From IMG/VR virus record IMGVR_UViG_3300008624_000009, positions 1 to 62,365 of that record: DNA of 62,365 bases. The stretch is one strand, 5' to 3'. Below are positions 1 to 62,365 of this stretch, piece by piece. The notes beneath the pieces were generated by a model. That model was not told the DNA's origin, did no database searches, and saw only the letters and a list, made by a program, of their open reading frames with translations. Source of the DNA: a virus. Numbering within the stretch: position 1 is the first letter of the stretch; each line of letters opens with the position of its first letter. Position numbers and translations under genes: made by a program.

Positions 1-185
1 TTCATTTCAATTTCAAGTTTATTCAATTCATCAAAATCCATATTGTCAATCATTTCCAAGAGCCATTCCATTTTCCATGTAACGCCCTCATTGTCATACC
101 AAGTTCCTATATTATGTTTTCTACGTTCCTTGCGAAAATCATTTACTTCCATATAAGCAGTTGCATATCCTTTTTGAGTTAGCAT
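1..185 (-). CDS. Hypothetical protein, 3' end cut by window
   Basis: An open frame starts at ATG 185 and runs off the left edge of the window, giving 61 codons without a stop. The start overlaps the end of the upstream gene (ATGCTAA, the TAA being that gene's stop). A GGAGG Shine-Dalgarno sequence lies seven bases upstream, inside the upstream gene, so the two are probably translationally coupled. The visible product is charged and rich in Trp, Met, Glu and Asn. I do not recognise a family. It is the last visible member of the minus-strand small-gene operon. Confidence 0.6.
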   Translation of the reverse strand, partial: MLTQKGYATAYMEVNDFRKERRKHNIGTWYDNEGVTWKMEWLLEMIDNMDFDELNKLEIEM

Positions 186-430
186 CGAGCAGCCTCCGCA
201 TCTAAATAGTTTTCAAGTTCCTCAACAGTATGGACATTATATTCAGCCCAATGTTTCGGATCATTACAAAGTTTACAGATAACCATATCGGGGTTATCTT
301 TCATAACTTGGTCAGCGACCTTATTAAGATCATTTATATAGTTTGTAAGTTCTTTTTCTTTTACAATTTTCCCCATTTCAGCATACCATTCTAAATTAGA
401 TTCTTCCATATAATTTCCATATCCAGACAT
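179..430 (-). CDS. Hypothetical 83-residue acidic protein
   Basis: The ORF starts at ATG 430 after AGGAG (AGGAGATAATATT-ATG). The product is acidic and mostly helical in composition. It has a CxxC-like pair (ICKLC, residues 51-55) and a His-Trp in the second half, and a further Cys at the C-terminus. Two Cys plus a nearby His could bind zinc, but four clear ligands are not visible. No family is recognised. It is the penultimate visible gene of a minus-strand operon of very small proteins, typical of early or hypervariable regions of T4-like phages, and its 3' end overlaps the next gene. Confidence 0.65.
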   Translation of the reverse strand: MSGYGNYMEESNLEWYAEMGKIVKEKELTNYINDLNKVADQVMKDNPDMVICKLCNDPKHWAEYNVHTVEELENYLDAEAARC

Positions 431-441
431 AATATTATCTC

Positions 442-666
442 CTAATTCATAATTTCGTTAAGTTGTTCTTGCGTTACCAATTCATAATCTAAACCAGCTA
501 ACCATTTATTGATATGTTTTGTAGTGGTATTAGAGTATTTAGTTTTAGTAACATAAACATTATTCATAGTTCTAGCAGCAACTAAGGTTTCATAAGAAAA
601 GAATAATTGCACACCTTCTTTAGTTGTAATTTCAGTTTGATTATTTCCAATTACTTTTAATCTCAT
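442..666 (-). CDS. Hypothetical 74-residue protein
   Basis: The start ATG lies two bases after the stop of the upstream gene, and the Shine-Dalgarno (GAGG) lies within that gene's last codons, so the pair looks translationally coupled. The product is small, with a beta-strand-like first half (alternating hydrophobic residues, RLKVIGNNQTEITT) and a basic middle containing several Thr and Lys. The second half, with KHINKWL, is compatible with a small helix. I do not recognise a family and cannot assign a role beyond membership of the small-gene operon on this strand. Confidence 0.65.
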   Translation of the reverse strand: MRLKVIGNNQTEITTKEGVQLFFSYETLVAARTMNNVYVTKTKYSNTTTKHINKWLAGLDYELVTQEQLNEIMN

Positions 667-668
667 TA

Positions 669-932
669 TTAGTCCTCTAATTGTTCATTATGTGATGCAG
701 CATCAAACAATTCACGAGCTGCTTTTTCAGTTTTACAATTCCATGTTTCAAAAGGATTAGAGTGTTGACAAACAGCCCACTCTGCTAAAACCCATTGTTT
801 GTATAACCAGAATTTTGTTCCAGAAGGTCTAACACAATACATGGTTGCGTTGTCAATAATATTTCTATAATACATTCGATTAACAGTTATAACTACATTT
901 TTTAAACTTTTTTCTGTTTTTGTATCGTGCAT
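669..932 (-). CDS. Hypothetical 87-residue protein, aromatic-rich
   Basis: Start ATG 932 is preceded by AGGAG (TTTAGGAGTTTAAAAAT-ATG), which lies inside the end of the 28-residue membrane peptide gene just upstream. The product is rich in Trp, Tyr and Cys for its size, with several Trp between residues 42 and 64, which suggests a compact folded domain rather than a disordered peptide. No family is recognised. The stop is followed two bases later by the next gene's start, so the operon is continuous here. Confidence 0.65.
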   Translation of the reverse strand: MHDTKTEKSLKNVVITVNRMYYRNIIDNATMYCVRPSGTKFWLYKQWVLAEWAVCQHSNPFETWNCKTEKAARELFDAASHNEQLED

Positions 933-936
933 ATTT

Positions 937-1023
937 TTAAACTCCTAAACTTAATCCTAAAATAATACAAATTCCTAAAACTATAAACAATAAAAGGGAT
1001 TCAACAATTTCTCGTAAATTCAA
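937..1023 (-). CDS. Tiny 28-residue single-pass membrane peptide (TTG start)
   Basis: Reading the minus strand from a TTG at 1023 gives 28 codons ending in TAA. AAGGAG lies seven bases before the TTG. The peptide has a short polar start with an Arg and two Glu, followed by about 18 uninterrupted hydrophobic residues (SLLLFIVLGICIILGLSLGV). This is the pattern of a single transmembrane helix. The end of this frame also carries the Shine-Dalgarno of the following gene, which fits a real coding unit. The length is too short for homology. The TTG start and size keep the call tentative. Confidence 0.5.
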   Translation of the reverse strand: MNLREIVESLLLFIVLGICIILGLSLGV

Positions 1024-1043
1024 TTTTTTAACTCCTTTATTCA

Positions 1044-1208
1044 TTATCGTTTTTTTCCAGAACGCCAAACTCTTTTCATGGGTACTGGTTTAATTTTTTT
1101 CATTTCGTATCGGGTAATAGTCGCGCCATTATAACAGTCGCCATTTTCATCATACTCGGTATATTCTTCTTCCGCTTTATATTTAGATTTTCTCAAAGAT
1201 TTTTTCAT
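1044..1208 (-). CDS. Hypothetical 54-residue basic protein
   Basis: The open frame extends upstream to 1280, but the ATG at 1208 is preferred. It is preceded by AAGGAG at good spacing (AAGGAGCAGATA-ATG), whereas the longer form would overlap the upstream gene and has no ribosome site. The product is very polar: a Lys-rich start, an acidic Glu/Asp/Tyr middle and a basic Lys/Arg C-terminus ending in KRVWRSGKKR. The charge pattern suggests nucleic-acid or protein binding, but no family is recognised. Confidence 0.6.
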   Translation of the reverse strand: MKKSLRKSKYKAEEEYTEYDENGDCYNGATITRYEMKKIKPVPMKRVWRSGKKR

Positions 1209-1218
1209 TATCTGCTCC

Positions 1219-1530
1219 TTACGCATAAAATGGTAAATCATTAATATTAACTTCTTTAATGCCGGTGAAGTTACCAACAATCATACGCTCGTTATCATTC
1301 ACGGGCGTTACAAAAATCATTTCCATTTGGAATGGTGCAAATGTTGCATGACAGGGTGACCAATAATGTTTAGGGCCACCATTAATAATGTTATATAAAC
1401 CTTGCAACATTTTTTTACGTTTTGCGCCATATCGTTCATAAATGACATTTGCAATAAACGCCTCAGGTGAATTTCCATTTTGTAGGAAAGTTCCGTATAG
1501 ATTTTTAAGATTCATTTTATAAACACTCAT
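1219..1530 (-). CDS. Hypothetical 103-residue protein
   Basis: This is the first gene behind the minus-strand promoter at 1560-1588. An AAGGAG lies a few bases before ATG 1530. A second in-frame ATG at codon 6 has no Shine-Dalgarno, so the first is chosen. The product has a helical N-terminal third (YGTFLQ, EAFIANVIYERYG), a basic middle and a hydrophobic, beta-like C-terminal half (MEMIFVTPV, RMIVGNFTG). It has a globular composition, unlike its more polar neighbours. The family is not recognised. Its place behind a strong host-type promoter suggests early expression. Confidence 0.65.
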   Translation of the reverse strand: MSVYKMNLKNLYGTFLQNGNSPEAFIANVIYERYGAKRKKMLQGLYNIINGGPKHYWSPCHATFAPFQMEMIFVTPVNDNERMIVGNFTGIKEVNINDLPFYA

Positions 1531-1559
1531 TTTTTATAATCTCCTTAATTGTTAAGTAT

Positions 1560-1588
1560 ATTATCCCATATTTTAGGGTAAATGTCAA
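1560..1588 (-). promoter_or_regulatory. Sigma70-type (early) promoter
   Basis: On the minus strand a perfect TTGACA (1583-1588) is followed by a 17-base spacer and GATAAT (1560-1565), a five-of-six match to TATAAT. Transcription would start just before the 103-residue gene and run left. Its core GCCTTGACATTTACC is identical to that of the second promoter about 220 bases upstream, which argues for a phage early-promoter family and not for chance. Confidence 0.8.
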
Positions 1589-1594
1589 GGCCCC

Positions 1595-1750
1595 CTACCG
1601 CGATTTTTTCAAAATATCCGCGATTCTTTGTAACTCCTTTGTTTCCAATGGCTTACCAGAGGCCCAATCCCTATCTTCAGCGGTAATTATTACCCATCCC
1701 CGCTTCTGCGACTTAACTTTTCTGAATAATTTTGAAATATCTATTTTCAT
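1595..1750 (-). CDS. Hypothetical 51-residue protein
   Basis: A minus-strand frame runs from ATG 1750 to TAG at 1595-1597, with AGGAG nine bases before the start. The peptide begins MKIDISKLFRKVKSQKRGWV and contains an Asp/Trp-rich middle (AEDRDWASGKP) and a charged helical end (ETKELQRIADILKKS). It lies exactly between two similar promoters, so it is the first gene of its own short transcript. No family is recognised. The well-placed ribosome site and promoter support it as real despite its size. Confidence 0.6.
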   Translation of the reverse strand: MKIDISKLFRKVKSQKRGWVIITAEDRDWASGKPLETKELQRIADILKKSR

Positions 1751-1778
1751 TTTTTAAATTCTCCTATTTGTTACCCCT

Positions 1779-1807
1779 ATTATAGGCTATTTTGAGGTAA
1801 ATGTCAA
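1779..1807 (-). promoter_or_regulatory. Consensus sigma70-type (early) promoter
   Basis: On the minus strand a perfect TTGACA (1802-1807), a 17-base spacer and a perfect TATAAT (1779-1784) form a full-consensus bacterial promoter reading left into the small-gene operon. It shares a 15-base core around the -35 box with the promoter at 1560-1588. It lies back to back with the rightward late promoter at 1890, so this gap is the divergence point between early-type and late-type transcription. Confidence 0.85.
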
Positions 1808-1889
1808 GGCTTTTTTACTATGTCGGTAACTCCTTGTTTTATAAAGAGTTATTGGCATATCTTTATTTAAGATAACGTGTTAAAAGTCT

Positions 1890-1897
1890 TATAAATA
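1890..1897 (+). promoter_or_regulatory. T4-type late promoter
   Basis: An exact TATAAATA lies 35 bases before the first rightward gene. In T4 this octamer is the -10 element used by the gp55 late sigma factor. Here it is the only promoter-like element seen before the 1932-5863 gene group. Confidence 0.75.
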
Positions 1898-1931
1898 TAG
1901 AAAAATATCAATATATAGGGGTTATTAAACT

Positions 1932-2210
1932 ATGAAAACATTTAAATCATTACTTTCAGAAAAAAATGAAAGTGTTATTGAAGAAGCATTAAATATATCT
2001 AAATTGAAAAGATTGAATTTAGTTGATAATGAGAAATTTTCTAAATTTGTTGTGATTATGAGAAAGATGGATGCAGATAAGCCAGTTACTATTAAAGAAA
2101 AAGATATTATTATGGATGTGTTTGATGAATTAATTAATGTTGTAGTTAATGATCAGACACTATTGAATAAAATAAGCAAAAGAAAAACAGGGGATAGTGA
2201 GGGTAAATAA
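1932..2210 (+). CDS. Putative capsid-internal protein with CTS-like N-terminus
   Basis: This 92-residue charged, helical protein has no recognised family. Its first ten residues, MKTFKSLLSE, closely resemble the T4 capsid-targeting sequence (MKTYQEFIAE), including an L-x-E of the type cut by the T4 prohead protease gp21. By established T4 knowledge, such peptides send internal proteins into the prohead before DNA packaging. Carriage in the capsid is an inference here. The gene is first in a late-promoter operon and overlaps the next gene by one base (TAATG). Alternatively the N-terminus is simply a common amphipathic helix. Confidence 0.6.
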   Translation: MKTFKSLLSEKNESVIEEALNISKLKRLNLVDNEKFSKFVVIMRKMDADKPVTIKEKDIIMDVFDELINVVVNDQTLLNKISKRKTGDSEGK

Positions 2211-2731
2211 TGAAATCATTTAAAGAGTTTTTAGAAGAAGAAAAGAAAAAATCATATCAAGTCTATTGTGATATGGATGGAGTTCTTGTAGATTTTATTG
2301 GTGGAATTAAAAGTGAATTAAATCTAAAAAGAGAACCAAATCAAAAAGAAATAGATACTTTTCTTTCTACGTTATATGGCAGTAGTAAAGAATTTTGGAG
2401 TGAATTGGAATGGATGCCAGATGGTAAAAAGCTTTGGGATACATTAAGAGATTTAAATACAGAGATTCTATCTGCTTGTCCAAATAATTGTAAGCTGCAA
2501 CCTAGTGTTATTCGTGGAAAAAAAATGTGGTGTAAAGATAATCTTAAAATATCAACAGGAATTAACATAACTACATCCAGAGGTAAATTAAAATTTGTAG
2601 GTGATAAAACTATTCTTATTGACGACTATATTAAAAATGTAAATGCATGGAAAGCGAAAGGTGGAATTGGTATTCATCATAGAACTGCGAGAGCAACTCT
2701 ATCTGAATTGAAAAAAATCTTACTTGGATAA
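2210..2731 (+). CDS. 5'(3')-deoxyribonucleotidase-like HAD protein with CTS-like leader
   Basis: This 173-residue protein belongs to the HAD phosphatase superfamily in the style of NT5C deoxyribonucleotidases. The catalytic motif DMDGVLVDF sits at residues 21-29 (nucleophile Asp21, acid Asp23), a motif II-type Ser lies in LSACP at 87-91, and the motif IV acidic pair is in GDKTILIDD at 131-139. The family dephosphorylates deoxynucleoside monophosphates. Ahead of the domain is MKSFKEFLEE, a leader like those of its neighbours and like T4 capsid-targeting peptides. The start overlaps the previous stop, which implies coupled translation. The enzyme class is fairly secure. Delivery in the virion is an inference. 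Confidence 0.75.
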   Translation: MKSFKEFLEEEKKKSYQVYCDMDGVLVDFIGGIKSELNLKREPNQKEIDTFLSTLYGSSKEFWSELEWMPDGKKLWDTLRDLNTEILSACPNNCKLQPSVIRGKKMWCKDNLKISTGINITTSRGKLKFVGDKTILIDDYIKNVNAWKAKGGIGIHHRTARATLSELKKILLG

Positions 2732-2737
2732 ATACCA

Positions 2738-3004
2738 ATGCCAAAGTTCAAAGAAAAGTTTAACGCAGATACCGAGGCGCTTAGTTTATCATGGAAGGAT
2801 GAGTTAATTGTTATTGTCTTATTACTTCCAATTCCTATAAATTTTTTGAGTACTTTTTTCACAGACGAAACAATGAGGGATGCTTGGGCTAACTTAGAAT
2901 TGATGCCAGAGTGGTATCAACATTTATTATACATTGTAACATTGGTAGTATTTGGTTTGAAGGCGTTGGTCTTTAGAATCGCGGAGAAATTATTTAAAAC
3001 ATGA
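2738..3004 (+). CDS. Putative holin, two membrane segments
   Basis: This 88-residue protein has two strong hydrophobic segments, at about residues 22-41 (ELIVIVLLLPIPINFLSTFF) and 64-82, joined by a loop with Trp and acidic residues and flanked by charged ends. Size and topology fit a small phage holin of the kind found in marine phages and gene transfer agents. An M15-type endolysin is encoded about 2 kb downstream in the same operon, which supports a lysis role. The 3' end overlaps the next gene by four bases (ATGA). It lacks the MKTF-type leader of its neighbours. It could instead be another small membrane protein. Confidence 0.55.
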   Translation: MPKFKEKFNADTEALSLSWKDELIVIVLLLPIPINFLSTFFTDETMRDAWANLELMPEWYQHLLYIVTLVVFGLKALVFRIAEKLFKT

Positions 3005-4467
3005 AAACCTTTATAGAATCAATAATAGATAAAAATAAAACAGACAATGATGGTTATACAGAATTAGAAGAAGAACAAGAAAATATAAACATAATTCTAT
3101 TAACTGGCTCTAAATCAGAAGATGATGAATTAGTAGTAGGGCAGATGATTAAAACTGCTGAAAAGATGGGACAAAAAGCTAATAAGGTTGTCGTAGGACA
3201 CGCATGGGTTTCTGATTTTGATTTAGAAGCAAAGACTATGACTATTATGAATTATGAAGATACTGGAAAATCTCTTGTTATAAAAGATACAAGTAAGACG
3301 GTTGTTATAGTTAGGGCTGGTGCTTTTACAGGAGAGAATAGTGAAATAGGTCGTGCTATAATTCAAGCATTTCAAGAATCAGGCTGTACTATGTTGAATG
3401 ATTTGAAAGCTTCTGTATTATGTGATAATAAATTTTTATCTTACATAGCATTTTCTAGGAATAATATTCCTATTCCAAGAACAGCATTGATTCCTACGGA
3501 ACAAGCAATCGAAAATGCACACGAAAGAATTGGCGGAAAGTTTCCAGTAGTTATAAAAACTCTATCAGGTACACAGGGTATTGGTGTTTCGATTGTTGAC
3601 AGTATGCAATCATTAGTATCTGTTATACAGTCTCTTAAAAAGTATAATGCAGACCTCTTAATTCAAGAACATATTAAACTCAAATATGATGTTAGAACAC
3701 TTGTACTAGGTGGAAGAATAATAGCATCAACCAAGAGAAATAAAGTTCCTGATGATTTCCGTTCTAATGCTCATTTAGGAGCAACAACGGAACCATATAT
3801 ATTATCAGATAAAGAACAAGTTATTGTAAAAGCTGCTGCAAGAGTTATGGGCGGTTCTTTAGTTGGTGTTGACCATTGTATTGTTGAGAATGAAATTTTT
3901 GTTTTAGAATGTAATGCTTCTCCTGGCATCGCATCTAATTATCATAATTACGATATTACAACAGTACCACAAAGAAATATGGATGAGGTCGGTACAACAA
4001 ATGATATTTATAAAACAATAATAAATTATTTAAAATATCCTTCTAATAGAAAATTAACATCATTCCGAGAATGTGGTTTCTTGGAACAATTATCTATTAA
4101 AGGATGTGGTAAAGTAATTGGAAAGTTTGATACTGGTAATGGTACTAAAGCTTCTATGTTAAAAGTTGACAAGATAGAAGTTGATGGGAATAAAGTGAAG
4201 TGGGAATTACATGAAAAAAAATATATACATAAGTTAGAAGGATGGAGTAAACCAATAACATCTGATTCTAATAGGACACCCAGGCGTCCTATTATTTTAG
4301 TTGATATAATTTTTAATAATAAAACATACTTGAATATTCCAATAGCACTTGACTTGGAATCAACTAGTAGCTTTTTAGTTAATAGAAAATTAATGGAAAC
4401 ATTTAAGGTAGCAGTTAATCCATCTCAGAAATTTCTATTATCTGAATGGATGGAAACAAAATATTAA
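3001..4467 (+). CDS. RimK-like ATP-grasp ligase fused to retropepsin-like domain
   Basis: This 488-residue protein has three parts. Residues 1-11 are a leader (MKTFIESIIDK) similar to neighbouring CTS-like starts. Residues about 30-345 are a RimK-type ATP-grasp ligase. Visible hallmarks are Lys186 in FPVVIKTLSGTQGIG with its glycine-rich loop, the Glu222-223 region, RSNAHLGA at 254-261, and the metal ligands Asp291, Glu303 and Asn305 in FVLECNASPG. RimK-type enzymes add Glu to the C-terminus of ribosomal protein S6 or related acceptors. Residues about 365-488 resemble the RimK-associated retropepsin-like domain, with Asp-Thr-Gly at 377-379 and NRKLM near 461. Substrate and protease activity are unproven. 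Confidence 0.75.
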   Translation: MKTFIESIIDKNKTDNDGYTELEEEQENINIILLTGSKSEDDELVVGQMIKTAEKMGQKANKVVVGHAWVSDFDLEAKTMTIMNYEDTGKSLVIKDTSKTVVIVRAGAFTGENSEIGRAIIQAFQESGCTMLNDLKASVLCDNKFLSYIAFSRNNIPIPRTALIPTEQAIENAHERIGGKFPVVIKTLSGTQGIGVSIVDSMQSLVSVIQSLKKYNADLLIQEHIKLKYDVRTLVLGGRIIASTKRNKVPDDFRSNAHLGATTEPYILSDKEQVIVKAAARVMGGSLVGVDHCIVENEIFVLECNASPGIASNYHNYDITTVPQRNMDEVGTTNDIYKTIINYLKYPSNRKLTSFRECGFLEQLSIKGCGKVIGKFDTGNGTKASMLKVDKIEVDGNKVKWELHEKKYIHKLEGWSKPITSDSNRTPRRPIILVDIIFNNKTYLNIPIALDLESTSSFLVNRKLMETFKVAVNPSQKFLLSEWMETKY

Positions 4468-4478
4468 AAGGACAAATT

Positions 4479-4952
4479 ATGAAAACTTACAAATTATTTA
4501 CTGAGGGAATTAAAAAATGGCGTGATGTGAAAAATCCTCATGCTAAAAGAGAAGCAGGAAAAATGTTGAAAGCACTTGACACAAAAGAAGTTTTAGCATA
4601 TAGTGTCCAGCATGGTGAGTTCTCAAAATTTAAAGATGAAGAAGAATATAAGAAAGCCTTAAAGGGTAGTAAGGGTCGAGCTATGAAATGGGTAAAGGTT
4701 GAAGGACAATCTATTAGTGGACAGGAATTAGAAGAAGCTTTTAATTTCAAACACGCAGTTAAACATGGTTTCTTACATAAGACAGATGAAAAGTATGTTA
4801 AGGATTTAAAAAAGAAAGGCTGGGATATACATGAATTTGTTATGACCAGTAAAGGATTTGAAATTGTTATTAAAAAAGGTTCTAAAAAAATGGAATATTC
4901 TGATAAGCTTCCTGAGAAAGCTCTTATGCAGGCAGCAAAGAAAGCGAGGTAA
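4479..4952 (+). CDS. Lysine-rich putative internal capsid protein
   Basis: The start at 4479 is chosen because AAGGA precedes it and because it gives the N-terminus MKTYKLFTEG, very close to the T4 internal-protein targeting peptide MKTYQEFIAE. An upstream in-frame ATG at 4446 lies inside the previous gene. The 157-residue product is strongly basic, with Lys throughout and a KKAR end, as expected for a protein packed with DNA in the head. No catalytic motif is recognised. T4 IP proteins are small, basic and leader-cleaved. Assignment to that class is by analogy, and no homology was established beyond the leader. Confidence 0.6.
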   Translation: MKTYKLFTEGIKKWRDVKNPHAKREAGKMLKALDTKEVLAYSVQHGEFSKFKDEEEYKKALKGSKGRAMKWVKVEGQSISGQELEEAFNFKHAVKHGFLHKTDEKYVKDLKKKGWDIHEFVMTSKGFEIVIKKGSKKMEYSDKLPEKALMQAAKKAR

Positions 4953-4995
4953 TATGCCGAACGCTTTTCTATACAACATGGAAGGAGAAAAAACA

Positions 4996-5361
4996 ATGTT
5001 GCAAAAGGGAAGATTAACTGAGCATTTTACTAAAAAAGAATTTGATTGTAAGTGTGGTTGTGATACTGGACCAATTAATATGGTATTAGTAGAAAGGTTA
5101 GAACAAGCAAGACGCGATTATGGTAGACCTATGAGAATTAATAGTGGTATCAGATGTTTGGAACATAATAGAAAGATTGGCAGCACAGATACATCATCCC
5201 ATATCAAATGTTTAGCTGCAGATATAAGTTGTATTGGTATGGGTGATAGACACAAGATGCTTAGTATATTTCTTAAATATTTTAAACGAGTTGGCGTACA
5301 CAAAGAGTTTATTCATGTTGACGTTGATTCAGAAAAACCAAACGGAGTATTTGTCTATTAG
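4996..5361 (+). CDS. M15A-type peptidoglycan peptidase (endolysin)
   Basis: This 121-residue peptidase is of the M15A / D-Ala-D-Ala carboxypeptidase type. The family cleaves peptide cross-links in peptidoglycan using a zinc ion. The likely ligands are His69 (STDTSSH), Asp76 (AADIS) and His107 (FIHVD), spaced as usual in the family. SGIRCLEHN at 50-58 is also typical. The start at 4996 is preferred because AAGGAG lies eight bases upstream and the protein then begins, as family members do, with LTEHFTKKEF. Earlier ATGs at 4954 and 4978 would add a short unconserved extension. With the upstream putative holin it would form the lysis pair. Confidence 0.85.
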   Translation: MLQKGRLTEHFTKKEFDCKCGCDTGPINMVLVERLEQARRDYGRPMRINSGIRCLEHNRKIGSTDTSSHIKCLAADISCIGMGDRHKMLSIFLKYFKRVGVHKEFIHVDVDSEKPNGVFVY

Positions 5362-5386
5362 GAATAGGAGGCTTAATTGAAATCTA

Positions 5387-5863
5387 ATGGCTATCTTGAA
5401 GGATGCAATCGCAACTTTTAAAAAGTTCGATAATTACAAAGAACCAACGTCTATTAATTGGTTTGTATGGTTAATTGAAAATCCGAAATCACCAATAAGT
5501 TTAGCAGGAGCAGTTGACCTATACAATCACGATATTATCCATATCATTCTCAATCGGGGTATGGATGTTAAAGATGAGGCGATGGTAATAGGATTCACTA
5601 TGGGCAATAGTGAATCTTCTAGTGGTTTGTCCAAATGGCTATTTTTATTGTGTGCAAGATTATTATATCCAGATGGATATAGATTTAGTGCAGAAGAAGT
5701 TAAAGAATATAATAAGGGGTACTCTTATGGTATGACTCGACGCAAGAGGAATATCCATTTAGAAAAATTTAATGTTAGTGAAGATGTAGCAGATATACGG
5801 AGACGCTTTGGTGTCAATACTATTGACATAAAAGATTATCCTAACTTATCAACATTTGGATAA
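5387..5863 (+). CDS. Conserved-type protein with COQ4-like HDxxHx11E motif
   Basis: This 158-residue soluble protein has the arrangement His48-Asp49-x-x-His52-x11-Glu64 in LYNHDIIHIIL...DE. That is the metal-binding signature of the COQ4 family, which in cells acts in ubiquinone biosynthesis. The following VIGFTMGN stretch resembles the helical segment after this motif. The rest does not let me confirm COQ4 homology, so the function is open. AGGAGG lies about 15 bases before ATG 5387, farther than usual. A closer TTG gives only a 14-codon frame and is rejected. It is the last gene before the next late promoter. Confidence 0.6.
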   Translation: MAILKDAIATFKKFDNYKEPTSINWFVWLIENPKSPISLAGAVDLYNHDIIHIILNRGMDVKDEAMVIGFTMGNSESSSGLSKWLFLLCARLLYPDGYRFSAEEVKEYNKGYSYGMTRRKRNIHLEKFNVSEDVADIRRRFGVNTIDIKDYPNLSTFG

Positions 5864-5879
5864 AAATTTAGATTAGAGT

Positions 5880-5887
5880 TATAAATA
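5880..5887 (+). promoter_or_regulatory. T4-type late promoter
   Basis: An exact TATAAATA lies 14 bases before the ATG of the 518-residue gene. It would drive that gene and the baseplate block (gp25, gp6, gp7-position gene) that follows without another promoter until 13228. Confidence 0.75.
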
Positions 5888-5901
5888 AAGGGTAAGAAGA
5901 T

Positions 5902-7458
5902 ATGTCAGAAACAACTAAATTTGAAAGTTGTCAAGCATTATTTTGTGCATATGTTGATTATGTAGGTAAAACTAAATCTATAAAAAAATTGTTCGGTAAA
6001 GCTACATCCAAAGGACAATGGCAGGAAAGAAATCTTTTATATGAATCTTATGATGATTTTATTAAAGATAAAGAAAATAAAATTGCAATAGCACAATCAT
6101 TTAAACGTGTAGATACACCTGGCATGAATCTTGCTTCTATGGAAACTTTTTTAAAGAAGAATCCTAAATGGTTTTATTCTTCATGCATAATTGCTGTTAA
6201 AATTATATCTTCTTTAAGTGGAATGTCTACCCCGAATGTCAGCTTAACAAAGTTTGCTAGAAGATTAAATGGGCCAGGAATAAAAATGGATTATGTTCGT
6301 GGTGATCAACAGGTAATGGTAATAATAGGAAAACTATTTTCTATTGTAAAAAAAAATACAGAATCAAAGAGTAAAATACTTAAAGGTATGTCTGCTGTAC
6401 CATTCGGTGATGTAAATAAATGGAATCCTGCTGATATTTATTATGCTACTGATAAAGCAAGTTTATCTTTAAAGGGAGCATTAAAAAAAGCTGAAAAAGA
6501 TAAATCATATGGTTTTCCACAATTAAATGATCTAATAGAAGGACTTATGGTATCAGCAGATTTATTACCTCTGTCATTGAAAAAACAAACAAATCCTGCA
6601 AACGCTAAAATTGAATTAGTAAATTTTAATAAAGCAGTTAAAAAAGATAGAATTAGTCAAGTTCAATATCATTCAATAAAATATGAAAAATATACACCGT
6701 CAACCAGAGGGTCTAAAGGTGATGATAAAGAATTACCTTCAGGAGACACAATAGCAAGAGATATATATATTAACATTTGCAATAAAGCCAAACAAAAAAT
6801 AGGACATATTCAAATGAGACACGATCCATCTGGTACTGGTTCTTGGAAAGTTGATTTAAAATATACTGCATCAGAAGCAAGAGGTGGGTCAGTTGTTTCT
6901 TATAAGATCTTTGCTGATATATGGCATTTATCTGATCCTCAATCAGCAGCGAAATTCCGTACAGCATATGAAAAGGGATGTGGTGAATTTCTTGCGAATG
7001 TTTATTCAACAGGTAAAAGAAGTGCAACAGCAAAAAATCCGCCAAAGGAAGATCCAGATGCTAAAATACCAGTAAAAAAGCCAACAAAAAATAAAAAATT
7101 AAACGGTGATTTGACTTATTTTGGTGTTGGTGGTCTTGCACATCATATACCAACAAAAAATAAAAAAGATAATAACGATATTAGGAAAGCAAAAGAATTT
7201 AGTAATCAAAAACGACTTTGGAAAATACCATACCGCGGGGGTATGGGATATAATGATAAGAAAGGTAGATACAAATCATCTGCTTATGATTTTCAAAAAG
7301 GGGAGATTAGTGCTATAACAATAATGAATAGGGTTGGCCCTCTGATAGATAATTGGTTTAAGAATAATACAAAGTTAAGGGATGGCTTTATTCAAAACTT
7401 ATATCAATATGTAAGTTCAAGACATCCTGATTCCAGTAAATTCGTAATTGCAAAATAA
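5902..7458 (+). CDS. Hypothetical 518-residue late protein
   Basis: The family is not recognised. The protein is basic (many Lys), soluble, and has a helical N-terminal half and a low-complexity Lys/Pro/Asn linker at about residues 370-400 (NPPKEDPDAKIPVKKPTKNK). The motif WNPADIYYA near residue 175 looks like a conserved signature. The gene sits directly behind a late promoter and immediately upstream of the small basic protein and gp25, a position often held by structural or assembly proteins in marine T4-like phages. A virion or head-associated role is an inference from position only. Confidence 0.6.
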   Translation: MSETTKFESCQALFCAYVDYVGKTKSIKKLFGKATSKGQWQERNLLYESYDDFIKDKENKIAIAQSFKRVDTPGMNLASMETFLKKNPKWFYSSCIIAVKIISSLSGMSTPNVSLTKFARRLNGPGIKMDYVRGDQQVMVIIGKLFSIVKKNTESKSKILKGMSAVPFGDVNKWNPADIYYATDKASLSLKGALKKAEKDKSYGFPQLNDLIEGLMVSADLLPLSLKKQTNPANAKIELVNFNKAVKKDRISQVQYHSIKYEKYTPSTRGSKGDDKELPSGDTIARDIYINICNKAKQKIGHIQMRHDPSGTGSWKVDLKYTASEARGGSVVSYKIFADIWHLSDPQSAAKFRTAYEKGCGEFLANVYSTGKRSATAKNPPKEDPDAKIPVKKPTKNKKLNGDLTYFGVGGLAHHIPTKNKKDNNDIRKAKEFSNQKRLWKIPYRGGMGYNDKKGRYKSSAYDFQKGEISAITIMNRVGPLIDNWFKNNTKLRDGFIQNLYQYVSSRHPDSSKFVIAK

Positions 7459-7470
7459 AGGAGATACATA

Positions 7471-7611
7471 ATGGCTAAAGCAAAAGATCATATTCAAAGA
7501 GAACGTATTAAGAAGGTTACTTCTATTGGTGCTCATCCAACAAGAAGTACACCGAAAAATAAGCATAAGAGAAGGTGTTGGAAACGATATAGAGGACAAG
7601 GTCGAAAGTAA
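7471..7611 (+). CDS. Small highly basic protein, 46 residues
   Basis: The frame runs from ATG 7471, with AAGGAG six bases upstream, to TAA at 7609-7611. The peptide is almost entirely polar and very basic (about 17 Lys/Arg), beginning MAKAKDHIQRERIKK and ending in a Lys/Arg/Trp/Gly-rich tail. There is no hydrophobic core, so it probably binds nucleic acid or an acidic protein surface. It lies between the 518-residue late gene and gp25 and would be co-transcribed with them. The regular ribosome site and late-operon position support a genuine gene. Confidence 0.7.
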   Translation: MAKAKDHIQRERIKKVTSIGAHPTRSTPKNKHKRRCWKRYRGQGRK

Positions 7612-7679
7612 ACTTGAACCGCACCACATATCAATAATACCATAAAAAAATTACCAACGCAAGGAAAAAGGCGAAAAAA

Positions 7680-8096
7680 ATGCCAACTATTTTTACAAAA
7701 GGTTTAAGTACAAACAGTCGTCGCTGGAGTGATTTGGATTTAGATTTTAATGCTCATCCAGTTACGAAAGATATTTCTACTAAAACTGATGTTGAAGCAG
7801 TAAAGAGATCAATCAGAAATTTGATTCTTACTAATAAGTATGAGAGGCCATTTCAGCCACAAATAGACGGCGGTGTTACAAGACACCTATTTGAATTAGC
7901 TACACCCTTAACATATTCTGATATAGAGAGTACCATAAAGAATACAGTTTCTAATTTTGAACCAAGAGCAGAAGTCATTAGTGTAGATGTTAGTGGAGAT
8001 TTGGATAAAAACGGTTTTAATGTAATTATTAATTTTAAAGTTTTAAATACAGCAGATCCTGTAACAATAGAATTATTTTTAGAAAGGCTTAGATAA
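7680..8096 (+). CDS. 25: Baseplate wedge subunit gp25
   Basis: This is a homologue of T4 gp25, the small lysozyme-like-fold wedge component that helps trigger sheath polymerisation. Length is 138 residues against about 132 in T4. Typical elements are an N-terminal YSDLDL-like segment (here WSDLDLDFNAHPVTKD, 16-31), the AVKRSIRNLILTN stretch at about 40-52, and ERPFQP followed by a Gly-Gly turn. It starts the baseplate block and its stop overlaps the start of gp6 (TAATG). The gap before it (7612-7679) shows no promoter. Translation probably uses the AAGG-containing purine stretch upstream. Confidence 0.92.
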   Translation: MPTIFTKGLSTNSRRWSDLDLDFNAHPVTKDISTKTDVEAVKRSIRNLILTNKYERPFQPQIDGGVTRHLFELATPLTYSDIESTIKNTVSNFEPRAEVISVDVSGDLDKNGFNVIINFKVLNTADPVTIELFLERLR

Positions 8097-9925
8097 TGCC
8101 AACATCCGATAAATTACAAATTACAGATTTAGAGTTTGATGATATTAAGTTAAATATAATCGAATTTCTTAAAGGACAAAATAAATTTCAAGATTATGAT
8201 TTTGAGGGTAGTGGTATGGCTGTATTGATAGACCTTCTAGCATACAATACACATTACATGGGTTACTATGCAAATATGCTTGGTAATGAAATGTTTTTAG
8301 ATTCTTCTTCTCTAAGAGAGTCAGTTGTATCTCACGCAAAACTTCTTAACGTACATCCAACATCAAAGAAAGCTTCTAAAGCAAAAATAGATATTACTTT
8401 TACTCCTGAAGGAAATCCCGCATCTTTAACAATAGAAAAAAATACTGCTTTTACTTCAAGCATTAATGGTACAACATATAGATATATTACGAATGAAACA
8501 ACGTCTATACCTCGTTCTCTTTCTGGTACATATTCAGTTACAGGATTAGAGCTTATAGAAGGAACTATTTTAAATAAATCATATACAGTATTAGGTACAG
8601 ATAAAACACAAAGATTTATTATTCCTAATGCTGATATTGATACAAGTACAATTTCTGTTGTAGTACAAAAATCAGCAACGGACTCGGAAGTATATTCTTA
8701 TCAAGATGGCAACTCACTTGATATTACTACAATAAAAGGTACTGATAGAATTTTCTTTCTCCAAGAAGTAGAAGGAGAAAAGTATGAAATTATATTTGGT
8801 GATGATGTTATTGGGAAATCTTTAACTGATGGTAATATTATCTTTATTGAATATATGATAACAAGTGGTATTGATGGAAATTTTGCATCAACATTTACTG
8901 CTGTTGGTACAGTTGCTGGCCTTGGTTCAGATAACTATATATTGACAACGAATGAAGTTGCGATAGGTGGAGCAGATAAACAGTCAATGACTTCTTTACA
9001 ATATCAAGCACCTAAACTTTATCAAGCACAGGGTAGAGCAATTACTAGTGCTGATTATAAAGCTATTGTTTTACAACAAAGACCAGATGTTGAATCAATA
9101 ATTGTTTATGGTGGTGAAGAAGCAGAAGAAGTACAATATGGTAGAGTCTTTATTGCTGTTAAGTTATCTGGAACTAATTTACTTAGTACCTCCGCAAAAT
9201 CATCTATTAAAGAATCTATTTTGAAAAAAGTAAATGTTGTAACAGTTGAGCCAATTATTATTGATCCAACATTCTTTTATTTAGTTATAGAAAGTACAAT
9301 TAACTATGATCCTGTTACAAATTTAATTGATGAAGATACTTTAAAACTTAATATTTCCAATAATATTAAAAAACATTTACAAGAAAATTTAGAAAAATTT
9401 AGTCAGAAGTTTAGATATTCGCAATTAGTTAATGATATTGATAAAACTGATAATTCTATTAGGAACAATAAAACATCTATTAAATACCAACAAAGGATAA
9501 GGCCACTTCTTTTTAATACACCTCAAACTTATACATTAAATTTTAATAATAAATTAGAAAAGGGAAGTATATCATCTTCATCTTTTATTACTCCTAATGG
9601 AAATACATATTCATTAATTGACGATTCGGAAAATAATATTAAAGCTGCAAGAACAACAAATGGTATTGTAGATAGTCCAAAAGAATATATGATACAATCT
9701 GATGGTTCAACAAATCAAGGTACTATTGATTATGATACAGGAAAAATAGTTTTAAATAGTATGACAGTATCTTCAATCACAGATGATACTGATACTATAA
9801 GATTTAATGCTTCACCAGAAATTAATAATAGTGATGTTTCTCCATTAAGAGAACAAATACTAACTTATGATTCAACAGATCCATCATCAATTACTATTAA
9901 CATGATAGCAGAAACAATAATCTAA
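8096..9925 (+). CDS. 6: Baseplate wedge subunit gp6
   Basis: This is a homologue of T4 gp6, the wedge protein whose dimers form the continuous ring of the baseplate. It is 609 residues against about 660 in T4. The N-terminus shows the conserved GQNKFQDYDFEGSGMAVLID and NTHYMGYYANMLGNEMFLDS patterns (residues about 26-83). The C-terminal part (about 330-460) has the dimerisation-region signature ALTSADYKAIV-like (AITSADYKAIVLQQRP). It overlaps gp25 by one base and is followed after one base by the gp7-position gene, so the wedge genes are one translational block. No anomaly was seen. Confidence 0.93.
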   Translation: MPTSDKLQITDLEFDDIKLNIIEFLKGQNKFQDYDFEGSGMAVLIDLLAYNTHYMGYYANMLGNEMFLDSSSLRESVVSHAKLLNVHPTSKKASKAKIDITFTPEGNPASLTIEKNTAFTSSINGTTYRYITNETTSIPRSLSGTYSVTGLELIEGTILNKSYTVLGTDKTQRFIIPNADIDTSTISVVVQKSATDSEVYSYQDGNSLDITTIKGTDRIFFLQEVEGEKYEIIFGDDVIGKSLTDGNIIFIEYMITSGIDGNFASTFTAVGTVAGLGSDNYILTTNEVAIGGADKQSMTSLQYQAPKLYQAQGRAITSADYKAIVLQQRPDVESIIVYGGEEAEEVQYGRVFIAVKLSGTNLLSTSAKSSIKESILKKVNVVTVEPIIIDPTFFYLVIESTINYDPVTNLIDEDTLKLNISNNIKKHLQENLEKFSQKFRYSQLVNDIDKTDNSIRNNKTSIKYQQRIRPLLFNTPQTYTLNFNNKLEKGSISSSSFITPNGNTYSLIDDSENNIKAARTTNGIVDSPKEYMIQSDGSTNQGTIDYDTGKIVLNSMTVSSITDDTDTIRFNASPEINNSDVSPLREQILTYDSTDPSSITINMIAETII

Positions 9926-9926
9926 T

Positions 9927-12900
9927 ATGACAACTGTAATTCCAAATCATCCGATACATCCAGATTTTCATGAGCGAATAAGTGTTAAGGTTGAAGGACA
10001 ATTACCTGGCTTCGTAAAACACGACCATGAACTCTTTGTTTCTTTTTTAGAAGCATATTATGAGTATATGGAACAAGTTGGCAAACCTTATGAAGTTATT
10101 GGCAATCTTAATAATTATGCTAATATTGATAAAACTATTGATGAGTTTTTACAATACTTTAAAAAACAATTTGGTGATGATATACCAGAATCAATTTTTG
10201 CTAATTCTAATAAACCATTTATTTTAAAGCATCTTAGAGATTTTTATAGAACTAAGGGAAGTGAAAAATCTTTTGAATTTCTTTTTAGATTATTATATCA
10301 AGAAGAAATTACAATTACATATCCAGGCAAAGATATTCTTCGCACCTCTGATGGTAAGTATGATACGAGTTATGTTATTAGAACGATTGATATGTCCGAG
10401 AATATTTTTTCTATGGAAGGAAAAAGAATAACAGGACAAACCTCTGGTGCAAAGGCAACAGTAGAAAGTATCATTGTTGAAATATTAGGAAGTGCTTGTA
10501 TTACGTCTTTATTTCTTTCTGAGGTTCTTGGTGAATTTCAAACAAACGAATTAATTTCTGATGGCATACATAGTTTTTCTATTGGAAATATGATTATTGA
10601 CTCAGAGGTAACTAACTCTGGTTCTTTATATAGTGTTGATGATATTATTCCATTGATGGGTGTAGCTAAAAATTCTGGTGCTTTAATTAGAGTTCGTGAA
10701 ATTACATCTGGTTCTTTAACTACTACTATTATTAATAATGCTGGTAGTGGATATAAGGTTGGTGATAAATTAACTATTAACAATACTAATAAATTATCAT
10801 TAGATGGAAGGCCTGCTAGTTTAATAGTACAAGATGTAGATGTAAACGGTTCTATTACGAAATTATGGTTAGAGAATAAAGGAAGTGGTTATATTGCTTT
10901 ACCTACGATTGATGGTGGTGGCTCAGGAACAGATGCTGATATTGTATTTAATTTAGAAGGTACTGGTATAGGTGGTATAAAAAAATTAGAAATTATCAAT
11001 AGTGGATTTGGTTATAATAATATACCAACTTTAGATTTTTCTGGACAAGGTGATGGAACTGCTACTGCTACACTTAGTATTGGTGGTTTTGATACAACAC
11101 CAAAAACTAGGTTTATTAATTCTGATGGTTTTTTAAGTGCTAATAAATATATACAAGATAGTTATTTTTATCAATTATTCTCATATGAAATTGAATCATC
11201 ACAAAATATTATTCAATGGCGAGATATTGTTAAGAGACTGATTCATCCTGCTGGTTTAGCATTATTTGGAAAAGTACAATATACATCTAGGTTTGCTGCA
11301 CCATTAAGTATTACAAGTATTGTTCCAGATACATTAGATAGATATACTATTGTATTCCATGATGGTACACTTACACCGCCATATATTTTAGATTTAAATA
11401 TAGAAACTTGTGATGATGCACAGGATATAAGAGTTTTTCATCCAACAGATAATTATGGTGGTTTTATATTGGATGATGATTTTGAAGATTATCAACCATC
11501 ACCAGACACATTAAGTACTGCGTTTTCTGTTGATGAAGATTATCAACCATCACCAGAAACATTAAGTACAGTATTTTCGTCAGAAGAAAATTATGGACAA
11601 TTAATAGAACCAGCTGCTACTACCCAATCTGCTAATATTGGTTGCCCTGGCGATATAGATTTTCCATTTACAGTTGGTATATGTTCTCCTACTGATTTTG
11701 GTTTAATTACTGATAGTGATATAAATGGTGGAGGGGCAGATCTTCAGCCAGAAGATTATGGTGAAGTTAGAGATCCAAATTTTTATTTCCAACCAACAAA
11801 ATGTCAAACTTATGAGATAGACTTAGGAATAGAAAATTTACTTGAAAATTATGGGTATGATGATTATCTTTATACTTATATTAGTGAAGGTTCACATACT
11901 GGGCGTTCAGATACAGTAGAAGATTATGGAAGTACTATTGAAGCATCCACAGATAAGGAAGATTATGGAAAGGTTAATTGGTTTAATACATACTTCGGCA
12001 CACAGAAAAAACTTGGGCCGGTATTAAGAACACAAGATACTACAAAATTTCATTCTAGTTATAGAACAACTGAGAATATAGGTACGATACAAAGAATTTT
12101 TGTTTTTGATGGAGCTGATGGACATAAGATTGCTCCTACTGTTACAGTTGAAGCTCCTGTTAATGGTGGAACTACTGCTATAGCAAAAGCATATTTTAAA
12201 GATCCATTAATACCAGATTTACAAGTTGGTCAAGGAGATGATACAACAACTCCTATTATTCTTACACAAGAAGTAAATGATGTATCACATATTACAGTTA
12301 GTTTAAATGGACTTATTCAAGTGCCCAATGTAGATTATACTGTTAGTGGTACTACGATAACATTTGATGAAGCTGTTAGTACTGATGAATCTATTATGAT
12401 TTATTATTTAAATTATAATGATGAATATAGTTTACAAACAGGACAGGGAGATGATACAATAACTCCTATTATTTTAACACAAGTAGTTAATAATCCAGAA
12501 GATATTATTGTTAGTCTAAATGGCGTTACTCAAATTCCTACGACAGACTATACTGTTAGTGGTACTACGATAACATTTGATGAAGCTGTTAGTACGGATG
12601 AATCTATTGTTATACAATATTTGGGTGATGGATGGACTACAATTCAACAAGGACAGGGAGATGATACAACAACTCCTATTGTTCTTTCTCAAGTAGTAAC
12701 TGGTAATGCTAATTCAAGTGAATCAAAAAAAGAACACGTTATAATTACTTTGAATGGTATTAGACAAATACCGATTAATGATTATACAATAGATGGTACG
12801 ATATTGACATTTAATGAAGTTATGAGTTCTGATGATAATATTCTTATTTATTATTTGGATGAGAATATGAGACCAAGTAGTGAAGAATTAGATTATGTTG

Positions 12901-13208
12901 CTGGTATTAGGGTTATTGATTCGGGAAGTGGATATACTTATGAGGAGATTCCTACTGTAACTATGACACCTTCTGAATCTGGACAAACAGCTATCGCATC
13001 TGCAACAATAGTTAGGGGCCCACATTATAGTCCTATTAGTATAAGACAAAATGAAAAGGCAGCAGATTTTCTAATATTTAGAGGGAATAAGACTAAGAGA
13101 TGTGTTGAACCAATTATAACCCAGTATAAACTCATTTCAGATCCAAATAATGCTGGGAGTTTTTATGAAACAACGCCACCTATTACGGATAGATTGCAAG
13201 GAATTTAA
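9927..13208 (+). CDS. Baseplate-associated structural protein at gp7 position
   Basis: This 1093-residue protein occupies the position and approximate size of T4 gp7 (about 1030 residues), but only the synteny supports that identity. The N-terminal 130 residues (LPGFVKHDHELFVSFLEAYYEY, and DFYRTKGSEKSFEFLFRLLY) form a conserved domain of marine T4-like structural proteins. The middle has repeated Gly-rich turns (GSGYKVGDKL, NKGSGYIALP). An Asp/Glu/Tyr-rich stretch at about 500-670 repeats DYQPSP..LST. Residues about 768-980 hold three 70-71-residue beta repeats, also seen at the N-termini of several fibre proteins. It is likely a baseplate hub-wedge or fibre-docking protein. Confidence 0.75.
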   Translation: MTTVIPNHPIHPDFHERISVKVEGQLPGFVKHDHELFVSFLEAYYEYMEQVGKPYEVIGNLNNYANIDKTIDEFLQYFKKQFGDDIPESIFANSNKPFILKHLRDFYRTKGSEKSFEFLFRLLYQEEITITYPGKDILRTSDGKYDTSYVIRTIDMSENIFSMEGKRITGQTSGAKATVESIIVEILGSACITSLFLSEVLGEFQTNELISDGIHSFSIGNMIIDSEVTNSGSLYSVDDIIPLMGVAKNSGALIRVREITSGSLTTTIINNAGSGYKVGDKLTINNTNKLSLDGRPASLIVQDVDVNGSITKLWLENKGSGYIALPTIDGGGSGTDADIVFNLEGTGIGGIKKLEIINSGFGYNNIPTLDFSGQGDGTATATLSIGGFDTTPKTRFINSDGFLSANKYIQDSYFYQLFSYEIESSQNIIQWRDIVKRLIHPAGLALFGKVQYTSRFAAPLSITSIVPDTLDRYTIVFHDGTLTPPYILDLNIETCDDAQDIRVFHPTDNYGGFILDDDFEDYQPSPDTLSTAFSVDEDYQPSPETLSTVFSSEENYGQLIEPAATTQSANIGCPGDIDFPFTVGICSPTDFGLITDSDINGGGADLQPEDYGEVRDPNFYFQPTKCQTYEIDLGIENLLENYGYDDYLYTYISEGSHTGRSDTVEDYGSTIEASTDKEDYGKVNWFNTYFGTQKKLGPVLRTQDTTKFHSSYRTTENIGTIQRIFVFDGADGHKIAPTVTVEAPVNGGTTAIAKAYFKDPLIPDLQVGQGDDTTTPIILTQEVNDVSHITVSLNGLIQVPNVDYTVSGTTITFDEAVSTDESIMIYYLNYNDEYSLQTGQGDDTITPIILTQVVNNPEDIIVSLNGVTQIPTTDYTVSGTTITFDEAVSTDESIVIQYLGDGWTTIQQGQGDDTTTPIVLSQVVTGNANSSESKKEHVIITLNGIRQIPINDYTIDGTILTFNEVMSSDDNILIYYLDENMRPSSEELDYVAGIRVIDSGSGYTYEEIPTVTMTPSESGQTAIASATIVRGPHYSPISIRQNEKAADFLIFRGNKTKRCVEPIITQYKLISDPNNAGSFYETTPPITDRLQGI
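12228..12867 (+). repeat. Three tandem ~212-bp coding repeats
   Basis: Three in-frame repeats of 213, 210 and about 216 bases begin at 12228, 12441 and 12651. Repeats 1 and 2 share an almost identical stretch of about 60 bases (at 12336 and 12549). Each encodes GQGDDTTTPIILTQ, then VSLNGLIQVP.DYTVSGTTITF, then a DESI-type strand. The third copy is more divergent. This points to recent intragenic duplication. Confidence 0.85.
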
Positions 13209-13227
13209 AAATTATTTAAATAAGTAT

Positions 13228-13235
13228 TATAAATA
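13228..13235 (+). promoter_or_regulatory. T4-type late promoter
   Basis: An exact TATAAATA lies 36 bases before gp8, in the only sizeable gap of the baseplate block. It is the nearest late promoter for gp8, the DUF4815-like protein and the first fibres up to 24226. A one-mismatch CATAAATA at 14765-14772 precedes the DUF4815-like gene and might be a weak second start. Confidence 0.75.
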
Positions 13236-13271
13236 CACAATAAGGATAACCAATATTAAAGGAATTACAAT

Positions 13272-14762
13272 ATGAGTGCAATAATTAATAACAGTTTTAG
13301 GAAGTTTCAAGCTGATAATTTTATAGACAGCTTTACAGAAGCAGATGCTAATGGTGCATTGAAGTCGAATATCTATTTAGCTATCGGCAAAAATGACGCA
13401 TGGAGTGGACTTACGGAAGATAATATTTCTGAATTTCGTGTAACAAGTTCTCTAACAGATGCAGCAAGTGATACTAATATCCCTTTACCAGTTGATACTG
13501 TTCAAGCACCATCTCTCCATTGGGAAGATATAGCTGCTATAAAAAAGATTAATGAAGTATCTCATGTAATTGCTAGATATGATTGGACAAGTGGTACAGT
13601 ATATCGTGAATATTCTCACGACAGAGATGATATTATTGATAATGTTAATCCTGGCGCAGCATCGTCAACAACAGAAACACCATTTTATGTTTTTACAGAA
13701 GATTTCAGAGTTTATAAATGTATCTGTAATAATAATGGAGCTGCATCAATGGAAAAACCTACGGGTGCTTCTACTGGATTAACTAAAACTGTTTCGGATG
13801 GTTATATTTGGAAATTTATGTATGAGGTAGAACAGGCAGATGTATTGAAATATTTAACTAAAGATTGGATTCCTGCTAATTCTCCTGCTAAAGCACATCA
13901 AGTAGAACAACTTGCAGTAGAAGGAGCATCAGTTGATGGCACTATTGATTATATTAAAATAGTAGATGGTGGTTCTGGATATAGATATACTACTGGAACA
14001 CCAGCAGCAAATGCATCTGTAAGTACACTTCCGTTACAAAATGCAGCTGCAGGAGCTACTACAATGGTTGCAGATAATACAGATGATTTTTATAATGATT
14101 TATCTGTATATATTACATCCGGGCCAGGTGCTGGACAGTATAGAACAATCACAGATTATGATGGGCCAAATAGAACAGCAACAGTATCTCCTGATTGGGA
14201 TTCTAATGATGTACCAACTACCTCAAGTGTTTATATGGTAGCACCTAAAGTTAGTGTTGATGGAATGGCTGGTGGACAGGTTCCGGGCGGACTTGGTTTA
14301 ACAGCAAGAGTATCTAAACTTAGTGCTAATGGTGCAGTAGAGGAAGTAGCTATTGTTAATAAAACACCTAATGCAAATACTTTTTATAGAAAAGCAACTG
14401 CTGTTGTTGATGGTGGAAATGGTGCTGGTGCTATTCTTAAACCAATTATTAATCCTAGAGGTGGACACGGTTCAGATTGTGTAAGTGAATTAGGTGGTGC
14501 TTTCGTAATGATGAATGTTAGATTGCGTGGAGAAGATGGGGATGGTGATTTTGAAACTGGTGTCAATGCAGATTTTAGAAAAGTACATATATTAGTTAAT
14601 CCTAAAAAAAGTATTGAAGATTTAGGTACTGCAACTGGCCCAACATATAATATAGCAGAATTACAAAAAGATACGGGGACATTTTTATATACAGAATTTC
14701 GCCCACCTATTCATAGATCACCAGATTCAACTGAAGATATTAAATTAGTAGTTGAGTTCTAG
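13272..14762 (+). CDS. 8: Baseplate wedge subunit gp8
   Basis: This is a homologue of T4 gp8, a dimeric wedge protein. The N-terminal part carries family patterns: FRKFQADNFIDSF near the start, YLAIGKNDAWSG at about 36-47, WEDIAAIKKI at about 82-91, and then YSHDRDD with the VFTEDFRVYKCICNNNGAAS strand pair near 145-165. The product is 496 residues against about 334 in T4. The extra length is mostly in the C-terminal half, where GGSGYRYTTGTPAA-type beta-rich Gly turns resemble those in the gp7-position protein. AAGGAATTACAAT precedes the ATG. A late promoter lies directly upstream. Confidence 0.9.
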   Translation: MSAIINNSFRKFQADNFIDSFTEADANGALKSNIYLAIGKNDAWSGLTEDNISEFRVTSSLTDAASDTNIPLPVDTVQAPSLHWEDIAAIKKINEVSHVIARYDWTSGTVYREYSHDRDDIIDNVNPGAASSTTETPFYVFTEDFRVYKCICNNNGAASMEKPTGASTGLTKTVSDGYIWKFMYEVEQADVLKYLTKDWIPANSPAKAHQVEQLAVEGASVDGTIDYIKIVDGGSGYRYTTGTPAANASVSTLPLQNAAAGATTMVADNTDDFYNDLSVYITSGPGAGQYRTITDYDGPNRTATVSPDWDSNDVPTTSSVYMVAPKVSVDGMAGGQVPGGLGLTARVSKLSANGAVEEVAIVNKTPNANTFYRKATAVVDGGNGAGAILKPIINPRGGHGSDCVSELGGAFVMMNVRLRGEDGDGDFETGVNADFRKVHILVNPKKSIEDLGTATGPTYNIAELQKDTGTFLYTEFRPPIHRSPDSTEDIKLVVEF

Positions 14763-14794
14763 TACATAAATAATTAAAAAAATAAAAGGTAATT

Positions 14795-17700
14795 ATGTCT
14801 AATAATATTACAATCAATACAAATCAGAATCCTTACTTTGATGATTTTGATGATGATAAGAATTTTCATCAAGTTTTATATAAACCATCTCTACCAGTAC
14901 AGGCTAGAGAATTAACTACGCAACAGAGTATTCTTCGCGATCAAGTTAAAAAGTTTGGTGATCATATTTTTAGAAATGGTAGCAAGGTAACTGGTGGTGA
15001 ACTTGTTTTAAATTTGGACTATGAATATGTTAAATTAAAACCACAATACAATGGAGTAGATATTAATGTATCTGGTTTTACTGGAAAAACAATTATAGGT
15101 TCACAGACAGGTACTAGGGCTATTATACTTGGATATTCAGAAAAGGATGCTGTTACAGGTGATCCTGATACTGTCTATGTTAAATATATTACTGGTGGTT
15201 CTGTTACTAATAGTTTACAAGGAATAAGTATATCTAATCAAGGTGATGGTTATACAGTTGCACCAACAGTTCAAATATCTGGTAATGGAACTGGTGCTGA
15301 AGCAGAAGCTATTATTAGTTCAGGAAAAGTTATTGCAATTAATATTACAAACAGGGGAACAGGATATACTAGTGTTCCTACAATTACTTTATTTGGTGGT
15401 AATGGAAATGGAGCTATCGCAGTTGCTAGTCTGGAAACTTCTCCACAATTTTTAGCAGGAGAAAGAATATATGCTTCCGACTTAACTATGTCGGCAGATA
15501 TTGTTGACTCTACTCCTACTAGTATTAAATCTATTACAGTTACGAAAGGTGGTGCTGGTTATACTGAGGCACCAGTTGTAACGATTGCTAATGCTCCTAC
15601 TGACGGTACTACTGCTACAGCAGCTGCAACTATAAGTAATGGTGTCGTAACTGCCGTTACAGTAATTACACAAGGTTCTGGTTATACATCACTTCCAGCA
15701 GTAACTATTGCAAATGCTCCAGCCGGTGGTGTTAATGCAACAGCAGAAAGTGTTTTAGCAACAGCTGTTGGTAAGGGTAGTTCTGCATCTATATCAGAAG
15801 GTGTGTTTTATCTTAATGGTAATTTTGTTAAGGTAGGACAACAAACATTAGTATTAGATAAATATTTTAATGATCCTACATATCGGGTTGGACTTTCTGT
15901 AACAGAAAAAATTGTAAATTCTGGTGATGATGCTACTCTCCTTGATAACTCACAAGGTTCTTCAAACTTCGCAGCTCCTGGCGCAGATAGATTAAAGTTA
16001 TCCTTAACTCTTTCAAAGAAAACAATAGACTCAACAGATGATACGGATTTTTATGAACTTCTGAGAGTTAATAAAGGTGTTAAGGAAAAAAATATTCAAG
16101 TTCCTATATATTCTACTTTAGAAGATACATTTGCTAGAAGGACTTTTGATGAGTCTGGAAGTTATACTGTAAGGTCTTTTAATATTCAATTAAAAGATGA
16201 TCCAGAAGATAATTCAAAATTTATTGTTAGACTAGATCCTGGCAAAGCATTTATTGAGGGGTATGAATTTGAAACATTAGTTTCTCAAGATATTAAATTA
16301 GATAAAGCAAGAGAAGTAATGAATGTTAGTGGTTTTGACCGTTTAATGCAATACGGCAACTATGTCGTTTTAAAAAATCTTAATGGTTTATTTAATATTG
16401 CTGATCATAAGGTAGTAGATTTACATAATGTAACCCATTCTAATATAGATTTAAATAATTATAGTAATACGAAAATAGGAACAGCAAGAGTACGAAGTAT
16501 TGATTTTTCTTCTTCTACTGCTGGAGCAGATAGAATATTTAATTTATATGTTTATGATATAAAAATGTCTAGTTCTAAATTTTCTGCTGTTGAATCTATT
16601 GTTTATACAGATGATGCTGCTGCTTCTACTGTTACTCTTGATGCTAAAGCAGATATTGATAATACAGGTAAGGCTGGTGCTGTTGTTGATGGTGATACAC
16701 AGGTTTTTGAAACATCTGATAATTCTCTAGTCTTTAAACTTCCTCAACATACTATAAAAACAATTCGTGGTCTTAATAATGTAATAGATACAAATTATAC
16801 TGTTAAAAAAGTTTTTCAAGCAGTATCATTTACGAATGGTGTAGCAACTATTGCTACTGCTGGTGCATCTGAAACTTTTGTTGGTACTGGACAATTATCT
16901 GATTCTGTTAAACGAGAAAATTATCTTGTAGTAATTAAGTCTAGTGGAACATCTGGATTAGCTGCTGGAACTTTAGTTCGATTTGATACTTCTGGTACAA
17001 GTATTGAAGTTCCTGGCCCTCAGAATACAACAGCACAGTTCAACGCTAATACTTCTACAAATTTTACAGCAGATATTATTGCTACGGTAAATGTTAGTGG
17101 TAAACAAGAAAGAGTAAAAAATCTTACAAAGAATAGTACGTTGACATTTGCTACACCAAGTACTGCTGCAACTGTAGCAAATTCCCTTAACAAATCAGAT
17201 GTATGGAAAATAAAAGGAGTATTTGATTCTGGTGCTCTTGGTTCTACTCCATTATTACCAACCCTTACTGTTGATACTACTTCTGATACTTTAATTCCAG
17301 GCGAGATTATTACAGGACAAACTTCTGGTGCTAAAGGAACAGTTATTCTTGGTGCTGGTGGAACAACGGATGTTACATATGTTCCTGTATCTGGTACGTT
17401 CGAGGCATCAGAAAATATTACAGGTGAAGAAAGTGGTTTTACTAAAGAGGTTTCTGCTGTTGCAGAAGGTGATACTAATATTACTTCTAGTTATGAATTA
17501 GACACAGGACAGAGAGATAATTTATATGATTATGGAAGTGTTAAATTAAAAGTAGGAGAAACAGCACCTACTGGACAAATTACAGTTGTTTTTGATTTCT
17601 TTACACATACTGGTTCTGGCTATTTATCAGTTGATTCTTATACAGCTGCTATTGGTTTTGATAATATTCCAAAGTATTCAAGTCCAGTAACAGGTGAAGA

Positions 17701-20407
17701 AGTAGAGTTGCGTGATTGTATTGATTTTAGACCTAGAAGATCAGATAGTGATTCTACTATAATTGAAAATATTGAATTACCTGTTCCTAATACTAATTGG
17801 GAAGCTGATTATAGTTATTATCTTCCTCGTACTGATACGGTATATTTGAGTAGGGAAAGAAAGTTTGGAAGTAATAAAGGTGTTGCTTCAATGACAGCAA
17901 TAACACCAACTAGATTAGATGGTACTATGAATCTCTATACACTTCATATTCCTGCTTATACGTTTAAAGGAAAAGATGTGAGAGCAGAATATATTGAGAA
18001 TAAAAGATATACAATGAGAGATATTGGTAAGATAGAAAAAAGACTTGCTAATGTAGAATATTATACTTCACTATCATTATTAGAAAAAGATGCAGAAGCA
18101 TTAATCATTAAAGATGCTGCTGGTTTAGATAGATTTAAAAATGGAATTTTAGTTGATGGATTTAATGGACATAGCATTGGTAATGTTCTAAGTCAAGATT
18201 ATCAATGTTCTATTGATTTTGATAATAAGATTTTACGACCAAGATTTAATTCTGATATTAGAGATGTTTTCTATGATGAAACTGCTTCAACTGGTGTAAG
18301 AAAAACAGGTGATTGTATTACATTACCTTATGATAATATACCATTTGTTAAACAGCCTATTGCAAGTAGATCAATTAATGTTAATCCGTTTGCAGTATTG
18401 GCTTGGGTTGGTACTGTTAGTTTAACTCCTCCGAGTGATAACTGGAATGATACTACAACAAATCCAGAAGTTGTCGTTAATCTTCAAGGTGAGAATGATG
18501 CATGGCAAAGTTTAGTAGGATTGTCATTTGGTACACAGTTTAATGATTGGCAGGTTTTTGGAACTGGTAGAGAAAGAGTCCTTGCTTCTCAAAGTGGCCG
18601 AAGGGGTAGAGCAATTACAGTTTCACAAACAGTAGAGCAAGAAGTATTACAAACAAGAACTGGTATTCGTAATGAAATTACGGGTTCTGATGCTGTAAGA
18701 AATAGCATTGGAGAAAGAACGGTTGATGTTTCTGTTATACCATTTATCCGAGAAAGAGATATTACTGTTAATGTAACAGGAATGAAACCAAACACAAGAG
18801 TATATGCTTTCTTTGATGGAGAGCCTGTTTCAGAATATTGTACTCCTAGTGGTGGTATATTGGGTGATGTTATTAATACAGATGATAAAGGTTCTATTAC
18901 TGGATTAACTTTTTCTATTCCTAATTCAGATACATTGAGATTTAGAACTGGTGAAAGACAATTCTTATTATGTGATAATACATCTGGTGATTTGGTTTCT
19001 GCTGGAACATATGGTGAAGTTGTTTATCAAGCACAGGGCTTGTTATCTACTAGAGAAAATGTTGTAGTATCTACTAGGGTTCCTCGTATTCAGCAATTTG
19101 CACAAGGTAGTGCTACTGAATTTCGTACTACTACAAATACATTTAATCGTGTTAATGTTGTTGGGTGGGTTGACCCACTTGCAGAAACATTTTTGGTTGA
19201 CCCTGCTTTATATCCAGATGGAGTATTTCTTACAGATGTTGATTTGTTTTTTAAATCAAAAGATACAGATGGATTACCAGTAACATTACAAATCAGAGAT
19301 ACACTAAATGGATTTCCTGCTCAAACGGTTGTACCGTTTTCGGATGTTAGCAAATTTCCAGAGGATGTTAATGTAAGTGAAGATGCTTCAGTTGCAACGA
19401 AGTTTACATTTCCATCATTAGTTTATTTACAGCCTGGTGAATATTCTATTGTTGTATTAAGTAATAGTTTGAAGTACGAAGCATGGATTGCAGAGATGGG
19501 TGAAAATCAAATTGGTACTGATAGGAAAATTTCTGACCAACCTTATGCTGGTGCATTTTTTAAATCACAGAATGCTTCAACATGGACACCTGAACAAAAT
19601 CAAGATTTAGCTTTTAATATAAATATTGCAGAATTTGCAACAAACAATTCAGCATTTGCAGTATTTAAAAATGGAAATTCAACAACAACAGTTAAAGCTG
19701 ATATTATTCAAATTGTTCCACAGGAAGTTAGGATTAATAAAACAAATATTGAGTGGGGTGTTAAGTTAAGAGATGTTGGTAGTGATTTACTTGATACAGA
19801 ATACCGACCTATTATTCAAAATACTAATTACTTTCTCGATCAACAGAAGCATATTACTTTAACACCGAATAGAACAGATTATGAAGCAAGAGCAGAACTT
19901 ACATCTAATAGTAGATTTATAAGTCCTATTATTGATACTGCAAGGAATAGTGTAATTACTATTGAGAATCTTATTAATAATACACAAGATGCTGACAATA
20001 TTGTATCTGGTGGTGATGCATTAGCAAGATACATTACAAGAAGGGTTACATTGAAAGATGGTTTTGATGCTACATCCTTGAAAGTATATTTAACTGCTAA
20101 TCGACCAGCAAATTCTAGGATTTTTGTTTATTATAAAGTGTTATCTCAGTTTGATGATAATTTGTTTGATGATAGGCCTTGGACATTGATGAATGAATCT
20201 TCTAATAGTAATAGTGTTTCTGCTTCTGTTGAAGAAAGTGATTATCTGGAACTTGAGTTTTTACCAGCTGCAGGAGATACAGATTATGAATCTGATTCAG
20301 TTACATATGATAGTTTTAAAACATTTGCAGTTAAGATTGTTATGATTTCTCCAACTACGACAACCGTACCGTTAATAAAAGATTTACAAGCTATTGCATT
20401 AGCATAA
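14795..20407 (+). CDS. DUF4815-like giant baseplate/fibre-connector protein
   Basis: This 1870-residue virion protein stands where T4 has gp9/gp10. The N-terminus (NPYFDDFDDDKNFHQVLYKP, then QARELTTQQSILRDQVKKFG) matches the DUF4815-type start of large structural proteins of marine T4-like phages. Residues about 125-330 contain four Gly-rich repeats of the form GYT..P.VTI..APA.G..A.A, predicted beta. The region at about 945-1110 (VELRDCIDFRPRR, then a SLLEKDAE helix) is typical of the family. The C-terminal 600 residues are beta-rich (GVFLTDVDLFF) and end in KDLQAIALA. It probably links the wedge to tail fibres. The exact attachment is inferred from order. Confidence 0.82.
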   Translation: MSNNITINTNQNPYFDDFDDDKNFHQVLYKPSLPVQARELTTQQSILRDQVKKFGDHIFRNGSKVTGGELVLNLDYEYVKLKPQYNGVDINVSGFTGKTIIGSQTGTRAIILGYSEKDAVTGDPDTVYVKYITGGSVTNSLQGISISNQGDGYTVAPTVQISGNGTGAEAEAIISSGKVIAINITNRGTGYTSVPTITLFGGNGNGAIAVASLETSPQFLAGERIYASDLTMSADIVDSTPTSIKSITVTKGGAGYTEAPVVTIANAPTDGTTATAAATISNGVVTAVTVITQGSGYTSLPAVTIANAPAGGVNATAESVLATAVGKGSSASISEGVFYLNGNFVKVGQQTLVLDKYFNDPTYRVGLSVTEKIVNSGDDATLLDNSQGSSNFAAPGADRLKLSLTLSKKTIDSTDDTDFYELLRVNKGVKEKNIQVPIYSTLEDTFARRTFDESGSYTVRSFNIQLKDDPEDNSKFIVRLDPGKAFIEGYEFETLVSQDIKLDKAREVMNVSGFDRLMQYGNYVVLKNLNGLFNIADHKVVDLHNVTHSNIDLNNYSNTKIGTARVRSIDFSSSTAGADRIFNLYVYDIKMSSSKFSAVESIVYTDDAAASTVTLDAKADIDNTGKAGAVVDGDTQVFETSDNSLVFKLPQHTIKTIRGLNNVIDTNYTVKKVFQAVSFTNGVATIATAGASETFVGTGQLSDSVKRENYLVVIKSSGTSGLAAGTLVRFDTSGTSIEVPGPQNTTAQFNANTSTNFTADIIATVNVSGKQERVKNLTKNSTLTFATPSTAATVANSLNKSDVWKIKGVFDSGALGSTPLLPTLTVDTTSDTLIPGEIITGQTSGAKGTVILGAGGTTDVTYVPVSGTFEASENITGEESGFTKEVSAVAEGDTNITSSYELDTGQRDNLYDYGSVKLKVGETAPTGQITVVFDFFTHTGSGYLSVDSYTAAIGFDNIPKYSSPVTGEEVELRDCIDFRPRRSDSDSTIIENIELPVPNTNWEADYSYYLPRTDTVYLSRERKFGSNKGVASMTAITPTRLDGTMNLYTLHIPAYTFKGKDVRAEYIENKRYTMRDIGKIEKRLANVEYYTSLSLLEKDAEALIIKDAAGLDRFKNGILVDGFNGHSIGNVLSQDYQCSIDFDNKILRPRFNSDIRDVFYDETASTGVRKTGDCITLPYDNIPFVKQPIASRSINVNPFAVLAWVGTVSLTPPSDNWNDTTTNPEVVVNLQGENDAWQSLVGLSFGTQFNDWQVFGTGRERVLASQSGRRGRAITVSQTVEQEVLQTRTGIRNEITGSDAVRNSIGERTVDVSVIPFIRERDITVNVTGMKPNTRVYAFFDGEPVSEYCTPSGGILGDVINTDDKGSITGLTFSIPNSDTLRFRTGERQFLLCDNTSGDLVSAGTYGEVVYQAQGLLSTRENVVVSTRVPRIQQFAQGSATEFRTTTNTFNRVNVVGWVDPLAETFLVDPALYPDGVFLTDVDLFFKSKDTDGLPVTLQIRDTLNGFPAQTVVPFSDVSKFPEDVNVSEDASVATKFTFPSLVYLQPGEYSIVVLSNSLKYEAWIAEMGENQIGTDRKISDQPYAGAFFKSQNASTWTPEQNQDLAFNINIAEFATNNSAFAVFKNGNSTTTVKADIIQIVPQEVRINKTNIEWGVKLRDVGSDLLDTEYRPIIQNTNYFLDQQKHITLTPNRTDYEARAELTSNSRFISPIIDTARNSVITIENLINNTQDADNIVSGGDALARYITRRVTLKDGFDATSLKVYLTANRPANSRIFVYYKVLSQFDDNLFDDRPWTLMNESSNSNSVSASVEESDYLELEFLPAAGDTDYESDSVTYDSFKTFAVKIVMISPTTTTVPLIKDLQAIALA

Positions 20408-20412
20408 TTGAT

Positions 20413-20619
20413 ATGAAAAATATAAAAATAAATGAAACACCATATGTTCGTGATGCAGAATCTAAAGCAATTCTCAATACAAATAAAACTGCATTACAGA
20501 GTTATAAGATTGCAAGACAAAGAAAAATAGATGAAATGAATGATATAAATAACATGAAAAAAGATATTGCTGAACTTAAAGAAATGATAAAGACTTTATT
20601 AGGAAAACAACATGGCTAA
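20413..20619 (+). CDS. Small coiled-coil tail protein, 68 residues
   Basis: The small protein begins with a conserved-looking NETPYVRDAESKAILNTNK segment, then changes to a charged heptad-like helix (DEMNDINNMKKDIAELKEMIKTLL) that should form a coiled coil. It sits between the DUF4815-like protein and the first Mtd-N-type fibre and overlaps that fibre's start by eight bases, so translation is coupled. Similar small proteins lie in the same place in marine T4-like phages. A bridging role between baseplate arm and fibre is plausible but not shown by the sequence. Confidence 0.7.
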   Translation: MKNIKINETPYVRDAESKAILNTNKTALQSYKIARQRKIDEMNDINNMKKDIAELKEMIKTLLGKQHG

Positions 20620-21736
20620 AATCGTACAAATAAGAAGAGGCACAACTGAGGAGCATAAAGGTTTCAGTAGTCAAGAAGGCGAGATAACTGTCGACCTTAC
20701 CGAAAATACAATTCGGGTACATGATGGTACTATATTTCCTCAAAGTCAAGCAACGGGTTATCCTCTTGCTAGAAGTGATATGGATAATGTTTTAAATACT
20801 GTTGGCATTACACAACTTAATGTTTCAGATGGTATATCAGGACAAGTATTAGCTACAGATGGTACTGGTGGATTATCTTTTGTTAGTTTATCAGATATTG
20901 ATGGTGCTACTCTTTCTGGTGATGTTGCTGGTGTGATAGGTAGTACATCAATTCAGACAAGTTCTGTTACAACATCTACTATTGCTGATGGAAATATTAC
21001 TAGAGAAAAATTAGAAGATAATATAATTAATAATGCTAAGTTAGAAGATGATGCTGTACAAACTGGTAGTATTCTTAATGCAAATGTAACAAGAATAAAA
21101 TTAGAAGCAGATATTATTGATAATACAAAACTGGATGATAATGCAGTACAAACAGAAAATATTGTTGATTCACATATCGTAACTAATAAGATTGCTGATT
21201 TAAATGTAACAAGACCTAAAATTGATAATGATGCTATTGATAATTCTAAGTTAGCTGACAATGCAGTACAAACAGAAAATATTGTTGATGGTGCTATTAC
21301 TTCTGATAAAATTGATACGATAGATGCTAATAAAGTTACTGGTTCTTTTAATTCTATTGATGCTACTAATCTAACTGGACTTATCTATGATATATCTTTT
21401 CTTGCGGGTTGGGATGCAGAGACACTACCTACGGAATTAGTAGTGCAGGCATATGGTGAAATGGTTATGGCTAGAACAGGAGTATTTGATGGAGAGGTAG
21501 GAGTAATGGAAAATGCAGCTGTTGGTGCTGCTGTTATATGTGATGTCGAATTAAATGGTAATACTATTTATTCTTCTAAACCAACATTTGCTGATGGTTC
21601 GACATCTATGACAGATGGTGTATTAAATACTGCTGGTTTTTCTTCTGGTGATAAATTAACTTTTAGAGTTACACAAATTGGTTCTGATCCAACTTTCGGA
21701 AAAGGATTACGATTTATGTTGAAGTGTAGAGTATAA
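20612..21736 (+). CDS. Tail fibre with Mtd-N-type N-terminus (copy 1)
   Basis: This fibre protein has 374 residues. Residues 1-70 match the Mtd N-terminal type domain (VQIRRGTTEEHKGF, then GEITVDLTENTIRVHDG), a beta-prism-like attachment domain known from the Bordetella phage tropism protein. Residues about 75-120 hold the GQVLATDGTGGLSF module. Residues about 130-240 are shaft repeats of the form DNAVQTENIVD / KIADLNVT. The C-terminal 130 residues (YDISFLAGWDAE...GLRFMLKCRV) form a beta-rich tip shared with the next gene. The two genes are clearly tandem paralogues. No catalytic motif was seen. Confidence 0.82.
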   Translation: MAKIVQIRRGTTEEHKGFSSQEGEITVDLTENTIRVHDGTIFPQSQATGYPLARSDMDNVLNTVGITQLNVSDGISGQVLATDGTGGLSFVSLSDIDGATLSGDVAGVIGSTSIQTSSVTTSTIADGNITREKLEDNIINNAKLEDDAVQTGSILNANVTRIKLEADIIDNTKLDDNAVQTENIVDSHIVTNKIADLNVTRPKIDNDAIDNSKLADNAVQTENIVDGAITSDKIDTIDANKVTGSFNSIDATNLTGLIYDISFLAGWDAETLPTELVVQAYGEMVMARTGVFDGEVGVMENAAVGAAVICDVELNGNTIYSSKPTFADGSTSMTDGVLNTAGFSSGDKLTFRVTQIGSDPTFGKGLRFMLKCRV

Positions 21737-21753
21737 AAGAATAGGAAAATAAT

Positions 21754-22794
21754 ATGGCTAAACGAGTACAATTAAGACGAGGCACTACTGCTGAACATAC
21801 TTCCTTTATTGGTGCTGATGGTGAAATATCCATTGATGGTGATAAGGATGTAGTTGTCGTACATGACGGAAGCACGGCTGGTGGTTTTCCTTTAGCAAGA
21901 CAGGATATGAGTAATGTTGATAGCATGATTGGACTTGCTCAATTAGATATAACAAATACAGGTACGCCAGGACAAGTTCTACAAAAAGATAATGGTGAAA
22001 CATTAACATTTGTTAGTTTACCAGATACTGCTGTTTCTGCAATAGGTGGTGATTTATCGGGTACTATTGGAAATGCACAGATAAATCCTAATACGATTGG
22101 GATTAATGAATTAAATGTTACAGATTCTTCAGCAGGACATCTTCTTGCTACAAATGGTATGGGTGGATTGTCTTTTAATCCTCCAGATCAACTTACAGTT
22201 GGTGGTGAAGTTACTGGTTTTCTTGGAAGTATATCTATAAATGATAATGTAATTGATAACGCAAATTTAACAGTTAATTCTGTTGGAATGGATAATATTA
22301 TTAATGGTAGTGTTAATAATGATAAGATTACAGATAGTACAATAACAGATCAAAAAATTATAGGACTTAGTGCTGATAAACTTATAGCAGGTGGTACGTT
22401 ACCAGCACTTAAAGGGCCACAAATTACAGAACTTCCATATGATATATCTTTTCTAGCTGGTTTTGATGGAGAAACCGCACCAGCTGATCTTGCAGTACAA
22501 ATTTATGGTGAAATGGTAATGGCAAGAGATGGTACGTTTGATGGAGAAACTGGTTATATATCTACAACTGGTGAAACACAACCAGTATTAGTTGATGTAG
22601 AAAAAAATGGTACATCTATTTATTCAACTCAACCGTTCTTTGGTAATGGTACAGGTGAACAAGTTATGTCAGTTGGTGTTATGGGAAATGATAATACATT
22701 TGTTGCTGGAGATAGAATAACATTTAAAGTAACACAAACAGGTATTGGTACATTAGGACAAGGATTAAGATTTACTTTAAGATGTCGAGTTTAA
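21754..22794 (+). CDS. Tail fibre with Mtd-N-type N-terminus (copy 2)
   Basis: This 346-residue paralogue of the preceding gene lies 17 bases downstream. Both ends match it: VQLRRGTTAEHTSF and GEISIDGDKDVVVVHDG at the start, and YDISFLAGFDGETAP...GLRFTLRCRV at the end. The central shaft differs. Here it has GELTGTIGNAQI / GINELNV modules and fewer KI repeats. Keeping the anchor and tip while the shaft changes length suggests that the two proteins dock at the same kind of site but extend differently, or bind as a hetero-oligomer. AATAGG precedes the ATG. Confidence 0.82.
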   Translation: MAKRVQLRRGTTAEHTSFIGADGEISIDGDKDVVVVHDGSTAGGFPLARQDMSNVDSMIGLAQLDITNTGTPGQVLQKDNGETLTFVSLPDTAVSAIGGDLSGTIGNAQINPNTIGINELNVTDSSAGHLLATNGMGGLSFNPPDQLTVGGEVTGFLGSISINDNVIDNANLTVNSVGMDNIINGSVNNDKITDSTITDQKIIGLSADKLIAGGTLPALKGPQITELPYDISFLAGFDGETAPADLAVQIYGEMVMARDGTFDGETGYISTTGETQPVLVDVEKNGTSIYSTQPFFGNGTGEQVMSVGVMGNDNTFVAGDRITFKVTQTGIGTLGQGLRFTLRCRV

Positions 22795-22817
22795 ATTAAT
22801 AATATAGGAAATGAATT

Positions 22818-23726
22818 ATGGCATTTATTAATCAAGGTAGACACGTTGGTACAGTTGGATTACAAGAAGCAGAAACATTAGGTGGTGAAGAAACATATAG
22901 AACTGAATCAGGTGTTGATTACAAAATTCATACTTTTGCTACATCAGGAACATTTGAAGTTGTTGGTACAAAACCAGTAACAATGGATATTCTTTCTATT
23001 GCCGGTGGTGGTAGTGGCGGCGGTGCTGGTGGTGGAGCGGGAGGAATGGTTGTTGAACAAGTTGCTCTTGCTGCAGGAATATATGATATAACCGTAGGTG
23101 CTGGTGGTTCAATCAGTACTCCGAGTGCTCCTCAAACAAGAGGTGAAGATACTCTTTTTAGATTTCAAGGTGATGGTACAACTAATGTTGGAGTAACAGA
23201 TGCTCTTGGTGGTGGTGCAGGATCTCAGCCTGGGCCAAGTGGGAATGGTTCGGGTGGTTCTGGTGCTGGTTATGGTGGAGCAGGTACACCCGGCCAAGGA
23301 AATAATGGTGGTAGTCCTGGCGGTGCTTGTTCTGGTACTAATATGAGAGCTCCAGGCGGTGGTGGTGGAGCTGGAGGCCCGGGCGGTAATGCTGGCGGAA
23401 TTGGTGGTTGTGGGCCTTGTGGTGGATGTAAAGGAGGCGGGCCTGGTGGTGCTGGTGGTTCAGGTTTATCAAATCCTTATAGGACAGGATCTTCAGTTTT
23501 TTATGCTGGTGGTGGAGCTGGTAGTGGAATCAATCTTAATCCAGATGCACCAGATGGTACTGCTGTATCGGGACATGGCGGTGGAGATAGAAATAACGGA
23601 TTGAATGGTGAAACAAATAAAGGTGGTGGCGGTGGTTCAACTGGATATTTTGCGCCATATAGTGGAGCTGGTGGTAGTGGTATTGTTGTTATCAGAGCAC
23701 CATTTCCAGCAAAAGATGGAATATAG
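22818..23726 (+). CDS. Glycine-rich adhesin (gp38-like in style)
   Basis: This protein has 302 residues. Residues 1-50 form a short domain (INQGRHVGTVGLQEAETLGG). From about residue 55 to 285 the sequence is dominated by glycine runs (GGGSGGGAGGGAGG, GPGGNAGGIGGCGPCGGC) separated by short variable loops, ending in SGIVVIRAPFPA. Such patterns form polyglycine-II helix bundles in the receptor-binding gp38 adhesin of T-even phage S16, where the loops between glycine runs contact the receptor. Homology to gp38 is not claimed. A Cys cluster (CGPCGGC) could add cross-links. The high G+C of this stretch stands out against the AT-rich background. Confidence 0.7.
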   Translation: MAFINQGRHVGTVGLQEAETLGGEETYRTESGVDYKIHTFATSGTFEVVGTKPVTMDILSIAGGGSGGGAGGGAGGMVVEQVALAAGIYDITVGAGGSISTPSAPQTRGEDTLFRFQGDGTTNVGVTDALGGGAGSQPGPSGNGSGGSGAGYGGAGTPGQGNNGGSPGGACSGTNMRAPGGGGGAGGPGGNAGGIGGCGPCGGCKGGGPGGAGGSGLSNPYRTGSSVFYAGGGAGSGINLNPDAPDGTAVSGHGGGDRNNGLNGETNKGGGGGSTGYFAPYSGAGGSGIVVIRAPFPAKDGI

Positions 23727-23740
23727 ACGGAGATTATTTT

Positions 23741-24226
23741 ATGGCACATTTTGCAAAAGTTGTAGGTGATAAAGTAGTTAGAGTTATTGTCGCTGAACAA
23801 AATTTTATAGACAATTATAATGATGGATTAAATGATGGTGGCGTATGGATACAAACATCTTATAATACTCTTGGTGGTAAACACTACGACCCAGTAACTA
23901 GATTAGAAGATGATAAGCCACCATTAAGAAAAAATTTTGCTGGAATAGGGGATACTTATGATAAAGAAAATGATGCATTTATTCCCGTAAAACCATATGA
24001 TAGTTTTGTATTAAATACAGAAACTTTTAGATGGGAGCCACCAGTACCATATCCAGAAGGATATGAAGGGGGCCCTAGAAGGTTCATATGGGATGAAGAA
24101 TATTATCAAGAACATGGAAAATGGAGAGATTTATGGGAAAACGAATTTGCATACTGGAATCCAGATAGTAGATATTATGATCCAACTGTACCTAAAGATT
24201 ATCCAGATGTGCCATGGATGTGGTGA
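23741..24226 (+). CDS. Conserved tail-region protein, 161 residues
   Basis: The protein starts MAHFAKVVGDKVVRVIVAEQ and has repeated aromatic/Pro motifs: WIQTSYNT (52-59), KNFAGIGDTYD near 81-91, WEPPVPYPEG near 108-117, and a Tyr/Trp/Asp-rich C-terminus ending PWMW. Proteins with the same N-terminus and the NFAGIGDTYD-type motif are common near tail genes in marine T4-like phages. Their function is unknown. Its place directly after the glycine-rich adhesin, with GGAG in the short gap, suggests a chaperone or cap for that adhesin, but a structural role is equally possible. Confidence 0.65.
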   Translation: MAHFAKVVGDKVVRVIVAEQNFIDNYNDGLNDGGVWIQTSYNTLGGKHYDPVTRLEDDKPPLRKNFAGIGDTYDKENDAFIPVKPYDSFVLNTETFRWEPPVPYPEGYEGGPRRFIWDEEYYQEHGKWRDLWENEFAYWNPDSRYYDPTVPKDYPDVPWMW

Positions 24227-24235
24227 TTTTAATAT

Positions 24236-24243
24236 TATAAATA
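24236..24243 (+). promoter_or_regulatory. T4-type late promoter
   Basis: An exact TATAAATA starts nine bases after the preceding stop codon and about 126 bases before the next ATG. That gives an unusually long leader with no other recognisable element. The 24244-24369 stretch is very AT-rich and has no ORF of note. Confidence 0.72.
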
Positions 24244-24369
24244 TAAAGAAATATGGTTAATCCTTGTAAAAATAAAAAAAATAGTTTTAATTTATGATTT
24301 TTTGGGTGAAAATAGTTTTGTAATACTAATAACCATCTGTTAAAAACAACTTATTAAAGGAAGATAAAA

Positions 24370-24696
24370 ATGGCTAATGATTTTAAAGGCGTTCAAGCAG
24401 TAGGCGTAACTTCAGCAACAACGGTTTATACAGCTCCTGCTAATAAAGATAGTATTATTCTTGAGTTAGATGTTTCCAATACAACAACAAGTGCAGCTTC
24501 AGCTTCAGTAGAAGTATTAGATAGTTCTGCTGGTACAGATGCTTTTATTGTTAAAGAAGCTCCTATTCCTGTTGGTGGTGCATTACAGGTAGTTTCTGGT
24601 CAAAAAGTTATCCTTGAAACGGGCGACAGTATTCGTGTAACAGCTTCGGGTGCGTGTGATGTTATCTGTTCAATCTTAGAAGATGTTAATTCATAA
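24370..24696 (+). CDS. Small virion-type protein, 108 residues
   Basis: This small protein looks beta-rich (VYTAPANKDSIILELDVSNT, VILETGDSIRVTASGACDVI), with low charge and many Ala, Ser and Val, as in small decoration or fibre-cap proteins. Its pattern of 'tapa..s.il.l.vsN' followed by 'v.l..gd.i.v.as' resembles small beta-sandwich proteins found beside marine phage fibres. No specific family is assigned. It is the first gene after a late promoter with a long leader, and AAAGGAAGATAAAA precedes the ATG, which suggests high expression as expected for a many-copy structural protein. Confidence 0.62.
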   Translation: MANDFKGVQAVGVTSATTVYTAPANKDSIILELDVSNTTTSAASASVEVLDSSAGTDAFIVKEAPIPVGGALQVVSGQKVILETGDSIRVTASGACDVICSILEDVNS

Positions 24697-24749
24697 TTCT
24701 AAATTAACGGATAATAAATTTTTTAATTAATAATATAAAGGATAATTAA

Positions 24750-25832
24750 ATGGCTTATATAGGACGCGACGTACAGTATGGTACGTTAGAAAAACAGGAC
24801 TTGGTAGCAGATGGTTCGCAAACCGTCTTTACATTGAACTATGGAGTCGCGACTGCTGCAAGTTTATTGGTCTCCGTAGGTGGTGTTATCCAAGAACCTG
24901 ATACTGCTTATACTGTTAGTGGAACACAATTAACATTTACAGCTGCACCTGATGCAAATGATAATATTTATGTAGTTTTCTTGGGAAAAGAATTGATGGA
25001 TATGACAAAAAAAGAAATCTATTTCCAAACAGCTACAGGTGATGGTTCCAATGTCAATCCTATTACTTTAACCAATTCAGCTGAAAATGCTCATGAATTA
25101 ATGGTTATGCTCAATGGCGTAACACAAGTTCCAGAAACAGATTATACTGTTGATGGTACAACATTGACATTTACAACTGCACCAGCAAATGGTGTAAATA
25201 TTCTTGTTTATCACTTAGGATATTCAGTTGCATTATCTCCTGCTTCTCAATTACCAGCAGCTGGTACAACTGGAAATGTATTAACAAGTGATGGTACGAA
25301 TTGGTCTAGTCAAGCAGTTCCTGCTGGTGGTGTTGATGGAATTACAACAAGTGCGGCAGGTACAGCAATTACACTTAATGCAGATAATTCTGTTAATATG
25401 GGTAATCAACCATATTTTTTAGCAACAATGTCAGCTCATATGGAAACAGGTGATATTGCAGAAAATCAATATGTACCAATTAAGTATGATACAATAACAG
25501 ATTCTCAGGGTTCTGGTTATAATACAACAAATTATACTTATACTGTTCCTGTAACTGGTAAATATTTATTTAGTGGTTGTATTGAATGGGATATTTATGC
25601 AAATACACAACACGCTCATGCATGGTTATATACATCTAATCGTAATTATACAGTTTCTAGGTTAGAACCAATACACGCAAATATGCATAGATGGGTTCAT
25701 GGATGGGGAATAACCGTAGATATGGATGCTGGTGATACCGCTACTATGAAAATTTATTGTAATAATTGTGCTAATGCTTATAGATGGTTGTATAATACCT
25801 ATAACTTTTGGTCGGGAATATTAGTGGCATAA
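24750..25832 (+). CDS. Tail fibre with beta-repeat anchor and C1q-like head
   Basis: This fibre has 360 residues. Residues 1-18 (MAYIGRDVQYGTLEKQDL) match the start of the paralogue at 26235. Residues about 20-85 and 94-152 are two copies of the beta repeat (GSQTVFTL, VSVGGVIQEPDTAYTVSG, LTFTAAPDANDNIYVVFLG) also present in the gp7-position protein. After a linker with GNVLTSDGTNWSS, the C-terminal 135 residues look like a C1q/TNF-type jelly roll: PIKYDTITDSQGSGYN, then YTVPVTGKYLFSG, and a hydrophobic end FWSGILVA. C1q heads trimerise, which suits a fibre tip. The fold call is an inference. Confidence 0.75.
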   Translation: MAYIGRDVQYGTLEKQDLVADGSQTVFTLNYGVATAASLLVSVGGVIQEPDTAYTVSGTQLTFTAAPDANDNIYVVFLGKELMDMTKKEIYFQTATGDGSNVNPITLTNSAENAHELMVMLNGVTQVPETDYTVDGTTLTFTTAPANGVNILVYHLGYSVALSPASQLPAAGTTGNVLTSDGTNWSSQAVPAGGVDGITTSAAGTAITLNADNSVNMGNQPYFLATMSAHMETGDIAENQYVPIKYDTITDSQGSGYNTTNYTYTVPVTGKYLFSGCIEWDIYANTQHAHAWLYTSNRNYTVSRLEPIHANMHRWVHGWGITVDMDAGDTATMKIYCNNCANAYRWLYNTYNFWSGILVA

Positions 25833-25856
25833 CAACATAATAAGGAGAAAAATAGA

Positions 25857-26207
25857 ATGACACTTACAGATAGACAAGTAGCAGTTTTGAATCATGTTGT
25901 TATAGATGCTCAATCGTGGGCTGACTCTGCTACTGAAAAACAAATGTTAGACAAAGTTGCAAGATGGAGTTCTAATTATGATGCAGCAGTTTCTGCTGGT
26001 AATTATAAAACCAGAGCAGAAAGAGATACTGCTGTAGAACAAGAGGAACAAGCAATTATGGATAACAGACCATATAATGTAAAAAGGGCTGATGAGTATC
26101 CTGATTTTAGGGACTACCTAGATGCAATCGTAAAAGGTGATGATACTCAAAAACAAAAATATATTGATGATTGTTTAGCAGTTAAAGCTAAATATCCAAA
26201 AAATTAA
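25857..26207 (+). CDS. Putative fibre-assembly chaperone, 116 residues
   Basis: This helical, charged protein follows the C1q-type fibre after 24 bases (AAGGAG site). The C-terminal third (YPDFRDYLDAIVKG, then YIDDCLAVKAKYPKN) has the pattern of small phage tail-assembly chaperones, which bind fibre tips or tape proteins during assembly and often end in a 'KxKYPK'-like tail. The gene at 32447 has the same kind of ending and also follows a fibre gene. The N-terminal half has no recognised motif. The role is inferred from position, size and this shared ending. Confidence 0.6.
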   Translation: MTLTDRQVAVLNHVVIDAQSWADSATEKQMLDKVARWSSNYDAAVSAGNYKTRAERDTAVEQEEQAIMDNRPYNVKRADEYPDFRDYLDAIVKGDDTQKQKYIDDCLAVKAKYPKN

Positions 26208-26234
26208 TATCATATACTAACAAAGGATAATTAA

Positions 26235-27056
26235 ATGGCTTATATAGGACGCGACGTACAATACGGTACGTTAGAAAAACAGGACATAGTAGGTGATGGT
26301 TCACAAACTGTCTTTACATTGAACTATGGAGTCGCTACCGCAGCAAGTTTGATAGTCTCTGTTGGTGGTGTAATTCAGGAGCCGGATACTGCTTATACTG
26401 TTAGTGGTTCACAATTAACATTTACAGCTGCTCCTGGCGCAAGTGATAATGTTTATGTAGTTTTCTTGGGAAAAGAATTGATGGATATGGCAAAAAAAGA
26501 ACTCAGTTACCAAACAGCTACAGGTGATGGTTCTAATGTTAATCCTATTACTTTGTCAAATTCAGCTGAAAATGCTCATGAATTAATGGTTATGCTTAAT
26601 GGTGTAACGCAGGTTCCAGTAACCGACTATACTGTTGATGGTACAACATTGACATTTACAACTGCACCAGCAAATGGTGTAAATATTCTTGTTTATCATT
26701 TAGGTTATGCAGTTGCATTAGGTGGAAATCTTGGTGGAACAATGACAGCTCATATTATTCCTGATACTCATGCAGTATATGATTTAGGAACTGCTGAGAA
26801 AAAAATTCGTCATTTGTTTCTTTCTGATAATTCAATTTATATGGGTGAGAGTGGTGCAACTATTAAAGCAGAAGGTACTGCAATCGTTGTTCAAGATTTG
26901 AAAACAGGGGATTTACATTTAGATAATACTCATCGCAACGGTAATAGTGTAGATGGTACGAAAGGTTCTTGGACATTTGAAGAAGGAGCAGATGATTTAT
27001 TTCTGTTAAATAATGTAACAGGAAAAAAATATAAGTTTAATTTGACAGAAATTTAA
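26235..27056 (+). CDS. Tail fibre, paralogue of the 24750 fibre, different head
   Basis: This fibre has 273 residues. The first 150 residues are nearly identical to those of the fibre at 24750, with the same MAYIGRDVQYGTLEKQ start and two beta repeats, and the DNA is highly similar across this part. The C-terminal 115 residues are unrelated to the C1q-type head. They contain GTMTAHIIPDTHAVYDLGTAEKKIRHLFLS, a short collar-like motif common in phage and bacteriocin fibres, and end in TGKKYKFNLTEI. This is a clear case of one anchor with two heads. A strong hairpin terminator follows eight bases after the stop. Confidence 0.75.
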   Translation: MAYIGRDVQYGTLEKQDIVGDGSQTVFTLNYGVATAASLIVSVGGVIQEPDTAYTVSGSQLTFTAAPGASDNVYVVFLGKELMDMAKKELSYQTATGDGSNVNPITLSNSAENAHELMVMLNGVTQVPVTDYTVDGTTLTFTTAPANGVNILVYHLGYAVALGGNLGGTMTAHIIPDTHAVYDLGTAEKKIRHLFLSDNSIYMGESGATIKAEGTAIVVQDLKTGDLHLDNTHRNGNSVDGTKGSWTFEEGADDLFLLNNVTGKKYKFNLTEI

Positions 27057-27064
27057 TAATATAT

Positions 27065-27099
27065 GAGTACTAGAAGATATCTTCTAGTACTCTTTTTTT
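27065..27099 (+). terminator. Rho-independent terminator
   Basis: A perfect 28-base palindrome (arms 27065-27078 and 27079-27092, GAGTACTAGAAGAT and its complement) is immediately followed by seven T residues. In practice this folds as a stem of about 12 bp with a four-base loop. It ends the 24370-27056 unit. No TATAAATA lies between it and 34088. Confidence 0.88.
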
Positions 27100-27113
27100 A
27101 AGGTTAAATTATA

Positions 27114-28646
27114 ATGCCAGCAAAATTAGTACAGATAAGGCGAGGAACTACTCCCGAACATAGCGTATTCACCGGCAAACAAGGTGAGATCACAGTTGAT
27201 TTAGATAAGGACACTATTGTTGTCCATGATGGCAATCTTCAGGGCGGTTATCCTCTTGCAAAAGAAAATATGTCAAATGTTATTGGTAAGATTGGCATAC
27301 AGCATTTAAATCTTACCAGTACTAATGAAACTTCTGGACAAGTTTTAACGACTGATGGTAATGGTAATTTATTATTTGCAAATGATTCTACTGATGTAGC
27401 CGGTACTGCTATTGGTGGTGATTTAACTGGTACAGTTGGTAATGCACAAATAGTAGGAGATTCAGTTGGTATTAATGAATTAAATGTTATAGATGGTACA
27501 GCGGGACAAGCATTATTTACAGATGGTAGTGGTAATTTGAGTTTTAATAATGTTGTTACTGATCCAACATTAGGCGGAGCACTTTCTGGTTCAACATCAA
27601 ATGCAGTTATAAATCCCAATACTATTAATGGTACTCATATCTCTATGGGTTCTGATACTTCTGGTGATTTACTTTATTATAATGGTACAGATTATGTAAG
27701 ATTACCTAAAGGTACGGATGGAGATGTTTTAAAATTAGTATCTGGAAATCCTCAATGGGGTGAAGATTTAGGTACTGGTGGACAAGTATTTATAGAAGAT
27801 ACATTTATTGCTGATGGTACTGCAACAACCTTTTCTCCTTTATCACAGGCTGTTGCTTCTGTTGAAGGTATTATAGTTTTTATTGATGGTGTTTCTCAAC
27901 CAACATCTGCATATTCATTACCTACCGATACGAGTATTCAATTTAGTTCTGCTCCTGAGAACTCCTGTAATATTAGGATTCTGCATTTAGGAACACCTGT
28001 TCCTGTTGGCACAATCGCTGATAATTCTGTATTGACTAATAAAATTGCTAATAATGCTGTAACGAGTGATAAAATTCTTGATGGTGCTGTTACTGATGCT
28101 AAGATTACATCTGTTGATGCTAGTAAAGTTACTGGTTCATTACCAGCATCTCAACTTTCTGGTTCATTACCAGCAGGAATGGGCGGAGGCAAAGTTTTAC
28201 AGGTAGTTAATTTTGTTGATAATCAAAATTCTTCTACAACTAGTCAAACTTTTGTTGATACAACTTTGCAAGCAAGTATTCAACCATCCAGTTCTACCAG
28301 TAAAATTGCTATATTTTTAAGTTATTATTATAGTAGTCAATGGTATGCTAATAACACTAATGACCCTGGCCCGGTATTTCGTTTATTCAGAGATACTGCA
28401 CAACTATCACATGATATAACAGTTGGCCATGATAGTGGTGATTATAGTGCTGATGCAGGTCATGGATATTCATTTAATTTTTTGGATAGTCCAGATACTA
28501 CTGCTATGATATATTATTGTTTAAAATATAAAGCACAAGGTACTGCTGGCCCAGTATTTTATAATAGAGGTGCTCATTTAAACGCAACTCAACCTAGTGG
28601 TGGTACTGCTATTTCTTCTATAATGTTAGTAGAGATTGGAGCATAA
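27114..28646 (+). CDS. Tail fibre with Mtd-N-type N-terminus and beta tip
   Basis: This 510-residue fibre is the third with the Mtd-N-type start (VQIRRGTTPEHSVF, GEITVDLDKDTIVVHDG). It then carries GQVLTTDGNGNLLF and GGDLTGTVGNAQI modules, a single beta repeat at about 220-300 (FIDGVSQPTSAYSLP), shaft repeats NNAVTSDKILDGAVTDAKIT, and a C-terminal domain from about residue 355 (GGGKVLQVVNFVDNQ...SIMLVEIGA). That last domain is shared with the fibre at 31034, including SFNFLDSPDT. It appears to be a mosaic of modules found elsewhere in this region. It lies just after a strong terminator with no visible late promoter. Confidence 0.78.
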   Translation: MPAKLVQIRRGTTPEHSVFTGKQGEITVDLDKDTIVVHDGNLQGGYPLAKENMSNVIGKIGIQHLNLTSTNETSGQVLTTDGNGNLLFANDSTDVAGTAIGGDLTGTVGNAQIVGDSVGINELNVIDGTAGQALFTDGSGNLSFNNVVTDPTLGGALSGSTSNAVINPNTINGTHISMGSDTSGDLLYYNGTDYVRLPKGTDGDVLKLVSGNPQWGEDLGTGGQVFIEDTFIADGTATTFSPLSQAVASVEGIIVFIDGVSQPTSAYSLPTDTSIQFSSAPENSCNIRILHLGTPVPVGTIADNSVLTNKIANNAVTSDKILDGAVTDAKITSVDASKVTGSLPASQLSGSLPAGMGGGKVLQVVNFVDNQNSSTTSQTFVDTTLQASIQPSSSTSKIAIFLSYYYSSQWYANNTNDPGPVFRLFRDTAQLSHDITVGHDSGDYSADAGHGYSFNFLDSPDTTAMIYYCLKYKAQGTAGPVFYNRGAHLNATQPSGGTAISSIMLVEIGA

Positions 28647-28655
28647 CCTAGAAAA

Positions 28656-29768
28656 ATGTCAATACAAAAAGTATCAACTTCTATAATAGATGATAATGCT
28701 GTAACTGGGCCGAAAATTGCTATGGGTTCAGATGTTTCTGGTGATATTGTATATTATGATGGAACAGATTACGTTAGATTACCTAAAGGCACAGATGGAG
28801 ATACCTTAACAGTAGTGAATGGATTACCTTCATGGGGTAGTGGTAATGGTGGTGCATCATCATCAGATTGGGGAACTGGACAGTTTCAAGGAACACAATT
28901 TGGTTTTTGTACTCATGGTAATCATCCACAGGCAAATAACATACAAAAATATTCTTATACTAGTGATATAAATGCTGTTAATGTAGCTGATTTAACATAC
29001 GCTTGTCAAGCATCATCTGGAGGCAGAAGTCAAGATTATGGTTATGCAGCTGGTGGTGAAATGCAAGGACATCCAAATACCGATATAATTGATAAATATT
29101 CATTTACTTCTGGACAGAACTCTGATGATATTGGCAATCTTACTGTACCACGAGCTATGTGGGGTGGACAAGGTGCATCATCAGGACTTGCTGTTTATTG
29201 GCATGGTGGTCATGATGATCCTAATTGGAAGGTTATAGATAAACGAGTAACCTCATCTGATGGTGATGCGACGAGTGTCGGTGATTTATTCTCAGGAAGA
29301 TATGGTGCTGCAGGCGCTTCATCTAATACACATGGTTATGCGATGGGCGGTTGTCAGAACAACACTAATTTTCATAATTTAATAGAGCGTTATGCTTTTG
29401 CATCTGATGGAAATTCAGTAGATACAAATCGTGATTTGTACGAAGCTGTAAATTTGCCATTTGCTAGTAATTCGACAACACATATTTATGTGTCAGGTGG
29501 AATGTTGACTGCTAATAGTGCTTATTCTGAGAATGTTACAAAATTTGCTATTGATTCAAGTACTAATGCAGCAGATATTGGTAATCTTTCTGCTGGTGTA
29601 TCAGGTAATGGAGCGGGAACATCATCTACTACGCATGGATATTGTCATGGTGGTTATCCAAGTTACAGACAACTAATAGAAAAAATTAATTTTAGTACTG
29701 ATGGCAACGCTACAGGTGTAGGCGATCTTGACCTCGGCGTATCAAATAGTTCTGGTTCACAACACTAA
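28656..29768 (+). CDS. Six-repeat beta-propeller adhesin 1
   Basis: This adhesin has 370 residues. Residues 1-70 are an anchor of its own type (NAVTGPKIAMGSDVSGDIVY, then LPKGTDGDTLTVVNGLPSW). From about residue 85 there are six repeats with the core 'I-x-K-x-S-F-x-S-x-x-N...x-G-x-L' plus 'S-S-x-T-H-G-Y-x-x-G-G'. The repeat cores are IQKYSY, IDKYSF, IDKRVT, IERYAF, VTKFAI and IEKINF. This resembles Kelch-type blades and predicts a six-bladed propeller, probably a receptor-binding head. The C-terminus SSGSQH resembles that of other copies. GGAG lies rather far (14 bases) from the ATG. No enzyme residues were identified. Confidence 0.72.
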   Translation: MSIQKVSTSIIDDNAVTGPKIAMGSDVSGDIVYYDGTDYVRLPKGTDGDTLTVVNGLPSWGSGNGGASSSDWGTGQFQGTQFGFCTHGNHPQANNIQKYSYTSDINAVNVADLTYACQASSGGRSQDYGYAAGGEMQGHPNTDIIDKYSFTSGQNSDDIGNLTVPRAMWGGQGASSGLAVYWHGGHDDPNWKVIDKRVTSSDGDATSVGDLFSGRYGAAGASSNTHGYAMGGCQNNTNFHNLIERYAFASDGNSVDTNRDLYEAVNLPFASNSTTHIYVSGGMLTANSAYSENVTKFAIDSSTNAADIGNLSAGVSGNGAGTSSTTHGYCHGGYPSYRQLIEKINFSTDGNATGVGDLDLGVSNSSGSQH

Positions 29769-29781
29769 ACTATCAAACAAA

Positions 29782-31020
29782 ATGGCGTTACAAAAACTAA
29801 CATCTGGTATAATTCAAGATAATGCTGTAACTGGGTCTAAAATCTCCGTAGCAACTCCTTCAGTTGGAGATATTTTATATTATAATGGAACAGAATATAC
29901 TAAATTAGCTATTGGTGCAGAGGGAGAAGTTTTACAATTAGATGATGGTTTACCTGTTTGGGAAGTTAGTGATGCTGTACAAAGTGGTGCTATTCCTGGC
30001 TTTCCTTTTCATGGAAATCATTGGTTCTATGGTGGAAATTTTGGTAGTGTTACTGGTAATACAATACTATATCATTCTTTTACATCCGATAATCATGCAA
30101 TCGTAGGACATAATGCAGCAGTAGGTTCTACTGCGATGCCCGATATTAATTCAGCTATGTCTATGAGTAGTGCTACAGAAGCAGTTGTTACTAGTGGGTA
30201 TAGGGGTAGTGGTATTCTTGATGTTACAGAAAAATTTGCATATGCATCAGCAACAACTGCGATGAATGGTGCAACTGATATTTCTCAATCTTTTGGAACT
30301 CTTGGTTCACCTCCTATTTTTGGATCAGGTGGATATTCTTGTGAATCAGGAACTCATGGTTATATTGGTGGTGGGCGCTCAGGGGAGCTTAGTTCTTTTG
30401 GATATGCAGACCCTAATGCTTATGTTAGGAAATTTGAATTTGCAACTGGAAATGTAACAGTTGGGATTGCGACTCTTGAAGATGTCAAGACAGGACATTT
30501 AGCAGTTTCAAGTCAAACAGATGGTTTTTGGTGTGCTGGACATTATGGCCATGCGAATAGTCAAAACCCATATTCAACAAGGTCTATTGATAAATTTACT
30601 TTTGCATCTGAAAATATGCAACATAATTGGGATAGTTTATCAGATGATCGTATGAATGGTGCAACTGGGTCTAGTAGTACCACACATGGTTATATGTATG
30701 GTGGACATATTTGTTGTTACCAGCCGGGTGAAGGTACAGCAATAACTACGATAGAAAAATTTTCTTTTGCATCATCAGGACAGAAAACTAATCATGGTGA
30801 TATTTCAACAACAGTAGGTAGGTCTGGCCCGACTGGTGGACAAACACAAACTCATGGTTATGAAATTGCTGGTTATGAGTATGGTACAGGACTACTGCTT
30901 ACGACTGTTGATGGATATTCTTTTTCCAGTAATACAACAGCAACACAAACTGCCGATATTGGAATAACCGTTGATAATGCAGCTTGTGGATGTCAAGCTC
31001 CAACATTTTCATTTTCTTAG
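29782..31020 (+). CDS. Six-repeat beta-propeller adhesin 2
   Basis: This adhesin has 412 residues. The start at 29782 is chosen because it gives MALQKLTSGIIQDNAVTGSK, parallel to the start of the previous gene. A longer frame begins inside that gene. The short gap lacks a clear Shine-Dalgarno, so initiation may depend on coupling. The anchor is VGDILYYNGTEYTKLAIGAEGEVL (first half shown in the preceding paralogue as DIVYYDGTDYVRL). Six propeller repeats follow, with cores ILYHSF, TEKFAY, VRKFEF, IDKFTF, IEKFSF and VDGYSF. The C-terminus (CGCQAPTFSFS) departs from the G-x-Q ending of most copies. Confidence 0.72.
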   Translation: MALQKLTSGIIQDNAVTGSKISVATPSVGDILYYNGTEYTKLAIGAEGEVLQLDDGLPVWEVSDAVQSGAIPGFPFHGNHWFYGGNFGSVTGNTILYHSFTSDNHAIVGHNAAVGSTAMPDINSAMSMSSATEAVVTSGYRGSGILDVTEKFAYASATTAMNGATDISQSFGTLGSPPIFGSGGYSCESGTHGYIGGGRSGELSSFGYADPNAYVRKFEFATGNVTVGIATLEDVKTGHLAVSSQTDGFWCAGHYGHANSQNPYSTRSIDKFTFASENMQHNWDSLSDDRMNGATGSSSTTHGYMYGGHICCYQPGEGTAITTIEKFSFASSGQKTNHGDISTTVGRSGPTGGQTQTHGYEIAGYEYGTGLLLTTVDGYSFSSNTTATQTADIGITVDNAACGCQAPTFSFS

Positions 31021-31033
31021 AAAGAATAAAATA

Positions 31034-32419
31034 ATGCCAATAATTAATGTAAATTTAATAGATACTTTTGACCAATGGAGAATTAAGACTAATAATATTA
31101 GTAATAATTTTGGTGATTTATCCCTTCTCACTACAACTGAAAATAGTAATGTTGTATCAGCAGTTAATGAACTTAAAGGTATTGTTGATGCTGCTTCTAA
31201 TAAAATTTCAGAGATAGTTCAAGATACTTCGCCAGAATTAGGGGCCGATTTAGATTTAAATTCTAAAAATATTATTGGTACTGGTAATATTAATATTACA
31301 GGAACGGTTACGGGTACAATTAATCTTGGTGGTGGATTAACTGGAACAGTTGATAATGCTCAGGTTGCAACGGATTCAATTACGACAAATAAACTTGCAG
31401 ATGATGCTGTCTCAACTAGTAAAATTTTTAATAATGCTGTTACAACAATAAAGATGGCTGATGATGCAGTAACGAGTGATAAAGTTTCTGATCTTGCTAT
31501 CACAACTGATAAACTTTCTGATGGTTCAGTAACAGCTACAAAGGTTGCAACCAATTCTATTGGTATTTCAGAACTTAATGTATCAGATGGAAGTAATGGA
31601 CAATATTTATCTACTGATGGTTCAGGTAATTTATCTTTTATTTCTGATACATCTAATTTAGCAAATACACCTGTTGGTGGTGATTTAACTGGTACAGTTA
31701 GTAATGCACAGATTGCTGACGATTCTGTAACAGATACAAAGATTGCTAATAATGCAGTAACAGATAATAATATTGCTGATGGTTCAGTAACACATCCTAA
31801 ACTTGCTACGGATTCAGTAGAAGAAGATAATATTAAGAATAATGCTGTAACAACAAATAAAATATTAGACGGAACTATTACAGATGCTAAAATTAGTACA
31901 TTAGATGCTAGTAAACTTATAGACGGAACTATTACAGATGCTAAAATTAGTACATTAGATGCTAGTAAACTTACTGGTTCATTACCTGCGGGAATGGGCG
32001 GAGGCAAAATTTTACAAGTATTGGGTGCTGCTAATACAACTCAAGTTAGCTCAACTTCAACCTCTTGGGTAGATGCTTCTAATACTTTAACGATTAATAT
32101 TACACCAGCATCAACGAATAGTAAGTTTTTTATTACAGTAAATGGTTCTTATTCACATGGCAGTGGATCTGGATTGGGATATATGGCTACGGTGTTTAGA
32201 GATTCTACAAACTTAGGTGATGCAGATTATGGATTTACTAGTTATTTAGTGATTAATAATTCACCGGCAAATAGAACATTTGCTTTTAATTATCTTGACA
32301 GCCCTAACACACTCTCACAAATTACTTATCAGGTGAAGTTTAAGGTTGATAGTGGAACAGGAACTCTAAGTCAAAACGGTGCAACAAGTCATATAACAGT
32401 AATGGAAATTAGTGAATAA
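31034..32419 (+). CDS. Tail fibre with KIA-type shaft repeats and beta tip
   Basis: This fibre has 461 residues. The start at 31034 gives MPIINVNLIDTFDQWRIKTN, a typical marine T4-like fibre N-terminus. A longer frame starts inside the upstream gene and is rejected. Residues about 95-330 are shaft repeats of 10-13 residues (DDAVTSDKVSDLAITTDKLS) broken by GQYLSTDGSGNLSF and GGDLTGTVSNAQI modules. The C-terminal domain (GGGKILQVLGAANTTQ...ITVMEISE) is the same type as in the 27114 fibre, including FNYLDSPNT. Near residue 280 the shaft contains a perfect 18-residue duplication (a 54-base DNA tandem repeat). Confidence 0.77.
   Translation: MPIINVNLIDTFDQWRIKTNNISNNFGDLSLLTTTENSNVVSAVNELKGIVDAASNKISEIVQDTSPELGADLDLNSKNIIGTGNINITGTVTGTINLGGGLTGTVDNAQVATDSITTNKLADDAVSTSKIFNNAVTTIKMADDAVTSDKVSDLAITTDKLSDGSVTATKVATNSIGISELNVSDGSNGQYLSTDGSGNLSFISDTSNLANTPVGGDLTGTVSNAQIADDSVTDTKIANNAVTDNNIADGSVTHPKLATDSVEEDNIKNNAVTTNKILDGTITDAKISTLDASKLIDGTITDAKISTLDASKLTGSLPAGMGGGKILQVLGAANTTQVSSTSTSWVDASNTLTINITPASTNSKFFITVNGSYSHGSGSGLGYMATVFRDSTNLGDADYGFTSYLVINNSPANRTFAFNYLDSPNTLSQITYQVKFKVDSGTGTLSQNGATSHITVMEISE
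31867..31972 (+). repeat. Perfect 54-bp tandem coding repeat
   Basis: Bases 31867-31920 are repeated directly from 31921, identical to about 31971. In frame this encodes IDGTITDAKISTLDASKL twice. Complete DNA identity, in a gene whose other repeats have diverged, indicates a very recent duplication that lengthened the fibre shaft by 18 residues. Confidence 0.9.
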
Positions 32420-32446
32420 AAATAAAAATAAAACAAGGAGTAAATT

Positions 32447-32737
32447 ATGTATGATATATGTTCAGCGATATTAGCTATTAATCCTAATGCACAAGTATCT
32501 ATTGCTGATGAAGATTATGATAAAATCACTTGGCATGGAGATACAACACCTATTAGTAAGGAAGAAATCCAAGCTAAGCAAGAAGAACTAAAAAATAATT
32601 ATAATTCTAATCAGTATCAAAGAGATAGAAAACCTGAGTATGGTACATGGGAAGAGCAGTTGGATATGATGTTTCATAATATGGATGATTGGCGTGCTCA
32701 TGTTCAAGCAATAAAGGATAAATATCCAAAACCTTAA
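32447..32737 (+). CDS. Putative fibre-assembly chaperone, 96 residues
   Basis: This small acidic protein has a first half with beta-like character (NAQVSIADEDYDKITWHGDT). Its second half is helical (RKPEYGTWEEQLDMMFHNMDDWRAHVQAIKDKYPKP; only the outline is relevant). The 'Y..W.EQLDM.......W...V...K..YPK' layout is typical of XkdW-like phage tail or fibre assembly proteins. It follows the fibre at 31034 with an AAGGAG site, as the gene at 25857 follows its fibre, and both end in KYPK. It probably assists folding or attachment of the neighbouring fibre. The role is inferred. Confidence 0.65.
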   Translation: MYDICSAILAINPNAQVSIADEDYDKITWHGDTTPISKEEIQAKQEELKNNYNSNQYQRDRKPEYGTWEEQLDMMFHNMDDWRAHVQAIKDKYPKP

Positions 32738-32754
32738 AAAAAGGAAAATAACAA

Positions 32755-34029
32755 ATGGCTTTTACAAAAGTAAATGTTAGCATGATAAATAATCTACCAG
32801 AAGCAGATACGACTTCTTTGGAACAATCAATATCCACGCTTGGATTACATATGGCGGTTTCAGATAATAAAGCATCTTTTAATTTAACTGATTCATTTAT
32901 AGATCAATTTGAAGATACAAACGGTATTAGTTCAACTACTGATGTAACATTAGACGCAGAATCATATAAAACTATGATACCGTATAATTATCATGTTGCT
33001 GATTCAAATACTTCTATGTTAATACAAGCACGTGATGTTGCAAGTGGTTCCCAAGTATTTACTGATTATAGTGGTAATAACTTAGCTACTTCTCATATTG
33101 GAGGCCCTGCTTGGTCAAATGATAAATCTAAATTTGAGTCAAGTAGTACTTCATTAAAGTTGACGAATGGAAATATTCGTGTTGGTTTTCTAAGTGGAAA
33201 TAGTAGTGATTGGTCTAATTCTCATAGTGCTTTGCATCTTGATGGTGATTGGACAATGGAATATTGGGTTTGGGCTCCATCATCAAATATTTCTAGTAGT
33301 CGTATTATAAGTGTGCATCCAAATAATCAGGGCAGTAAACAAATAGCTATGCGTCCTGTTTCCAGTACTGGTGGTGGACAATGTTATGTTGATTATGGTT
33401 CAGGTGGATCATATGGTGGAGATATATCACCAGATCAAATTTCTGTTGATGATTGGGTTCATGTTGCTACAGTTAAAGAAAGTACTTATTGTCGCAATTA
33501 TATTAATGGACAACAAGTAAATTCATTTAATATTATTTCACCCTCTAGTCAATTTCCTAGAACTACTTGGGTAATAGGACAAGATGGTATGATGAATAGT
33601 GAAGCTGCTGCTAATCCAACTTATGTGGATGATATTAGAGTTTCAAACATCAATAGATACCCAAGTGGGACAAATTTTGCTGCTTCTTTACAAAGTGTTT
33701 CTAATGCAACTGGTTCGATTGAATCAATAGCATCAACTGCTGATGATACAGTATCATCTCTTTCTGGTGTAATTCTCTATGAAGATTCAGCTGGAACTGC
33801 TACATTAGGAACAGATTTAGTAATTTCTTTTTCTGCGGATAATGGATCAAATTGGACACCAGCATCTTCTTATGGTACTCCTGTTACTTTTGCTGGTTCA
33901 GTTAAGGTTGTTAAGATAGGAAAAACGACAATTTCTAATACGGGTACAGAAGTTAAAATAAAAGCAGAGTGGGCAAATCAAAGTACAAACAAGATTACTC
34001 AATTATCTGGTTGGGCAGTAAACTATTAA
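32755..34029 (+). CDS. Tail adhesin with LamG/concanavalin-like domain
   Basis: This adhesin has 424 residues. Residues 1-40 form a short anchor (MAFTKVNVSMINNLPEADTT). Residues about 95-310 look like a LamG-type beta-sandwich: DGDWTMEYWVWAP at about 162-174, then DDWVHVATVKESTYCRNYINGQQV and YVDDIRVSN. This is the usual layout of carbohydrate-binding jelly rolls, in which 'W-x-H-V-A' and 'V-D-D-I-R' are hallmarks. The C-terminal 100 residues are another beta-rich domain (VILYEDSAGTATLGTDLVIS). A glycan receptor is plausible. The ribosome site has the same leader (AAAGGAAAATAACAA) as several propeller genes. Confidence 0.75.
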   Translation: MAFTKVNVSMINNLPEADTTSLEQSISTLGLHMAVSDNKASFNLTDSFIDQFEDTNGISSTTDVTLDAESYKTMIPYNYHVADSNTSMLIQARDVASGSQVFTDYSGNNLATSHIGGPAWSNDKSKFESSSTSLKLTNGNIRVGFLSGNSSDWSNSHSALHLDGDWTMEYWVWAPSSNISSSRIISVHPNNQGSKQIAMRPVSSTGGGQCYVDYGSGGSYGGDISPDQISVDDWVHVATVKESTYCRNYINGQQVNSFNIISPSSQFPRTTWVIGQDGMMNSEAAANPTYVDDIRVSNINRYPSGTNFAASLQSVSNATGSIESIASTADDTVSSLSGVILYEDSAGTATLGTDLVISFSADNGSNWTPASSYGTPVTFAGSVKVVKIGKTTISNTGTEVKIKAEWANQSTNKITQLSGWAVNY

Positions 34030-34087
34030 AATCATAAAAAATCGTAAATATTTTTTTAAAAAATTATCATTTATACCTAACTAAAAT

Positions 34088-34095
34088 TATAAATA
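34088..34095 (+). promoter_or_regulatory. T4-type late promoter
   Basis: An exact TATAAATA lies about 40 bases before the 1159-residue fibre, in a 106-base gap. It is the first exact late promoter after the one at 24236, leaving the terminator-separated 27114-34029 unit without its own. Confidence 0.75.
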
Positions 34096-34135
34096 ACAAG
34101 TATATAAAGATTTTCAAGAATCTAAAAGGTTTAAA

Positions 34136-37100
34136 ATGGCTCGTACAAGAATAAAAAGTTCTAACATAGAAAATAATTCAGTTAAGAACGAAGATATATC
34201 ATCCACAGAAGGTTTGGATGCTTCTAAGATTATTTCTGGTACTACATTACCCGCCGTAGATGCCTCCCAATTACTTAATACACTTGATTCTATATCTGAT
34301 AATTCCATTCCCTTTCAAAAATTAACAGATAGTTCCATTCCTCTATCAAAATTATCTACAACCAATGCTGGAACTACTGGGCAAGTATTAATTAGAGATG
34401 ATACTGGTGAAATTGAATTAGTTGATGCACATACTGTTATATCTGATAATTCCATTCCTCTAACAAAGTTATTTACAGCAAATTCTGGAACCGCAGGACA
34501 ATTACTCAAAAAAAATGCATCTGGTGAATTAGAGTTTGTTGACGACCAAGTTTCGGATGTTGGAGCATCAACAGTTGGTGGTGATCTTTCTGGTAGTGTT
34601 AATAACGCACAAATTAATGATAATGCTATTGGTATTTCAAAACTTAATGTTTCTGGTAGTGGTACTAATGGACAAGCTCTAGTAACAGATGGTAGTACTG
34701 GATTATCATGGGCTGATGTTACTTCTGATCCAACAATGGGTGGAGATTTAAGTGGAACTGCATCTAATGCTCAAATTAATAATGGAGTTATAGGTAACGC
34801 ACAAATTTCAGATGTTGATGCTAGTAAAATATCTGGTACATTACCTCACGGTGTTTCAAGTGGTGGTACTCTTGGTTCATTACATAAATCTTCATGGGCA
34901 GATGATAATACAGTAATTGTTAATCTTACAAATAGTGCTACTGGAATAGGAAATGCAGTTGTTAAAGTATATGAAGAATATCTTGATCCAGCAAAACAAA
35001 ATATAACTAATAATGACTGGGATCTTACTACCAACAATGATATTGGTGGAGAATTTCATTTAAATAATTTTACTCAAGGTGCTACTATTACCCCACAAGC
35101 TACAACAGGCACAGGGGTTCAGTTTATATTTACTGGGCCAGATGGTGCGAGTAATACATGGGAAACTCTTGGGTTTAGTGCTGGTTCATATACTAGTGGA
35201 GAATTTTATACAATTAAAAACAGTCAAGGTAATGGTGTAGCTAAAATTACAAGTACAAGTGGAAATATTGCAACTTGTGATATAATAGAAGATTTCCCTA
35301 ATACTAATCCTTTAATCCTGCCATTGGTAAGAAATTGTGAATTTACGGATGGTAAATTTCAATTATCAGGGAAAACTGATATTGATACATCACCACAAAT
35401 GCATGGTGGTAGTTTTGATATATCACCATCAAGTAATGACAATGATTCAAATCTTTATCATTCAGATATTATTGGAATAGATGATACCAGAGCTCTTACG
35501 TTATGGAATGGTACTGATGGTGGAAATCATGGTTCAAATGATTATGGTGTTGCAATAGTTAAAATGTTTGATGATCCGAGTACATTTAAAACGCTTGAGA
35601 CACCACATAATTCCAGTCCCAGCAATTTTGATGATTATAGTACAGATTGGTTAAAGGGTAATAGTATATTTGGTGTTACCGTACAGCAAGTAACTATTTG
35701 TAAATTATCTGAAGAAAGATTTATAATTGCTGGAGTATCAACTAATAATGCTACAACATTTAAATTAGCTTCTCTTACTATACCATCTGCTTCTACTCTA
35801 ACTCAGGAAGTCTCAGTACAAGGAAGCATTAGTGATATTGGCCCTCCTTCATCACACAATAATCAAAATGTTCGGGATGTTAGACTTGCTAGAATTTCTG
35901 ATACTAGATTTATGGCAGTTGCTTCGGTGCAATCTTCAGCTCATGGTAGTAATTGGGTTCCTTTTTATTCTATGCATGAGGTTGATGCTTCTGGTAATTT
36001 ATCTCAATTGGCTTATCACGAATTATTAGATGGTGATAATGGTACAGCTCAGGGGATAGGTTCACCAAATGAAGGAACACCTATTTTTCAAATATTTGGA
36101 GCAAATGATCCAACTCTAAATACCTTAACAGGGGTATATATTTTTTACGACAGTTATGGTGAAAATCCGAACTTTATTCAAACTAAAATTAATAGAAATA
36201 CTGGAAGTGGAAACGGCCCTCAATCTGTGTATCTATATTCGACAGTAGCTGGTGCTTTCAAAGATTCATTTGGAGATAGTAATGGATTAACTCGTATTGC
36301 TCAACCAAACAAACATTGTTTGATACCTTTTGAAAGATTAGATAATCAAGATCTTTATGGAGTTTATATGTGGGCAGATTCCACACATGGAATAGAAGCA
36401 GCTGTTTTGCGTATAGCTCCAGATGTAAGTGGAAATCTTAATAATCTTAATTCTTCTGCAAGGCCATTATGGTTTGGGGGAATACCAGTTAGTAATGGAA
36501 CTCCAAATTTTAGTGGTTATGGTGGTTCAGCAACAAATGTTACCTCAGAACAATGCACGACTTTATCTGGAACATTATATGCTACTGGTAGTTTTAGTAG
36601 TCCCGACACAATGCATGGTTTATATTCTTATAAACAGCCAGGAGTAAATCAACTCAAACAAGGTAAATTTGTTGGTGGTGATGATTTTAATACTCAGACT
36701 ACTTCCCACGGCCATGGTTCAAATTTAACTTTTACTTATTTAGCAAATATTAGTGGACATTCAACTACTGGTAATGTTGATAAAATGGCATCTACAACTT
36801 TAGGAGTACATGACCATACACACGGGCAAGAAGAAGATGTTTTACCAAACTGTTCACTCGTAACGTATAAACATGGTGATGATCATATTTATGCTAAAAT
36901 AGTAAGGCATTCCACAGAAGTAACGACTTATGTTAGTGCAGAATGGGCCACAACAATATCTGGTGTAGATACAATAGATACTACAAATTATGAACAGATA
37001 AATTCAATTACCCCAACACAAACAGGTGGTAATGATGATATTCTTTATGCATTTGCTACTGATATAGATCAAGATAGTGGTGGAGAAATCATGGGTGGAA

Positions 37101-37615
37101 CTTTTTGGGTACTTGATCCCACATATGGACTTAGAAACGTACTTACATCTAGGGCTTCCGTACATGGTGGAACAGATACAGAATGGTACTATAATAATGC
37201 TAGTGATGGAAGTGCAGCATGGGATGCAGCGTGGATCGGTTTGGAGTCTAATAATTATATTGGGCCAGGTTTTCAAACTGGTTTTAATATACAGGCGAAT
37301 AGTGCTTTTCGTGCAGCAATAAAAGCTAATTCTTCAAATGGAATGACTAAGACAGATCTAGATTTTCGTAATGCAGGAGGTTGGCAAGATTTTCCCACAG
37401 CAACTAACAAATTAGCTGTTGCTATTGGAATTAGAACTTATAATAGTAGTGTTACACCAACAGTAGATAAAGTAACTATTACTTATGGTTCTCCAGCAGT
37501 ACACAGGGATAAGACACACGAATATACAATCGACATAGTGGATGTAGATACTATTGAAGTAACTTCACCTAATAGTGGTGGGCCTCGTAATGCTAGGATA
37601 TATGTAACCTCATAA
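34136..37615 (+). CDS. Large tail fibre/adhesin, 1159 residues
   Basis: Residues 1-230 are shaft modules: two SDNSIP..KL blocks, three GTTGQVLIRDDTGEIELVD-type units, and GGDLSGSVNNAQI / GGDLSGTASNAQI. Residues about 230-400 are a beta domain (WADDNTVIVNLTNSATGIGN). Residues about 430-900 contain loose repeats with 'LSEERFIIAG' and 'ISDTRFMAVA' strands, possibly a second kind of propeller different from the six-repeat family. The last 250 residues end in a beta domain (VAIGIRTYNSSVTPTVDKVTI). No enzymatic signature was seen. It has its own late promoter and, at its 3' end, the promoter of the propeller cluster. The receptor-binding role is inferred. Confidence 0.68.
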   Translation: MARTRIKSSNIENNSVKNEDISSTEGLDASKIISGTTLPAVDASQLLNTLDSISDNSIPFQKLTDSSIPLSKLSTTNAGTTGQVLIRDDTGEIELVDAHTVISDNSIPLTKLFTANSGTAGQLLKKNASGELEFVDDQVSDVGASTVGGDLSGSVNNAQINDNAIGISKLNVSGSGTNGQALVTDGSTGLSWADVTSDPTMGGDLSGTASNAQINNGVIGNAQISDVDASKISGTLPHGVSSGGTLGSLHKSSWADDNTVIVNLTNSATGIGNAVVKVYEEYLDPAKQNITNNDWDLTTNNDIGGEFHLNNFTQGATITPQATTGTGVQFIFTGPDGASNTWETLGFSAGSYTSGEFYTIKNSQGNGVAKITSTSGNIATCDIIEDFPNTNPLILPLVRNCEFTDGKFQLSGKTDIDTSPQMHGGSFDISPSSNDNDSNLYHSDIIGIDDTRALTLWNGTDGGNHGSNDYGVAIVKMFDDPSTFKTLETPHNSSPSNFDDYSTDWLKGNSIFGVTVQQVTICKLSEERFIIAGVSTNNATTFKLASLTIPSASTLTQEVSVQGSISDIGPPSSHNNQNVRDVRLARISDTRFMAVASVQSSAHGSNWVPFYSMHEVDASGNLSQLAYHELLDGDNGTAQGIGSPNEGTPIFQIFGANDPTLNTLTGVYIFYDSYGENPNFIQTKINRNTGSGNGPQSVYLYSTVAGAFKDSFGDSNGLTRIAQPNKHCLIPFERLDNQDLYGVYMWADSTHGIEAAVLRIAPDVSGNLNNLNSSARPLWFGGIPVSNGTPNFSGYGGSATNVTSEQCTTLSGTLYATGSFSSPDTMHGLYSYKQPGVNQLKQGKFVGGDDFNTQTTSHGHGSNLTFTYLANISGHSTTGNVDKMASTTLGVHDHTHGQEEDVLPNCSLVTYKHGDDHIYAKIVRHSTEVTTYVSAEWATTISGVDTIDTTNYEQINSITPTQTGGNDDILYAFATDIDQDSGGEIMGGTFWVLDPTYGLRNVLTSRASVHGGTDTEWYYNNASDGSAAWDAAWIGLESNNYIGPGFQTGFNIQANSAFRAAIKANSSNGMTKTDLDFRNAGGWQDFPTATNKLAVAIGIRTYNSSVTPTVDKVTITYGSPAVHRDKTHEYTIDIVDVDTIEVTSPNSGGPRNARIYVTS

Positions 37616-37619
37616 AAAA

Positions 37620-37627
37620 TATAAATA
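37620..37627 (+). promoter_or_regulatory. T4-type late promoter
   Basis: An exact TATAAATA, five bases after the preceding stop, leads the run of seven propeller genes (37666-46178). No further exact octamer occurs inside that run, so it probably forms one transcript. Confidence 0.78.
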
Positions 37628-37665
37628 ACAATAAAGATAAAAACATTCAAAAAAGGATATAGTCC

Positions 37666-38805
37666 ATGAGTGTAACGAAGGTAACTAACGATAATATAGT
37701 TGATATTTCTGCTGAAACAGTAAGTGGTACTTTACCAGCATTAAACGCAAGTGCAGTTTTAAATATGCCTACTGGTGAATCAATCATAGAATCAGCAAAT
37801 GATCCAGCTTTTGATTCCGATTTAGAATTAGGAAAAATGTGGTTGAATACGACAAACGGTGAAATGTTTGTTTGTACTGATGCTACGCCAGGGCTCAATG
37901 TTTGGAAAAATATTGCAGCTGGTTCTGACCATGTAGAGCCTCCTTTTCAATATGCGGGTACACAAACTGCTTGGATTGTTGGTGGTCATGCAAGTATGTC
38001 TAATGTCGATAATATGGAAACATTTTCATTAACTTCTGATGGTAATGCTACAATGTTGAGTGATGTTACCATGAATAATAATTATGCAGCTACTGGGACA
38101 AAATCAAATACTAGTGGTTATATTCTCGGTGGCGGGTGGCCTATTAATAGCGATATAGAAAAATATTCTTTTGAAAGTGGTGGAGATTCAACAAATGTAG
38201 GTACACTTAATACAGGAAGATATTGTATTGCTGGATTTTCAACAGGATCACATGGTTACGGTGTTTCTGGACTTCTAACTTCAACTGGTAGTGGAGCAGT
38301 AGATAAATTTTCATATAGTAATGAAGGCAGTGCTGTTGAGGTTGGTAATATGCCTTCTACGGGTTATGCTGCTGGAGTTACCGGCCCTGATAATGGTTAT
38401 ATCTATACAGGAAACGGAAATTCAGATATTGAAAAATATACTTATGCATCTGATAGTAGTGCTGTTCATTCTACTATGTATAATACAAGACATTCCCAAG
38501 CTTGTCATTCTACTTCAACTCATGGATATAGTTCTGGTGGGCATACTGGATCATGGGTATCTACTATTGATAAATTTTCATTTGCAAATACTAGTAATGC
38601 AGTTCATATTACGGATTTAGCATATGATAAATGTAGATGTCATGGTTATTCATCTGAAACACATGGATATACAAGTGGTGGATCTTCTAATCAACCTGGC
38701 GGTCCAGAAAGATTAGAAAAATTTTCATTTGCATCTGAAACTACTGCAACAATAATTGGTTCATGTATTAATAGAGATTCTTGGTCTAGTGGTACACAAT
38801 TTTAA
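37666..38805 (+). CDS. Six-repeat beta-propeller adhesin 3
   Basis: This adhesin has 379 residues. The anchor is VTKVTNDNIVDISAETVSGT with the collar LGKMWLNTTNGEMFVCTDAT at about 47-66 and a WKNIAAG end. Six blades follow, with cores METFSL, IEKYSF, VDKFSY, IEKYTY, IDKFSF and LEKFSF, and HGY..GG turns between them. The C-terminus is SSGTQF. The anchor is nearly identical in DNA to that of the next gene. It is the first gene of the seven-gene propeller run behind its late promoter. Kelch-type blade geometry is inferred from the repeat pattern. Confidence 0.75.
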   Translation: MSVTKVTNDNIVDISAETVSGTLPALNASAVLNMPTGESIIESANDPAFDSDLELGKMWLNTTNGEMFVCTDATPGLNVWKNIAAGSDHVEPPFQYAGTQTAWIVGGHASMSNVDNMETFSLTSDGNATMLSDVTMNNNYAATGTKSNTSGYILGGGWPINSDIEKYSFESGGDSTNVGTLNTGRYCIAGFSTGSHGYGVSGLLTSTGSGAVDKFSYSNEGSAVEVGNMPSTGYAAGVTGPDNGYIYTGNGNSDIEKYTYASDSSAVHSTMYNTRHSQACHSTSTHGYSSGGHTGSWVSTIDKFSFANTSNAVHITDLAYDKCRCHGYSSETHGYTSGGSSNQPGGPERLEKFSFASETTATIIGSCINRDSWSSGTQF

Positions 38806-38820
38806 AAAAGGAAATTACAA

Positions 38821-39966
38821 ATGTCTGTAACTAAAGTAACTAACGATAATATAGTTGATGTTTCTGCTGAATTAGTAAGTGGTACTTTACCAGCATTGGA
38901 TGCAAGTGCAGTTTTAAATATGAATACTGGTGAATCAATAACAGAATCAGCAAATGATCCAGCTATAGATTCTGATTTAGGATTAGGGAAATTGTGGTTG
39001 AATACTACAAATGGCGAAATGTTTGTTTGTACTGACGCAACGGCTGGACTTAATGTTTGGAAAAATATTGCAGCTGGTGCTGATCATGTAACACCCCCAT
39101 ACTCATTTCAAGGTACTCAGAGTGGATGGGTTACTGCTGGTAATGCTGCTGATAATACTTTTGAAACTTATTCTCTTGCTTCAAATAATAATGCAGTAGC
39201 ATCTGGCAGTACTTTAGGGACTGTTACAGAAGGCCCTGTTATTTCTAAATCTAAAACAGATATGTATGTCATGGGTGGTTATGTGCCTGGGGCACTTATT
39301 ACAGATGTCCAAAAAGTTTCATTTTCAACTGCTGCAGCATCATCTACTGTTAATAATTTAAATTCAGGAAAATATTGTGGTGCTGGTGCAAGTAGTGAAC
39401 TTAGAGGGTATCAAATCGCTGGTTGTGATGGTCATGACCATGTTGAATATCAAAGTCATGTAAACGACGGCGATAGTGCTGATATTGGTAATTTATATCA
39501 AAATGAAGCTGGATTTGCAACTTCTATGTCTGGGCCAACCGAAGTTCTTACTGATGTAGGTTGGTATAATCTTAATGCCGTTCATCATTTTTCATTTGCA
39601 AATGATGCTACTAAAACCAAACATTGTGATATGGTTGGGAATGGTTATGCACAAGGCGGTTGTTCATCAACCACACATGGTTATACTGCGTCTGCTCATC
39701 AATGGCGTACTACGATTAGGAAAGTAGGATTTGCTAGTGGTTCAACACAGATTAATCATCCTACTTTAGCAGTAACAAATCAAATGGGTTCTGCTGGTTG
39801 TGGTACTTGTTCAGAAACTCATGGTTATCAAAATGGGGGTTATCCTGATAACGGAAATAGTAATACTCATTATATTGAATCATGGAGTTTTGCTAGTGAA
39901 AGTGGAGTATCACATATTGGAAATCTCACACAAAAAAGAGCTTGGAGTGTAGGAGCACAAAATTAA
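38821..39966 (+). CDS. Six-repeat beta-propeller adhesin 4
   Basis: This adhesin has 381 residues. The anchor (VTKVTNDNIVDVSAELVSGT, LGKLWLNTTNGEMFVCTDAT) is almost the same as in the preceding gene, whereas the propeller differs in nearly every loop. Blade cores are FETYSL, VQKVSF, HVEYQS, VHHFSF, IRKVGF and IESWSF. The third blade is degenerate. A GCGTC Cys pair and YQNGGYPDNGN precede the last blade, and the C-terminus is SVGAQN. The leader AAAAAAGGAAATTACAA is shared with other copies. It looks like one half of a tandem-duplicate pair. Confidence 0.75.
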   Translation: MSVTKVTNDNIVDVSAELVSGTLPALDASAVLNMNTGESITESANDPAIDSDLGLGKLWLNTTNGEMFVCTDATAGLNVWKNIAAGADHVTPPYSFQGTQSGWVTAGNAADNTFETYSLASNNNAVASGSTLGTVTEGPVISKSKTDMYVMGGYVPGALITDVQKVSFSTAAASSTVNNLNSGKYCGAGASSELRGYQIAGCDGHDHVEYQSHVNDGDSADIGNLYQNEAGFATSMSGPTEVLTDVGWYNLNAVHHFSFANDATKTKHCDMVGNGYAQGGCSSTTHGYTASAHQWRTTIRKVGFASGSTQINHPTLAVTNQMGSAGCGTCSETHGYQNGGYPDNGNSNTHYIESWSFASESGVSHIGNLTQKRAWSVGAQN

Positions 39967-39994
39967 ATTTATAAAATAAAAAGGAAAATAAAAA

Positions 39995-41197
39995 ATGGCT
40001 GTAACCAAAATCACAAAAGAAAATATTAGTGATGTATCAGCAACTAAATTAACTGGTTCACTTCCTGCTATTGATGGACAATACATTACGAATGTACCAG
40101 CTGGTGAGGTAATGATAAAATCAGCAGCAAATCCAACTAATACCTCTAATCATTCTGCTGGAACCATGTGGGTAAATACAACAAATGGCGAAATCTTTGT
40201 TTGTACTGATGCTTCGACAGATGAAAATACTTGGACAAATGTTGGGCCTGGAACAACTGAAGTTGCAACAGTAGTGTGGACATATCAGGGAACACAATAT
40301 GGTTATGTAGTTGGGGGTTATCATGGTAGTCCCGGCCGTAATGATGAAATCGAAAGATATTCTTTTACTTCTAATAATGTTAATAATAATATTGGTAGTT
40401 TGATAGCACTTAATACAGTTCCTAGTGGACATAGTAGTACTGATTATGGATGGGTAACTGGTGGATGGAATGGTGCTGATATTACTACTATCGAAAAGTT
40501 TTCTTGGGCTTCATCAGCAAGTTCTGCTGCAACTGGAGCAACTGTTGGTGGTAATATGTCTTTGGCTACTGCAGCTAGTACTCAGACTGGGACTACTGCT
40601 TATTTAACAGGTGGATTTGATAATCCGAATGTTACAACTCATCATACTACTAGGAAATTTTCATTTGATTCAACAACAGATGCTGTTATCGTAGGAACTA
40701 TGGCATTTTCTGGTGGAATTTATCACAATATTGGTTGGTCTTCAGATACACATGGTTATTCTGCAGGCGGATATCCTTATGGGCGTTCTCCAAATACTGT
40801 TTCTCACATTGAAAAATTTGCATTTGCAACAGATACACAACAAGCTGTTGGTTGTGGAGATCTTGCTTCACCAGCTTCATATGTTTCTGGTTCAAACTCT
40901 ACAACGTATGGTTATCGGGATGGTGGATGGAATGGTGGTAGTTATACAGCAAATATGGAAGCTTATTCTTTTGCATCAGAAGGTACTGCTTCTACAATAG
41001 GTGTTCTTACTTATGCTCGTAATTGGTCTGGTGGCTCATCATCAACTACGCATGGTTATCATCATGGCGGTAGAAATACTAGTGGTACTTATATGACAGA
41101 TGTTCACCAATATTCATATGCATCACACGGTAATGCTAATAATATAATGAATGTAGCAACAGCACGTGGCGGAGTTCCTAGTAATATACAATTTTAA
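39995..41197 (+). CDS. Six-repeat beta-propeller adhesin 5
   Basis: This adhesin has 400 residues. The anchor is AVTKITKENISDVSATKLTG with the collar AGTMWVNTTNGEIFVCTDAS and NVGPGT. Six blades have cores IERYSF, IEKFSW, TRKFSF, IEKFAF, MEAYSF and VHQYSY. Turns carry many Gly, His, Trp and Asn residues (DYGWVTGGWNG, THGYHHGGRNTSG), typical of sugar-contacting loops, though no binding site is proven. The C-terminus is VPSNIQF. Its first 66 bases are identical to those of the next gene, marking a second tandem pair. Confidence 0.75.
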   Translation: MAVTKITKENISDVSATKLTGSLPAIDGQYITNVPAGEVMIKSAANPTNTSNHSAGTMWVNTTNGEIFVCTDASTDENTWTNVGPGTTEVATVVWTYQGTQYGYVVGGYHGSPGRNDEIERYSFTSNNVNNNIGSLIALNTVPSGHSSTDYGWVTGGWNGADITTIEKFSWASSASSAATGATVGGNMSLATAASTQTGTTAYLTGGFDNPNVTTHHTTRKFSFDSTTDAVIVGTMAFSGGIYHNIGWSSDTHGYSAGGYPYGRSPNTVSHIEKFAFATDTQQAVGCGDLASPASYVSGSNSTTYGYRDGGWNGGSYTANMEAYSFASEGTASTIGVLTYARNWSGGSSSTTHGYHHGGRNTSGTYMTDVHQYSYASHGNANNIMNVATARGGVPSNIQF

Positions 41198-41218
41198 TAA
41201 AATAAAAAGGAAAGTAAA

Positions 41219-42454
41219 ATGGCTGTAACCAAAATCACAAAAGAAAATATTAGTGATGTATCAGCAACTAAATTAACTGGTACGCTTCCTGCTATTGATG
41301 GACAATTTCTGTCTAATTTACCAGCTGGTGAGATAATGGTGAAATCAGCATCAAATCCAACTAATACTGCAAATAATTCTGCTGGAACCATGTGGATAAA
41401 TACTACAACTGGCGAAATGTTTGTTTGTACTGATGCGACAACAGATGCTAATGCTTGGACAAATGTTGGGCCCGGTGAAACAGAAGTTACAACATCATAT
41501 GCTCCTGCTGGTGAACAAGGAATGACATATGGATATGTGTGTGGATCACATACTGGAGCAGGGATGGATCCATTGGCAGCAATCGACAAATATGCTTTTG
41601 CAAGTGCTAGTAATGGAATTGCTAATGTTGGTTCTCTTTCTACGACCAGAAATGGGCCAAATACTAATCATTCATGGACTCATGCTTTTATATCAGCAGG
41701 TGCTCAAAATGGGAATGATTCAACCATAGAAACTTTTGCATTTGCTTCTGATGGTGCTTGTACTAATTGGGCTGACATGGCTGCCCATACTCAGTATGGT
41801 TATGGTTGTGGTTCTAGTGATAAAGATGGTGGATATGGTTATTTAAATGGGGGAAGAAGAACAAGTGGTAGTGGGCCATCATATACAACTAATAAAGTTT
41901 CTAGGTTTCCATTTGCATCTCAATCAAATGCTACTAATATTGGTACTTTGCAAATGTGGCAAGATTGCCCAGGCAATACAGTAGATAGGGTTAATGGTTA
42001 TGCTAATTATCATGGTGGTGCGGATGCGGGTTCTAATCATTTACCAAGTTATAATTATAGATATGCATTTGCATCAAGTGTTAGTTCATCTCAATTTTCT
42101 AATATGTTATCTGGAAATTGGCATTATTATGGAGAAGGAAGTCAAAGTGCTACTGATGGTTTTTTAGCTGGTGGATATGAACCATCCACAGCTAATTATA
42201 CAGCAGCTCAAATTCAACAACATTCATTTGCAAGTCTTTCTAATAGTGTTCTATGGGGTTCATTAACACATGGCAGATATGCTGCAGCGTGTCATTCATC
42301 ACCCGATCATGGATGGAGTGCTCATGGAATGGCAGGTTCGGGATGGAATCAAAATTGTCTGGATAAATTTTCATTTGCTTCATCTGGTAATTCTATTGAT
42401 GTGGGAGATATGTTATTTCAACCTAGATGTTATAGTCCTGGCGTTCACGTTTAA
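41219..42454 (+). CDS. Six-repeat beta-propeller adhesin 6
   Basis: This adhesin has 411 residues. It shares its anchor with the previous gene (AVTKITKENISDVSATKLTG; collar AGTMWINTTTGEMFVCTDAT) but has an independent head. Blade cores are IDKYAF, IETFAF, VSRFPF, YNYRYAF, IQQHSF and LDKFSF, with Trp/Gly/Ser-rich connecting loops (GNWHYYGEGSQSATDG). The C-terminus is SPGVHV. The fourth blade has lost the usual I-x-K core, while overall spacing keeps six units. It is transcribed in the seven-gene propeller run and its Shine-Dalgarno is AAAAAGGAAAG. Confidence 0.75.
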   Translation: MAVTKITKENISDVSATKLTGTLPAIDGQFLSNLPAGEIMVKSASNPTNTANNSAGTMWINTTTGEMFVCTDATTDANAWTNVGPGETEVTTSYAPAGEQGMTYGYVCGSHTGAGMDPLAAIDKYAFASASNGIANVGSLSTTRNGPNTNHSWTHAFISAGAQNGNDSTIETFAFASDGACTNWADMAAHTQYGYGCGSSDKDGGYGYLNGGRRTSGSGPSYTTNKVSRFPFASQSNATNIGTLQMWQDCPGNTVDRVNGYANYHGGADAGSNHLPSYNYRYAFASSVSSSQFSNMLSGNWHYYGEGSQSATDGFLAGGYEPSTANYTAAQIQQHSFASLSNSVLWGSLTHGRYAAACHSSPDHGWSAHGMAGSGWNQNCLDKFSFASSGNSIDVGDMLFQPRCYSPGVHV

Positions 42455-42478
42455 TTTTAATAAAAAAGGAAATAAAAA

Positions 42479-43672
42479 ATGTCGTCAACTAAAATACAAG
42501 ATACTGTTATAGAAAGTTTAGATGCTAGTAAACTTACAGGAACATTTGGAGCAATAGATGGAAGTAATTTAACAAATTTGCCTCCATCTGGTGAAGTTAT
42601 AACAAAAGATACAGTTAATCCAGAAGCAAATAGTAATCCAGCAACTGGTGTAGGTACACTTTGGTTAAATACGCAAGATGGTGAAATGTATTGTTGCACA
42701 GATGCTACTACTGATGCTAATGTTTGGAAAACTGTTAGTACTTCTTCTGGTTCAGGTGGTTCTGGTTCTCCCGCTCCGGCAAATGAATCTTTTGTGATGG
42801 GTGTAAGTGATGGATATATGTCTGGTGGAGAAAATGATGCAACAGGTATAGATGTTCACAAAGTATCTTTTTCAAGTGATGGTGATGCTGCAGATCATGG
42901 TGATTTAACAGAAGCAAGAAATGCTGTTTGTGGATCCTCATCTGGTACACATGGATATATGATGGGTGGCTATAAACCCGGCTATCCTAGTAGTGCATCA
43001 ACCAGAGTTGATAAATTTGCTTTTGCTAGTAATGCATTTGGTACACAAGTATCAAATTTGCCTTGGGGTGATTTTAATTGTGCTGGACATTCATCATGGG
43101 CAGAAAATAAAAGTTTTATGAGTGGTGGATCTTATTATGGTCATGCTGTTCTTTCTTGGGGTCATGCTACAGACAATTCGATAGGACATCCACTAAACTT
43201 ATCAGGTACTAAAAATGAACACGCAGGTACTAGTTCAGCTACACATGGTTATTTAGCCGGAGGCAATCCTAATAATGGTATGCAAAAATTTCAATTTGCA
43301 AGTGGATATGCTGTTTCTGCCGGTATTGGAAATTTACACACTTATGTTCAGGAAATGGGTTCTTCAAATTCAGCTGACTGGGGTTATACTCATGCTGGTC
43401 ATGATGGAAGTTGGAACAATACAGCTACAATTCAAAAACACTCTTTTGTTTCAGATGGAACTGTTGGATTTGTTGGCAATTTATCAGAACCAAAAAATGC
43501 AAGTGGTGGTTTTTCTTCAACAACATATGGTTATTGTGGAGGCGGAAAACCAGCTGCTGGTGGACATACTGATAGAATTGAAAAATATCCTTTTGCTTCA
43601 GATTCAGGTGCTAGTACTGTTGGCGTTTTAATGAATCAATTACAACATCTTCCTGCTGGAAATCAAGTTTAA
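42479..43672 (+). CDS. Six-repeat beta-propeller adhesin 7
   Basis: This adhesin has 397 residues. The anchor is more divergent (SSTKIQDTVIESLDASKLTG) but keeps the collar VGTLWLNTQDGEMYCCTDAT. A Gly/Ser/Pro linker (SSGSGGSGSPAPAN, about 90-104) separates anchor and head, which is longer than in other copies. Blade cores are VHKVSF, VDKFAF, VLSWGHA, MQKFQF, IQKHSF and IEKYPF, again six. The C-terminus is PAGNQV. It is the only member of the run without a near-identical neighbour, so its anchor may be older or of mixed origin. Confidence 0.74.
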   Translation: MSSTKIQDTVIESLDASKLTGTFGAIDGSNLTNLPPSGEVITKDTVNPEANSNPATGVGTLWLNTQDGEMYCCTDATTDANVWKTVSTSSGSGGSGSPAPANESFVMGVSDGYMSGGENDATGIDVHKVSFSSDGDAADHGDLTEARNAVCGSSSGTHGYMMGGYKPGYPSSASTRVDKFAFASNAFGTQVSNLPWGDFNCAGHSSWAENKSFMSGGSYYGHAVLSWGHATDNSIGHPLNLSGTKNEHAGTSSATHGYLAGGNPNNGMQKFQFASGYAVSAGIGNLHTYVQEMGSSNSADWGYTHAGHDGSWNNTATIQKHSFVSDGTVGFVGNLSEPKNASGGFSSTTYGYCGGGKPAAGGHTDRIEKYPFASDSGASTVGVLMNQLQHLPAGNQV

Positions 43673-43696
43673 ATTATAAAAAAAAGGAAATAACAA

Positions 43697-44941
43697 ATGG
43701 CTGTAACTAAAATAACAGATGAAAATATAGTTGATGTTGATGCTTCAAAACTAGTAGGTTCTTTTGGAACGCTGGATGGTTCTAATTTGACTAATGTAAC
43801 AGTAGGTAAAACAGTTACTAAAGCAACTAGTGATCCAACACAGGAAACAAATCCTGCTGATGGCGTAGGAACATTATATTTGAATACTTCTAGTGGTGAG
43901 CTATTCTGTTGTGTAGATGCTACTACGGATTTTAATGTTTGGAAAAATACTGGATTAGGTACAACAGGTACAATAAAATATGTAGTTCCGAACAATTATG
44001 TATATCAAGGAACACAGAATGGTTATTCATTGGGTGGGCATTTAGATTTTGGTGATATTCAAAAGTTTTCATTCACATCTAATGGAAACAGTACAACTAT
44101 TGGCCAATTAGCTTGGTCTACTTATAATGGTGTAGGAAGTCAGAGTGAAACAGATGGTTATAAATGTAAAGGAACAGATTGGGGTGGTACACCATCTTCA
44201 CGATATGATATTCAAATGTTTTCATTTGCTTCTGAAGGTAATTCAGTAGCTACTGGATTTTATGCTTTGGATGCGGGTACTGAATATTCACATGGTGGCT
44301 CTTCTAGTTCCACAGACGGAATCCATTGTTATTTTACTGGTGGTTGGAATAGTACTCTCGGTGGTGGTATTACTGCTATTCAAAGTTTTTCATTTCCTGC
44401 AACATCTGATGCTATTGATGTTGGTGATTTAAGTACAGATGCCAATTCTGGCTGGGGTTGGTCATATGATAATACCTATGGTTATCATGCTGGTGGTTGG
44501 GGAGATAGTAATGGGGGTGAAAATGTAAAAAGAATACAAAAATTTCCATTTGCTCAATCTGGTATAGCAGGTTCAGTTATCAGTTCTGAATTAACAGTTG
44601 CAAGACGGCATTGTAACGGACAAGGTATATGTTCAACAACTCATGGTTTCGTAGCGGGTGGAGATACTGGGAATAATAATGAAACAAATGTTATTGATAA
44701 AATGTCATTTGCAACAGAAGCAACTATGACAGATCATGGCGATTTAAATTATGCTGTTTCTTATATGGCTGGAAACGCAAGTTCAACAACTGATGGCTAT
44801 GTTTTTGGTGGACAGTATATGCCAAATTATACGAAAGTAGATCACATTCAAAAATTTGCATATTCGTCTAATACAACTGCTAGTGATATTGGAAATATAT
44901 CAGCGGGTCCTCTTAAATCAGTTGCAGGATGTCATAACTAA
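43697..44941 (+). CDS. Six-repeat beta-propeller adhesin 8
   Basis: This adhesin has 414 residues. The anchor is AVTKITDENIVDVDASKLVG with the collar VGTLYLNTSSGELFCCVDAT and NTGLGTTG. Six Kelch-like blades have cores IQKFSF, IQMFSF, IQSFSF, IQKFPF, IDKMSF and IQKFAY. The C-terminus is SVAGCHN. Its first approximately 275 bases are nearly identical to those of the next gene, yet the next gene carries the other blade class. It is transcribed in the propeller run and has the shared leader AAAAAAGGAAATAACAA. Confidence 0.75.
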   Translation: MAVTKITDENIVDVDASKLVGSFGTLDGSNLTNVTVGKTVTKATSDPTQETNPADGVGTLYLNTSSGELFCCVDATTDFNVWKNTGLGTTGTIKYVVPNNYVYQGTQNGYSLGGHLDFGDIQKFSFTSNGNSTTIGQLAWSTYNGVGSQSETDGYKCKGTDWGGTPSSRYDIQMFSFASEGNSVATGFYALDAGTEYSHGGSSSSTDGIHCYFTGGWNSTLGGGITAIQSFSFPATSDAIDVGDLSTDANSGWGWSYDNTYGYHAGGWGDSNGGENVKRIQKFPFAQSGIAGSVISSELTVARRHCNGQGICSTTHGFVAGGDTGNNNETNVIDKMSFATEATMTDHGDLNYAVSYMAGNASSTTDGYVFGGQYMPNYTKVDHIQKFAYSSNTTASDIGNISAGPLKSVAGCHN

Positions 44942-45240
44942 TAAGTCTTTAAAAAGGAAATAACAAATGTCTGTAACTAAAGTAACAGATGAAAATATAG
45001 TTGATGTTGATGCTTCAAAACTAGTAGGTTCTTTTGGAAATGTTGATGGTTCTAATTTGACTAATGTACCTCTTGGCAAATCAATTACTAAAACAACTAG
45101 TGATCCAACACAGGAAACAAATCCTGCTGATGGCGTAGGAACATTATATTTGAATACTTCTAGTGGTGAGTTATTCTGTTGCGTAGATGCTACTACGGAT
45201 TTTAATGTTTGGAAAAATACTGGATTAGGTACAACAGGTA
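43697..45240 (+). repeat. Duplicated anchor-coding block (43697-43970 and 44967-45240)
   Basis: Two direct copies of about 274 bases, 1270 bases apart, encode the anchors of adhesins 8 and 9. Long stretches are identical, for example the segment coding ASDPTQETNPADGVGTLYLN-type sequence. Shared bases extend upstream into the ribosome-binding leader. Similarity stops abruptly where the propellers begin. Confidence 0.8.
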
Positions 45241-46178
45241 AGATTGAATTTTCTTCTGGGCCACAATATTTTGGAAATAGAGGATTATTTTTTGGTGGTA
45301 ACTGGACTCAGATGACAACTGATGCTATTCAATATCTTAGTATACCATCATTAAGTAATACAACTACATTTGGTGATTTAAATAGGTATCATCAATCAAG
45401 GCCTGGATGTTTATCTAATGGAACACGAGCAGTTTGTGTTGCTGGTAATATGGATGGGCCGAATACAGGAATGGATTATGTTACAGTAGCAACACCTGCT
45501 ACTTCACAAGAGTTTGGAACATTTGCTTATGCTAATACTTATCTTGATGCTGTAAGTAATGGAACAAGAGGACTTATTACTCCTGGCGCATATGGTAGTG
45601 CTAGTATGCCTATGGAATATATTACTGTTCAAACTAATGGTAATTCTACAACTTTTGGTTCTGTTGTATTTAGTAATGGTTCATATGATCAGCATTGTGG
45701 ATGGATGCCAGTTGTTGGTAATGGTACTAGAGCAATAATGTTGGGTGGTTATCCACATACTCCAAATGGCCCTCTCATTGGTGGAATTATAAGTTATGTA
45801 GTTATAGCTACTCAGAGTAATGCATCTCAATTTGGTACTTTAAATCAATATAGATACGGTGCAGCAGGATTAAATGATAGAACTTATGGTGTATGTTGGG
45901 GTGGACAATATTATGATAATGGTTATATTCCAGCTGGAAATGAATGGATAACAATGGCAACAAATGGTAATGCACTAGTATTTGGTGGAGTAACTGTGAG
46001 CCATCAAAACGATACAGGTGCCTGTTCAAATTCAGAAAGAGGTGTAATACAAATGTATACTAATAATGAAATTGAATATATGACAATGGCAAATCCAAAT
46101 GCTAATGCTGTTGTATTTGGACAAAATTCTATATCATCTAATCAAGCTGGTTGTGGTGCAACATCAGGTAATGCATAA
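44967..46178 (+). CDS. Six-repeat propeller adhesin 9, second blade class
   Basis: This adhesin has 403 residues. The anchor is almost identical to that of the previous gene (SVTKVTDENIVDVDASKLVG; collar VGTLYLNTSSGELFCCVDAT). From about residue 95 it changes to blades of a different class, with the core 'M-E-Y-I-T-V-x-T-x-x-N-x-x-x-F-G' and turns 'S-N-G-T-R-A-V'. Cores are IQYLSI, MDYVTV, MEYITV, ISYVVI, NEWITM and IEYMTM, again six. The C-terminus is ATSGNA. It resembles the 53520 protein in blade type. The junction between anchor and head is sharp and gives the best single example of head replacement in this window. Confidence 0.75.
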   Translation: MSVTKVTDENIVDVDASKLVGSFGNVDGSNLTNVPLGKSITKTTSDPTQETNPADGVGTLYLNTSSGELFCCVDATTDFNVWKNTGLGTTGKIEFSSGPQYFGNRGLFFGGNWTQMTTDAIQYLSIPSLSNTTTFGDLNRYHQSRPGCLSNGTRAVCVAGNMDGPNTGMDYVTVATPATSQEFGTFAYANTYLDAVSNGTRGLITPGAYGSASMPMEYITVQTNGNSTTFGSVVFSNGSYDQHCGWMPVVGNGTRAIMLGGYPHTPNGPLIGGIISYVVIATQSNASQFGTLNQYRYGAAGLNDRTYGVCWGGQYYDNGYIPAGNEWITMATNGNALVFGGVTVSHQNDTGACSNSERGVIQMYTNNEIEYMTMANPNANAVVFGQNSISSNQAGCGATSGNA

Positions 46179-46179
46179 T

Positions 46180-46187
46180 TATAAATA
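46180..46187 (+). promoter_or_regulatory. T4-type late promoter (first of pair)
   Basis: An exact TATAAATA, two bases after the adhesin 9 stop codon, is followed 33 bases later by a second copy. Both point at the 46256 helical protein gene. Confidence 0.74.
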
Positions 46188-46212
46188 ATGCAGATAAGAG
46201 TAAAATGAGTAT

Positions 46213-46220
46213 TATAAATA
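46213..46220 (+). promoter_or_regulatory. T4-type late promoter (second of pair)
   Basis: This second exact TATAAATA stands about 36 bases before the ATG of the helical 278-residue protein, a more usual distance than the first copy. A similar double promoter stands after the paralogous gene at 55137. Confidence 0.75.
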
Positions 46221-46255
46221 CAAGTAATTATTAAATTATTTTTTTAGGAGTCAAC

Positions 46256-47092
46256 ATGAGTGAAGAAAAAAGTGAATCAAAAGATTTAGTTGTAAATACA
46301 TTTAAAAATGATTCTCTTGCAACAAAGTATGAATCATATGGTGGAAAATCATTAGTTCAAAATTTACAAAATGCTGAACTTGCAGTAAATAAGGTTAAAT
46401 ATACAGAACGCATTTGGGATAGGTCAAGAAGTCAATTTATGTTGAAACACTTGACTTGTTCACAAGCTGATGATTGGACAAGACTACGACAAGTCTCTGC
46501 TGAGATGGCAAGTAAACGAATGGCTCTTAATGAAGCAAAATTTGGTTACATGGAAGCAGTTACAAAAACTAAAATCAAAAGACAAAAAATTGATCAAGAG
46601 GATGATCCTCTTAAAAGAGAATTACTTGAAATTCAAGTTGCTAGAATGGAATCAGGTAATGCAGAGCTTTTGGTTAAAGTTGAAGGTGCTTTAAAAGAAA
46701 TTGAAACTCTTGGGCAAATGCATGACCAGTTGAAAGATATTATTGGTGATGTTTCTGAGGAAGAATTTGAAAAAGCTCAAGTTTTATCACATATTAAACG
46801 TGCTATGACACAAGCAATTCGTGAAGTTAGGGAACGGGGAACTATTGGTTGTGGTAATCAGGAATATTTAGAACAAGTTGGTGTTTCTGTTACAAATGCA
46901 CATAAGGAAATAAGAGAGTTTTTAGCACAAGAAGCAAGTACGGGTGTTGCTAATACTTCATTATTACACTCTTTTGTTAATGATTTTGCAGATAGGCATG
47001 AAGGAGTAGCAATACAACAAGCAGACTTTTTAGGATTTTCATTAGATGCAAATAAATTATTAACGTACACACCAGAAGAAGAAAACCAATAA
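46256..47092 (+). CDS. Helical 278-residue protein A (paralogue of 55137)
   Basis: The predicted protein is almost all alpha-helix with long charged heptad stretches (about 60-190). The same length and a matching middle occur in the gene at 55137: 'SKR.AL.EA.F', 'VE.A.KEI...', 'E.DFE'-type and 'EY.EQ.G' motifs. It contains LSHIKRAMTQAIREVRERG at about 180-198. There is no signal peptide, membrane segment or catalytic motif. AGGAG precedes ATG 46256 and twin late promoters sit just upstream. The function is unknown. Its placement after adhesin arrays suggests an assembly or anchoring role for them. Confidence 0.65.
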   Translation: MSEEKSESKDLVVNTFKNDSLATKYESYGGKSLVQNLQNAELAVNKVKYTERIWDRSRSQFMLKHLTCSQADDWTRLRQVSAEMASKRMALNEAKFGYMEAVTKTKIKRQKIDQEDDPLKRELLEIQVARMESGNAELLVKVEGALKEIETLGQMHDQLKDIIGDVSEEEFEKAQVLSHIKRAMTQAIREVRERGTIGCGNQEYLEQVGVSVTNAHKEIREFLAQEASTGVANTSLLHSFVNDFADRHEGVAIQQADFLGFSLDANKLLTYTPEEENQ

Positions 47093-47108
47093 AAAAGGAT
47101 TTATACAA

Positions 47109-48860
47109 ATGTATATAGGAAAACCATACCAAAGTACCGCTGTACCAAGTAAAACATTTGATACTTTTACTGGTAACGGATCAATAACAACATTAACATT
47201 ATCACAAACACCATCTTCTGTTAATAATGTGTTTGTATATTTTGATGGTGTTGCTCAAAGACCAACTACGGATTATACCTTAGCTGGAAATACATTAACA
47301 TTTTCTTCTGCTCCTTCTAATGGTGTTGTTGTTTTTGCAATAGTAGGTGGTGGAGAACATATTTCTACACCTATGGGTGGTTCAATAGGTGCTGAAGATA
47401 TTGTTGATGCTGCTATTACTAATGCAAAAATAACATCTGTTGATGCAAGTAAACTTAGTGGTAGTGCATTTCCAGCAATTAATGGTGCTAATATTTCAAA
47501 TCAATTTGAACAAGCTAGTCCTTTTATAGAATCTACATCTGATCCTGCTATAGATAGTAATTTGACATTAGGAACAGCATGGCTTAATAAAACGACTGGC
47601 AATATATATATTTGTACGGATGCTACGACAAACGAAAATAGTTGGCAAAGTGTCGGTGATGGTTCTGGACATATATTAAAAAATCAACTACCTGGCGAAG
47701 CTACTGATGATGTACCTAATATAGAAGAAAGTACAACATTGAGTCATACCTTTACTGGTGGTACTGATGCAGACGGTACTGTTACACACTATGTCGTAGA
47801 TCAAATCTCTGATCCTATTTTATCAGTTGCTGCTTCAGAAGTTGCTGCTGGTTCAGCACATGAATTTACTGCTTCAGCAGTTAGTGGTGATACGAATGTT
47901 ACATTTCGTGTAAGGACAAAGGATGATGCTGGTATGTATAGTCCCGGCATAACTGTTACCGTAACCGTAGAAGATTATGTACCTTTTTGGTCAAATTATG
48001 CTCAAATGCACGCATATAGTGCTGGTGGCTGTTGGGGACACGATAAAATTGAAAGATTTTCAGTATTAACGGATGCAAATAATGCTGAGATTGGTACACT
48101 TTCTCTTGCGGTGGAATATGGAACGGGTACAAATAGTATATCACATGGATATATTTACGGTGGGGTAAATGATTGGGCTAATGGGTCTGAAAGTGTTGTG
48201 CAGAAAGTTCAATTGGCTGCATCAGCGAGTTCTTCTAATATATCTAATATGGTGAAACATTCTTATCAGCATGGTGCTGCTAATGAAGAAAATTATGGAT
48301 GGAAGTTTGGTGGTGATAGTACTCCTGATCCAGATTGGCGGATTCTTGAAAAACAATCTTATGCTTCTGATTCAAATATGACTAGTCCAGGCAATATGGT
48401 TGGTGGTGATCGTGGTAATATGAATGATGGAGTTTCTGGCCCTACACATGGATTTGCTATTGGTAATAATTATTATTCTTGTATTGATAAATGGTCTTAT
48501 GCTTCTGGTACAGATGCAGCAGATCATGGTGATAATTCTGAATATAGGTCAGGTGTTGCTACACAATGGACTACAACTCATGGTTATTTAAGTGGTGGAT
48601 ATAAATTAGGTGTTGGATCTAAAACCCATGTTGATAAATTTTCTTTTGCTAGTAATTCAACTGCTACACAAGTAGGAAATATATCGAGTTACAGATATGG
48701 TAATCTTCAAGGATGGTCTACACAAACTCATGCATATACTGGTACTGGTTATGGTGGTTATAAAACAGTTGATAAATTTGCATTTGCAAGTGAAGGAACA
48801 GCAGCACATTGTTCAGACTTACTTAATAATACAGTAGGTGCATCTAGTTTTCAAAGATAA
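47109..48860 (+). CDS. Six-repeat beta-propeller adhesin 10 with Ig-like insert
   Basis: This adhesin has 583 residues. Residues 1-80 are MYIGKPYQSTAVPSKTFDTF plus one beta repeat (VYFDGVAQRPTTDYTLAGN). Then come AITNAKITSVDASKLSG and the collar LGTAWLNKTTGNIYICTDAT. Residues about 195-290 form an extra Ig/cadherin-like domain (ESTTLSHTFTGGTDADGTVT, VTFRVRTKDDAGMYS). The propeller has six blades with cores IERFSV, VQKVQL, LEKQSY, IDKWSY, VDKFSF and VDKFAF, and the C-terminus is VGASSFQR. It combines three modules seen separately elsewhere and is the longest propeller protein here. Confidence 0.75.
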   Translation: MYIGKPYQSTAVPSKTFDTFTGNGSITTLTLSQTPSSVNNVFVYFDGVAQRPTTDYTLAGNTLTFSSAPSNGVVVFAIVGGGEHISTPMGGSIGAEDIVDAAITNAKITSVDASKLSGSAFPAINGANISNQFEQASPFIESTSDPAIDSNLTLGTAWLNKTTGNIYICTDATTNENSWQSVGDGSGHILKNQLPGEATDDVPNIEESTTLSHTFTGGTDADGTVTHYVVDQISDPILSVAASEVAAGSAHEFTASAVSGDTNVTFRVRTKDDAGMYSPGITVTVTVEDYVPFWSNYAQMHAYSAGGCWGHDKIERFSVLTDANNAEIGTLSLAVEYGTGTNSISHGYIYGGVNDWANGSESVVQKVQLAASASSSNISNMVKHSYQHGAANEENYGWKFGGDSTPDPDWRILEKQSYASDSNMTSPGNMVGGDRGNMNDGVSGPTHGFAIGNNYYSCIDKWSYASGTDAADHGDNSEYRSGVATQWTTTHGYLSGGYKLGVGSKTHVDKFSFASNSTATQVGNISSYRYGNLQGWSTQTHAYTGTGYGGYKTVDKFAFASEGTAAHCSDLLNNTVGASSFQR

Positions 48861-48944
48861 AGATAAAGAATAATTGAGATAAGTTATATTATATTAAGTT
48901 AGAAATAATAATTTAAAAATAAAATTTAAAAAAGGATTCATAAT

Positions 48945-51908
48945 ATGTCAATAGTAAAAAGTACTTTAGGGTTGGTTTGTAGTGAACAGAAACCTTCCGA
49001 ACTTGCCTTTTCTCGTAATAGTATCGGTACAAGAGTTAATGCCATCGGTTTAGTTGAAACGCTTCCGGCTAATACTATTCGACTAGATTACAAGCCGGAA
49101 TTGGTTGGTGAAACAAATGGATGGTTATTAGAAGAAGCATCAACAAATCTTTGTTTACATTCAGAAGCATTTGATAATGCAGTTTGGATGGGTGGGTCTA
49201 ATGAAGTTACAGCTACACCAAATGCACATCATTCTCCAACTGGTGATAATATAGCTACATATGTAAAAGCAGTAGAGAATGCTAATGATATGGCATATGT
49301 TAGACAGGATGTAGGTGCTTTTACTGCTTCAAGTAAATATACTATTTCTGTATATGCAAAAAGAGGAGAAGCTATTGGAAGTCCAGATTATTTAGAAATT
49401 ACTAATGCAACTGGAGCATCTCCTTCTTCACAAACATTTAATTTATCAAATGGAACTAAGGGTAGTGCTATTGGTGTGGATTCATCAAACATTGTAGAAT
49501 ATCCTTATGGATGGTATCGTTGTGAAATGACATTTGTAGCTGATGCAGATTCTGGTTCTAATGCATATTTTATGTTAAGAAAAACTGATGGAAACAGTAG
49601 TGCTGAGACTTGGGGAGCTCAAGAAGGTGTATATTTATGGGGTGCTCAAGTTGAACAAAAGAGTTATAGTACTTCTTATATTCCAACAACAGATGCTACT
49701 GTAACTAGAGAAGAAGATGTTGCTTCTTATACAGTTGATGAAGAAGATTATAACTGGCGTGTTGGTTGTGCTATGACTATGCGTGGTAGATCACATGGCG
49801 GAGAAACTGGTGCTATTTTTCATTACGCAAATAGTGTTGGAGTAGATGGTGGTGCTGCTGATGATAACTCAATTACATGGTATAATAATGGCGATGTTAA
49901 AGTTATTAAAGATGGAGCATTACAAAATGAAACGAAAGTTAGTTCTGGATTATCTGTAGCAGTAAAATCAGATTTTAATATGGCGATGAGTGTTGAACCT
50001 AGTCGTTTACACGTTGCACAAGGACAAACCTTAGCTCCAAATCTACCAGATACTTCTATTGACGTACCAAAGAATATTACTGGTAGTAATTTTGTTGTTA
50101 AATTTTTTCATGGTGCTGGAGTTAGTGGTAGTGGACATCTAAAAACATTTTCCATTCAACCACAAAAACTTACTGATACACAACTTCAAATAAGCAGTAA
50201 TATACAAGGAACGTATGATGGTTCTGGTAATCTTAATAGTGCTTCTTCAGTTCTTGATGGTTCAATTACTACAGCAAAACTTGCTAATAATGCAGTTGAT
50301 GGAACTAAAATTGCTGACAATTCAATTACTTCAGCACATTTGGATGTAAATGTTATTCTTGCTGAAGATATTGCAGCAAACGCAATTACTGTTGCAGAAA
50401 TTCAAAACAATGCAGTTGAAACTGCAAAAATTCAAGATGGTGCAGTAACAGGTGAAAAGATTGCATTAACAAGTCAAGCATCTAGTGATCTTATGTATTT
50501 CAATGGTACTAAGTGGGTTCGCCTAGAAAAGGGTACTAGTGGACAGTTGTTATCAACAAATAATAGTGGAGTACTTGAATGGAAAGATGATGGTAGCTCT
50601 GCACCTGCTAATCCTGATACTCAACTTGGACTAGGTGGTGGTGATATTACAGGTACTATCAATATTCCAACTATCGTACCTAATAGTGTTGGTATTATTG
50701 AATTAGAGACAGATAATGTTGGTACTACTGGACAAGCATTGATGAAAACTGTTGGTGGTACATTGGAATTTGGTGATGTTTCTGCTGACCCAACAATGGG
50801 TGGAGATTTGTCCGGGCCTGCTTCTAATGCACAAATTGCTAATGATGCAGTTGGTAGTGATGAAATTGCTGATAGTGCAGTAGTAATGGCACATCTTGCA
50901 GATGATGCTGTTACAGCTGATAAATTGCGTGATAGTACTGTAACAGATTCGGAACGTGCAGTTACAACAAATCATATTAGAAATTCTAATATTACCGCAG
51001 ATAAAATTGCTAATGATGCTGTTACCTCTGATAAAATTGCTGATGATGCTGTTCTTAGTGCTCATCTTGCAGATAATAGTGTTCTTGAAGCAGCAATACA
51101 AAATAATGCTGTAACAAATTCTAAAATTAATGTTAATGCTGTAACAAACTCAAAACTTGCTACAGATGCAGTAACAAATTCCAAAATTGCTGATGGTGCA
51201 ATTACAGCTGCTAAAATTGCAGCGGGTGTTATTGTTGCACAAAATATTGCTTCTAATTCAGTTGGAGTTGATGAATTAAATGTAGCAGAAGGTACTGCTG
51301 GACAAGTACTTTCTACGAATGGTGCTGGTGCATTATCATTTGTTGATGCTGGTGCAAATGATCCAGCAGTAGGTGGTGCTTTTACTGGTACAGTTTCTAA
51401 TATCCAAATTCCTGATAATACAATTACCTCTGCGATGATTGCTGCAGATGTTATTGTTGCCGAGGATTTGGCAAATAATTCTATCACAGTTGCAGAACTT
51501 TCTGATGGTGCAGTAGCAACAGCAAAAATTGCTGACAATGCTGTTACTGGTGCTAAGATTTCTATGGGTGGTGATGCTGGTGGTGATATTATGTATTTTG
51601 ATGGTACAGATTATGCACGTTTACCAGTTGGTACAGCTGGACAAGTACTTACAATGAACTCTGGTGGTAGTGCTCCTGAATGGGCAGCAACTTCTTCAAA
51701 TGCATCAACAACAAATGTAGGTGGTGATTTGTCTGGTACAGTTGCAAATGCACAGATTATTGCTAATGCTGTAACTATTGCAGAACTTGCTGTTGCTGAT
51801 GGTACTAATGGACAAGTACTTCAAACGGATGGTGCTGGTACTTTAAGTTTTGTTACTCCTGCTTCTGGTGGTGGTACTGATGTAGCTATGGCGATTGCCT
51901 TAGGTTAA
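48945..51908 (+). CDS. Giant KIA-repeat tail fibre, 987 residues
   Basis: Residues 1-75 carry the 'fibre head' pattern ELAFSRNSIGTRVNAIGLVE ... LDYKPELVG ... LLEEASTNLC, widely seen at phage fibre N-termini. Residues about 85-245 form a beta-sandwich carbohydrate-binding-like domain (YTISVYAKRGE, GWYRCEMTFVAD, VYLWGAQVEQ). From about residue 420 onward there are roughly 30 shaft repeats of 10-13 residues of the form D-N-A-V-T-x-x-K-I-A, interrupted by GQVLSTNGAGALSF and GGDLSGTVANAQI modules. The C-terminus is TDVAMAIALG, shared in part with the 56468 protein. A perfect hairpin follows. The glycan-binding role is inferred from the sandwich domain. Confidence 0.75.
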   Translation: MSIVKSTLGLVCSEQKPSELAFSRNSIGTRVNAIGLVETLPANTIRLDYKPELVGETNGWLLEEASTNLCLHSEAFDNAVWMGGSNEVTATPNAHHSPTGDNIATYVKAVENANDMAYVRQDVGAFTASSKYTISVYAKRGEAIGSPDYLEITNATGASPSSQTFNLSNGTKGSAIGVDSSNIVEYPYGWYRCEMTFVADADSGSNAYFMLRKTDGNSSAETWGAQEGVYLWGAQVEQKSYSTSYIPTTDATVTREEDVASYTVDEEDYNWRVGCAMTMRGRSHGGETGAIFHYANSVGVDGGAADDNSITWYNNGDVKVIKDGALQNETKVSSGLSVAVKSDFNMAMSVEPSRLHVAQGQTLAPNLPDTSIDVPKNITGSNFVVKFFHGAGVSGSGHLKTFSIQPQKLTDTQLQISSNIQGTYDGSGNLNSASSVLDGSITTAKLANNAVDGTKIADNSITSAHLDVNVILAEDIAANAITVAEIQNNAVETAKIQDGAVTGEKIALTSQASSDLMYFNGTKWVRLEKGTSGQLLSTNNSGVLEWKDDGSSAPANPDTQLGLGGGDITGTINIPTIVPNSVGIIELETDNVGTTGQALMKTVGGTLEFGDVSADPTMGGDLSGPASNAQIANDAVGSDEIADSAVVMAHLADDAVTADKLRDSTVTDSERAVTTNHIRNSNITADKIANDAVTSDKIADDAVLSAHLADNSVLEAAIQNNAVTNSKINVNAVTNSKLATDAVTNSKIADGAITAAKIAAGVIVAQNIASNSVGVDELNVAEGTAGQVLSTNGAGALSFVDAGANDPAVGGAFTGTVSNIQIPDNTITSAMIAADVIVAEDLANNSITVAELSDGAVATAKIADNAVTGAKISMGGDAGGDIMYFDGTDYARLPVGTAGQVLTMNSGGSAPEWAATSSNASTTNVGGDLSGTVANAQIIANAVTIAELAVADGTNGQVLQTDGAGTLSFVTPASGGGTDVAMAIALG

Positions 51909-51917
51909 AATAAACTC

Positions 51918-51945
51918 ATAGCACATGGAATTGTCCATGTGCTAT
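51918..51945 (+). terminator. Perfect 12-bp hairpin, possible terminator or RNA stabiliser
   Basis: Arms 51918-51929 and 51934-51945 (ATAGCACATGGA and its complement) enclose the loop ATTG. It starts ten bases after the stop codon of the giant fibre and ends 18 bases before a late promoter. There is no U-tract, so it may be a weak terminator or a 3'-end stabilising or processing signal. It separates two transcripts. Confidence 0.6.
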
Positions 51946-51962
51946 AAACCTAAATCTAAATA

Positions 51963-51970
51963 TATAAATA
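51963..51970 (+). promoter_or_regulatory. T4-type late promoter
   Basis: An exact TATAAATA lies 31 bases before adhesin 11, just after the hairpin at 51918-51945. It would drive the pair of propeller genes at 52001 and 53520 and probably the helical protein at 55137. Confidence 0.78.
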
Positions 51971-52000
51971 AATAACAATGCTAATAGATAGGAAAAAAAT

Positions 52001-53494
52001 ATGTCATATATAGGAAAAGATGTAAAAAGTGTATCAACTGCTAACATAACAGTTGATTCAATGACGGGAGATGGTTCTGCTAATACATTAGCATTATCGC
52101 TAACGATGGTTGATTCAATATATGATGTAGCAGTTTATATAGATGGAATTGCTAGAACTCCAGGCATAGATTATACATTATCAAATACAACAATAACTTT
52201 TGCAACACCCCCTAGTGTTGATCAAAAAGTTGTAGCTATATCAACAGGAGATGCACTAAAGGATAATGTTATAGATAACTCATTTACGGTTGATAGTATT
52301 AAAGATAATTCTATTACAGATGCAAAAGTTGTTGGATTAGATGCAAGTAAATTAACTGGGGCATTACCCGCAGTAGATGGTTCTGCAATAACTGGCATAG
52401 ATGGTACGATTGCTATAATACAACAATCCTATAAACCTACTTATAATGCTGATGTTGGAGAAGGAGCTATATGGCTAAATACTTCAACTGGCCAATTTTA
52501 TGTTTGTACTAATGGTACTCCTGGCAACAATACTTGGGTCAATGCTGGAACTGGTACTGGACTTATTGAGTACGTGCCTTGGTCTTATACAGGAACATTG
52601 TCTGCACATACATTTGGTGGATATATTGCTCATTATGGTACTGATATGATACAAAAGTGGAATTTTGCTTCAAATTCTGGTGCATCACATAAAGGTAGTA
52701 TTGAAGGAGCTGGGGGTCGTGGAACAGATGGTCCGATTGGTGTTTCTGGTGCTACACATGGGTACGTTTGTGGTGGTCATAGTGCTGATACTGGTGGTTA
52801 TGTATCAAATATATCTAAAGTTGCTCATGCTACAGAATCAGAAAGTTCTGTTAATACTGGTGCTAATTTGTCAAATTCTAGGTCTAATACTGATGGAATT
52901 GGATCAGAAATTGCTGGTTATGTTTTTAATGCTTATCCATATACAACTGCTATTGATAAATTTTCTTTTGCTAGTGATGGTAGTTGTTCTGCTGTGGCTA
53001 ACACAGGTGTACCTGCTCATGGGACTCAAGGACAAGCTTCAACAACTCATGGATATTGTTCTGGTGGGCATGATTGGGTAGCTGGAGCTAAAATAACAAC
53101 AATACAAAAATTTGATTTTGCATCAGATTCGGATTCAACATCAGTAGGAGATATAGCAGGTGTTGGTAGATATATGGGAGCAGGATGTAATTCTGTAACT
53201 CATGGTTATGTAGCTGGTGGTCAGAAGGGTAATCCTTCTGCAAGAGTGTCAACTATTGATCAATTTTCTTTTGCTAATGAAAACAATTCAGTAGGACACG
53301 GTGATTTAGCAGGTATAAGATATGGAAATGCTGGACATTCTTCAACTACTGATGGATATAGTTCGGTTGGTGGAACCGCATATAATGGTAAACAAAATGA
53401 TATTCACAAATTTTCCTTTTCATCTAATACAACCGCAGTAGGACATGGCAACGCTGGTATGTCCGTTTATATGGCTGGTGGACACCAATATTAA
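52001..53494 (+). CDS. Six-repeat beta-propeller adhesin 11
   Basis: This adhesin has 497 residues. Residues 1-85 are MSYIGKDVKSVSTANITVDS plus one beta repeat (AVYIDGIARTPGIDYTLSNT). Shaft units follow (SFTVDSIKDNSITDAKVVGL), then the collar EGAIWLNTSTGQFYVCTNGT. Six Kelch-like blades have cores IQKWNF, ISKVAH, IDKFSF, IQKFDF, IDQFSF and IHKFSF. The C-terminus is MAGGHQY. The anchor is longer than in adhesins 3-9 and like that of adhesins 10 and 12, so the family has two anchor lengths. The next gene is its tandem partner with a different blade class. Confidence 0.75.
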   Translation: MSYIGKDVKSVSTANITVDSMTGDGSANTLALSLTMVDSIYDVAVYIDGIARTPGIDYTLSNTTITFATPPSVDQKVVAISTGDALKDNVIDNSFTVDSIKDNSITDAKVVGLDASKLTGALPAVDGSAITGIDGTIAIIQQSYKPTYNADVGEGAIWLNTSTGQFYVCTNGTPGNNTWVNAGTGTGLIEYVPWSYTGTLSAHTFGGYIAHYGTDMIQKWNFASNSGASHKGSIEGAGGRGTDGPIGVSGATHGYVCGGHSADTGGYVSNISKVAHATESESSVNTGANLSNSRSNTDGIGSEIAGYVFNAYPYTTAIDKFSFASDGSCSAVANTGVPAHGTQGQASTTHGYCSGGHDWVAGAKITTIQKFDFASDSDSTSVGDIAGVGRYMGAGCNSVTHGYVAGGQKGNPSARVSTIDQFSFANENNSVGHGDLAGIRYGNAGHSSTTDGYSSVGGTAYNGKQNDIHKFSFSSNTTAVGHGNAGMSVYMAGGHQY

Positions 53495-53519
53495 ACTATT
53501 TAATCAAAGGAAATAACAA

Positions 53520-55091
53520 ATGGGATTTATAGGAAATAACTTAAAAAATGTATTAACAGAAGCAAAATCTGTTGATACAATGACGGGTGATGGTTCTACT
53601 ACTACAATAACATTATCTAAAACGCCCGGTTCTGTTAATAATACTACTGTTTTTTGGGATGGTGTATTTAAAACTCCAATTACAGATTATACTTTATCAG
53701 GAACTACAATTACATTTGGAACAGCACCAGCACAAGATGTTCATGTAATGGTGTTTAGTGGTAATGATAGTTTAGTTGAAAGTCCAGAAAATATTACTGT
53801 TACATCTAGTATGATTGCTGATGGTTCTATTACATCTGATAAAATTGCTACGGTAGATATAAATAAATTAGATGGAACATTACCCGCTGGAGTAGATGCA
53901 TCAGCATTAACAGGAATGCCCGATCTTCCTAGTTTATATACAACAGTTTCTGCTTCTAGTCCAACAAGGACATCTAATCCTACGGGTGGCGTAGGAACAA
54001 TGTGGATCAATTCAACAGATGGAGAACTTTTTGTATGTGTTGATGCTGGAACAGATAATAATGAATGGCGGAATGTTGGAGAGTCGCAAGAATCAGATAA
54101 TGTTGCACCAGCACCACAATATCTTGGTGATATAGGAATGTGGATGGGTGGATATACTGGTACTGGTTTTTATGGTACTGATAATACTCATTCTATGGTT
54201 ATACCAACCCAAGCCAATACAGTACTTTTTGGAAGTACAACTTATGGTCATGGTGATATGCCCGGTGTGTGTTCAAATGGAACACGAGCAGTTGTTGCTG
54301 GTGGTTGGAATAATCATAATGGTTATGGTAGAACTCCTGTAATAGAGTATGTTACAATCGCAACGCCAGGTAATGCTACTTGGTTTGGCAATCTTACTTG
54401 GGGAGGGCAAACATCTTGGGGTACTCAAAATATTCATGGAACAGGAAATGGAACAAGAGGTATATACAATACTGGAGCATATGGTGGTTCAAGTGGAGCT
54501 CCATCACCTAGAAATATGCAATATATAACGGTTGAAACACCAGCTAATGCTCAAGATTTTACTTCTGATAATATGACTTATGGAGGTGGACAACACCGAT
54601 GGCAAGCTATATGTAGTAATGGTGTTAGATGTGTTATATGGAATGGTTATTATTATGGTGATGAAACTAATTCTGGTAACTTGACAGGCCCAATTAGATA
54701 CATTAATATGGACACCACAAGTAATTCAATATCATTTGGAAATCAAGCAGGAAGGGGACTTGGTGGAGTTGGACTTAATGATAGAACATATGGTGTTTCT
54801 TATCATAACAAGAATGGTTGGACACAATGTGAACCTGCTGAGTACCTTACTATGGCTACTGAAGCTAATGCACAATTTTTTGCTAATCAGTATTCAGATA
54901 GATATTTATCACCTGCTGTTTGCACAGATACAGCAAGTCGTGCAGTTATTAAGTCTGGATTTTCAGCAGGTTGGGGTGGAGTATCAGGTACAGCAGAAAT
55001 GGTACAATGTAATAAACCTGATCAAAATGCTGTATTTTGGTTAAGTCTCGGTACTCGTAATCATCCAGGCGGAGCATCTGGAAACGGATAA
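53520..55091 (+). CDS. Six-repeat propeller adhesin 12, second blade class
   Basis: This adhesin has 523 residues. The anchor (MGFIGNNLKNVLTEAKSVDT, a beta repeat with VFWDGVFKTPITDYTLSG, a KI shaft unit, and the collar VGTMWINSTDGELFVCVDAG) parallels that of adhesin 11. The head is of the 'IEYVTIATPGNATWFG / SNGTRAV' class, as in adhesin 9. Cores are THSMVI, IEYVTI, MQYITV, IRYINM, AEYLTM and AEMVQC, six units. The C-terminus is GASGNG. The leader AAAGGAAATAACAA matches those of the 37.7-46.2 kb run. It is a second instance of adjacent genes with like anchors and unlike heads. Confidence 0.75.
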   Translation: MGFIGNNLKNVLTEAKSVDTMTGDGSTTTITLSKTPGSVNNTTVFWDGVFKTPITDYTLSGTTITFGTAPAQDVHVMVFSGNDSLVESPENITVTSSMIADGSITSDKIATVDINKLDGTLPAGVDASALTGMPDLPSLYTTVSASSPTRTSNPTGGVGTMWINSTDGELFVCVDAGTDNNEWRNVGESQESDNVAPAPQYLGDIGMWMGGYTGTGFYGTDNTHSMVIPTQANTVLFGSTTYGHGDMPGVCSNGTRAVVAGGWNNHNGYGRTPVIEYVTIATPGNATWFGNLTWGGQTSWGTQNIHGTGNGTRGIYNTGAYGGSSGAPSPRNMQYITVETPANAQDFTSDNMTYGGGQHRWQAICSNGVRCVIWNGYYYGDETNSGNLTGPIRYINMDTTSNSISFGNQAGRGLGGVGLNDRTYGVSYHNKNGWTQCEPAEYLTMATEANAQFFANQYSDRYLSPAVCTDTASRAVIKSGFSAGWGGVSGTAEMVQCNKPDQNAVFWLSLGTRNHPGGASGNG

Positions 55092-55136
55092 AAATTATTA
55101 TAATATTATTAATTTAAATTATAGGAGTTATGAATA

Positions 55137-55973
55137 GTGAGTGAAAATGAAACAGAACAATCATTAGCAATATCAAAAACAGTAGTTAATGATTTAATAC
55201 CCAATACAAGCATAAGTCAAGAAGCTTTAACTAAAATTTGTAATAGATTACCAGAATTAGAAAGAGCAAAGGGGGCAGTAGGTAGAACTAATAGTCAAAC
55301 AACAGCTACATTAATGACTATGACAATGTTAGCAGATAGTCCTTATCGTCAATTAAAACAATGTTTAGCACAGATAGATTCTAAAAGAAATGCTTTGATT
55401 GAGGCTCATTTTAAAACCCAAAAAACTCATGTTAAAATTAAAGAATGGGAACAAAAGGGTGATGAATTAAGTTTGATAAAGATACAAGAAGCTGAAAGTG
55501 GTATGAAACAAATGAGATCAAGTGTTGAAAATGCTATGAAAGAAATTGGAATGTATCAAGATATGTATGATAAAATTCGTGATGCAAACGGGATACCTGA
55601 GAATTGGGATGAAAAAGATTTTGAATCATCTGAAATTGCAAATGCAATTAGAATGGGTTTTAGACAAGCAATTCAGAATTTAATGTCAAGTGATAGAATT
55701 GCAATATCAACTGTTGAATATTGGGAGCAATTTGGTATTCATCCAATGGTAGGTGAAAAATTAACTAGAGATTATATGAATAGTGTTCGTGCAGAAATAA
55801 ATGAGAATAAGCTCCCAAGTGTTCAAAGTATGCATATATTTTTAGAGCAAATGGTTGAAACATTTAAAAATGAACATCAACATTCATTAAAGAGAATGGG
55901 TTTAGAAAAGATTGTAAATGAGGATTATATTTACAAAAAACCAGTAAGTACTGATAAACATCTTGAAGAATAA
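55137..55973 (+). CDS. Helical 278-residue protein B (GTG start, paralogue of 46256)
   Basis: The frame starts at GTG 55137, nine bases after AGGAG. An ATG at 55130 in another frame gives only four codons. The choice is supported by the N-terminus MSENE, parallel to MSEEK in the paralogue. It is 278 residues long, like its relative, and similarly helical. The shared core is R-x-L-K-Q-x-L-A-x-I-D-S-K-R-N-A-L at about 80-96 and VENAMKEIGMYQDMYDKIRD near 130-149. NGIPENWDEKDFE follows. No catalytic motif was seen. The function is unknown. Both copies close a group of propeller genes. Confidence 0.65.
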   Translation: MSENETEQSLAISKTVVNDLIPNTSISQEALTKICNRLPELERAKGAVGRTNSQTTATLMTMTMLADSPYRQLKQCLAQIDSKRNALIEAHFKTQKTHVKIKEWEQKGDELSLIKIQEAESGMKQMRSSVENAMKEIGMYQDMYDKIRDANGIPENWDEKDFESSEIANAIRMGFRQAIQNLMSSDRIAISTVEYWEQFGIHPMVGEKLTRDYMNSVRAEINENKLPSVQSMHIFLEQMVETFKNEHQHSLKRMGLEKIVNEDYIYKKPVSTDKHLEE

Positions 55974-55998
55974 CTATAAAATGTATCATTATTGAGTG

Positions 55999-56015
55999 TA
56001 TAAATATTATAAATA
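55999..56015 (+). promoter_or_regulatory. Tandem T4-type late promoters
   Basis: Two exact TATAAATA octamers (55999-56006 and 56008-56015) sit one base apart, about 50 bases before the 105-residue gene. The nine-base spacing lets only one be used at a time. A looser match (TATAAATT, 56382-56389) lies after that gene. Confidence 0.75.
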
Positions 56016-56063
56016 AGTAGATAGTTAAAAACATTAACATCATTTAAAAAAGGATTTAAAACT

Positions 56064-56381
56064 ATGAAACTCGTAGAATACAAACTTCATGCCTCTGTTT
56101 TTGGTCGTGGAAAAACAACTCCTGCTTGGATTAGTCATGGCGGACACTACATGAACCCTGATGATCATACATTGATGGGTTTTGTTGAAGATCCATGTGA
56201 GTATTATCTTCCAGATACATTGGAATATTATACATTACCTGAAGCAGTAACAAGACAACTTGCAATTCATGCTAAACATCCAATGAATAAATTTGATCCT
56301 GAATCGGGTGATATGTCCGTTATGACTGAAGCTGAAGTTCAGGAACAAATGGAAGCATGGTATAACGCAATTACTTCATAA
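56064..56381 (+). CDS. Hypothetical 105-residue late protein
   Basis: The protein starts MKLVEYKLHASVFGRGKTTP and has SHGGHYMNPDDHTLMGFVED at about 28-47, with several His and acidic residues, then a Tyr/Leu-rich middle (YYLPDTLEYYTLP) and an acidic helical end (TEAEVQEQMEAWYNAI). No family is recognised. It has a strong late position: tandem late promoters and AAAAAAGGATTTAAAACT before the ATG suggest high expression. The His/Asp pattern at 29-42 might bind a metal, but this is only suggestive. Confidence 0.6.
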   Translation: MKLVEYKLHASVFGRGKTTPAWISHGGHYMNPDDHTLMGFVEDPCEYYLPDTLEYYTLPEAVTRQLAIHAKHPMNKFDPESGDMSVMTEAEVQEQMEAWYNAITS

Positions 56382-56467
56382 TATAAATTTAAAATAAAAT
56401 TTAAATCCATATATTGTAACAAACACAATACTAGTTATGCTATTTTGATTTAAATATATATCATTAT

Positions 56468-57034
56468 ATGGCTAATATTATTAAAATAAAAAGAAGTGAA
56501 ATATCTGATTCAATACCTACTGTAAATGATTTAGAAGTAGGTGAGATTTGTATGAATATTGCAGATCAAAAGCTTTATACTAGAAAATCAGATGATTCGA
56601 TTGTTACAATTTCAGATGTTATATCGGGTAAATCCGAATTAGAATTAATATCTTCAGATACTAGTTCTAATTCGGGGCCGGTTTTAGATTTATATAGAGA
56701 TTCATTTTCTCCTTTTGATTCTGATGCTATTGGAGAAATTAAATTTCAAGGTGAAAATGATAATAGTGATAAAGTAGTATATGCTAAAATAACAAGTAAA
56801 ATAGAGGATGCAACAGCTTCTAGTGAAGATGCTATTATAGAATTTTATGTTCAAGAGAATGGTACAAATAATGCTATCATACAATTAAAGAGTGATGGTA
56901 TTCATATTATGTCTGGAAAACAACTTACTTTTCCAGATGGTACAACATTGAATACTGCTTCTGGTGCATCTTCAAGTGGTGCAACACAAGCACAGTTGGA
57001 TCAAGTTACTACAATAGCAATCGCATTAGGGTAA
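56468..57034 (+). CDS. Tail fibre-type protein, 188 residues
   Basis: The N-terminus (IIKIKRSEISDSIPTVNDLE, GEICMNIADQKLYTRKSDDS) is the usual fibre-attachment pattern 'IKRS...P....L..GE...N..D.KLY'. The middle (LDLYRDSFSPFDSDAIGEIK, then VVYAKITSKIEDATASSEDA) is a beta module found in marine T4-like fibres, followed by LTFPDGTTLNTASG. The C-terminus is TTIAIALG, like the giant fibre's AMAIALG. The ATG lies 86 bases after the previous gene and has no recognisable Shine-Dalgarno, which is unusual for this window. It is probably a short fibre or a fibre-hinge subunit. Confidence 0.7.
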   Translation: MANIIKIKRSEISDSIPTVNDLEVGEICMNIADQKLYTRKSDDSIVTISDVISGKSELELISSDTSSNSGPVLDLYRDSFSPFDSDAIGEIKFQGENDNSDKVVYAKITSKIEDATASSEDAIIEFYVQENGTNNAIIQLKSDGIHIMSGKQLTFPDGTTLNTASGASSSGATQAQLDQVTTIAIALG

Positions 57035-57040
57035 TAACAA

Positions 57041-57379
57041 ATGGCTACTGTAAAATGGAATCAAGATATTAATGCTGGTTCAAATTGGTTTGCTGATATT
57101 AATATATTAGATAGTAATGGTGCTGCTAGAGATGTAACTGGACAAACATTTCAAAGTTATATAAGACGGCATTATAAATCAATCAATAAAGAAGAAATTA
57201 CAATAACAGTTGTAAATCCAGTAACAGGAAATGTTACATTTGAATTATCAGCAGCACAAACTTCTGCATTAAAACATGGTAAATATCTTTATGATATTGA
57301 AATGACAGAAACAGCTACAGGAATAGTAGAAAGAATAATTCAAGGTGTTATAACAATTCGCCCAGAGATAACAAAATAA
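57041..57379 (+). CDS. Small beta-rich tail protein, 112 residues
   Basis: This protein looks like an Ig-like or BppU-type N-terminal domain of phage baseplates: WFADINILDSNGAARDVTGQ, then FQSYIRRHYKS, ITVVNPVTGNVTFELSAAQT and a final YLYDIEMTETATGIVERIIQ. It alternates strands and turns in the manner of small baseplate-upper or fibre-linker proteins. It is packed six bases after the previous gene and one base before the next, so these three small genes are translated together. The role is inferred from fold-like pattern and neighbours. Confidence 0.68.
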   Translation: MATVKWNQDINAGSNWFADINILDSNGAARDVTGQTFQSYIRRHYKSINKEEITITVVNPVTGNVTFELSAAQTSALKHGKYLYDIEMTETATGIVERIIQGVITIRPEITK

Positions 57380-57380
57380 A

Positions 57381-57608
57381 ATGCCTATACAAGTAAATAG
57401 AAATTGGGGAAATCCTATTTTTACACCACAATTATCTACTGGTAGAACAGGGCTAGGTGCTGGTGAAGTACCTCCACTAGTAGATTTATCGGATGTAAAT
57501 AAAATTGGTTTGAATGATAATGATGTTTTGGTTTATGATGCTGCAACAAAAACATTTAAACCAATAGATGTCGAAGTTATAAACGATAATGATGGTGGTA
57601 CATTTTAA
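57381..57608 (+). CDS. Small structural-type protein, 75 residues
   Basis: This acidic, Pro/Gly-containing protein has LVDLSDVNKIGLNDNDVLVY at about 33-52 followed by DAATKTFKPIDV. The 'LSDV....L..GDVLVYDA.TK.F.P' form is a common module in phage fibre proteins, where it precedes a shaft. Here it stands alone as a small gene, perhaps an adaptor between the 112-residue protein and the following fibre. The 101-base stretch after it (57609-57709) is AT-rich and holds only the ribosome site (AAAAAAAGGAAAC) of the next gene. Confidence 0.62.
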   Translation: MPIQVNRNWGNPIFTPQLSTGRTGLGAGEVPPLVDLSDVNKIGLNDNDVLVYDAATKTFKPIDVEVINDNDGGTF

Positions 57609-57709
57609 AAAGTTTAAAAGTTTTATTGGTAAGTTGCAAAATAATGATTAATATGAAGTTTTGAATTAAATATATTTAATTTACTAAAACAAAAAAAGGA
57701 AACAAATAA

Positions 57710-58942
57710 ATGGCTAATACAATACAAATTAAAAGGTCGTCTACTGCTGCTGATATGTCGGGGCAAACCCTCGCATCAGGTGAATTAGCATGGGTTGATG
57801 ATAGTGGAGCTGGTACAATTTATATCGGTGATGCTGCTACTGGTGCAATTAAAGCTATTGGTGGTGATAAAGGTGGTAACTGGGGTGAGGACTTCCGTAC
57901 AGATACAGCATTGTTAGGTACAACAACAATGGCAGCTATGACAGCTGGTGCTGGTGCTTTTGATATGTCTGGTGCAACATCTGTTACTGCACCAACAGCA
58001 GCAAGTCCAACAGAAAATTCAACCAAAGTTGCAACAACAGCATGGGTTAATACTCGTATTGCTACATCTGGTGGTGCATTTAGTACTTTGACAGATGTGG
58101 ATTTTAATGCATTAGCAAATGGCCATATGGCTATCTATGATGCAGATGCGGATAGTGGAAATGGTAAGTGGGAAAACAAAGCATTGTCTGGTGATGTTAC
58201 TATTGACAAAGATGGTGTTACCGCAGTTAGTGGTGTTCAAGCTAATGCTATTAATCTTCTTACAGATACAGCATCTAATTATGTTGCAAGTATTACTAAT
58301 TCAGATAGTAACTTAGCTGTTACTGGTTCTGGTGCAACTGATGCAGCTGTACAAATTGATTTAGCTACAAATGTTAGTATTGCTGGTAACTTGACAGTTG
58401 GTGGTACAACTACACAAGTTGATTCTACTACTGTTACTGTATCTGATCCAGTACTGGTTTTGGGTGAAGCTACTCAAGGCTCTCTAAAAGATAGTGGTGT
58501 TGAATATAATTGGCATGATGGTACTGATAATCAGGGAGGTTTCTTTGGTTGGGATCGTTCTGCTGATGAATTTACTTTCATTCCAGATGCTACTAATATT
58601 CTTGATAATAATGGCGATACTACTGAAGTATTTTCTGGTAATGCTGGTAACGCACGATTTGCTAATATTGCTGGTACATTGACAACAGCTGCTCAGCCTA
58701 ATGTAACAGATATGGTTGCTTTGCAAGTTGTTGGTACAATTTCAACTGGTGTTTGGAATGGTACTACGGTTGCAGAAGGTTATGGTGGTACTGGACAAAA
58801 TACTTATGCTGCTGGTGATATTCTTTATGCTGATGGTGCAGATTCACTTGCAAGATTAACTAAAGGTTCTGATGATATGTTCTTGCAAATGAATGGTAAT
58901 GCTCCAGCATGGTCAAGCACACTTGATGGTGGTACATGGTAA
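57710..58942 (+). CDS. Tail fibre, 410 residues, last of fibre region
   Basis: The N-terminus (TIQIKRSSTAADMSGQTLAS, GELAWVDDSGAGTIYIGDA) is a standard fibre-attachment pattern. Middle modules include STKVATTAWVNTRIATSGGA, FSTLTDVDFNALANGHMAIY and LTVGGTTTQVDSTTVTVSDP, then NQGGFFGWDRSADEFTFIP, all typical of marine T4-like fibres with intramolecular beta-helix shafts. The C-terminal third has ISTGVWNGTTVAEGYGGTGQ and YAAGDILYADGADSLARLTK. The final residues are STLDGGTW. It is followed by the strongest terminator in the window, which closes the fibre region. No enzymatic motif was seen. Confidence 0.78.
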   Translation: MANTIQIKRSSTAADMSGQTLASGELAWVDDSGAGTIYIGDAATGAIKAIGGDKGGNWGEDFRTDTALLGTTTMAAMTAGAGAFDMSGATSVTAPTAASPTENSTKVATTAWVNTRIATSGGAFSTLTDVDFNALANGHMAIYDADADSGNGKWENKALSGDVTIDKDGVTAVSGVQANAINLLTDTASNYVASITNSDSNLAVTGSGATDAAVQIDLATNVSIAGNLTVGGTTTQVDSTTVTVSDPVLVLGEATQGSLKDSGVEYNWHDGTDNQGGFFGWDRSADEFTFIPDATNILDNNGDTTEVFSGNAGNARFANIAGTLTTAAQPNVTDMVALQVVGTISTGVWNGTTVAEGYGGTGQNTYAAGDILYADGADSLARLTKGSDDMFLQMNGNAPAWSSTLDGGTW

Positions 58943-58987
58943 TTTAATTTTTACCAAATACCAACATAGTAGTTTAAAGTTTTACCG

Positions 58988-59034
58988 AAAGGGGGATTGG
59001 GGCCTTGTCCTCAATCTCCCTTTTGTTTTTTTTT
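58988..59034 (+). terminator. Rho-independent terminator closing the fibre region
   Basis: A 15-bp stem (58988-59002 with 59009-59023, two G-U pairs, loop CCTTGT) is followed by TG and a run of nine T residues. The G-rich arm stands out in AT-rich DNA. It lies 46 bases after the last fibre stop and just before the late promoter of the neck genes. Confidence 0.92.
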
Positions 59035-59038
59035 CACA

Positions 59039-59046
59039 TATAAATA
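59039..59046 (+). promoter_or_regulatory. T4-type late promoter
   Basis: An exact TATAAATA starts four bases after the terminator's T-run and 16 bases before the next ATG. It drives the membrane protein, the coiled-coil protein, gp13, gp14, gp15 and gp16. Confidence 0.8.
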
Positions 59047-59061
59047 ACAATAGGTGGACAA

Positions 59062-59361
59062 ATGCAACTTAACGAAACCGCTGACCTGATTGAAAAATTA
59101 GGTGTGCCAATTGTAGGTTTGTTATTGGTTGGGTGGGGTTTCTGGAAGATTGTGAAATGGTTACAGGATTCTATGACTGGCAAGATCGGGTATCAGACTG
59201 ATATATTAGTTCAGTTGATAGATAGGATTAGAGTATTACAAACGGATATTTTACGCTTAGATACAATGATACGCACCAGATATGGGTTAGAAGCAGATGA
59301 AAAACGTATAGCAAGAGCTGATGAACCTGTAAAGAAAACTGGTAAAAGAAGTAAAGATTAA
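59062..59361 (+). CDS. Small single-pass membrane protein, 99 residues
   Basis: One hydrophobic helix at about residues 14-33 (GVPIVGLLLVGWGFWKIVKW, preceded by acidic residues) is followed by a charged coiled-coil-like segment with Asp/Arg/Leu heptads (DILVQLIDRIRVLQTDILRL) and a basic C-terminus KKTGKRSKD. Holin-like or lysis-accessory proteins have this layout, as do some small tail membrane proteins. The gene lies at the head of the neck-gene transcript. A second, better holin candidate exists at 2738, so this one may be an antiholin or accessory factor. I cannot decide between these. Confidence 0.6.
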   Translation: MQLNETADLIEKLGVPIVGLLLVGWGFWKIVKWLQDSMTGKIGYQTDILVQLIDRIRVLQTDILRLDTMIRTRYGLEADEKRIARADEPVKKTGKRSKD

Positions 59362-59387
59362 TAATTCTATATTAAAGGAATAATGAT

Positions 59388-59642
59388 ATGAATGATAAAG
59401 TAGAAGAAAATGTTGTAGATAATGATATGACTAAAGCAGGTTCAGAAGTTACAAAAGAACAATTACAGGTACAATTAAATTATGCTCAAAAAATAATTAC
59501 TGTACTTCAAAATAAAGTAAATGATCTTAATGGAAAGATGGTACAAATAGAAGCTCAATTACTTTGTTCTAATGAAGATAGAGAGACTTTGATAAAACAA
59601 CGTCTTGAATTAGAAGGTAATACAGAACAACAAAAAGGATAA
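59388..59642 (+). CDS. Small coiled-coil protein, 84 residues
   Basis: This acidic protein has an N-terminal disordered segment (NDKVEENVVDNDMTKAGSEV) and a central helix with heptad hydrophobics (LQVQLNYAQKIITVLQNKVN) running to about residue 75. It has one Cys (LLCSNED). It probably forms a dimeric or trimeric coiled coil. No family is recognised. Its place directly before gp13 in a T4-like order, five bases upstream, recalls the small helical proteins often seen beside neck genes. Whiskers (wac/fibritin) are far larger, so it is not that gene. Confidence 0.62.
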   Translation: MNDKVEENVVDNDMTKAGSEVTKEQLQVQLNYAQKIITVLQNKVNDLNGKMVQIEAQLLCSNEDRETLIKQRLELEGNTEQQKG

Positions 59643-59646
59643 TAGT

Positions 59647-60393
59647 ATGGCTAGTGTAACCTCAAGGCAAGGACTGATAGATTATTGTTTACGAAGATTG
59701 GGACAGCCTGTTGTTGAAATAAACATTGATGAAGATCAATTAGAAGAACGAGTTGATGATGCTCTTGAGTATTTTCAAGAATATCATTTTGACGGTGTAG
59801 AAAAAGTTTTTCTTAAACATATTATAACAGCAGATGATATTACAAATGAATATATCCCTATGGGTAATCCTGTAATTAGTGTTGTTAGAGTATTACCTAT
59901 ACCTAGTTTTGATTCTTTTTCTGGTGGTTTCTTTAATGAGGAATATCAGTTACGATTAAATGATTTAAATAATTTTTCTGGTACAACATTAATTCAATGG
60001 GAAATGACACAACAAAATTTTTCATTAGTTGAACAATTATTTTCTATTGCACCAACAATGCTTTTTAATAGAAAACAAAATAGAGTTTACTTAGAAACTG
60101 ATTGGACAGAAAAATTTAATGAAAATGATATTTTAGTTATAGAAGCATATCGTGCTTTAGACCCGTCTACTTATCCCGAAATCTGGAATGATATGTTTTT
60201 AAAGAAATATACTACTGCTTTAATTAAAAGACAATGGGGAGAAAATCTTAAAAAGTTTACAGGAGTTGTATTGCCAGGTGGTATTTCACTTGATGGAAAA
60301 ACTATCTATGATGAAGCAGTAGAAGAAATAAGCCAAATAGAAGAAGAAATAAATCTTAAATATGAACTCCCTGTTGATGGATATGTAGGTTAA
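59647..60393 (+). CDS. 13: Neck protein gp13 (head completion)
   Basis: This is a homologue of T4 gp13, which with gp14 forms the neck that seals the DNA-filled head and joins the tail. It has 248 residues, shorter than T4's about 309. Matching features are SRQGLIDYCLRRLGQPVVEI at about 6-25, the DDALEYFQEYHFDGVEKVFL segment at 38-57, WNDMFLKKYTTALIKRQWGE at about 180-199 and KFTGVVLPGGISLDGKTIYD near 203-222. It starts five bases after the previous gene and its end adjoins gp14. No anomaly was seen. Confidence 0.92.
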   Translation: MASVTSRQGLIDYCLRRLGQPVVEINIDEDQLEERVDDALEYFQEYHFDGVEKVFLKHIITADDITNEYIPMGNPVISVVRVLPIPSFDSFSGGFFNEEYQLRLNDLNNFSGTTLIQWEMTQQNFSLVEQLFSIAPTMLFNRKQNRVYLETDWTEKFNENDILVIEAYRALDPSTYPEIWNDMFLKKYTTALIKRQWGENLKKFTGVVLPGGISLDGKTIYDEAVEEISQIEEEINLKYELPVDGYVG

Positions 60394-60394
60394 T

Positions 60395-61258
60395 ATGGCT
60401 ACTAATCATTTCTTTAAAAATTTCAATTCTTTTCCACAACAAGAATTAGTTAATAGTTTATCAAAAGAAGTTATCCAAATTGCTGGACTTGATGTTTTAT
60501 ATCTTCCTAGATTTGATTCTTATGCAAAAGATACTTTACTTAATGAAGATGCATTAATAGAATATAATAAAGGTTATCAAGTAGAAATGTATGTAAATAC
60601 ACCAGATGGTTATGGTGGCTCAGGAGATACATTATCAAAATTTGGTTTGGATGTTCAAGATGAAATAATTTTAATTGTTAATAAAGAAAGATTTAAAGAC
60701 GAAACATTTATAGATCAGCCAAGAGAAGGAGATTTAATTTATTTTCCTTTAGGAAAAACTATATTTACAATTAAATATGTTGAACATGAACAACCTTTTT
60801 ATACATTAGGAAAAACTAATGTTTTTGAAATAACAGCAGAAACCTTTAGATATAGTAATGAAAGATTTAATCTAGCTGGTGAAGAAGCTGGTGAAATTTT
60901 TAATAAAATAGAAAGAGATAATGCTACGACTGTTGAATTTACTGTTACATCTGGTTCATCAATAGTATTTAGAGATGGAGAAACAATTTTTCAAGGTAAT
61001 ACTCCTGAAACTGCAACAGCAATGGCAAGAGTTTCTAAGCAAGAAGCAAATAAAATATATGTTTATAGAGTTCAAGGACAGTTTGTATTAAACGAACTTG
61101 TTACTGGTATAAAATCTCTAACATCAGCATATTTAACTGGAATTGATGATCAGATTATATCAACATCAGAATTTGATGATAATAAAGAATTTGAAGTCGA
61201 GGGGGATGATATTTTAGATTTTAGTGAAATTGATCCGTGGTCTGAAGGAGATATTTAA
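60395..61258 (+). CDS. 14: Neck protein gp14
   Basis: This is a homologue of T4 gp14, the second neck protein, 287 residues against about 256 in T4. The conserved part includes HFFKNFNSFPQQELVNSLSK near the start, the LYLPRFDSYAKDTLLNEDAL segment at about 35-54, GLDVQDEIILIVNKERF at about 86-102 and REGDLIYFPLGKTIFTIKYV at about 111-130. The C-terminal 100 residues (EFTVTSGSSIVFRDGETIFQ, and an acidic end) are more variable. It begins one base after the gp13 stop and overlaps gp15 by one base (TAATG). Confidence 0.92.
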   Translation: MATNHFFKNFNSFPQQELVNSLSKEVIQIAGLDVLYLPRFDSYAKDTLLNEDALIEYNKGYQVEMYVNTPDGYGGSGDTLSKFGLDVQDEIILIVNKERFKDETFIDQPREGDLIYFPLGKTIFTIKYVEHEQPFYTLGKTNVFEITAETFRYSNERFNLAGEEAGEIFNKIERDNATTVEFTVTSGSSIVFRDGETIFQGNTPETATAMARVSKQEANKIYVYRVQGQFVLNELVTGIKSLTSAYLTGIDDQIISTSEFDDNKEFEVEGDDILDFSEIDPWSEGDI

Positions 61259-62022
61259 TGTTTGGAAAATATTTTTATAATAAAAATATTAGAAATATTG
61301 TTATATTATTTGGTACGCTATTTAATGATATAAACATACGGCGTTCTCAAAATAATACATTAATACAAGATCTTAAAGTACCTATTGCATATGGCCCAGC
61401 ACAAAAATATCTTGCAAAAATAGAACAAGGTAGTACTGATGATGAAGATTTCCGTATTGGAATATCACTTCCAAGAATGTCATTTGAAATAACATCAATG
61501 GTATATGATAATGCAAGAAAATTACAAACAACACAACAAATTAAATCACTAGATCCAAATTCAACTGATAAGTTGTTATCTACTTATACACCTGTGCCAT
61601 ATAATTATGAAGTTGATTTATCAATCATGGTTTTAAATAGTGATGATGGTGCTCAGATTTTAGAACAAATATTGCCATATTTTACACCTGAGTTTCAAGT
61701 AACAATGAATGAAATGAAAACATTGGGAATTAAAAGAGATATACCAATTATATTAAATAGTATGACATCAGAAGATGATTATGAAGGTGATTTTCTTACA
61801 AGAAGAACATTAGTTCATACGCTTTCATTTACAATACAAGGACATATATACAAACCAGTTTCTGAACAAGGTATTATTAGAGAAGTAGATGTAAATGCTG
61901 GAACATTTACGAGTGAGTTTGATACAAAATTAATTAATATTGATATTAAGCCAAGCCCAACTGATACTGAAGCGAATATGACAACTGATCCAAATGTTAC
62001 AACAACTATAACTAATTTATAA
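61258..62022 (+). CDS. 15: Tail sheath completion protein gp15
   Basis: This is a homologue of T4 gp15, which stabilises the contracted-ready tail at its top and joins it to the neck. It has 254 residues against about 272 in T4. Characteristic features are FGTLFNDINIRRSQ at about 18-31, VPIAYGPAQKYLAKIEQGST at about 41-60, LPRMSFEITSMVYDNARKLQ at about 70-90, and PVPYNYEVDLSIMVLNSDDG near 112-131. It starts directly on the gp14 stop and overlaps gp16 by one base. No unusual feature was seen. Confidence 0.93.
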   Translation: MFGKYFYNKNIRNIVILFGTLFNDINIRRSQNNTLIQDLKVPIAYGPAQKYLAKIEQGSTDDEDFRIGISLPRMSFEITSMVYDNARKLQTTQQIKSLDPNSTDKLLSTYTPVPYNYEVDLSIMVLNSDDGAQILEQILPYFTPEFQVTMNEMKTLGIKRDIPIILNSMTSEDDYEGDFLTRRTLVHTLSFTIQGHIYKPVSEQGIIREVDVNAGTFTSEFDTKLINIDIKPSPTDTEANMTTDPNVTTTITNL

Positions 62023-62365
62023 TGAAAAAAGAAACAGTAAAAAAATTAAATGATATATTAGATATTGCAGATGATATTATTGATATTGAAGAACCTGAAA
62101 TAAGTCAAGATATTGAAGCAGAAAAAAATGATGTGGTTGACGATTATGAATTTTCAAGAGATCAATATCATAATCTAATTGCAAAAGGAAATATAGCATT
62201 AGAAGAATTATTATCTATTGCTAAAGAGGGTGAGCAACCAAGGGCGTTTGAGGTTGCTACTCAGTTGATTAATTCTTTATCGGCAACGACTAAAGAACTT
62301 TTGATATTACAAAAAACCAAGAAAGAAGTTGAAGGAACAAATAAACCCACTAAAAATGAAAATAA
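62022..62365 (+). CDS. 16: Terminase small subunit gp16, cut by window
   Basis: The start ATG overlaps the gp15 stop (TAATG). At least 114 codons are open to the window end. The region DDYEFSRDQYHNLIAKGNIA at about 45-64, followed by LEELLSIAKEGEQPRAFEVA and TQLINSLSATTKELLILQ, matches the central helical domain of T4-type gp16, which recognises concatemeric phage DNA for packaging by gp17. The N-terminus is very acidic (Asp/Glu-rich to residue 44). T4 gp16 has about 164 residues, so the missing part should be short. gp17 would be expected next. Confidence 0.88.
   Translation, partial: MKKETVKKLNDILDIADDIIDIEEPEISQDIEAEKNDVVDDYEFSRDQYHNLIAKGNIALEELLSIAKEGEQPRAFEVATQLINSLSATTKELLILQKTKKEVEGTNKPTKNEN

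What the first reader, a model, noticed from the sequence alone, without database searches (positions are those of the whole stretch)
1932..4952. Capsid-targeting-like leaders on a set of unrelated proteins
Four of the first five proteins in the 1890 operon begin with MK[TS][FY]: MKTFKSLLSE, MKSFKEFLEE, MKTFIESIID and MKTYKLFTEG. The T4 capsid-targeting sequence is MKTYQEFIAE, cut by gp21 after an L/I-x-E-type site, and three of the four have such a site. The carriers are unrelated: a HAD nucleotidase, a RimK-like ligase, a lysine-rich protein and an unknown. This could be a cargo set loaded into the capsid and injected with the DNA, an effector-delivery system built on one leader.
Basis: partly seen in the sequence, partly recalled or inferred. 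Interest (0 to 1): 0.85.

Follow-up and report, generated by a model that had tools for sequence, protein, structure and literature searches.

The report
Shared capsid-loading tag on phage enzymes
A marine relative of phage T4 has put what looks like the same short head-loading tag on the front of four unrelated proteins, so it probably packs them into its head and injects them into bacteria with its DNA; related viruses carry the tag on many other proteins.

Summary
Four of the first five genes after a TATAAATA late-type promoter (1890-1897) start MK[TS][FY], and their bodies are unrelated: unknown, HAD 5'-nucleotidase, RimK-type ATP-grasp ligase, Lys-rich.

Judged by published T4 capsid-targeting (CTS) rules (targeting residues 4 and 7, processing residues 8 and 10), ORF1 and the nucleotidase fit fully. 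The Lys-rich protein fits for targeting. RimK has Ser7 and Asp10, so it is the weakest.

The strict motif is enriched at gene starts: 12 of 3291 genes in 18 T4-superfamily records (column-shuffle mean 1.8) and 6 of 141 in the window plus four near contigs (mean 0.15).

Near contigs keep the tag while cargo changes. G012 and G045 have other leader cassettes, and G045 also carries gp21 and gp23. The clade's gp23 scissile site is the same F-L-x-E. Cyanophage cytidylyltransferase T4-GC190 has the leader and was found in S-SM1 virions by published mass spectrometry. A leader pattern hit at least 120 IMG/VR stretches (56 carrier families); a codon-permuted control hit 17.

gp21 lies outside this fragment, and virion location and injection of these four proteins are untested. 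Best reading: a T4-type capsid-targeting cassette, new in its enzyme cargo.

The parts
1890..1897 (+). TATAAATA, T4-type late promoter -10 element in front of the cassette (consensus recalled)
   Evidence: same stretch AAAAGTCTTATAAATAT ahead of the L004 cassette (7791) and the L005 operon (3238); 15 of 17 window copies lie on the gene strand, but the total of 17 is not above chance (mean 14.3)
1932..1961 (+). leader 1, MKTFKSLLSE (F4, L7, L8, E10)
   Evidence: fits the strict T4-rule motif; ortholog in L004 starts MKSYKTFKTE
1932..2210 (+). ORF1, 92 aa, unknown function
   Evidence: no family; one relative, L004, 58% identical
2210..2239 (+). leader 2, MKSFKEFLEE (F4, F7, L8, E10)
   Evidence: L004 MKSFKQFLQE, L124/G012 MKKYSQFIKE
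2210..2731 (+). HAD-type 5'(3')-deoxyribonucleotidase, 173 aa
   Evidence: phrog_2643 E 2.2e-25; PF06941 22.4 bits, under the 24.8 cut-off; DMDG motif conserved
2738..3004 (+). 88-aa hydrophobic protein without a leader, inside the cassette
   Evidence: phrog_2524, unknown function; conserved in L003 and L004
3001..3030 (+). leader 3, MKTFIESIID (F4, S7, I8, D10), the weakest fit
   Evidence: relatives MKTFREAVID, MKSFREAVID, MKTFKETLIE, with a shorter linker in L005
3001..4467 (+). RimK-type ATP-grasp ligase, 488 aa, with a C-terminal part of unknown family containing DTGN
   Evidence: PF08443 E 6.3e-34; TIGR00768 137.2 bits, under the 143.4 cut-off; PDB S6-glutamate ligases E about 1e-27
4479..4508 (+). 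leader 4, MKTYKLFTEG (Y4, F7, T8, E9)
   Evidence: same register as MKSFKLYLEG on a small charged protein two genes ahead of gp21 in L146
4479..4952 (+). Lys-rich protein, 157 aa, unknown
   Evidence: no family or phage hit; AlphaFold pLDDT 66, residues 1-15 below 50; no PDB fold match at E <= 0.001

Best explanation
The four N-termini are a T4-type capsid-targeting sequence used as a detachable tag. The genes are probably transcribed late. Residues around positions 4 and 7 bind the prohead core, so each tagged protein is built into the prohead. Where an F-L-x-E or L-x-E site is present (ORF1, nucleotidase), the prohead protease gp21 cuts the tag off, leaving the mature protein loose inside the head, to be ejected into the host with the DNA. 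Cargo here: a nucleotidase, a RimK-like peptide ligase that could modify ribosomal protein S6 or another host protein at the start of infection, a Lys-rich protein and an unknown. Shown: shared leader, its modularity, gp21 and a matching gp23 site in clade relatives, virion location of a leader-bearing relative (published). Inferred: packaging, cleavage and injection of these four; RimK may keep its tag.
For: Motif enrichment: 12 of 3291 N-termini against a column-shuffle mean of 1.8 (0 of 2000 shuffles reach it), 6 of 141 in the window plus four near contigs against 0.15, 0 of 387 in G015, a record without a gp21 match; 20 of 3964 gene starts against 3 of 13157 internal Met. Leaders kept on all four orthologs in L004 and on two in L003. 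Different cargo with the same leader: G012 and G045, the latter with gp21 and gp23 in the same contig; 13 such proteins fall into 11 families once 14 residues are removed. Nucleotidases: 8 of 11 aligned rows carry an N-terminal extension, 3 start at the domain. gp21 in clade contigs: G027 and G028, 7 of 8, including one from metagenome 3300009370, whose contigs match the window at 100%. gp23 site [FY][LI]xE in 57 of 75. S-SM1 cytidylyltransferase T4-GC190 starts MKKFSAFLNEA and is reported in S-SM1 virions (PMC3037559, passages). Collection scan: at least 120 stretches for the leader pattern against 17 for a codon-permuted one; 115 of 120 have a T4-superfamily neighbour gene.
Against: gp21 and the capsid genes are not in the 62-kb fragment. 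Canonical L/I-x-E within ten residues in only two of four; RimK lacks the residue-7 hydrophobic and has Asp10. MK[TS][FY] alone is not enriched outside the clade. Some gp21-bearing viruses have the nucleotidase without a leader (L135, G023). YerA41's RimK relative is annotated 'structural protein' although it lacks this leader. Particle mass spectrometry can pick up contaminants. No virion data for this virus.
Confidence: 0.74

Rival explanations
1. The leader does target the prohead core, but the proteins act during head assembly (scaffold partners, DNA condensation) or are only passengers, and are not delivered effectors.
For: A small charged protein with MKSFKLYLEG sits two genes ahead of gp21 in L146, and a basic protein family (phrog_23027) occurs both in the L146 head operon and with a leader in Melnitz. 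T4 IPIII mutants show head-assembly defects (PMC9026906).
Against: Carriers with recognisable enzyme domains: nucleotidase, RimK, cytidylyltransferase, ADP-ribosyltransferase, HD hydrolase, methyltransferase, which fits action in a cell better than scaffolding. T4 IPI and IPIII act in the host cell.
Confidence: 0.14
2. The shared N-terminus serves something other than the head: a tail or baseplate targeting element, since the cassette lies next to baseplate genes, or a translation-start feature.
For: The cassette lies just upstream of gp25 and gp6 homologs in the window.
Against: In G012 and G045 the leader cassettes lie in another place, syntenic with the T4-GC190 locus. The conserved features are those mapped for T4 capsid targeting and match the gp23 cut site. 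Column-shuffle control keeps N-terminal composition.
Confidence: 0.09
3. Chance similarity of Lys- and Phe-rich N-termini in an AT-rich genome.
For: MK[TS][FY] is not rare enough on its own (13 against a shuffle mean of 7.9 in other records).
Against: 0 of 2000 shuffles reach the observed strict count; a permuted pattern finds 17 stretches in the whole collection against at least 120; the leader is conserved in orthologs.
Confidence: 0.03

Closest known systems
T4 internal head proteins IPI, IPII and IPIII with the capsid-targeting sequence
   Same: Ten-residue leader with the same positions: MKTYQEFIAE on IPII and IPIII, MKTFKEF on IPI; L/I-x-E site; unrelated bodies.
   Different: Carriers here include enzymes (nucleotidase, RimK-type ligase); genes lie together in one operon; two of four leaders lack the canonical site; virus is outside the T4 family by gp14 distance (38% to cyanophages at best).
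Cyanophage virion cytidylyltransferase T4-GC190 (S-SM1, Syn9, P-SSM4)
   Same: Metabolic-type enzyme with leader MKKFSAFL[NSK]EA; reported in S-SM1 virions (PMC3037559, passages).
   Different: Other enzyme; not described as capsid-targeted in the passages read; absent from the window but its family occurs with leaders in G012 and G045.
T4 Alt, injected ADP-ribosyltransferase with a removed propeptide (recalled; propeptide mentioned)
   Same: Enzyme packed in the head, cut by gp21 and delivered with the DNA.
   Different: Not among the window cargo; a leader-bearing ART-PolyVal protein exists in L458.
Giant-phage ejection proteins with long propeptides (SPN3US, phiKZ)
   Same: Head cargo with an N-terminal propeptide cut by a gp21-like protease (PMC5694885, passages).
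   Different: Propeptides of around 100 residues and an S/A-x-E motif; here 10 residues and F-L-x-E.

Membership tests
T4-type CTS internal head proteins | Aromatic residue 4 and hydrophobic residue 7 (targeting) | tested here: met
   Met for ORF1 (F4, L7), nucleotidase (F4, F7) and Lys-rich (Y4, F7); not met at residue 7 for RimK (S7)
T4-type CTS internal head proteins | L/I at 8 and Glu at 10 (processing) | tested here: inconclusive
   Met in two of four; RimK I8/D10, Lys-rich T8/E9
T4-type CTS internal head proteins | gp21 prohead protease in the same virus | tested here: inconclusive
   Absent from the fragment, which ends before the head genes; present in 12 of 12 named T4-superfamily genomes, in clade contigs G027 and G028 and in 7 of 8
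T4-type CTS internal head proteins | Same leader on bodies without common ancestry | tested here: met
   no similarity between bodies other than nucleotidase pair and cytidylyltransferase pair; 56 families among 123 carriers
T4-type CTS internal head proteins | Protein present in mature heads, leader removed | not testable with these tools
   Needs virion proteomics; published only for T4-GC190 in S-SM1, without N-terminal mapping in the passages read
T4-type CTS internal head proteins | Ejection into the host | not testable with these tools
   None here
RimK / alpha-L-glutamate ligase | RimK ATP-grasp domain over the curated cut-off | tested here: met
   PF08443 117.7 bits, cut-off 21; TIGR00768 137.2, under its 143.4: ATP-grasp of RimK type, substrate unknown
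NT5C 5'(3')-deoxyribonucleotidase | Family score and HAD catalytic DxD motif | tested here: inconclusive
   phrog_2643 E 2.2e-25; PF06941 22.4 bits under 24.8; D21 and D23 invariant in 11 rows

The most novel reading that the evidence does not exclude
T4-superfamily viruses of the sea share one interchangeable head-loading tag that works as a delivery code: any protein that acquires it is injected. Cassettes of five or more tagged, unrelated proteins (ADP-ribosyltransferase, HD hydrolase, methyltransferase, RimK ligase, nucleotidase, cytidylyltransferases and many unknowns) form a large, so far unread set of injected effectors that can be listed from sequence alone.
Probability: 0.5. Interest if true: 0.88.

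Novelty: new variant of a known kind. Interest (0 to 1): 0.74.

Why it matters
What T4-like phages inject besides DNA is known for a handful of coliphage proteins. A leader that can be read from sequence would turn that into a list for the most abundant myoviruses of the sea, with testable cargo: enzymes acting on nucleotides, ribosomal protein S6 or its like, ADP-ribosylation and possibly alarmones, before any phage gene is expressed. It also gives natural leaders for loading proteins into T4-type capsids.

Tried and rejected
MK[TS][FY] as the signal: rejected, not enriched outside the clade. A looser motif ('loose') was only weakly above control (82 of 3964 gene starts against 108 of 13157 internal Met). 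'In-frame stop close upstream' as a test of true gene starts in the collection scan: rejected, the control pattern behaves alike (127 of 128 and 17 of 17). AlphaFold of RimK failed (pLDDT 33); of the Lys-rich protein it was weak (66), and Foldseek found nothing at E <= 0.001. The Lys-rich protein has no relative in the phages collection and none beyond the window's own record in its own viral scan; the relatives came from the RimK scan. The window RimK has no match in 16 other records. YerA41's proteome (PMC7354516, passages) lists 63 particle proteins including polymerases at a 5% FDR, so its RimK hit was given little weight.

Literature for prior description of this leader on enzymes outside coliphages: searches (open-access library only). 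Seen: the general statement in PMC9026906; no listing title named marine cargo; most papers were seen as listings only.

Limits of the counts: genomes were cut into pieces of up to 20 kb and genes across borders were lost. YerA41 and immuto were incomplete. G018 and G019 share near-identical stretches. ORFs were called by length, not by a gene finder. Some strict hits look like chance, such as the RecA-like protein of G035. The 56 families are single-linkage blastp clusters, one of which holds 52 proteins. The comparison of T4-superfamily with control neighbours uses databases of different size.
Full report
What is there. The window is a whole 62,365-base IMG/VR record, a fragment classed linear, of a T4-superfamily virus: gp6 and gp14 homologs are recognised, and gp14 is at best 38% identical to cyanophages. 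It begins near the baseplate genes and ends just after gp14 and its neighbour, before the head genes. At 1890-1897 lies TATAAATA, the T4 late-promoter element (recalled), in a stretch also found ahead of the L004 cassette and of an L005 operon. Its total number in the window is not above chance (17 against a mean of 14.3), although 15 of 17 lie on the gene strand. Then follow ORF1, a HAD 5'-nucleotidase, a small hydrophobic protein without the leader, a RimK-type ATP-grasp ligase, a Lys-rich protein and an M15 peptidase.

Fit to the T4 rules. A review of T4 head assembly (PMC9026906, passages) reports that the first ten residues of IPIII suffice for targeting, that residues 4 and 7 carry the targeting and residues 8 and 10 the processing, that Asp10 blocks processing but allows targeting, and that gp21 cuts after L/I-x-E. 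T4 itself gave the positive control: IPII and IPIII start MKTYQEFIAE, IPI starts MKTFKEF, and the small protein 61.1 starts MKTFKEFIKE. Window: ORF1 F4 L7 L8 E10, nucleotidase F4 F7 L8 E10, Lys-rich Y4 F7 T8 E9, RimK F4 S7 I8 D10. So two fit fully, one fits for targeting, one poorly. In RimK relatives residue 10 is Asp (L003, L004) or Glu (L005).

More than chance. With one start per gene chosen without regard to the motif, M..[FY]..[FYLMI][LI].E occurs in 12 of 3291 genes of 18 T4-superfamily genomes or contigs; shuffling each N-terminal column among genes gives a mean of 1.80 and never reaches 12 in 2000 trials. In the window and four near contigs it is 6 of 141 against 0.15; in G015, a 253-kb record without a gp21 match, 0 of 387. 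Against internal Met it is 20 of 3964 against 3 of 13157. MK[TS][FY] alone is not enriched outside the clade.

The tag is modular. In L004 all four orthologs keep a leader of this kind (MKSYKTFKTE, MKSFKQFLQE, MKSFREAVID, MKTYKLFAEE). L005's RimK, 59-60% identical, keeps MKTFKETLIE with a shorter linker. Eight of 11 aligned nucleotidases have an N-terminal extension ahead of the domain, three (L135-L137) begin at it, and phage homologs in the 40 listed rows match the window protein only from residue 16-18 on. Distant RimK relatives in Mosig (MQVQPFKNYLEEA) and Melnitz (TTG start, LTQKFSQFITEE) carry similar N-termini. Contig G012, whose nucleotidase is 65% identical to the window's, has leaders on a 138-aa protein, the nucleotidase and a cytidylyltransferase, with two further looser ones between. 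G045, a 74-kb clade contig with gp21 and gp23, has MKSFKNFLKEA, MLSFKEVLNED (DUF6267), MKSFRKFVKEG, MKGFGTFIKEN and MKSYRKFINEA (cytidylyltransferase) close together. Thirteen carriers from window, G012 and G045 fall into 11 families once the first 14 residues are removed.

The cutter and its site. gp21 (PF03420) is in 12 of 12 named T4-superfamily genomes, in clade contigs G027 and G028 and in 7 of 8 further contigs, one of them (L297) from metagenome 3300009370, which also holds the contigs identical to the window. Whether L297 is the same virus is not known. In 57 of 75 gp23 homologs the last L/I/V-x-E before the conserved core reads [FY][LI]xE; for the other 18 my expression took a different site. 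The leaders show F-L-E-E, F-L-Q-E, F-L-K-E, F-I-K-E and L-L-S-E in the same place. In L146 a small charged protein two genes ahead of gp21 starts MKSFKLYLEG, in the register of the Lys-rich leader.

Link to real virions. Sullivan et al. 2010 (PMC3037559, passages) report the putative cytidylyltransferase T4-GC190 among proteins of purified S-SM1 virions. That protein (SSM1_190) begins MKKFSAFLNEAERSF, its Syn9 and P-SSM4 counterparts MKKFSAFL[SK]EA. The G012 cytidylyltransferase belongs to the same PHROG (phrog_395) and lies in a syntenic place, ahead of relatives of SSM1_195 and SSM1_196. This is the strongest experimental support, though for a sister family and without N-terminal mapping in what I read.

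How wide it is. Of 128 matches, 123 open ORFs of at least 40 aa; they fall into 56 clusters, the largest with 52 members. Of the 120 loci, 115 have a neighbouring gene similar to T4-superfamily proteins (13 to the control genome, a smaller database; 9 of 17 for the permuted pattern). Carriers include ART-PolyVal (L458), an HD_4 hydrolase (L428), a methyltransferase (L425), cytidylyltransferases and DUF6267 proteins; L449 has five in 3 kb.

Reading. The leader is most likely a T4-type capsid-targeting sequence and the window holds one cassette of tagged cargo. That T4-like phages may load various proteins this way has been suggested. New here are the enzyme cargo, the cassettes, the spread outside the T4 family and a sequence rule that lists candidates. 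Untested: packaging, cutting and injection of these four proteins; RimK is the least certain.

Noticed in passing
L449:5915-9422 (-): Five genes in about 3 kb with almost the same leader (MKTFKQFI.E / MKSFKSFINE) and unrelated bodies.
   Followed up: partly
L458:6037-6813 (+) and L428:1226-1783 (-): Leader-bearing ADP-ribosyltransferase (ART-PolyVal) and leader-bearing HD_4 hydrolase, the latter resembling alarmone hydrolases by eye.
   Followed up: partly
T4 NC_000866 18966-19130 (L037, L120): T4 gp61.1, a 54-aa protein of unknown function, starts MKTFKEFIKED, a full CTS match.
   Followed up: no
KVP40 NC_005083 37733-39834 (L119): Two neighbouring unknown genes (0065, 0066) near gp24 start MLGNFDSFLSEN and MKQFCNFLAEV.
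   Followed up: no
window 4100-4460 (+): C-terminal part of the RimK protein has a KFDTGNGTKASM motif reminiscent of retropepsin-like RimB partners (recalled); no Pfam match.
   Followed up: partly
L132:5718-7070 (+): Leader MKSFKSFLSEK on a protein with a P-loop (GGAGSGKG) region fused to the nucleotidase domain.
   Followed up: no
window 34136-46178 (+): Row of similar fibre-like genes (MSVTKVT.DNI.D...), apparently tandem paralogs.
   Followed up: no
window 2738-3004 and 4996-5361 (+): A hydrophobic 88-aa protein and an M15 peptidase flank the RimK and Lys-rich genes, perhaps a lysis pair around cargo genes.
   Followed up: no
L146:6007-6372 (+) and L121:4026-4418 (+): Basic protein family phrog_23027 lies beside gp21 in one virus and, with a leader, in a cytidylyltransferase cassette in another.
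   Followed up: partly

Follow-up and report, generated by a model that had tools for sequence, protein, structure and literature searches.

An array of putative receptor-binding proteins with predicted six-bladed propeller heads in an uncultured marine T4-like phage

A 62,365-nucleotide stretch of viral DNA (hereafter, the window) encodes twelve proteins whose C-terminal heads share a predicted six-bladed propeller fold and differ strongly in sequence; the prediction comes from a structural model of one head (gene 52001; genes are named by their start positions) and from sequence for the others. Taking sequence and model together, the array probably represents a set of swappable receptor-binding propeller heads within a host-recognition cluster. 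Little is understood of the host range of the abundant uncultured T4-like phages of the sea, many of whose fibre genes lack an assigned function. PHROG 19111 (‘unknown function’), a match for 106 of 111 relatives, gains a fold and a probable function from the finding. A single phage contig can carry up to about thirteen heads of this one fold, and anchor–head cassettes offer a concrete route to studying the retention and exchange of recognition modules in phages.

Genomic setting of the array

The window is part of the genome of an uncultured marine T4-like myovirus that infects bacteria. The initial annotation had recognised twelve paralogous adhesin genes in one phage. All twelve are real open reading frames at the starts given in Table 1, although the start of adhesin 2 is uncertain, since 29782 is an internal ATG and the listed frame opens at a TTG at 29728. 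The genes have a single source, which is better described as one 62-kb fragment of a phage. As the window is only a fragment, twelve heads are a minimum for the whole genome.

The array lies between VrlC and the neck genes (gp13, gp14 and gp3). This VrlC-to-gp14 placement is that of the host-recognition cluster in T4-like phages (PMC7029224 for comparison). Other types of adhesin lie beside the propeller array, including Mtd_N, C1q, ConA-type lectin and glycine-rich proteins. Most of the array genes are preceded by an AAGGA-like, putative ribosome-binding site.

Table 1. Genes and DNA repeats of the propeller array, in window coordinates.
Feature	Position	Strand	Details
Propeller adhesin 1	28656..29768	+	Anchor 28656-28880, six-repeat head 28881-29765; window-free whole-head profile E 9e-72
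Propeller adhesin 2	29782..31020	+	Head 29998-31017; profile E 1.5e-33
Propeller adhesin 3	37666..38805	+	Anchor 37666-37938, head 37939-38802; profile E 8e-57
Propeller adhesin 4	38821..39966	+	Anchor 38821-39093, head 39094-39963; profile E 2e-39
Propeller adhesin 5	39995..41197	+	Anchor 39995-40270, head 40271-41194; profile E 4e-55; low-confidence model
Propeller adhesin 6	41219..42454	+	Anchor 41219-41500, head 41501-42451; profile E 3e-45
Propeller adhesin 7	42479..43672	+	Anchor 42479-42769, head 42770-43669, repeat 3 degenerate; profile E 7e-57
Propeller adhesin 8	43697..44941	+	Anchor 43697-43990, head 43991-44938; profile E 5e-53
Propeller adhesin 9, divergent head subfamily	44967..46178	+	Anchor 44967-45257, head 45258-46175; profile E 3e-9, two partial matches
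Helical protein, end of sub-array 1	46256..47092	+	Paralogue of 55137 (26% identity); phrog_1409 E 8e-5
Propeller adhesin 10	47109..48860	+	Head 47985-48857; extra tail-fibre N-terminal domain, phrog_18673 E 3e-8; profile E 2e-46
Propeller adhesin 11	52001..53494	+	Head 52580-53491; modelled as closed six-bladed propeller
Propeller adhesin 12, divergent head subfamily	53520..55091	+	Head 54099-55088, 38% identical to 44967 head; N-terminal phrog_18673 E 0.002
Helical protein, end of sub-array 2	55137..55973	+	Paralogue of 46256
Anchor DNA repeat	43681..43979	+	93-94% identical to 44951-45249; identity stops at anchor/head border
Anchor DNA repeat	37646..37945	+	86% identical to 38801-39100
Anchor DNA repeat	39959..40258	+	84% identical to 41183-41482

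Repeat number and family membership

Exactly six repeats had been counted in every head. Profiles recover this number in the ten mainstream heads, and in the two divergent heads (44967 and 53520) six units can be made out by eye in alignments. The core motif originally described (such as I-x-K-F-S-F-x-S) is a property of the mainstream heads. The divergent pair lack it and have a repeat of their own, I-x-Y-[VI]-T-[VIM]-A-T ... N-G-T-R-[AG]-x.

When trained on the window, a profile of the single repeat detected six copies in nine of the ten mainstream heads and five in 42479, where the degenerate third repeat is still visible in the alignment. An extra match in 41219 (17 residues, 0.9 bits) was dismissed as noise. 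In addition, a whole-head six-repeat profile derived exclusively from the sequences of other phages aligned in one piece with all ten mainstream heads, from position 3–15 to position 283–294 of 296 (E-values from 1e-33 to 1e-72). Because this window-free profile matches nearly end to end in one piece, six repeats in register are not a matter of chance. When repeat counts were compared by profile, the number proved invariant in the main family, both in the window and in its relatives, with exactly six repeats in 221 of 239 whole related genes. A joint profile of 44967 and 53520 matched the main family (hhalign probability 93%, E = 3.6e-7); 53520 alone gave no significant match to the main profile.

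The collection was searched with repeat-level and single-head queries, and array-type genes were present in all 26 of the uncultured phage records checked, at 2–13 places each. When 50,697 phage records were queried with two heads, the only matches were Synechococcus phage S-SKS1 and one single-cell virus, and a scan of genome contigs returned only two short contigs (one gammaproteobacterial MAG). Pfam matches to DUF4907, THDPS_M and NucA_NucB on relatives were attributed to repeat-driven noise, with no tie to the propeller.

Predicted fold of the heads

The proposal of a closed six-bladed propeller is borne out by structure prediction and fold search, which agree for the 52001 head, the one modelled at high confidence. 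An AlphaFold2 model of this head, based on 111 sequences (pLDDT 92.9, pTM 0.92), is a closed six-bladed Kelch-type propeller with 24 strands (six blades of four), the last of which is supplied by the C-terminus. In Foldseek searches, the model matched KLHL12, Keap1 and the designed protein SAKe6 with TM-scores of 0.82–0.87, an rmsd of about 2 Å and E-values down to 3e-18. The sequence profile of the heads also matches KLHL12 (E = 1e-8), and in the 111-sequence alignment each of the six blades has a nearly invariant GY-x-x-GG (90% or more). The heads thus resemble these Kelch propellers in modelled fold, four-stranded blades and sequence profile. In contrast, they are only 12–17% identical to solved Kelch members, nearly all go undetected by the Pfam Kelch models (for Kelch_1, just 2 of 111 members reach E = 0.01), and they sit on fibre anchors in proteins encoded by phage gene arrays. 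A model of 39995 from nine paralogues (pLDDT 59) matched Kelch domains by local pattern (E = 1e-6; TM-score 0.16); as it does not superpose on them, it was left out as evidence of closure.

Variation in both sequence and loop length is concentrated in the b–c and d–a loops of the blades. Entropy is 2.51 and 2.60 bits in these loops, compared with 1.31 in the c–d and 1.87 in the a–b loops, and the standard deviation of length is 2.43 for b–c versus 0.25 for c–d. In Kelch propellers, the b–c and d–a loops lie on one face. Given this topology, the variable loops of the phage heads would also be expected to share a face.

Decoupling of anchors and heads

The anchors evolve independently of the heads, and DNA identity breaks off sharply where the two join. 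Adjacent genes in the window have in common an anchor of about 300 bp (84–94% DNA identity), followed by strongly diverged heads. Amino acid identity is 88% in the anchor versus 35% in the head for adhesins 3 and 4, 80% versus 28% for adhesins 5 and 6, and 86% versus 27% for adhesins 8 and 9, and the DNA breakpoints lie near 37930, 40260 and 43970. DNA repeats of the array are also common to the fibre genes 27114 and 48945. Three proteins have tail-fibre-type N-termini, namely 47109 and 53520 (phrog_18673) and 52001 (phrog_10330).

Between sister phages, the heads are exchanged like cassettes and the anchors stay in place. In the pair L013 and L030, the core is 98–100% identical and the anchors 83–100%, as are two of eight heads at 98–100%, while the remaining six are only 49–68% identical; DNA identity falls and then recovers at the head borders. 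A conserved N-terminus with a variable C-terminal tip is seen both within the window and between relatives. The window-type anchor can also bear a different kind of head, Gly_rich_2, in L149 and in the cultured SAR11 phage HTVC103P. This evidence for head exchange comes from relatives of the window phage represented by partial contigs. A search for sisters of the window phage itself yielded only more distant relatives and no sister carrying other heads in corresponding places, and contig 3300009370_000098 was set aside as the same virus (99.995% identity), adding no variation.

A probable role in receptor binding

Receptor binding was marked as inference in the initial annotation, and it now gains support from four lines of evidence: the fibre-type N-termini, the location in the host-recognition cluster, the variation in particular loops and the replacement of heads. 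On this view, the array would encode no fewer than twelve short adhesins of the tail fibre or baseplate, in each of which an N-terminal anchor carries a six-bladed Kelch-type propeller at the C-terminus. The face carrying the b–c and d–a loops may bind receptors on the cell surface, for instance glycans or proteins of the outer membrane, and the anchor may attach to the network of fibres or the baseplate. Anchor DNA and gene ends that are nearly identical could guide the recombination that swaps heads, such that a lineage would keep a stock of heads and change its tropism by cassette exchange. That most genes have their own ribosome-binding-like site fits co-expression.

More tentatively, and with somewhat less than even confidence, the array may be part of a recombination-driven adhesin library in uncultured T4-like phages, with anchor-guided swaps between lineages, and perhaps between positions, and many heads on one particle. 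This would be a tropism-diversifying system apart from diversity-generating retroelements and invertible fibre cassettes. Whole-head replacement at 49–68% identity does not appear to be the usual pattern of diversity-generating retroelements, and no reverse transcriptase match was found among the scanned subset of open reading frames of the 62-kb fragment. An inverting cassette was judged an unlikely explanation, since every array gene is on the plus strand.

It is also conceivable, but rather unlikely, that the genes serve as a reservoir from which each virion receives just one or a few heads, the others acting as recombination donors. The high anchor identity between adjacent genes suits homologous exchange, and sister phages do differ in heads at fixed positions. 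However, most genes retain an intact frame and an AAGGA-like site, so that silence is not evident, and the other sister contig, as far as these partial contigs extend, had no donor for a replaced head at another site.

There is a still smaller chance that these propeller-tipped proteins decorate the virion surface or form tail whiskers, where they would be structural or give weak, general adhesion and would not determine tropism. The precedent is phage CBB, which has whisker-like tail hairs and Kelch proteins, one of them (CBB_552) in the virion, although its whisker genes were not identified (PMC5259590). Here, in contrast, the anchors are fibre-type domains in a host-recognition cluster, and the replacement of heads on kept anchors between kept neighbours, together with loop-focused variation, points to selection on recognition.

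Galactose-oxidase-like or sialidase-like enzymes that cut host glycans are very improbable: phages do have enzymatic propellers, such as endosialidases (PMC4901313), and a few structural matches among viral models are named galactose oxidase, but the best matches are the binding domains of KLHL12 and Keap1, and the 111-head alignment has no nearly invariant residue beyond the repeated structural core (G, Y, GG, I-x-K-F, F, S), which argues against a single conserved catalytic set.

Comparison with known phage systems

The reading of the array as swappable receptor-binding heads can be set beside several known systems. The host-recognition cluster of pelagimyophages and cyanomyophages occupies the same site, is hypervariable and carries fibre genes; the domains listed for it are YHYH, concanavalin A, collagen, Mtd and YadA, with no mention of Kelch or propeller domains (PMC7029224). 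The Klebsiella phages PhiK64-1 and RaK2 similarly co-encode about ten receptor-binding proteins, several of which have conserved N-termini and differ in their middle and C-terminal regions among related phages (PMC6872550). These are depolymerases on gp10-like branches, whereas the window heads form a single propeller family.

Several Kelch propellers per myophage also occur in jumbo phages (CBB_550, CBB_552 and CBB_554 of CBB; BcepSaruman; PS119XW). CBB differs in having three Kelch genes and no described anchor–head cassettes (PMC5259590), and in structure it resembles the 52001 head only weakly (BFVD rank 50, E = 9e-8). S-SKS1, among the few annotated phage matches, has a related repeat in several genes at one locus. 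It was set apart from the present system, as its longer open reading frames, with up to nine near-identical repeats and broken frames, do not correspond to single six-bladed heads. Lastly, Gp45 of Staphylococcus phage phi11 is a receptor-binding protein with a beta-propeller (PMC4901313), but this has five blades and is encoded by a single gene, and the protein is a trimer with additional tower domains.

Repeat number and fold

The initial annotation described twelve propeller genes, and all twelve are present as open reading frames (named here by their start positions in the window). Each product consists of an N-terminal anchor and a C-terminal head, and ten of the heads form a main family. 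The repeat core proposed for all twelve holds in these ten but fails in 44967 and 53520, which have another core and make up a second subfamily. The claim of six repeats is borne out in nine of the ten main-family proteins by a repeat profile trained on the window; the same profile finds five units in 42479, whose sixth can be seen in the alignment. A whole-head profile of 296 positions, built from other phages only and without window sequences, gives a single continuous alignment to all ten main heads (E 1e-33 to 1e-72). Six units each can be read by eye in 44967 and 53520, and their joint profile aligns with that of the main family at a probability of 93%.

Within the main family, the count of six is truly invariant. 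Of 239 genes that no locus end interrupts (related IMG/VR loci and two phage records), 221 have exactly six units, and the median period is 48 residues. In most of the remainder, four or five units are detected, and others may be present in diverged form. Two relatives depart clearly from six: cyanophage S-SKS1, with nine near-identical units in longer open reading frames, and a single-cell marine virus, with 8–12 units per protein of approximately 950 residues. In S-SKS1 (L003:47-6192), repeats are almost identical to one another, with up to nine per frame and several short and broken frames; this array looks homogenised rather than diversified.

The head of 52001 was modelled with AlphaFold2 from an alignment of 111 heads (mean pLDDT 92.9, pTM 0.92). 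The model has 24 strands in six blades, ordered in Kelch naming as b-c-d, five full a-b-c-d sets and a last a at the C-terminus, which closes the ring. Foldseek matches it to six-bladed Kelch propellers with TM scores of 0.82–0.87 by query length (approximately 2 Å) and up to 0.93 by target length, and KLHL12 is matched by sequence profile alone (E 1e-8). The nearest viral models are uncharacterised environmental phage proteins, a Kelch protein of Burkholderia phage BcepSaruman, and S-SKS1. For the main family, the fold and six-fold count are computationally established, directly for one head and by profile for nine. Both are likely to extend to 44967 and 53520.

Variation among heads

Across the 111 heads, strands have a mean column entropy of 1.0–1.3 bits. 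Among loops, the value is 1.31 for c-d and 1.87 for a-b, and reaches 2.51 for b-c and 2.60 for d-a. The b-c loops are also the most variable in length (sd 2.43), and the c-d loops are of almost constant length (0.25). In Kelch domains, the b-c and d-a loops lie on one face, which is the ligand-binding face in Keap1. A receptor-binding head would be expected to combine a conserved scaffold with a single variable face of this kind, and the heads are strong candidates for receptor binding.

Anchors and head exchange

Three adjacent pairs share anchors and differ in their heads. Amino acid identities of anchors and heads are 88% and 35% in 37666/38821, 80% and 28% in 39995/41219, and 86% and 27% in 43697/44967, where the heads belong to different subfamilies. 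At the anchor–head border, near 37930, 40260 and 43970, DNA identity declines to background from values that are mostly 75–100%. By sequence comparison, anchors and heads evolve separately.

In three propeller genes, the anchor matches the tail-fibre families phrog_18673 and phrog_10330, and anchor repeats are common to propeller genes and fibre genes 27114 and 48945. Glycine-rich heads sit on the same anchor module in L149, a related contig, and in the cultured SAR11 phage HTVC103P; such domains typify the gp38 adhesins of T-even phages. Attachment of the propeller proteins to tail fibres or the baseplate is well supported. In L149 (6398-9949), three genes with window-type anchors and Gly_rich_2 heads occupy the place upstream of the 46256 homologue that seven propellers take in the window.

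Exchange is seen between L013 and L030, contigs from different samples whose common non-propeller genes are 98–100% identical. Their eight syntenic propeller genes have anchors 83–100% identical, while two heads are 98–100% identical and six only 49–68%, the level between different heads within one genome. Along the locus, DNA identity of approximately 97% gives way to 50–70% close to where each exchanged head begins, and rises again at the end of the gene. A third contig, L020, contains two of the L013 heads at 100% identity, which is evidence against an assembly artefact for these two at least. Contigs L034 and L035 have a core identity of 88–95% and heads on matched anchors that are 52–71% identical. 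For the window phage, no sister of similar closeness was found, and exchange in this phage is therefore inferred from its own anchor/head breakpoints.

Genomic setting

By its gene content, the window (one IMG/VR virus record of 62,365 bp, in which no end repeats were found) derives from a T4-like contractile-tailed phage. Among its baseplate wedge proteins are a gp8-like type and ones in the gp6 position; gene names follow those of T4-like families. The wedge protein at 8096 is nearest to Pelagibacter phage HTVC008M (38%), followed by Methylophilales phage Melnitz and Pelagibacter phage Mosig, while gp3 is nearest to cyanophages. The propeller region lies in the VrlC–gp14 interval, the position described for the 'host recognition cluster' of pelagimyophages and cyanomyophages (PMC7029224). 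Beside the propellers, this interval encodes three proteins with an Mtd N-terminal domain, one ConA-type lectin, one glycine-rich protein, and one protein with weak matches to C1q and T7-fibre.

A RimK-like ligase gene lies upstream of the baseplate genes, and one fibre gene contains a perfect 54-bp tandem duplication. Paralogues 46256 and 55137 (26% identity), each directly 3' of one propeller sub-array, possibly encode a fibre connector or chaperone.

Coordinates of features in the window and of ferrochelatase-type/2OG-Fe(II) oxygenase-type fusion genes in related loci
Feature	Locus	Coordinates	Assignment
RimK-like ATP-grasp ligase	window	3001-4467	PF08443, E 6e-34
VrlC-position protein	window	14795-20407	phrog_358
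Fibre gene	window	30971-32419	
Tandem duplication	window	31866-31973	
Paralogue 46256	window	46256-47092	
Paralogue 55137	window	55137-55973	
Neck and tail genes	window	59.6-62.0 kb	gp13, gp14, gp3
Fusion gene	L017	10894-12168	
Fusion gene	L030	9021-10310	
Fusion gene	L034	10286-11584	
Fusion gene	L052	7119-8369	
Fusion gene	L053	6883-8151	
Fusion gene	L064	15179-16558	
Fusion gene	L071	14776-16077	

Distribution and known parallels

Jumbo phages carry Kelch proteins (PMC5259590), the phi11 receptor-binding protein has a five-bladed propeller (PMC4901313), and PhiK64-1 has eleven depolymerases (PMC6872550). These are the known parallels to the window array, and a limited search of open-access literature found no description of six-bladed propeller adhesin arrays with head exchange.

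Related records contain 2–13 matching places each (26 records checked). Where borders were checked, arrays hold the same T4-like position, with a VrlC-family protein before (L020) and gp14 or gp3 after (L034, L064, L071). Searching 50,697 annotated phage records by tblastn with two head queries matched only S-SKS1 and the single-cell marine virus; a full-length propeller protein matched HTVC103P and HTVC104P through the anchor only. The PHROGs entry for the family, 19111, is annotated as unknown function.

In many relatives, the ferrochelatase-type/2OG-Fe(II) oxygenase-type fusion gene (approximately 417–460 residues) is found within the run of propeller genes or shortly after it, with no match among the window open reading frames scanned. 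Head relatives (57–62% identity to the query head) also occur on L083 and L084, two short contigs of a gammaproteobacterial MAG, which are perhaps phage contigs binned with it.

Follow-up and report, generated by a model that had tools for sequence, protein, structure and literature searches.

Two neighbouring genes of an uncultivated marine phage, named here 43697 and 44967 after their start positions, carry near-identical N-terminal anchors and propeller heads of two different sequence classes. Recombination at the anchor, with head joining and anchor copying taken together, very probably produced this arrangement. It is well supported, because the similarity between the genes breaks off sharply, the codons of the heads are saturated whereas those of the anchors are near-identical, and the trees of anchors and heads conflict. 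With moderate confidence, gene 44967 can be regarded as the recombinant, an anchor of the 43697 type bearing a class B head of separate ancestry, with the head as the moving part. The window, by which we mean the whole stretch of 62,365 bases analysed, is a virus record and represents an incomplete genome.

In pelagimyophages and cyanomyophages, the segment from VrlC to the neck gene gp14 holds a hypervariable island of tail fibres (PMC7029224). The fibre array of the window lies likewise between a VrlC homologue and homologues of gp13, gp14 and gp15, numbers used here as names for the neck and sheath-stabiliser matches (Table 1), so that the genes sit where pelagimyophages keep their hypervariable host-recognition cluster. 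The content of this locus differs among six related contigs, some of them partial. The array locus appears to match the known host-recognition cluster of pelagimyophages. The cited study treats the island as a whole, and its main text does not use the words propeller, kelch or glycine (PMC7029224). T4-type baseplate genes are present at 8096, 9927 and 13272, and the best cultured relative of the baseplate wedge is that of HTVC008M (38%). Beside the baseplate genes, positions 3001-4467 resemble a ribosomal protein S6 glutaminyl transferase (PHROG 2599, E 4e-12). Two more class A propeller genes, lacking the short anchor and with overlapping reading frames, stand near the VrlC end at 28647-31017.

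The 91-residue anchor is common to seven consecutive genes (37666, 38821, 39995, 41219, 42479, 43697 and 44967) and is repeated at a spacing of 1,155 to 1,270 bases. Six of the seven bear class A heads, and class B is found in 44967 only. The coordinates of the reading frames 43697-44941 and 44967-46178 were verified. Genes 46256-47092 and 55137-55973 encode paralogous 278-residue proteins, each placed after a group of propeller genes, and homologues in relatives keep this position. The product of 46256 is 83% and 68% identical in amino acids to its homologues in the related contigs G001 and G002; that of 55137 is 77-78% identical to its homologue in L015 and 74% to that in G002, and has a weak PHROG match to tail fiber assembly (E 0.0042).

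Table 1. Features of the fibre locus and its borders, with positions counted in the window.
Feature	Position	Strand	Remarks
VrlC homologue	14795..20407	+	left border of host-recognition cluster; 41.5% over 771 aa to VrlC of Pelagibacter phage HTVC008M
Array gene 1 (class A head), its anchor paired with that of 38821	37666..38805	+	anchor 88.2% DNA, -20 to +270; heads sisters 98/96
Array gene 2, class A head	38821..39966	+	
Array gene 3 (class A head), its anchor paired with that of 41219	39995..41197	+	88.8% DNA, -29 to +276; first 63 bases identical
Array gene 4, class A head	41219..42454	+	
Array gene 5, class A head, anchor unpaired	42479..43672	+	anchor 55% aa identity to 43697
First copy of the direct repeat: anchor of 43697, codons 1-91	43697..43970	+	94.5% to 44967 anchor including leader, break at +274
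Class A head of 43697 (KFSFAS/THGY), predicted six-bladed Kelch-like propeller	43971..44941	+	AlphaFold2 model
Second copy of the direct repeat: anchor of 44967	44967..45240	+	1270 bases downstream; anchor-tree sister of 43697, 100/98
Class B head of 44967 (EYITVAT/NGTRAV), predicted six-bladed Kelch-like propeller	45241..46178	+	nearest head is that of 53520; head tree 100/98
Conserved gene directly after the seven-gene array	46256..47092	+	likely right flank of exchangeable slot
Long-N-terminus fibre gene, class A head	47109..48860	+	
Long fibre	48945		between the 47109 and 52001 genes
Long-N-terminus gene, class A head	52001..53494	+	part shared with 53520 is old
Long-N-terminus gene, class B head	53520..55091	+	nearest head to that of 44967
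Conserved gene directly after the second group	55137..55973	+	paralogue of 46256 (26% aa)
gp13/gp14/gp15 homologues	59647, 60395, 61258		neck and sheath-stabiliser matches

An earlier note on this DNA held that the first 275 bases or so of 43697 and 44967 are nearly identical and that similarity then stops, and the alignment bears out both statements. Local DNA alignment extends from -16 to +274 with 274 of 290 bases identical (94.5%), 16 mismatches and no gaps. Along the diagonal, a single change point fits best at +274 (2-log-likelihood interval 272-274), where identity falls from 98% to 39%, a sharp drop and not a gradual decay. The near-identity needs some refinement, as the anchor is itself mosaic: 12 of the 16 mismatches lie in one 54-base stretch, and none of 5000 shuffles was as clustered. 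The shared ribosome-binding leader does match from -16, but this is uninformative, because AAAAAGGAAATAACAAATG-like leaders also stand upstream of 32755, 38821, 42479 and 53520. Across 151 within-contig pairs of anchored genes (14 contigs), the anchors of 43697 and 44967 are the most alike; among the 43 within-contig pairs whose heads differ in class, they are the only near-identical anchors, the next standing at 0.63.

Two further pairs, which the earlier note did not mention, share this anatomy, namely 37666/38821 and 39995/41219 (Table 1). The identical start of the latter pair has P = 1e-4, and, like the mismatch clusters of 43697/44967, it appears to be a trace of recombination inside the anchors. 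All three young-anchor pairs consist of adjacent genes, as do 4 of 105 matchings when six of the seven genes are matched at random (P = 0.038).

The ages of anchors and heads were compared through synonymous codons, at aligned positions with the same residue and with Met and Trp excluded; unrelated codons are expected to be about 55% identical from codon usage. Identical codons make up 77 of 80 in the anchors of 43697/44967 and 39 of 73 in their heads. The corresponding counts are 60/75 and 46/93 for 37666/38821, and 63/69 and 46/86 for 39995/41219. The neighbours 42479/43697 are old throughout (29/48 in the anchor, 46/92 in the head). A contrast between young anchors and old heads cannot arise from selection on the protein sequence, but can arise from recombination or from a conversion tract that ends at the anchor end. 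The pair 52001/53520 had been put forward as the same class switch with a looser anchor. Its head classes do differ, but the two halves of the shared 5' part are only 44% and 36% identical in amino acids, with 29/43 and 18/29 codons identical, near the level expected for unrelated codons. Both halves are of old divergence, and the pair is not a second recent case.

The trees of the two gene parts disagree, with the caution that the anchors are short (87-95 columns) and that 52001 and 53520 form long branches. Genes 43697 and 44967 are sisters in the anchor tree (31 rows, 100/98), which contains five changes of head class, two of them forced by starred branches. The head tree (28 rows) separates classes A and B (100/100) and groups 44967 with 53520 (100/98), with L015 next. 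The AU test rejects both conflicting groupings: a clade of the 44967 and 53520 anchors has p = 0.007, and a clade of the 43697 and 44967 heads has p = 1.5e-49. The heads of 37666 and 38821 are sisters, while those of 39995 and 41219 have an AU p of 0.057 against being sisters.

The two head types had been described as different blade classes. They do form two deep sequence classes, but the models predict that both are of a single six-bladed Kelch-like propeller fold. The class A head of 43697 was modelled with AlphaFold2 at a mean pLDDT of 77.4 and aligned by VIA-align to 7ong (Z 37.9, rmsd 2.2, 289 aligned); the model of the class B head of 44967 has a mean pLDDT of 76.8 and aligns to 7on7_B (Z 29.9, rmsd 2.6, 269 aligned). 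Kelch-type six-bladed propellers such as KEAP1, KLHL12 and the designed SAKe6 thus have the fold of both predicted heads, but only 9-16% sequence identity to the heads of the window. The Pfam Kelch cut-off is not reached, the best Kelch_1 score being 17.9 bits against 20.1 (gene 39995), with no match for 43697 or 44967. A class A profile picks up 44967 at E 2e-7, and the A and B labels follow the higher of two HMM scores, because the class A model recognises many genes of class B as well. The short anchor has no name in Pfam or PHROGs and no relative in the PDB, where the single match (E 0.82) is not meaningful.

Comparison with relatives shows that the genes 43697 and 44967 are not kept as one block. 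Flanking genes are shared with the window by G001, G002, L015, L017, L027 and G007. The slot before the 46256 homologue holds a class B head in the window, a glycine-rich head in G001 (PF21722, E 1.5e-21) and a class A head in G002. The slot before the 55137 homologue holds a long N-terminus with a class B head in the window, a short anchor with a class B head in L015 and a class A head in G002; the class A gene of L015 ends at the contig end, and the anchor comparison excludes it. DNA identity between the window and G001, counted per 30 bases, is 13-17 up to 46159, 20-22 at 46160-46219 and 25-30 from 46220 into 46256, so that similarity rises some 36 bases before the start codon of 46256. This profile and the slot contents indicate a slot bounded on the left by the anchor and on the right by the conserved gene 46256.

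Within viral contigs, the anchor family comprises 108 non-redundant genes, whose heads are of class A in 40, glycine-rich in 41, class B in 11, of other kinds in 11 and too short to class in 5; the glycine-rich label denotes a match to a home-made profile or a glycine content above 25%, and the seven such genes run against Pfam were all PF21722. Class A and glycine-rich heads in relatives look unrelated. The anchor motif also precedes heads judged by eye to resemble LamG/concanavalin domains, at L011:7416-8957, L031:7902-9785 and L034:7614-9665, of which L011 has no Pfam match. A wider tree of 89 anchors excludes 19 of the 108 genes (11 with other heads, 5 short and 3 with anchors under 45 residues), and its three head classes require 11 changes, where 2 is the least possible and 35 the mean of shuffled labels. 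Class B alone needs at least 5 changes over starred branches. Anchors and heads have therefore been re-paired repeatedly, but far from freely.

A search for a donor at close identity found no other viral contig that joins this anchor to another head or this head to another anchor. The only close carrier of either part in viral contigs is a second contig of the same phage, besides one anchor match of 43% (L011), and a search with a degenerate anchor pattern returned the G001 record only. The heads nearest to that of 44967 are 36-39% identical, so no recent head import is visible. Cultured phages gave no DNA match to 43600-46300 and no tblastn match for 44967, the class B head of L015 or 55137, in searches whose BLAST low-complexity masking may miss repeats. 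Gene 52001 matched four cultured records, mainly the Synechococcus phage S-SKS1; in this cultured cyanophage (L120:47-6192), class A type propeller repeats extend over several reading frames, some unannotated. Genome contigs yielded no relative of the class B heads. A class B scan of viral contigs matched 469 stretches, of which 79 loci were kept, and tandem arrays of class B propeller genes, with as many as ten members, occur in many viral contigs (L037-L114). The neighbouring class B genes L080:1030-2217 and 2262-3662 have matching heads (local DNA 82.6%), and the first part of their N-terminus differs in length and sequence; this pair looks like the converse of 43697/44967.

The favoured reading is that an anchor of the 43697 type, about 91 residues long, acquired a class B propeller head through homologous recombination within the anchor, with a second crossover either in the leader that follows or within the conserved gene 46256. 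The recombination would be of the ordinary homologous kind of phages. The array would then be a row of cassettes, in which every gene presents a single receptor-binding head on the shared attachment end, and the repeated anchors would permit the gain, loss or replacement of heads, both inside a phage genome and from one genome to another. From place and fold, the anchor probably attaches to the virion and the heads probably bind host surfaces. Movement of the head rather than of the anchor is suggested by the differing heads that relatives carry in corresponding slots and by the identity over the full length of the anchor. The claim of head exchange at a conserved anchor is upheld as far as recombination is concerned, by the sharp break, the codons and the tree conflict; its direction is less firm, as copying of the anchor fits these data too.

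Anchor copying is a serious, if less probable, alternative. Gene conversion between neighbouring paralogues would have put the 43697 anchor over that of a resident class B gene, and all three adjacent pairs would have been treated likewise in a form of concerted evolution. In favour of such copying, the young-anchor pairs are all neighbours, the heads are saturated in all three, the 37666/38821 heads are sisters though their codons are saturated, and mismatches cluster as in patchy conversion; the lack of a donor and of any close head weighs against the joining of heads. Given the adjacency of the pairs and the sister heads of 37666/38821, local copying of anchors fits at least as well as the joining of heads. 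However, the identity continues through the entire anchor up to the very point at which homology stops, and conversion between anchors about 55-60% alike should often stop inside the anchor. Nor does copying alone explain the other head types in the slot of relatives, and both processes may act.

Duplication of a whole gene in tandem, with fast divergence of the head under selection, purifying selection on the anchor and no recombination, is very unlikely. The sister heads of 37666/38821 indicate that this pair may have begun so, and duplication is still possible there if the anchor was later converted. For 43697/44967 it is contradicted by the sharp break, by the rejection of their heads as sisters, and by synonymous codons, which nearly all agree in the anchors but agree in the heads no more often than unrelated codons would. 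An assembly chimera, in which the assembler collapsed or joined two genes at a repeat, is slightly less probable still. Near-identical repeats of 290 bases, such as those present here, are where short-read assemblies break. Yet both genes are intact, the flanking order is sensible, and the second contig of this phage (IMG/VR 3300009370_000098), which may share reads and is not fully independent, agrees with the window over 21,209 bases with 1 mismatch, 43697 and 44967 included. Variable heads on a constant end, as seen here, are typical of invertase switches and diversity-generating retroelements, but a programmed switch, either an inversion of the Mu, P1 or carotovoricin type or such a retroelement, has next to no likelihood, as no inverted repeats of at least 24 bases occur in 37600-46300 and neither a resolvase/invertase (PF00239) nor a reverse transcriptase (PF00078) was found in the 62,365 bases of this incomplete genome.

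Head exchange behind a conserved N-terminus is already well known from described systems (PMC10684548, PMC13195805). In the domain mosaicism of receptor-binding proteins presented by Smug et al. (2023, PMC10684548), a near-identical N-terminal part, recent by its identity, is followed by different C-terminal receptor-binding parts, as in 43697/44967. The examples given there come from different phages and have non-homologous ends, whereas in the window both forms adjoin in one genome and the heads are distant relatives. Under the strict definition of such a mosaic, the shared fragment is at least 90% identical, and the two anchors stand at 90% in amino acids (94.5% in DNA with the leader); the remaining parts, unrelated under that definition, here have one fold. 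The tsp1-tsp4 genes of Ackermannviridae are similar in that each genome holds several receptor-binding genes with similar 5' ends; the source describes four spikes with XD/TD linker domains, against seven consecutive propeller genes with a 91-residue anchor in the window (PMC11414711). The branched spike complex of that family is defined by its XD2/XD3 and TD1 domains. The fibre loci of the Pectobacterium carotovoricin also have a conserved N-terminal part and a remainder exchanged by recombination, but carotovoricin is a tailocin with an invertase, and the sections of the source that cover it describe no tandem array of fibre genes (PMC13195805). A search of the open-licence literature found no paper describing propeller fibre genes that stand in tandem and share an anchor. 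The new elements are the tandem form within a single genome, a junction located to three bases, three neighbouring pairs that differ in age between anchor and head, and relatives whose heads in one and the same slot are either propellers or glycine-rich.

A broader proposal, which we put forward only tentatively, is that the array is a recombination-ready repertoire, in which near-identical anchors about 1.2 kb apart act as direct repeats for the constant deletion, duplication and import of receptor-binding heads in a marine phage population. If so, the repertoire would include at least three kinds of head, the two propeller classes and a glycine-rich domain, and single genomes would be snapshots of a shared pool of heads. 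A laboratory parallel to the joining of a head to an existing anchor is the Ackermannviridae phage S117 provided with a fifth spike gene, for which a tsp4/tsp5 recombinant was described that combines the N-terminus of TSP4 with the receptor-binding domain of TSP5 (PMC11414711). Swapping of tail-fibre heads is known mostly from the comparison of different cultured phages, and here the two products adjoin in one uncultivated marine phage, with a clear age gap between the halves. Recombination between the 290-base repeats is predicted to remove exactly 1,270 bases and still yield a functional gene. Should reads reveal these 1,270-base deletion variants, the turnover of head repertoires in ocean phages could become directly measurable. 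Swapped heads on a shared anchor point to recombination as the way in which these phages re-equip themselves.
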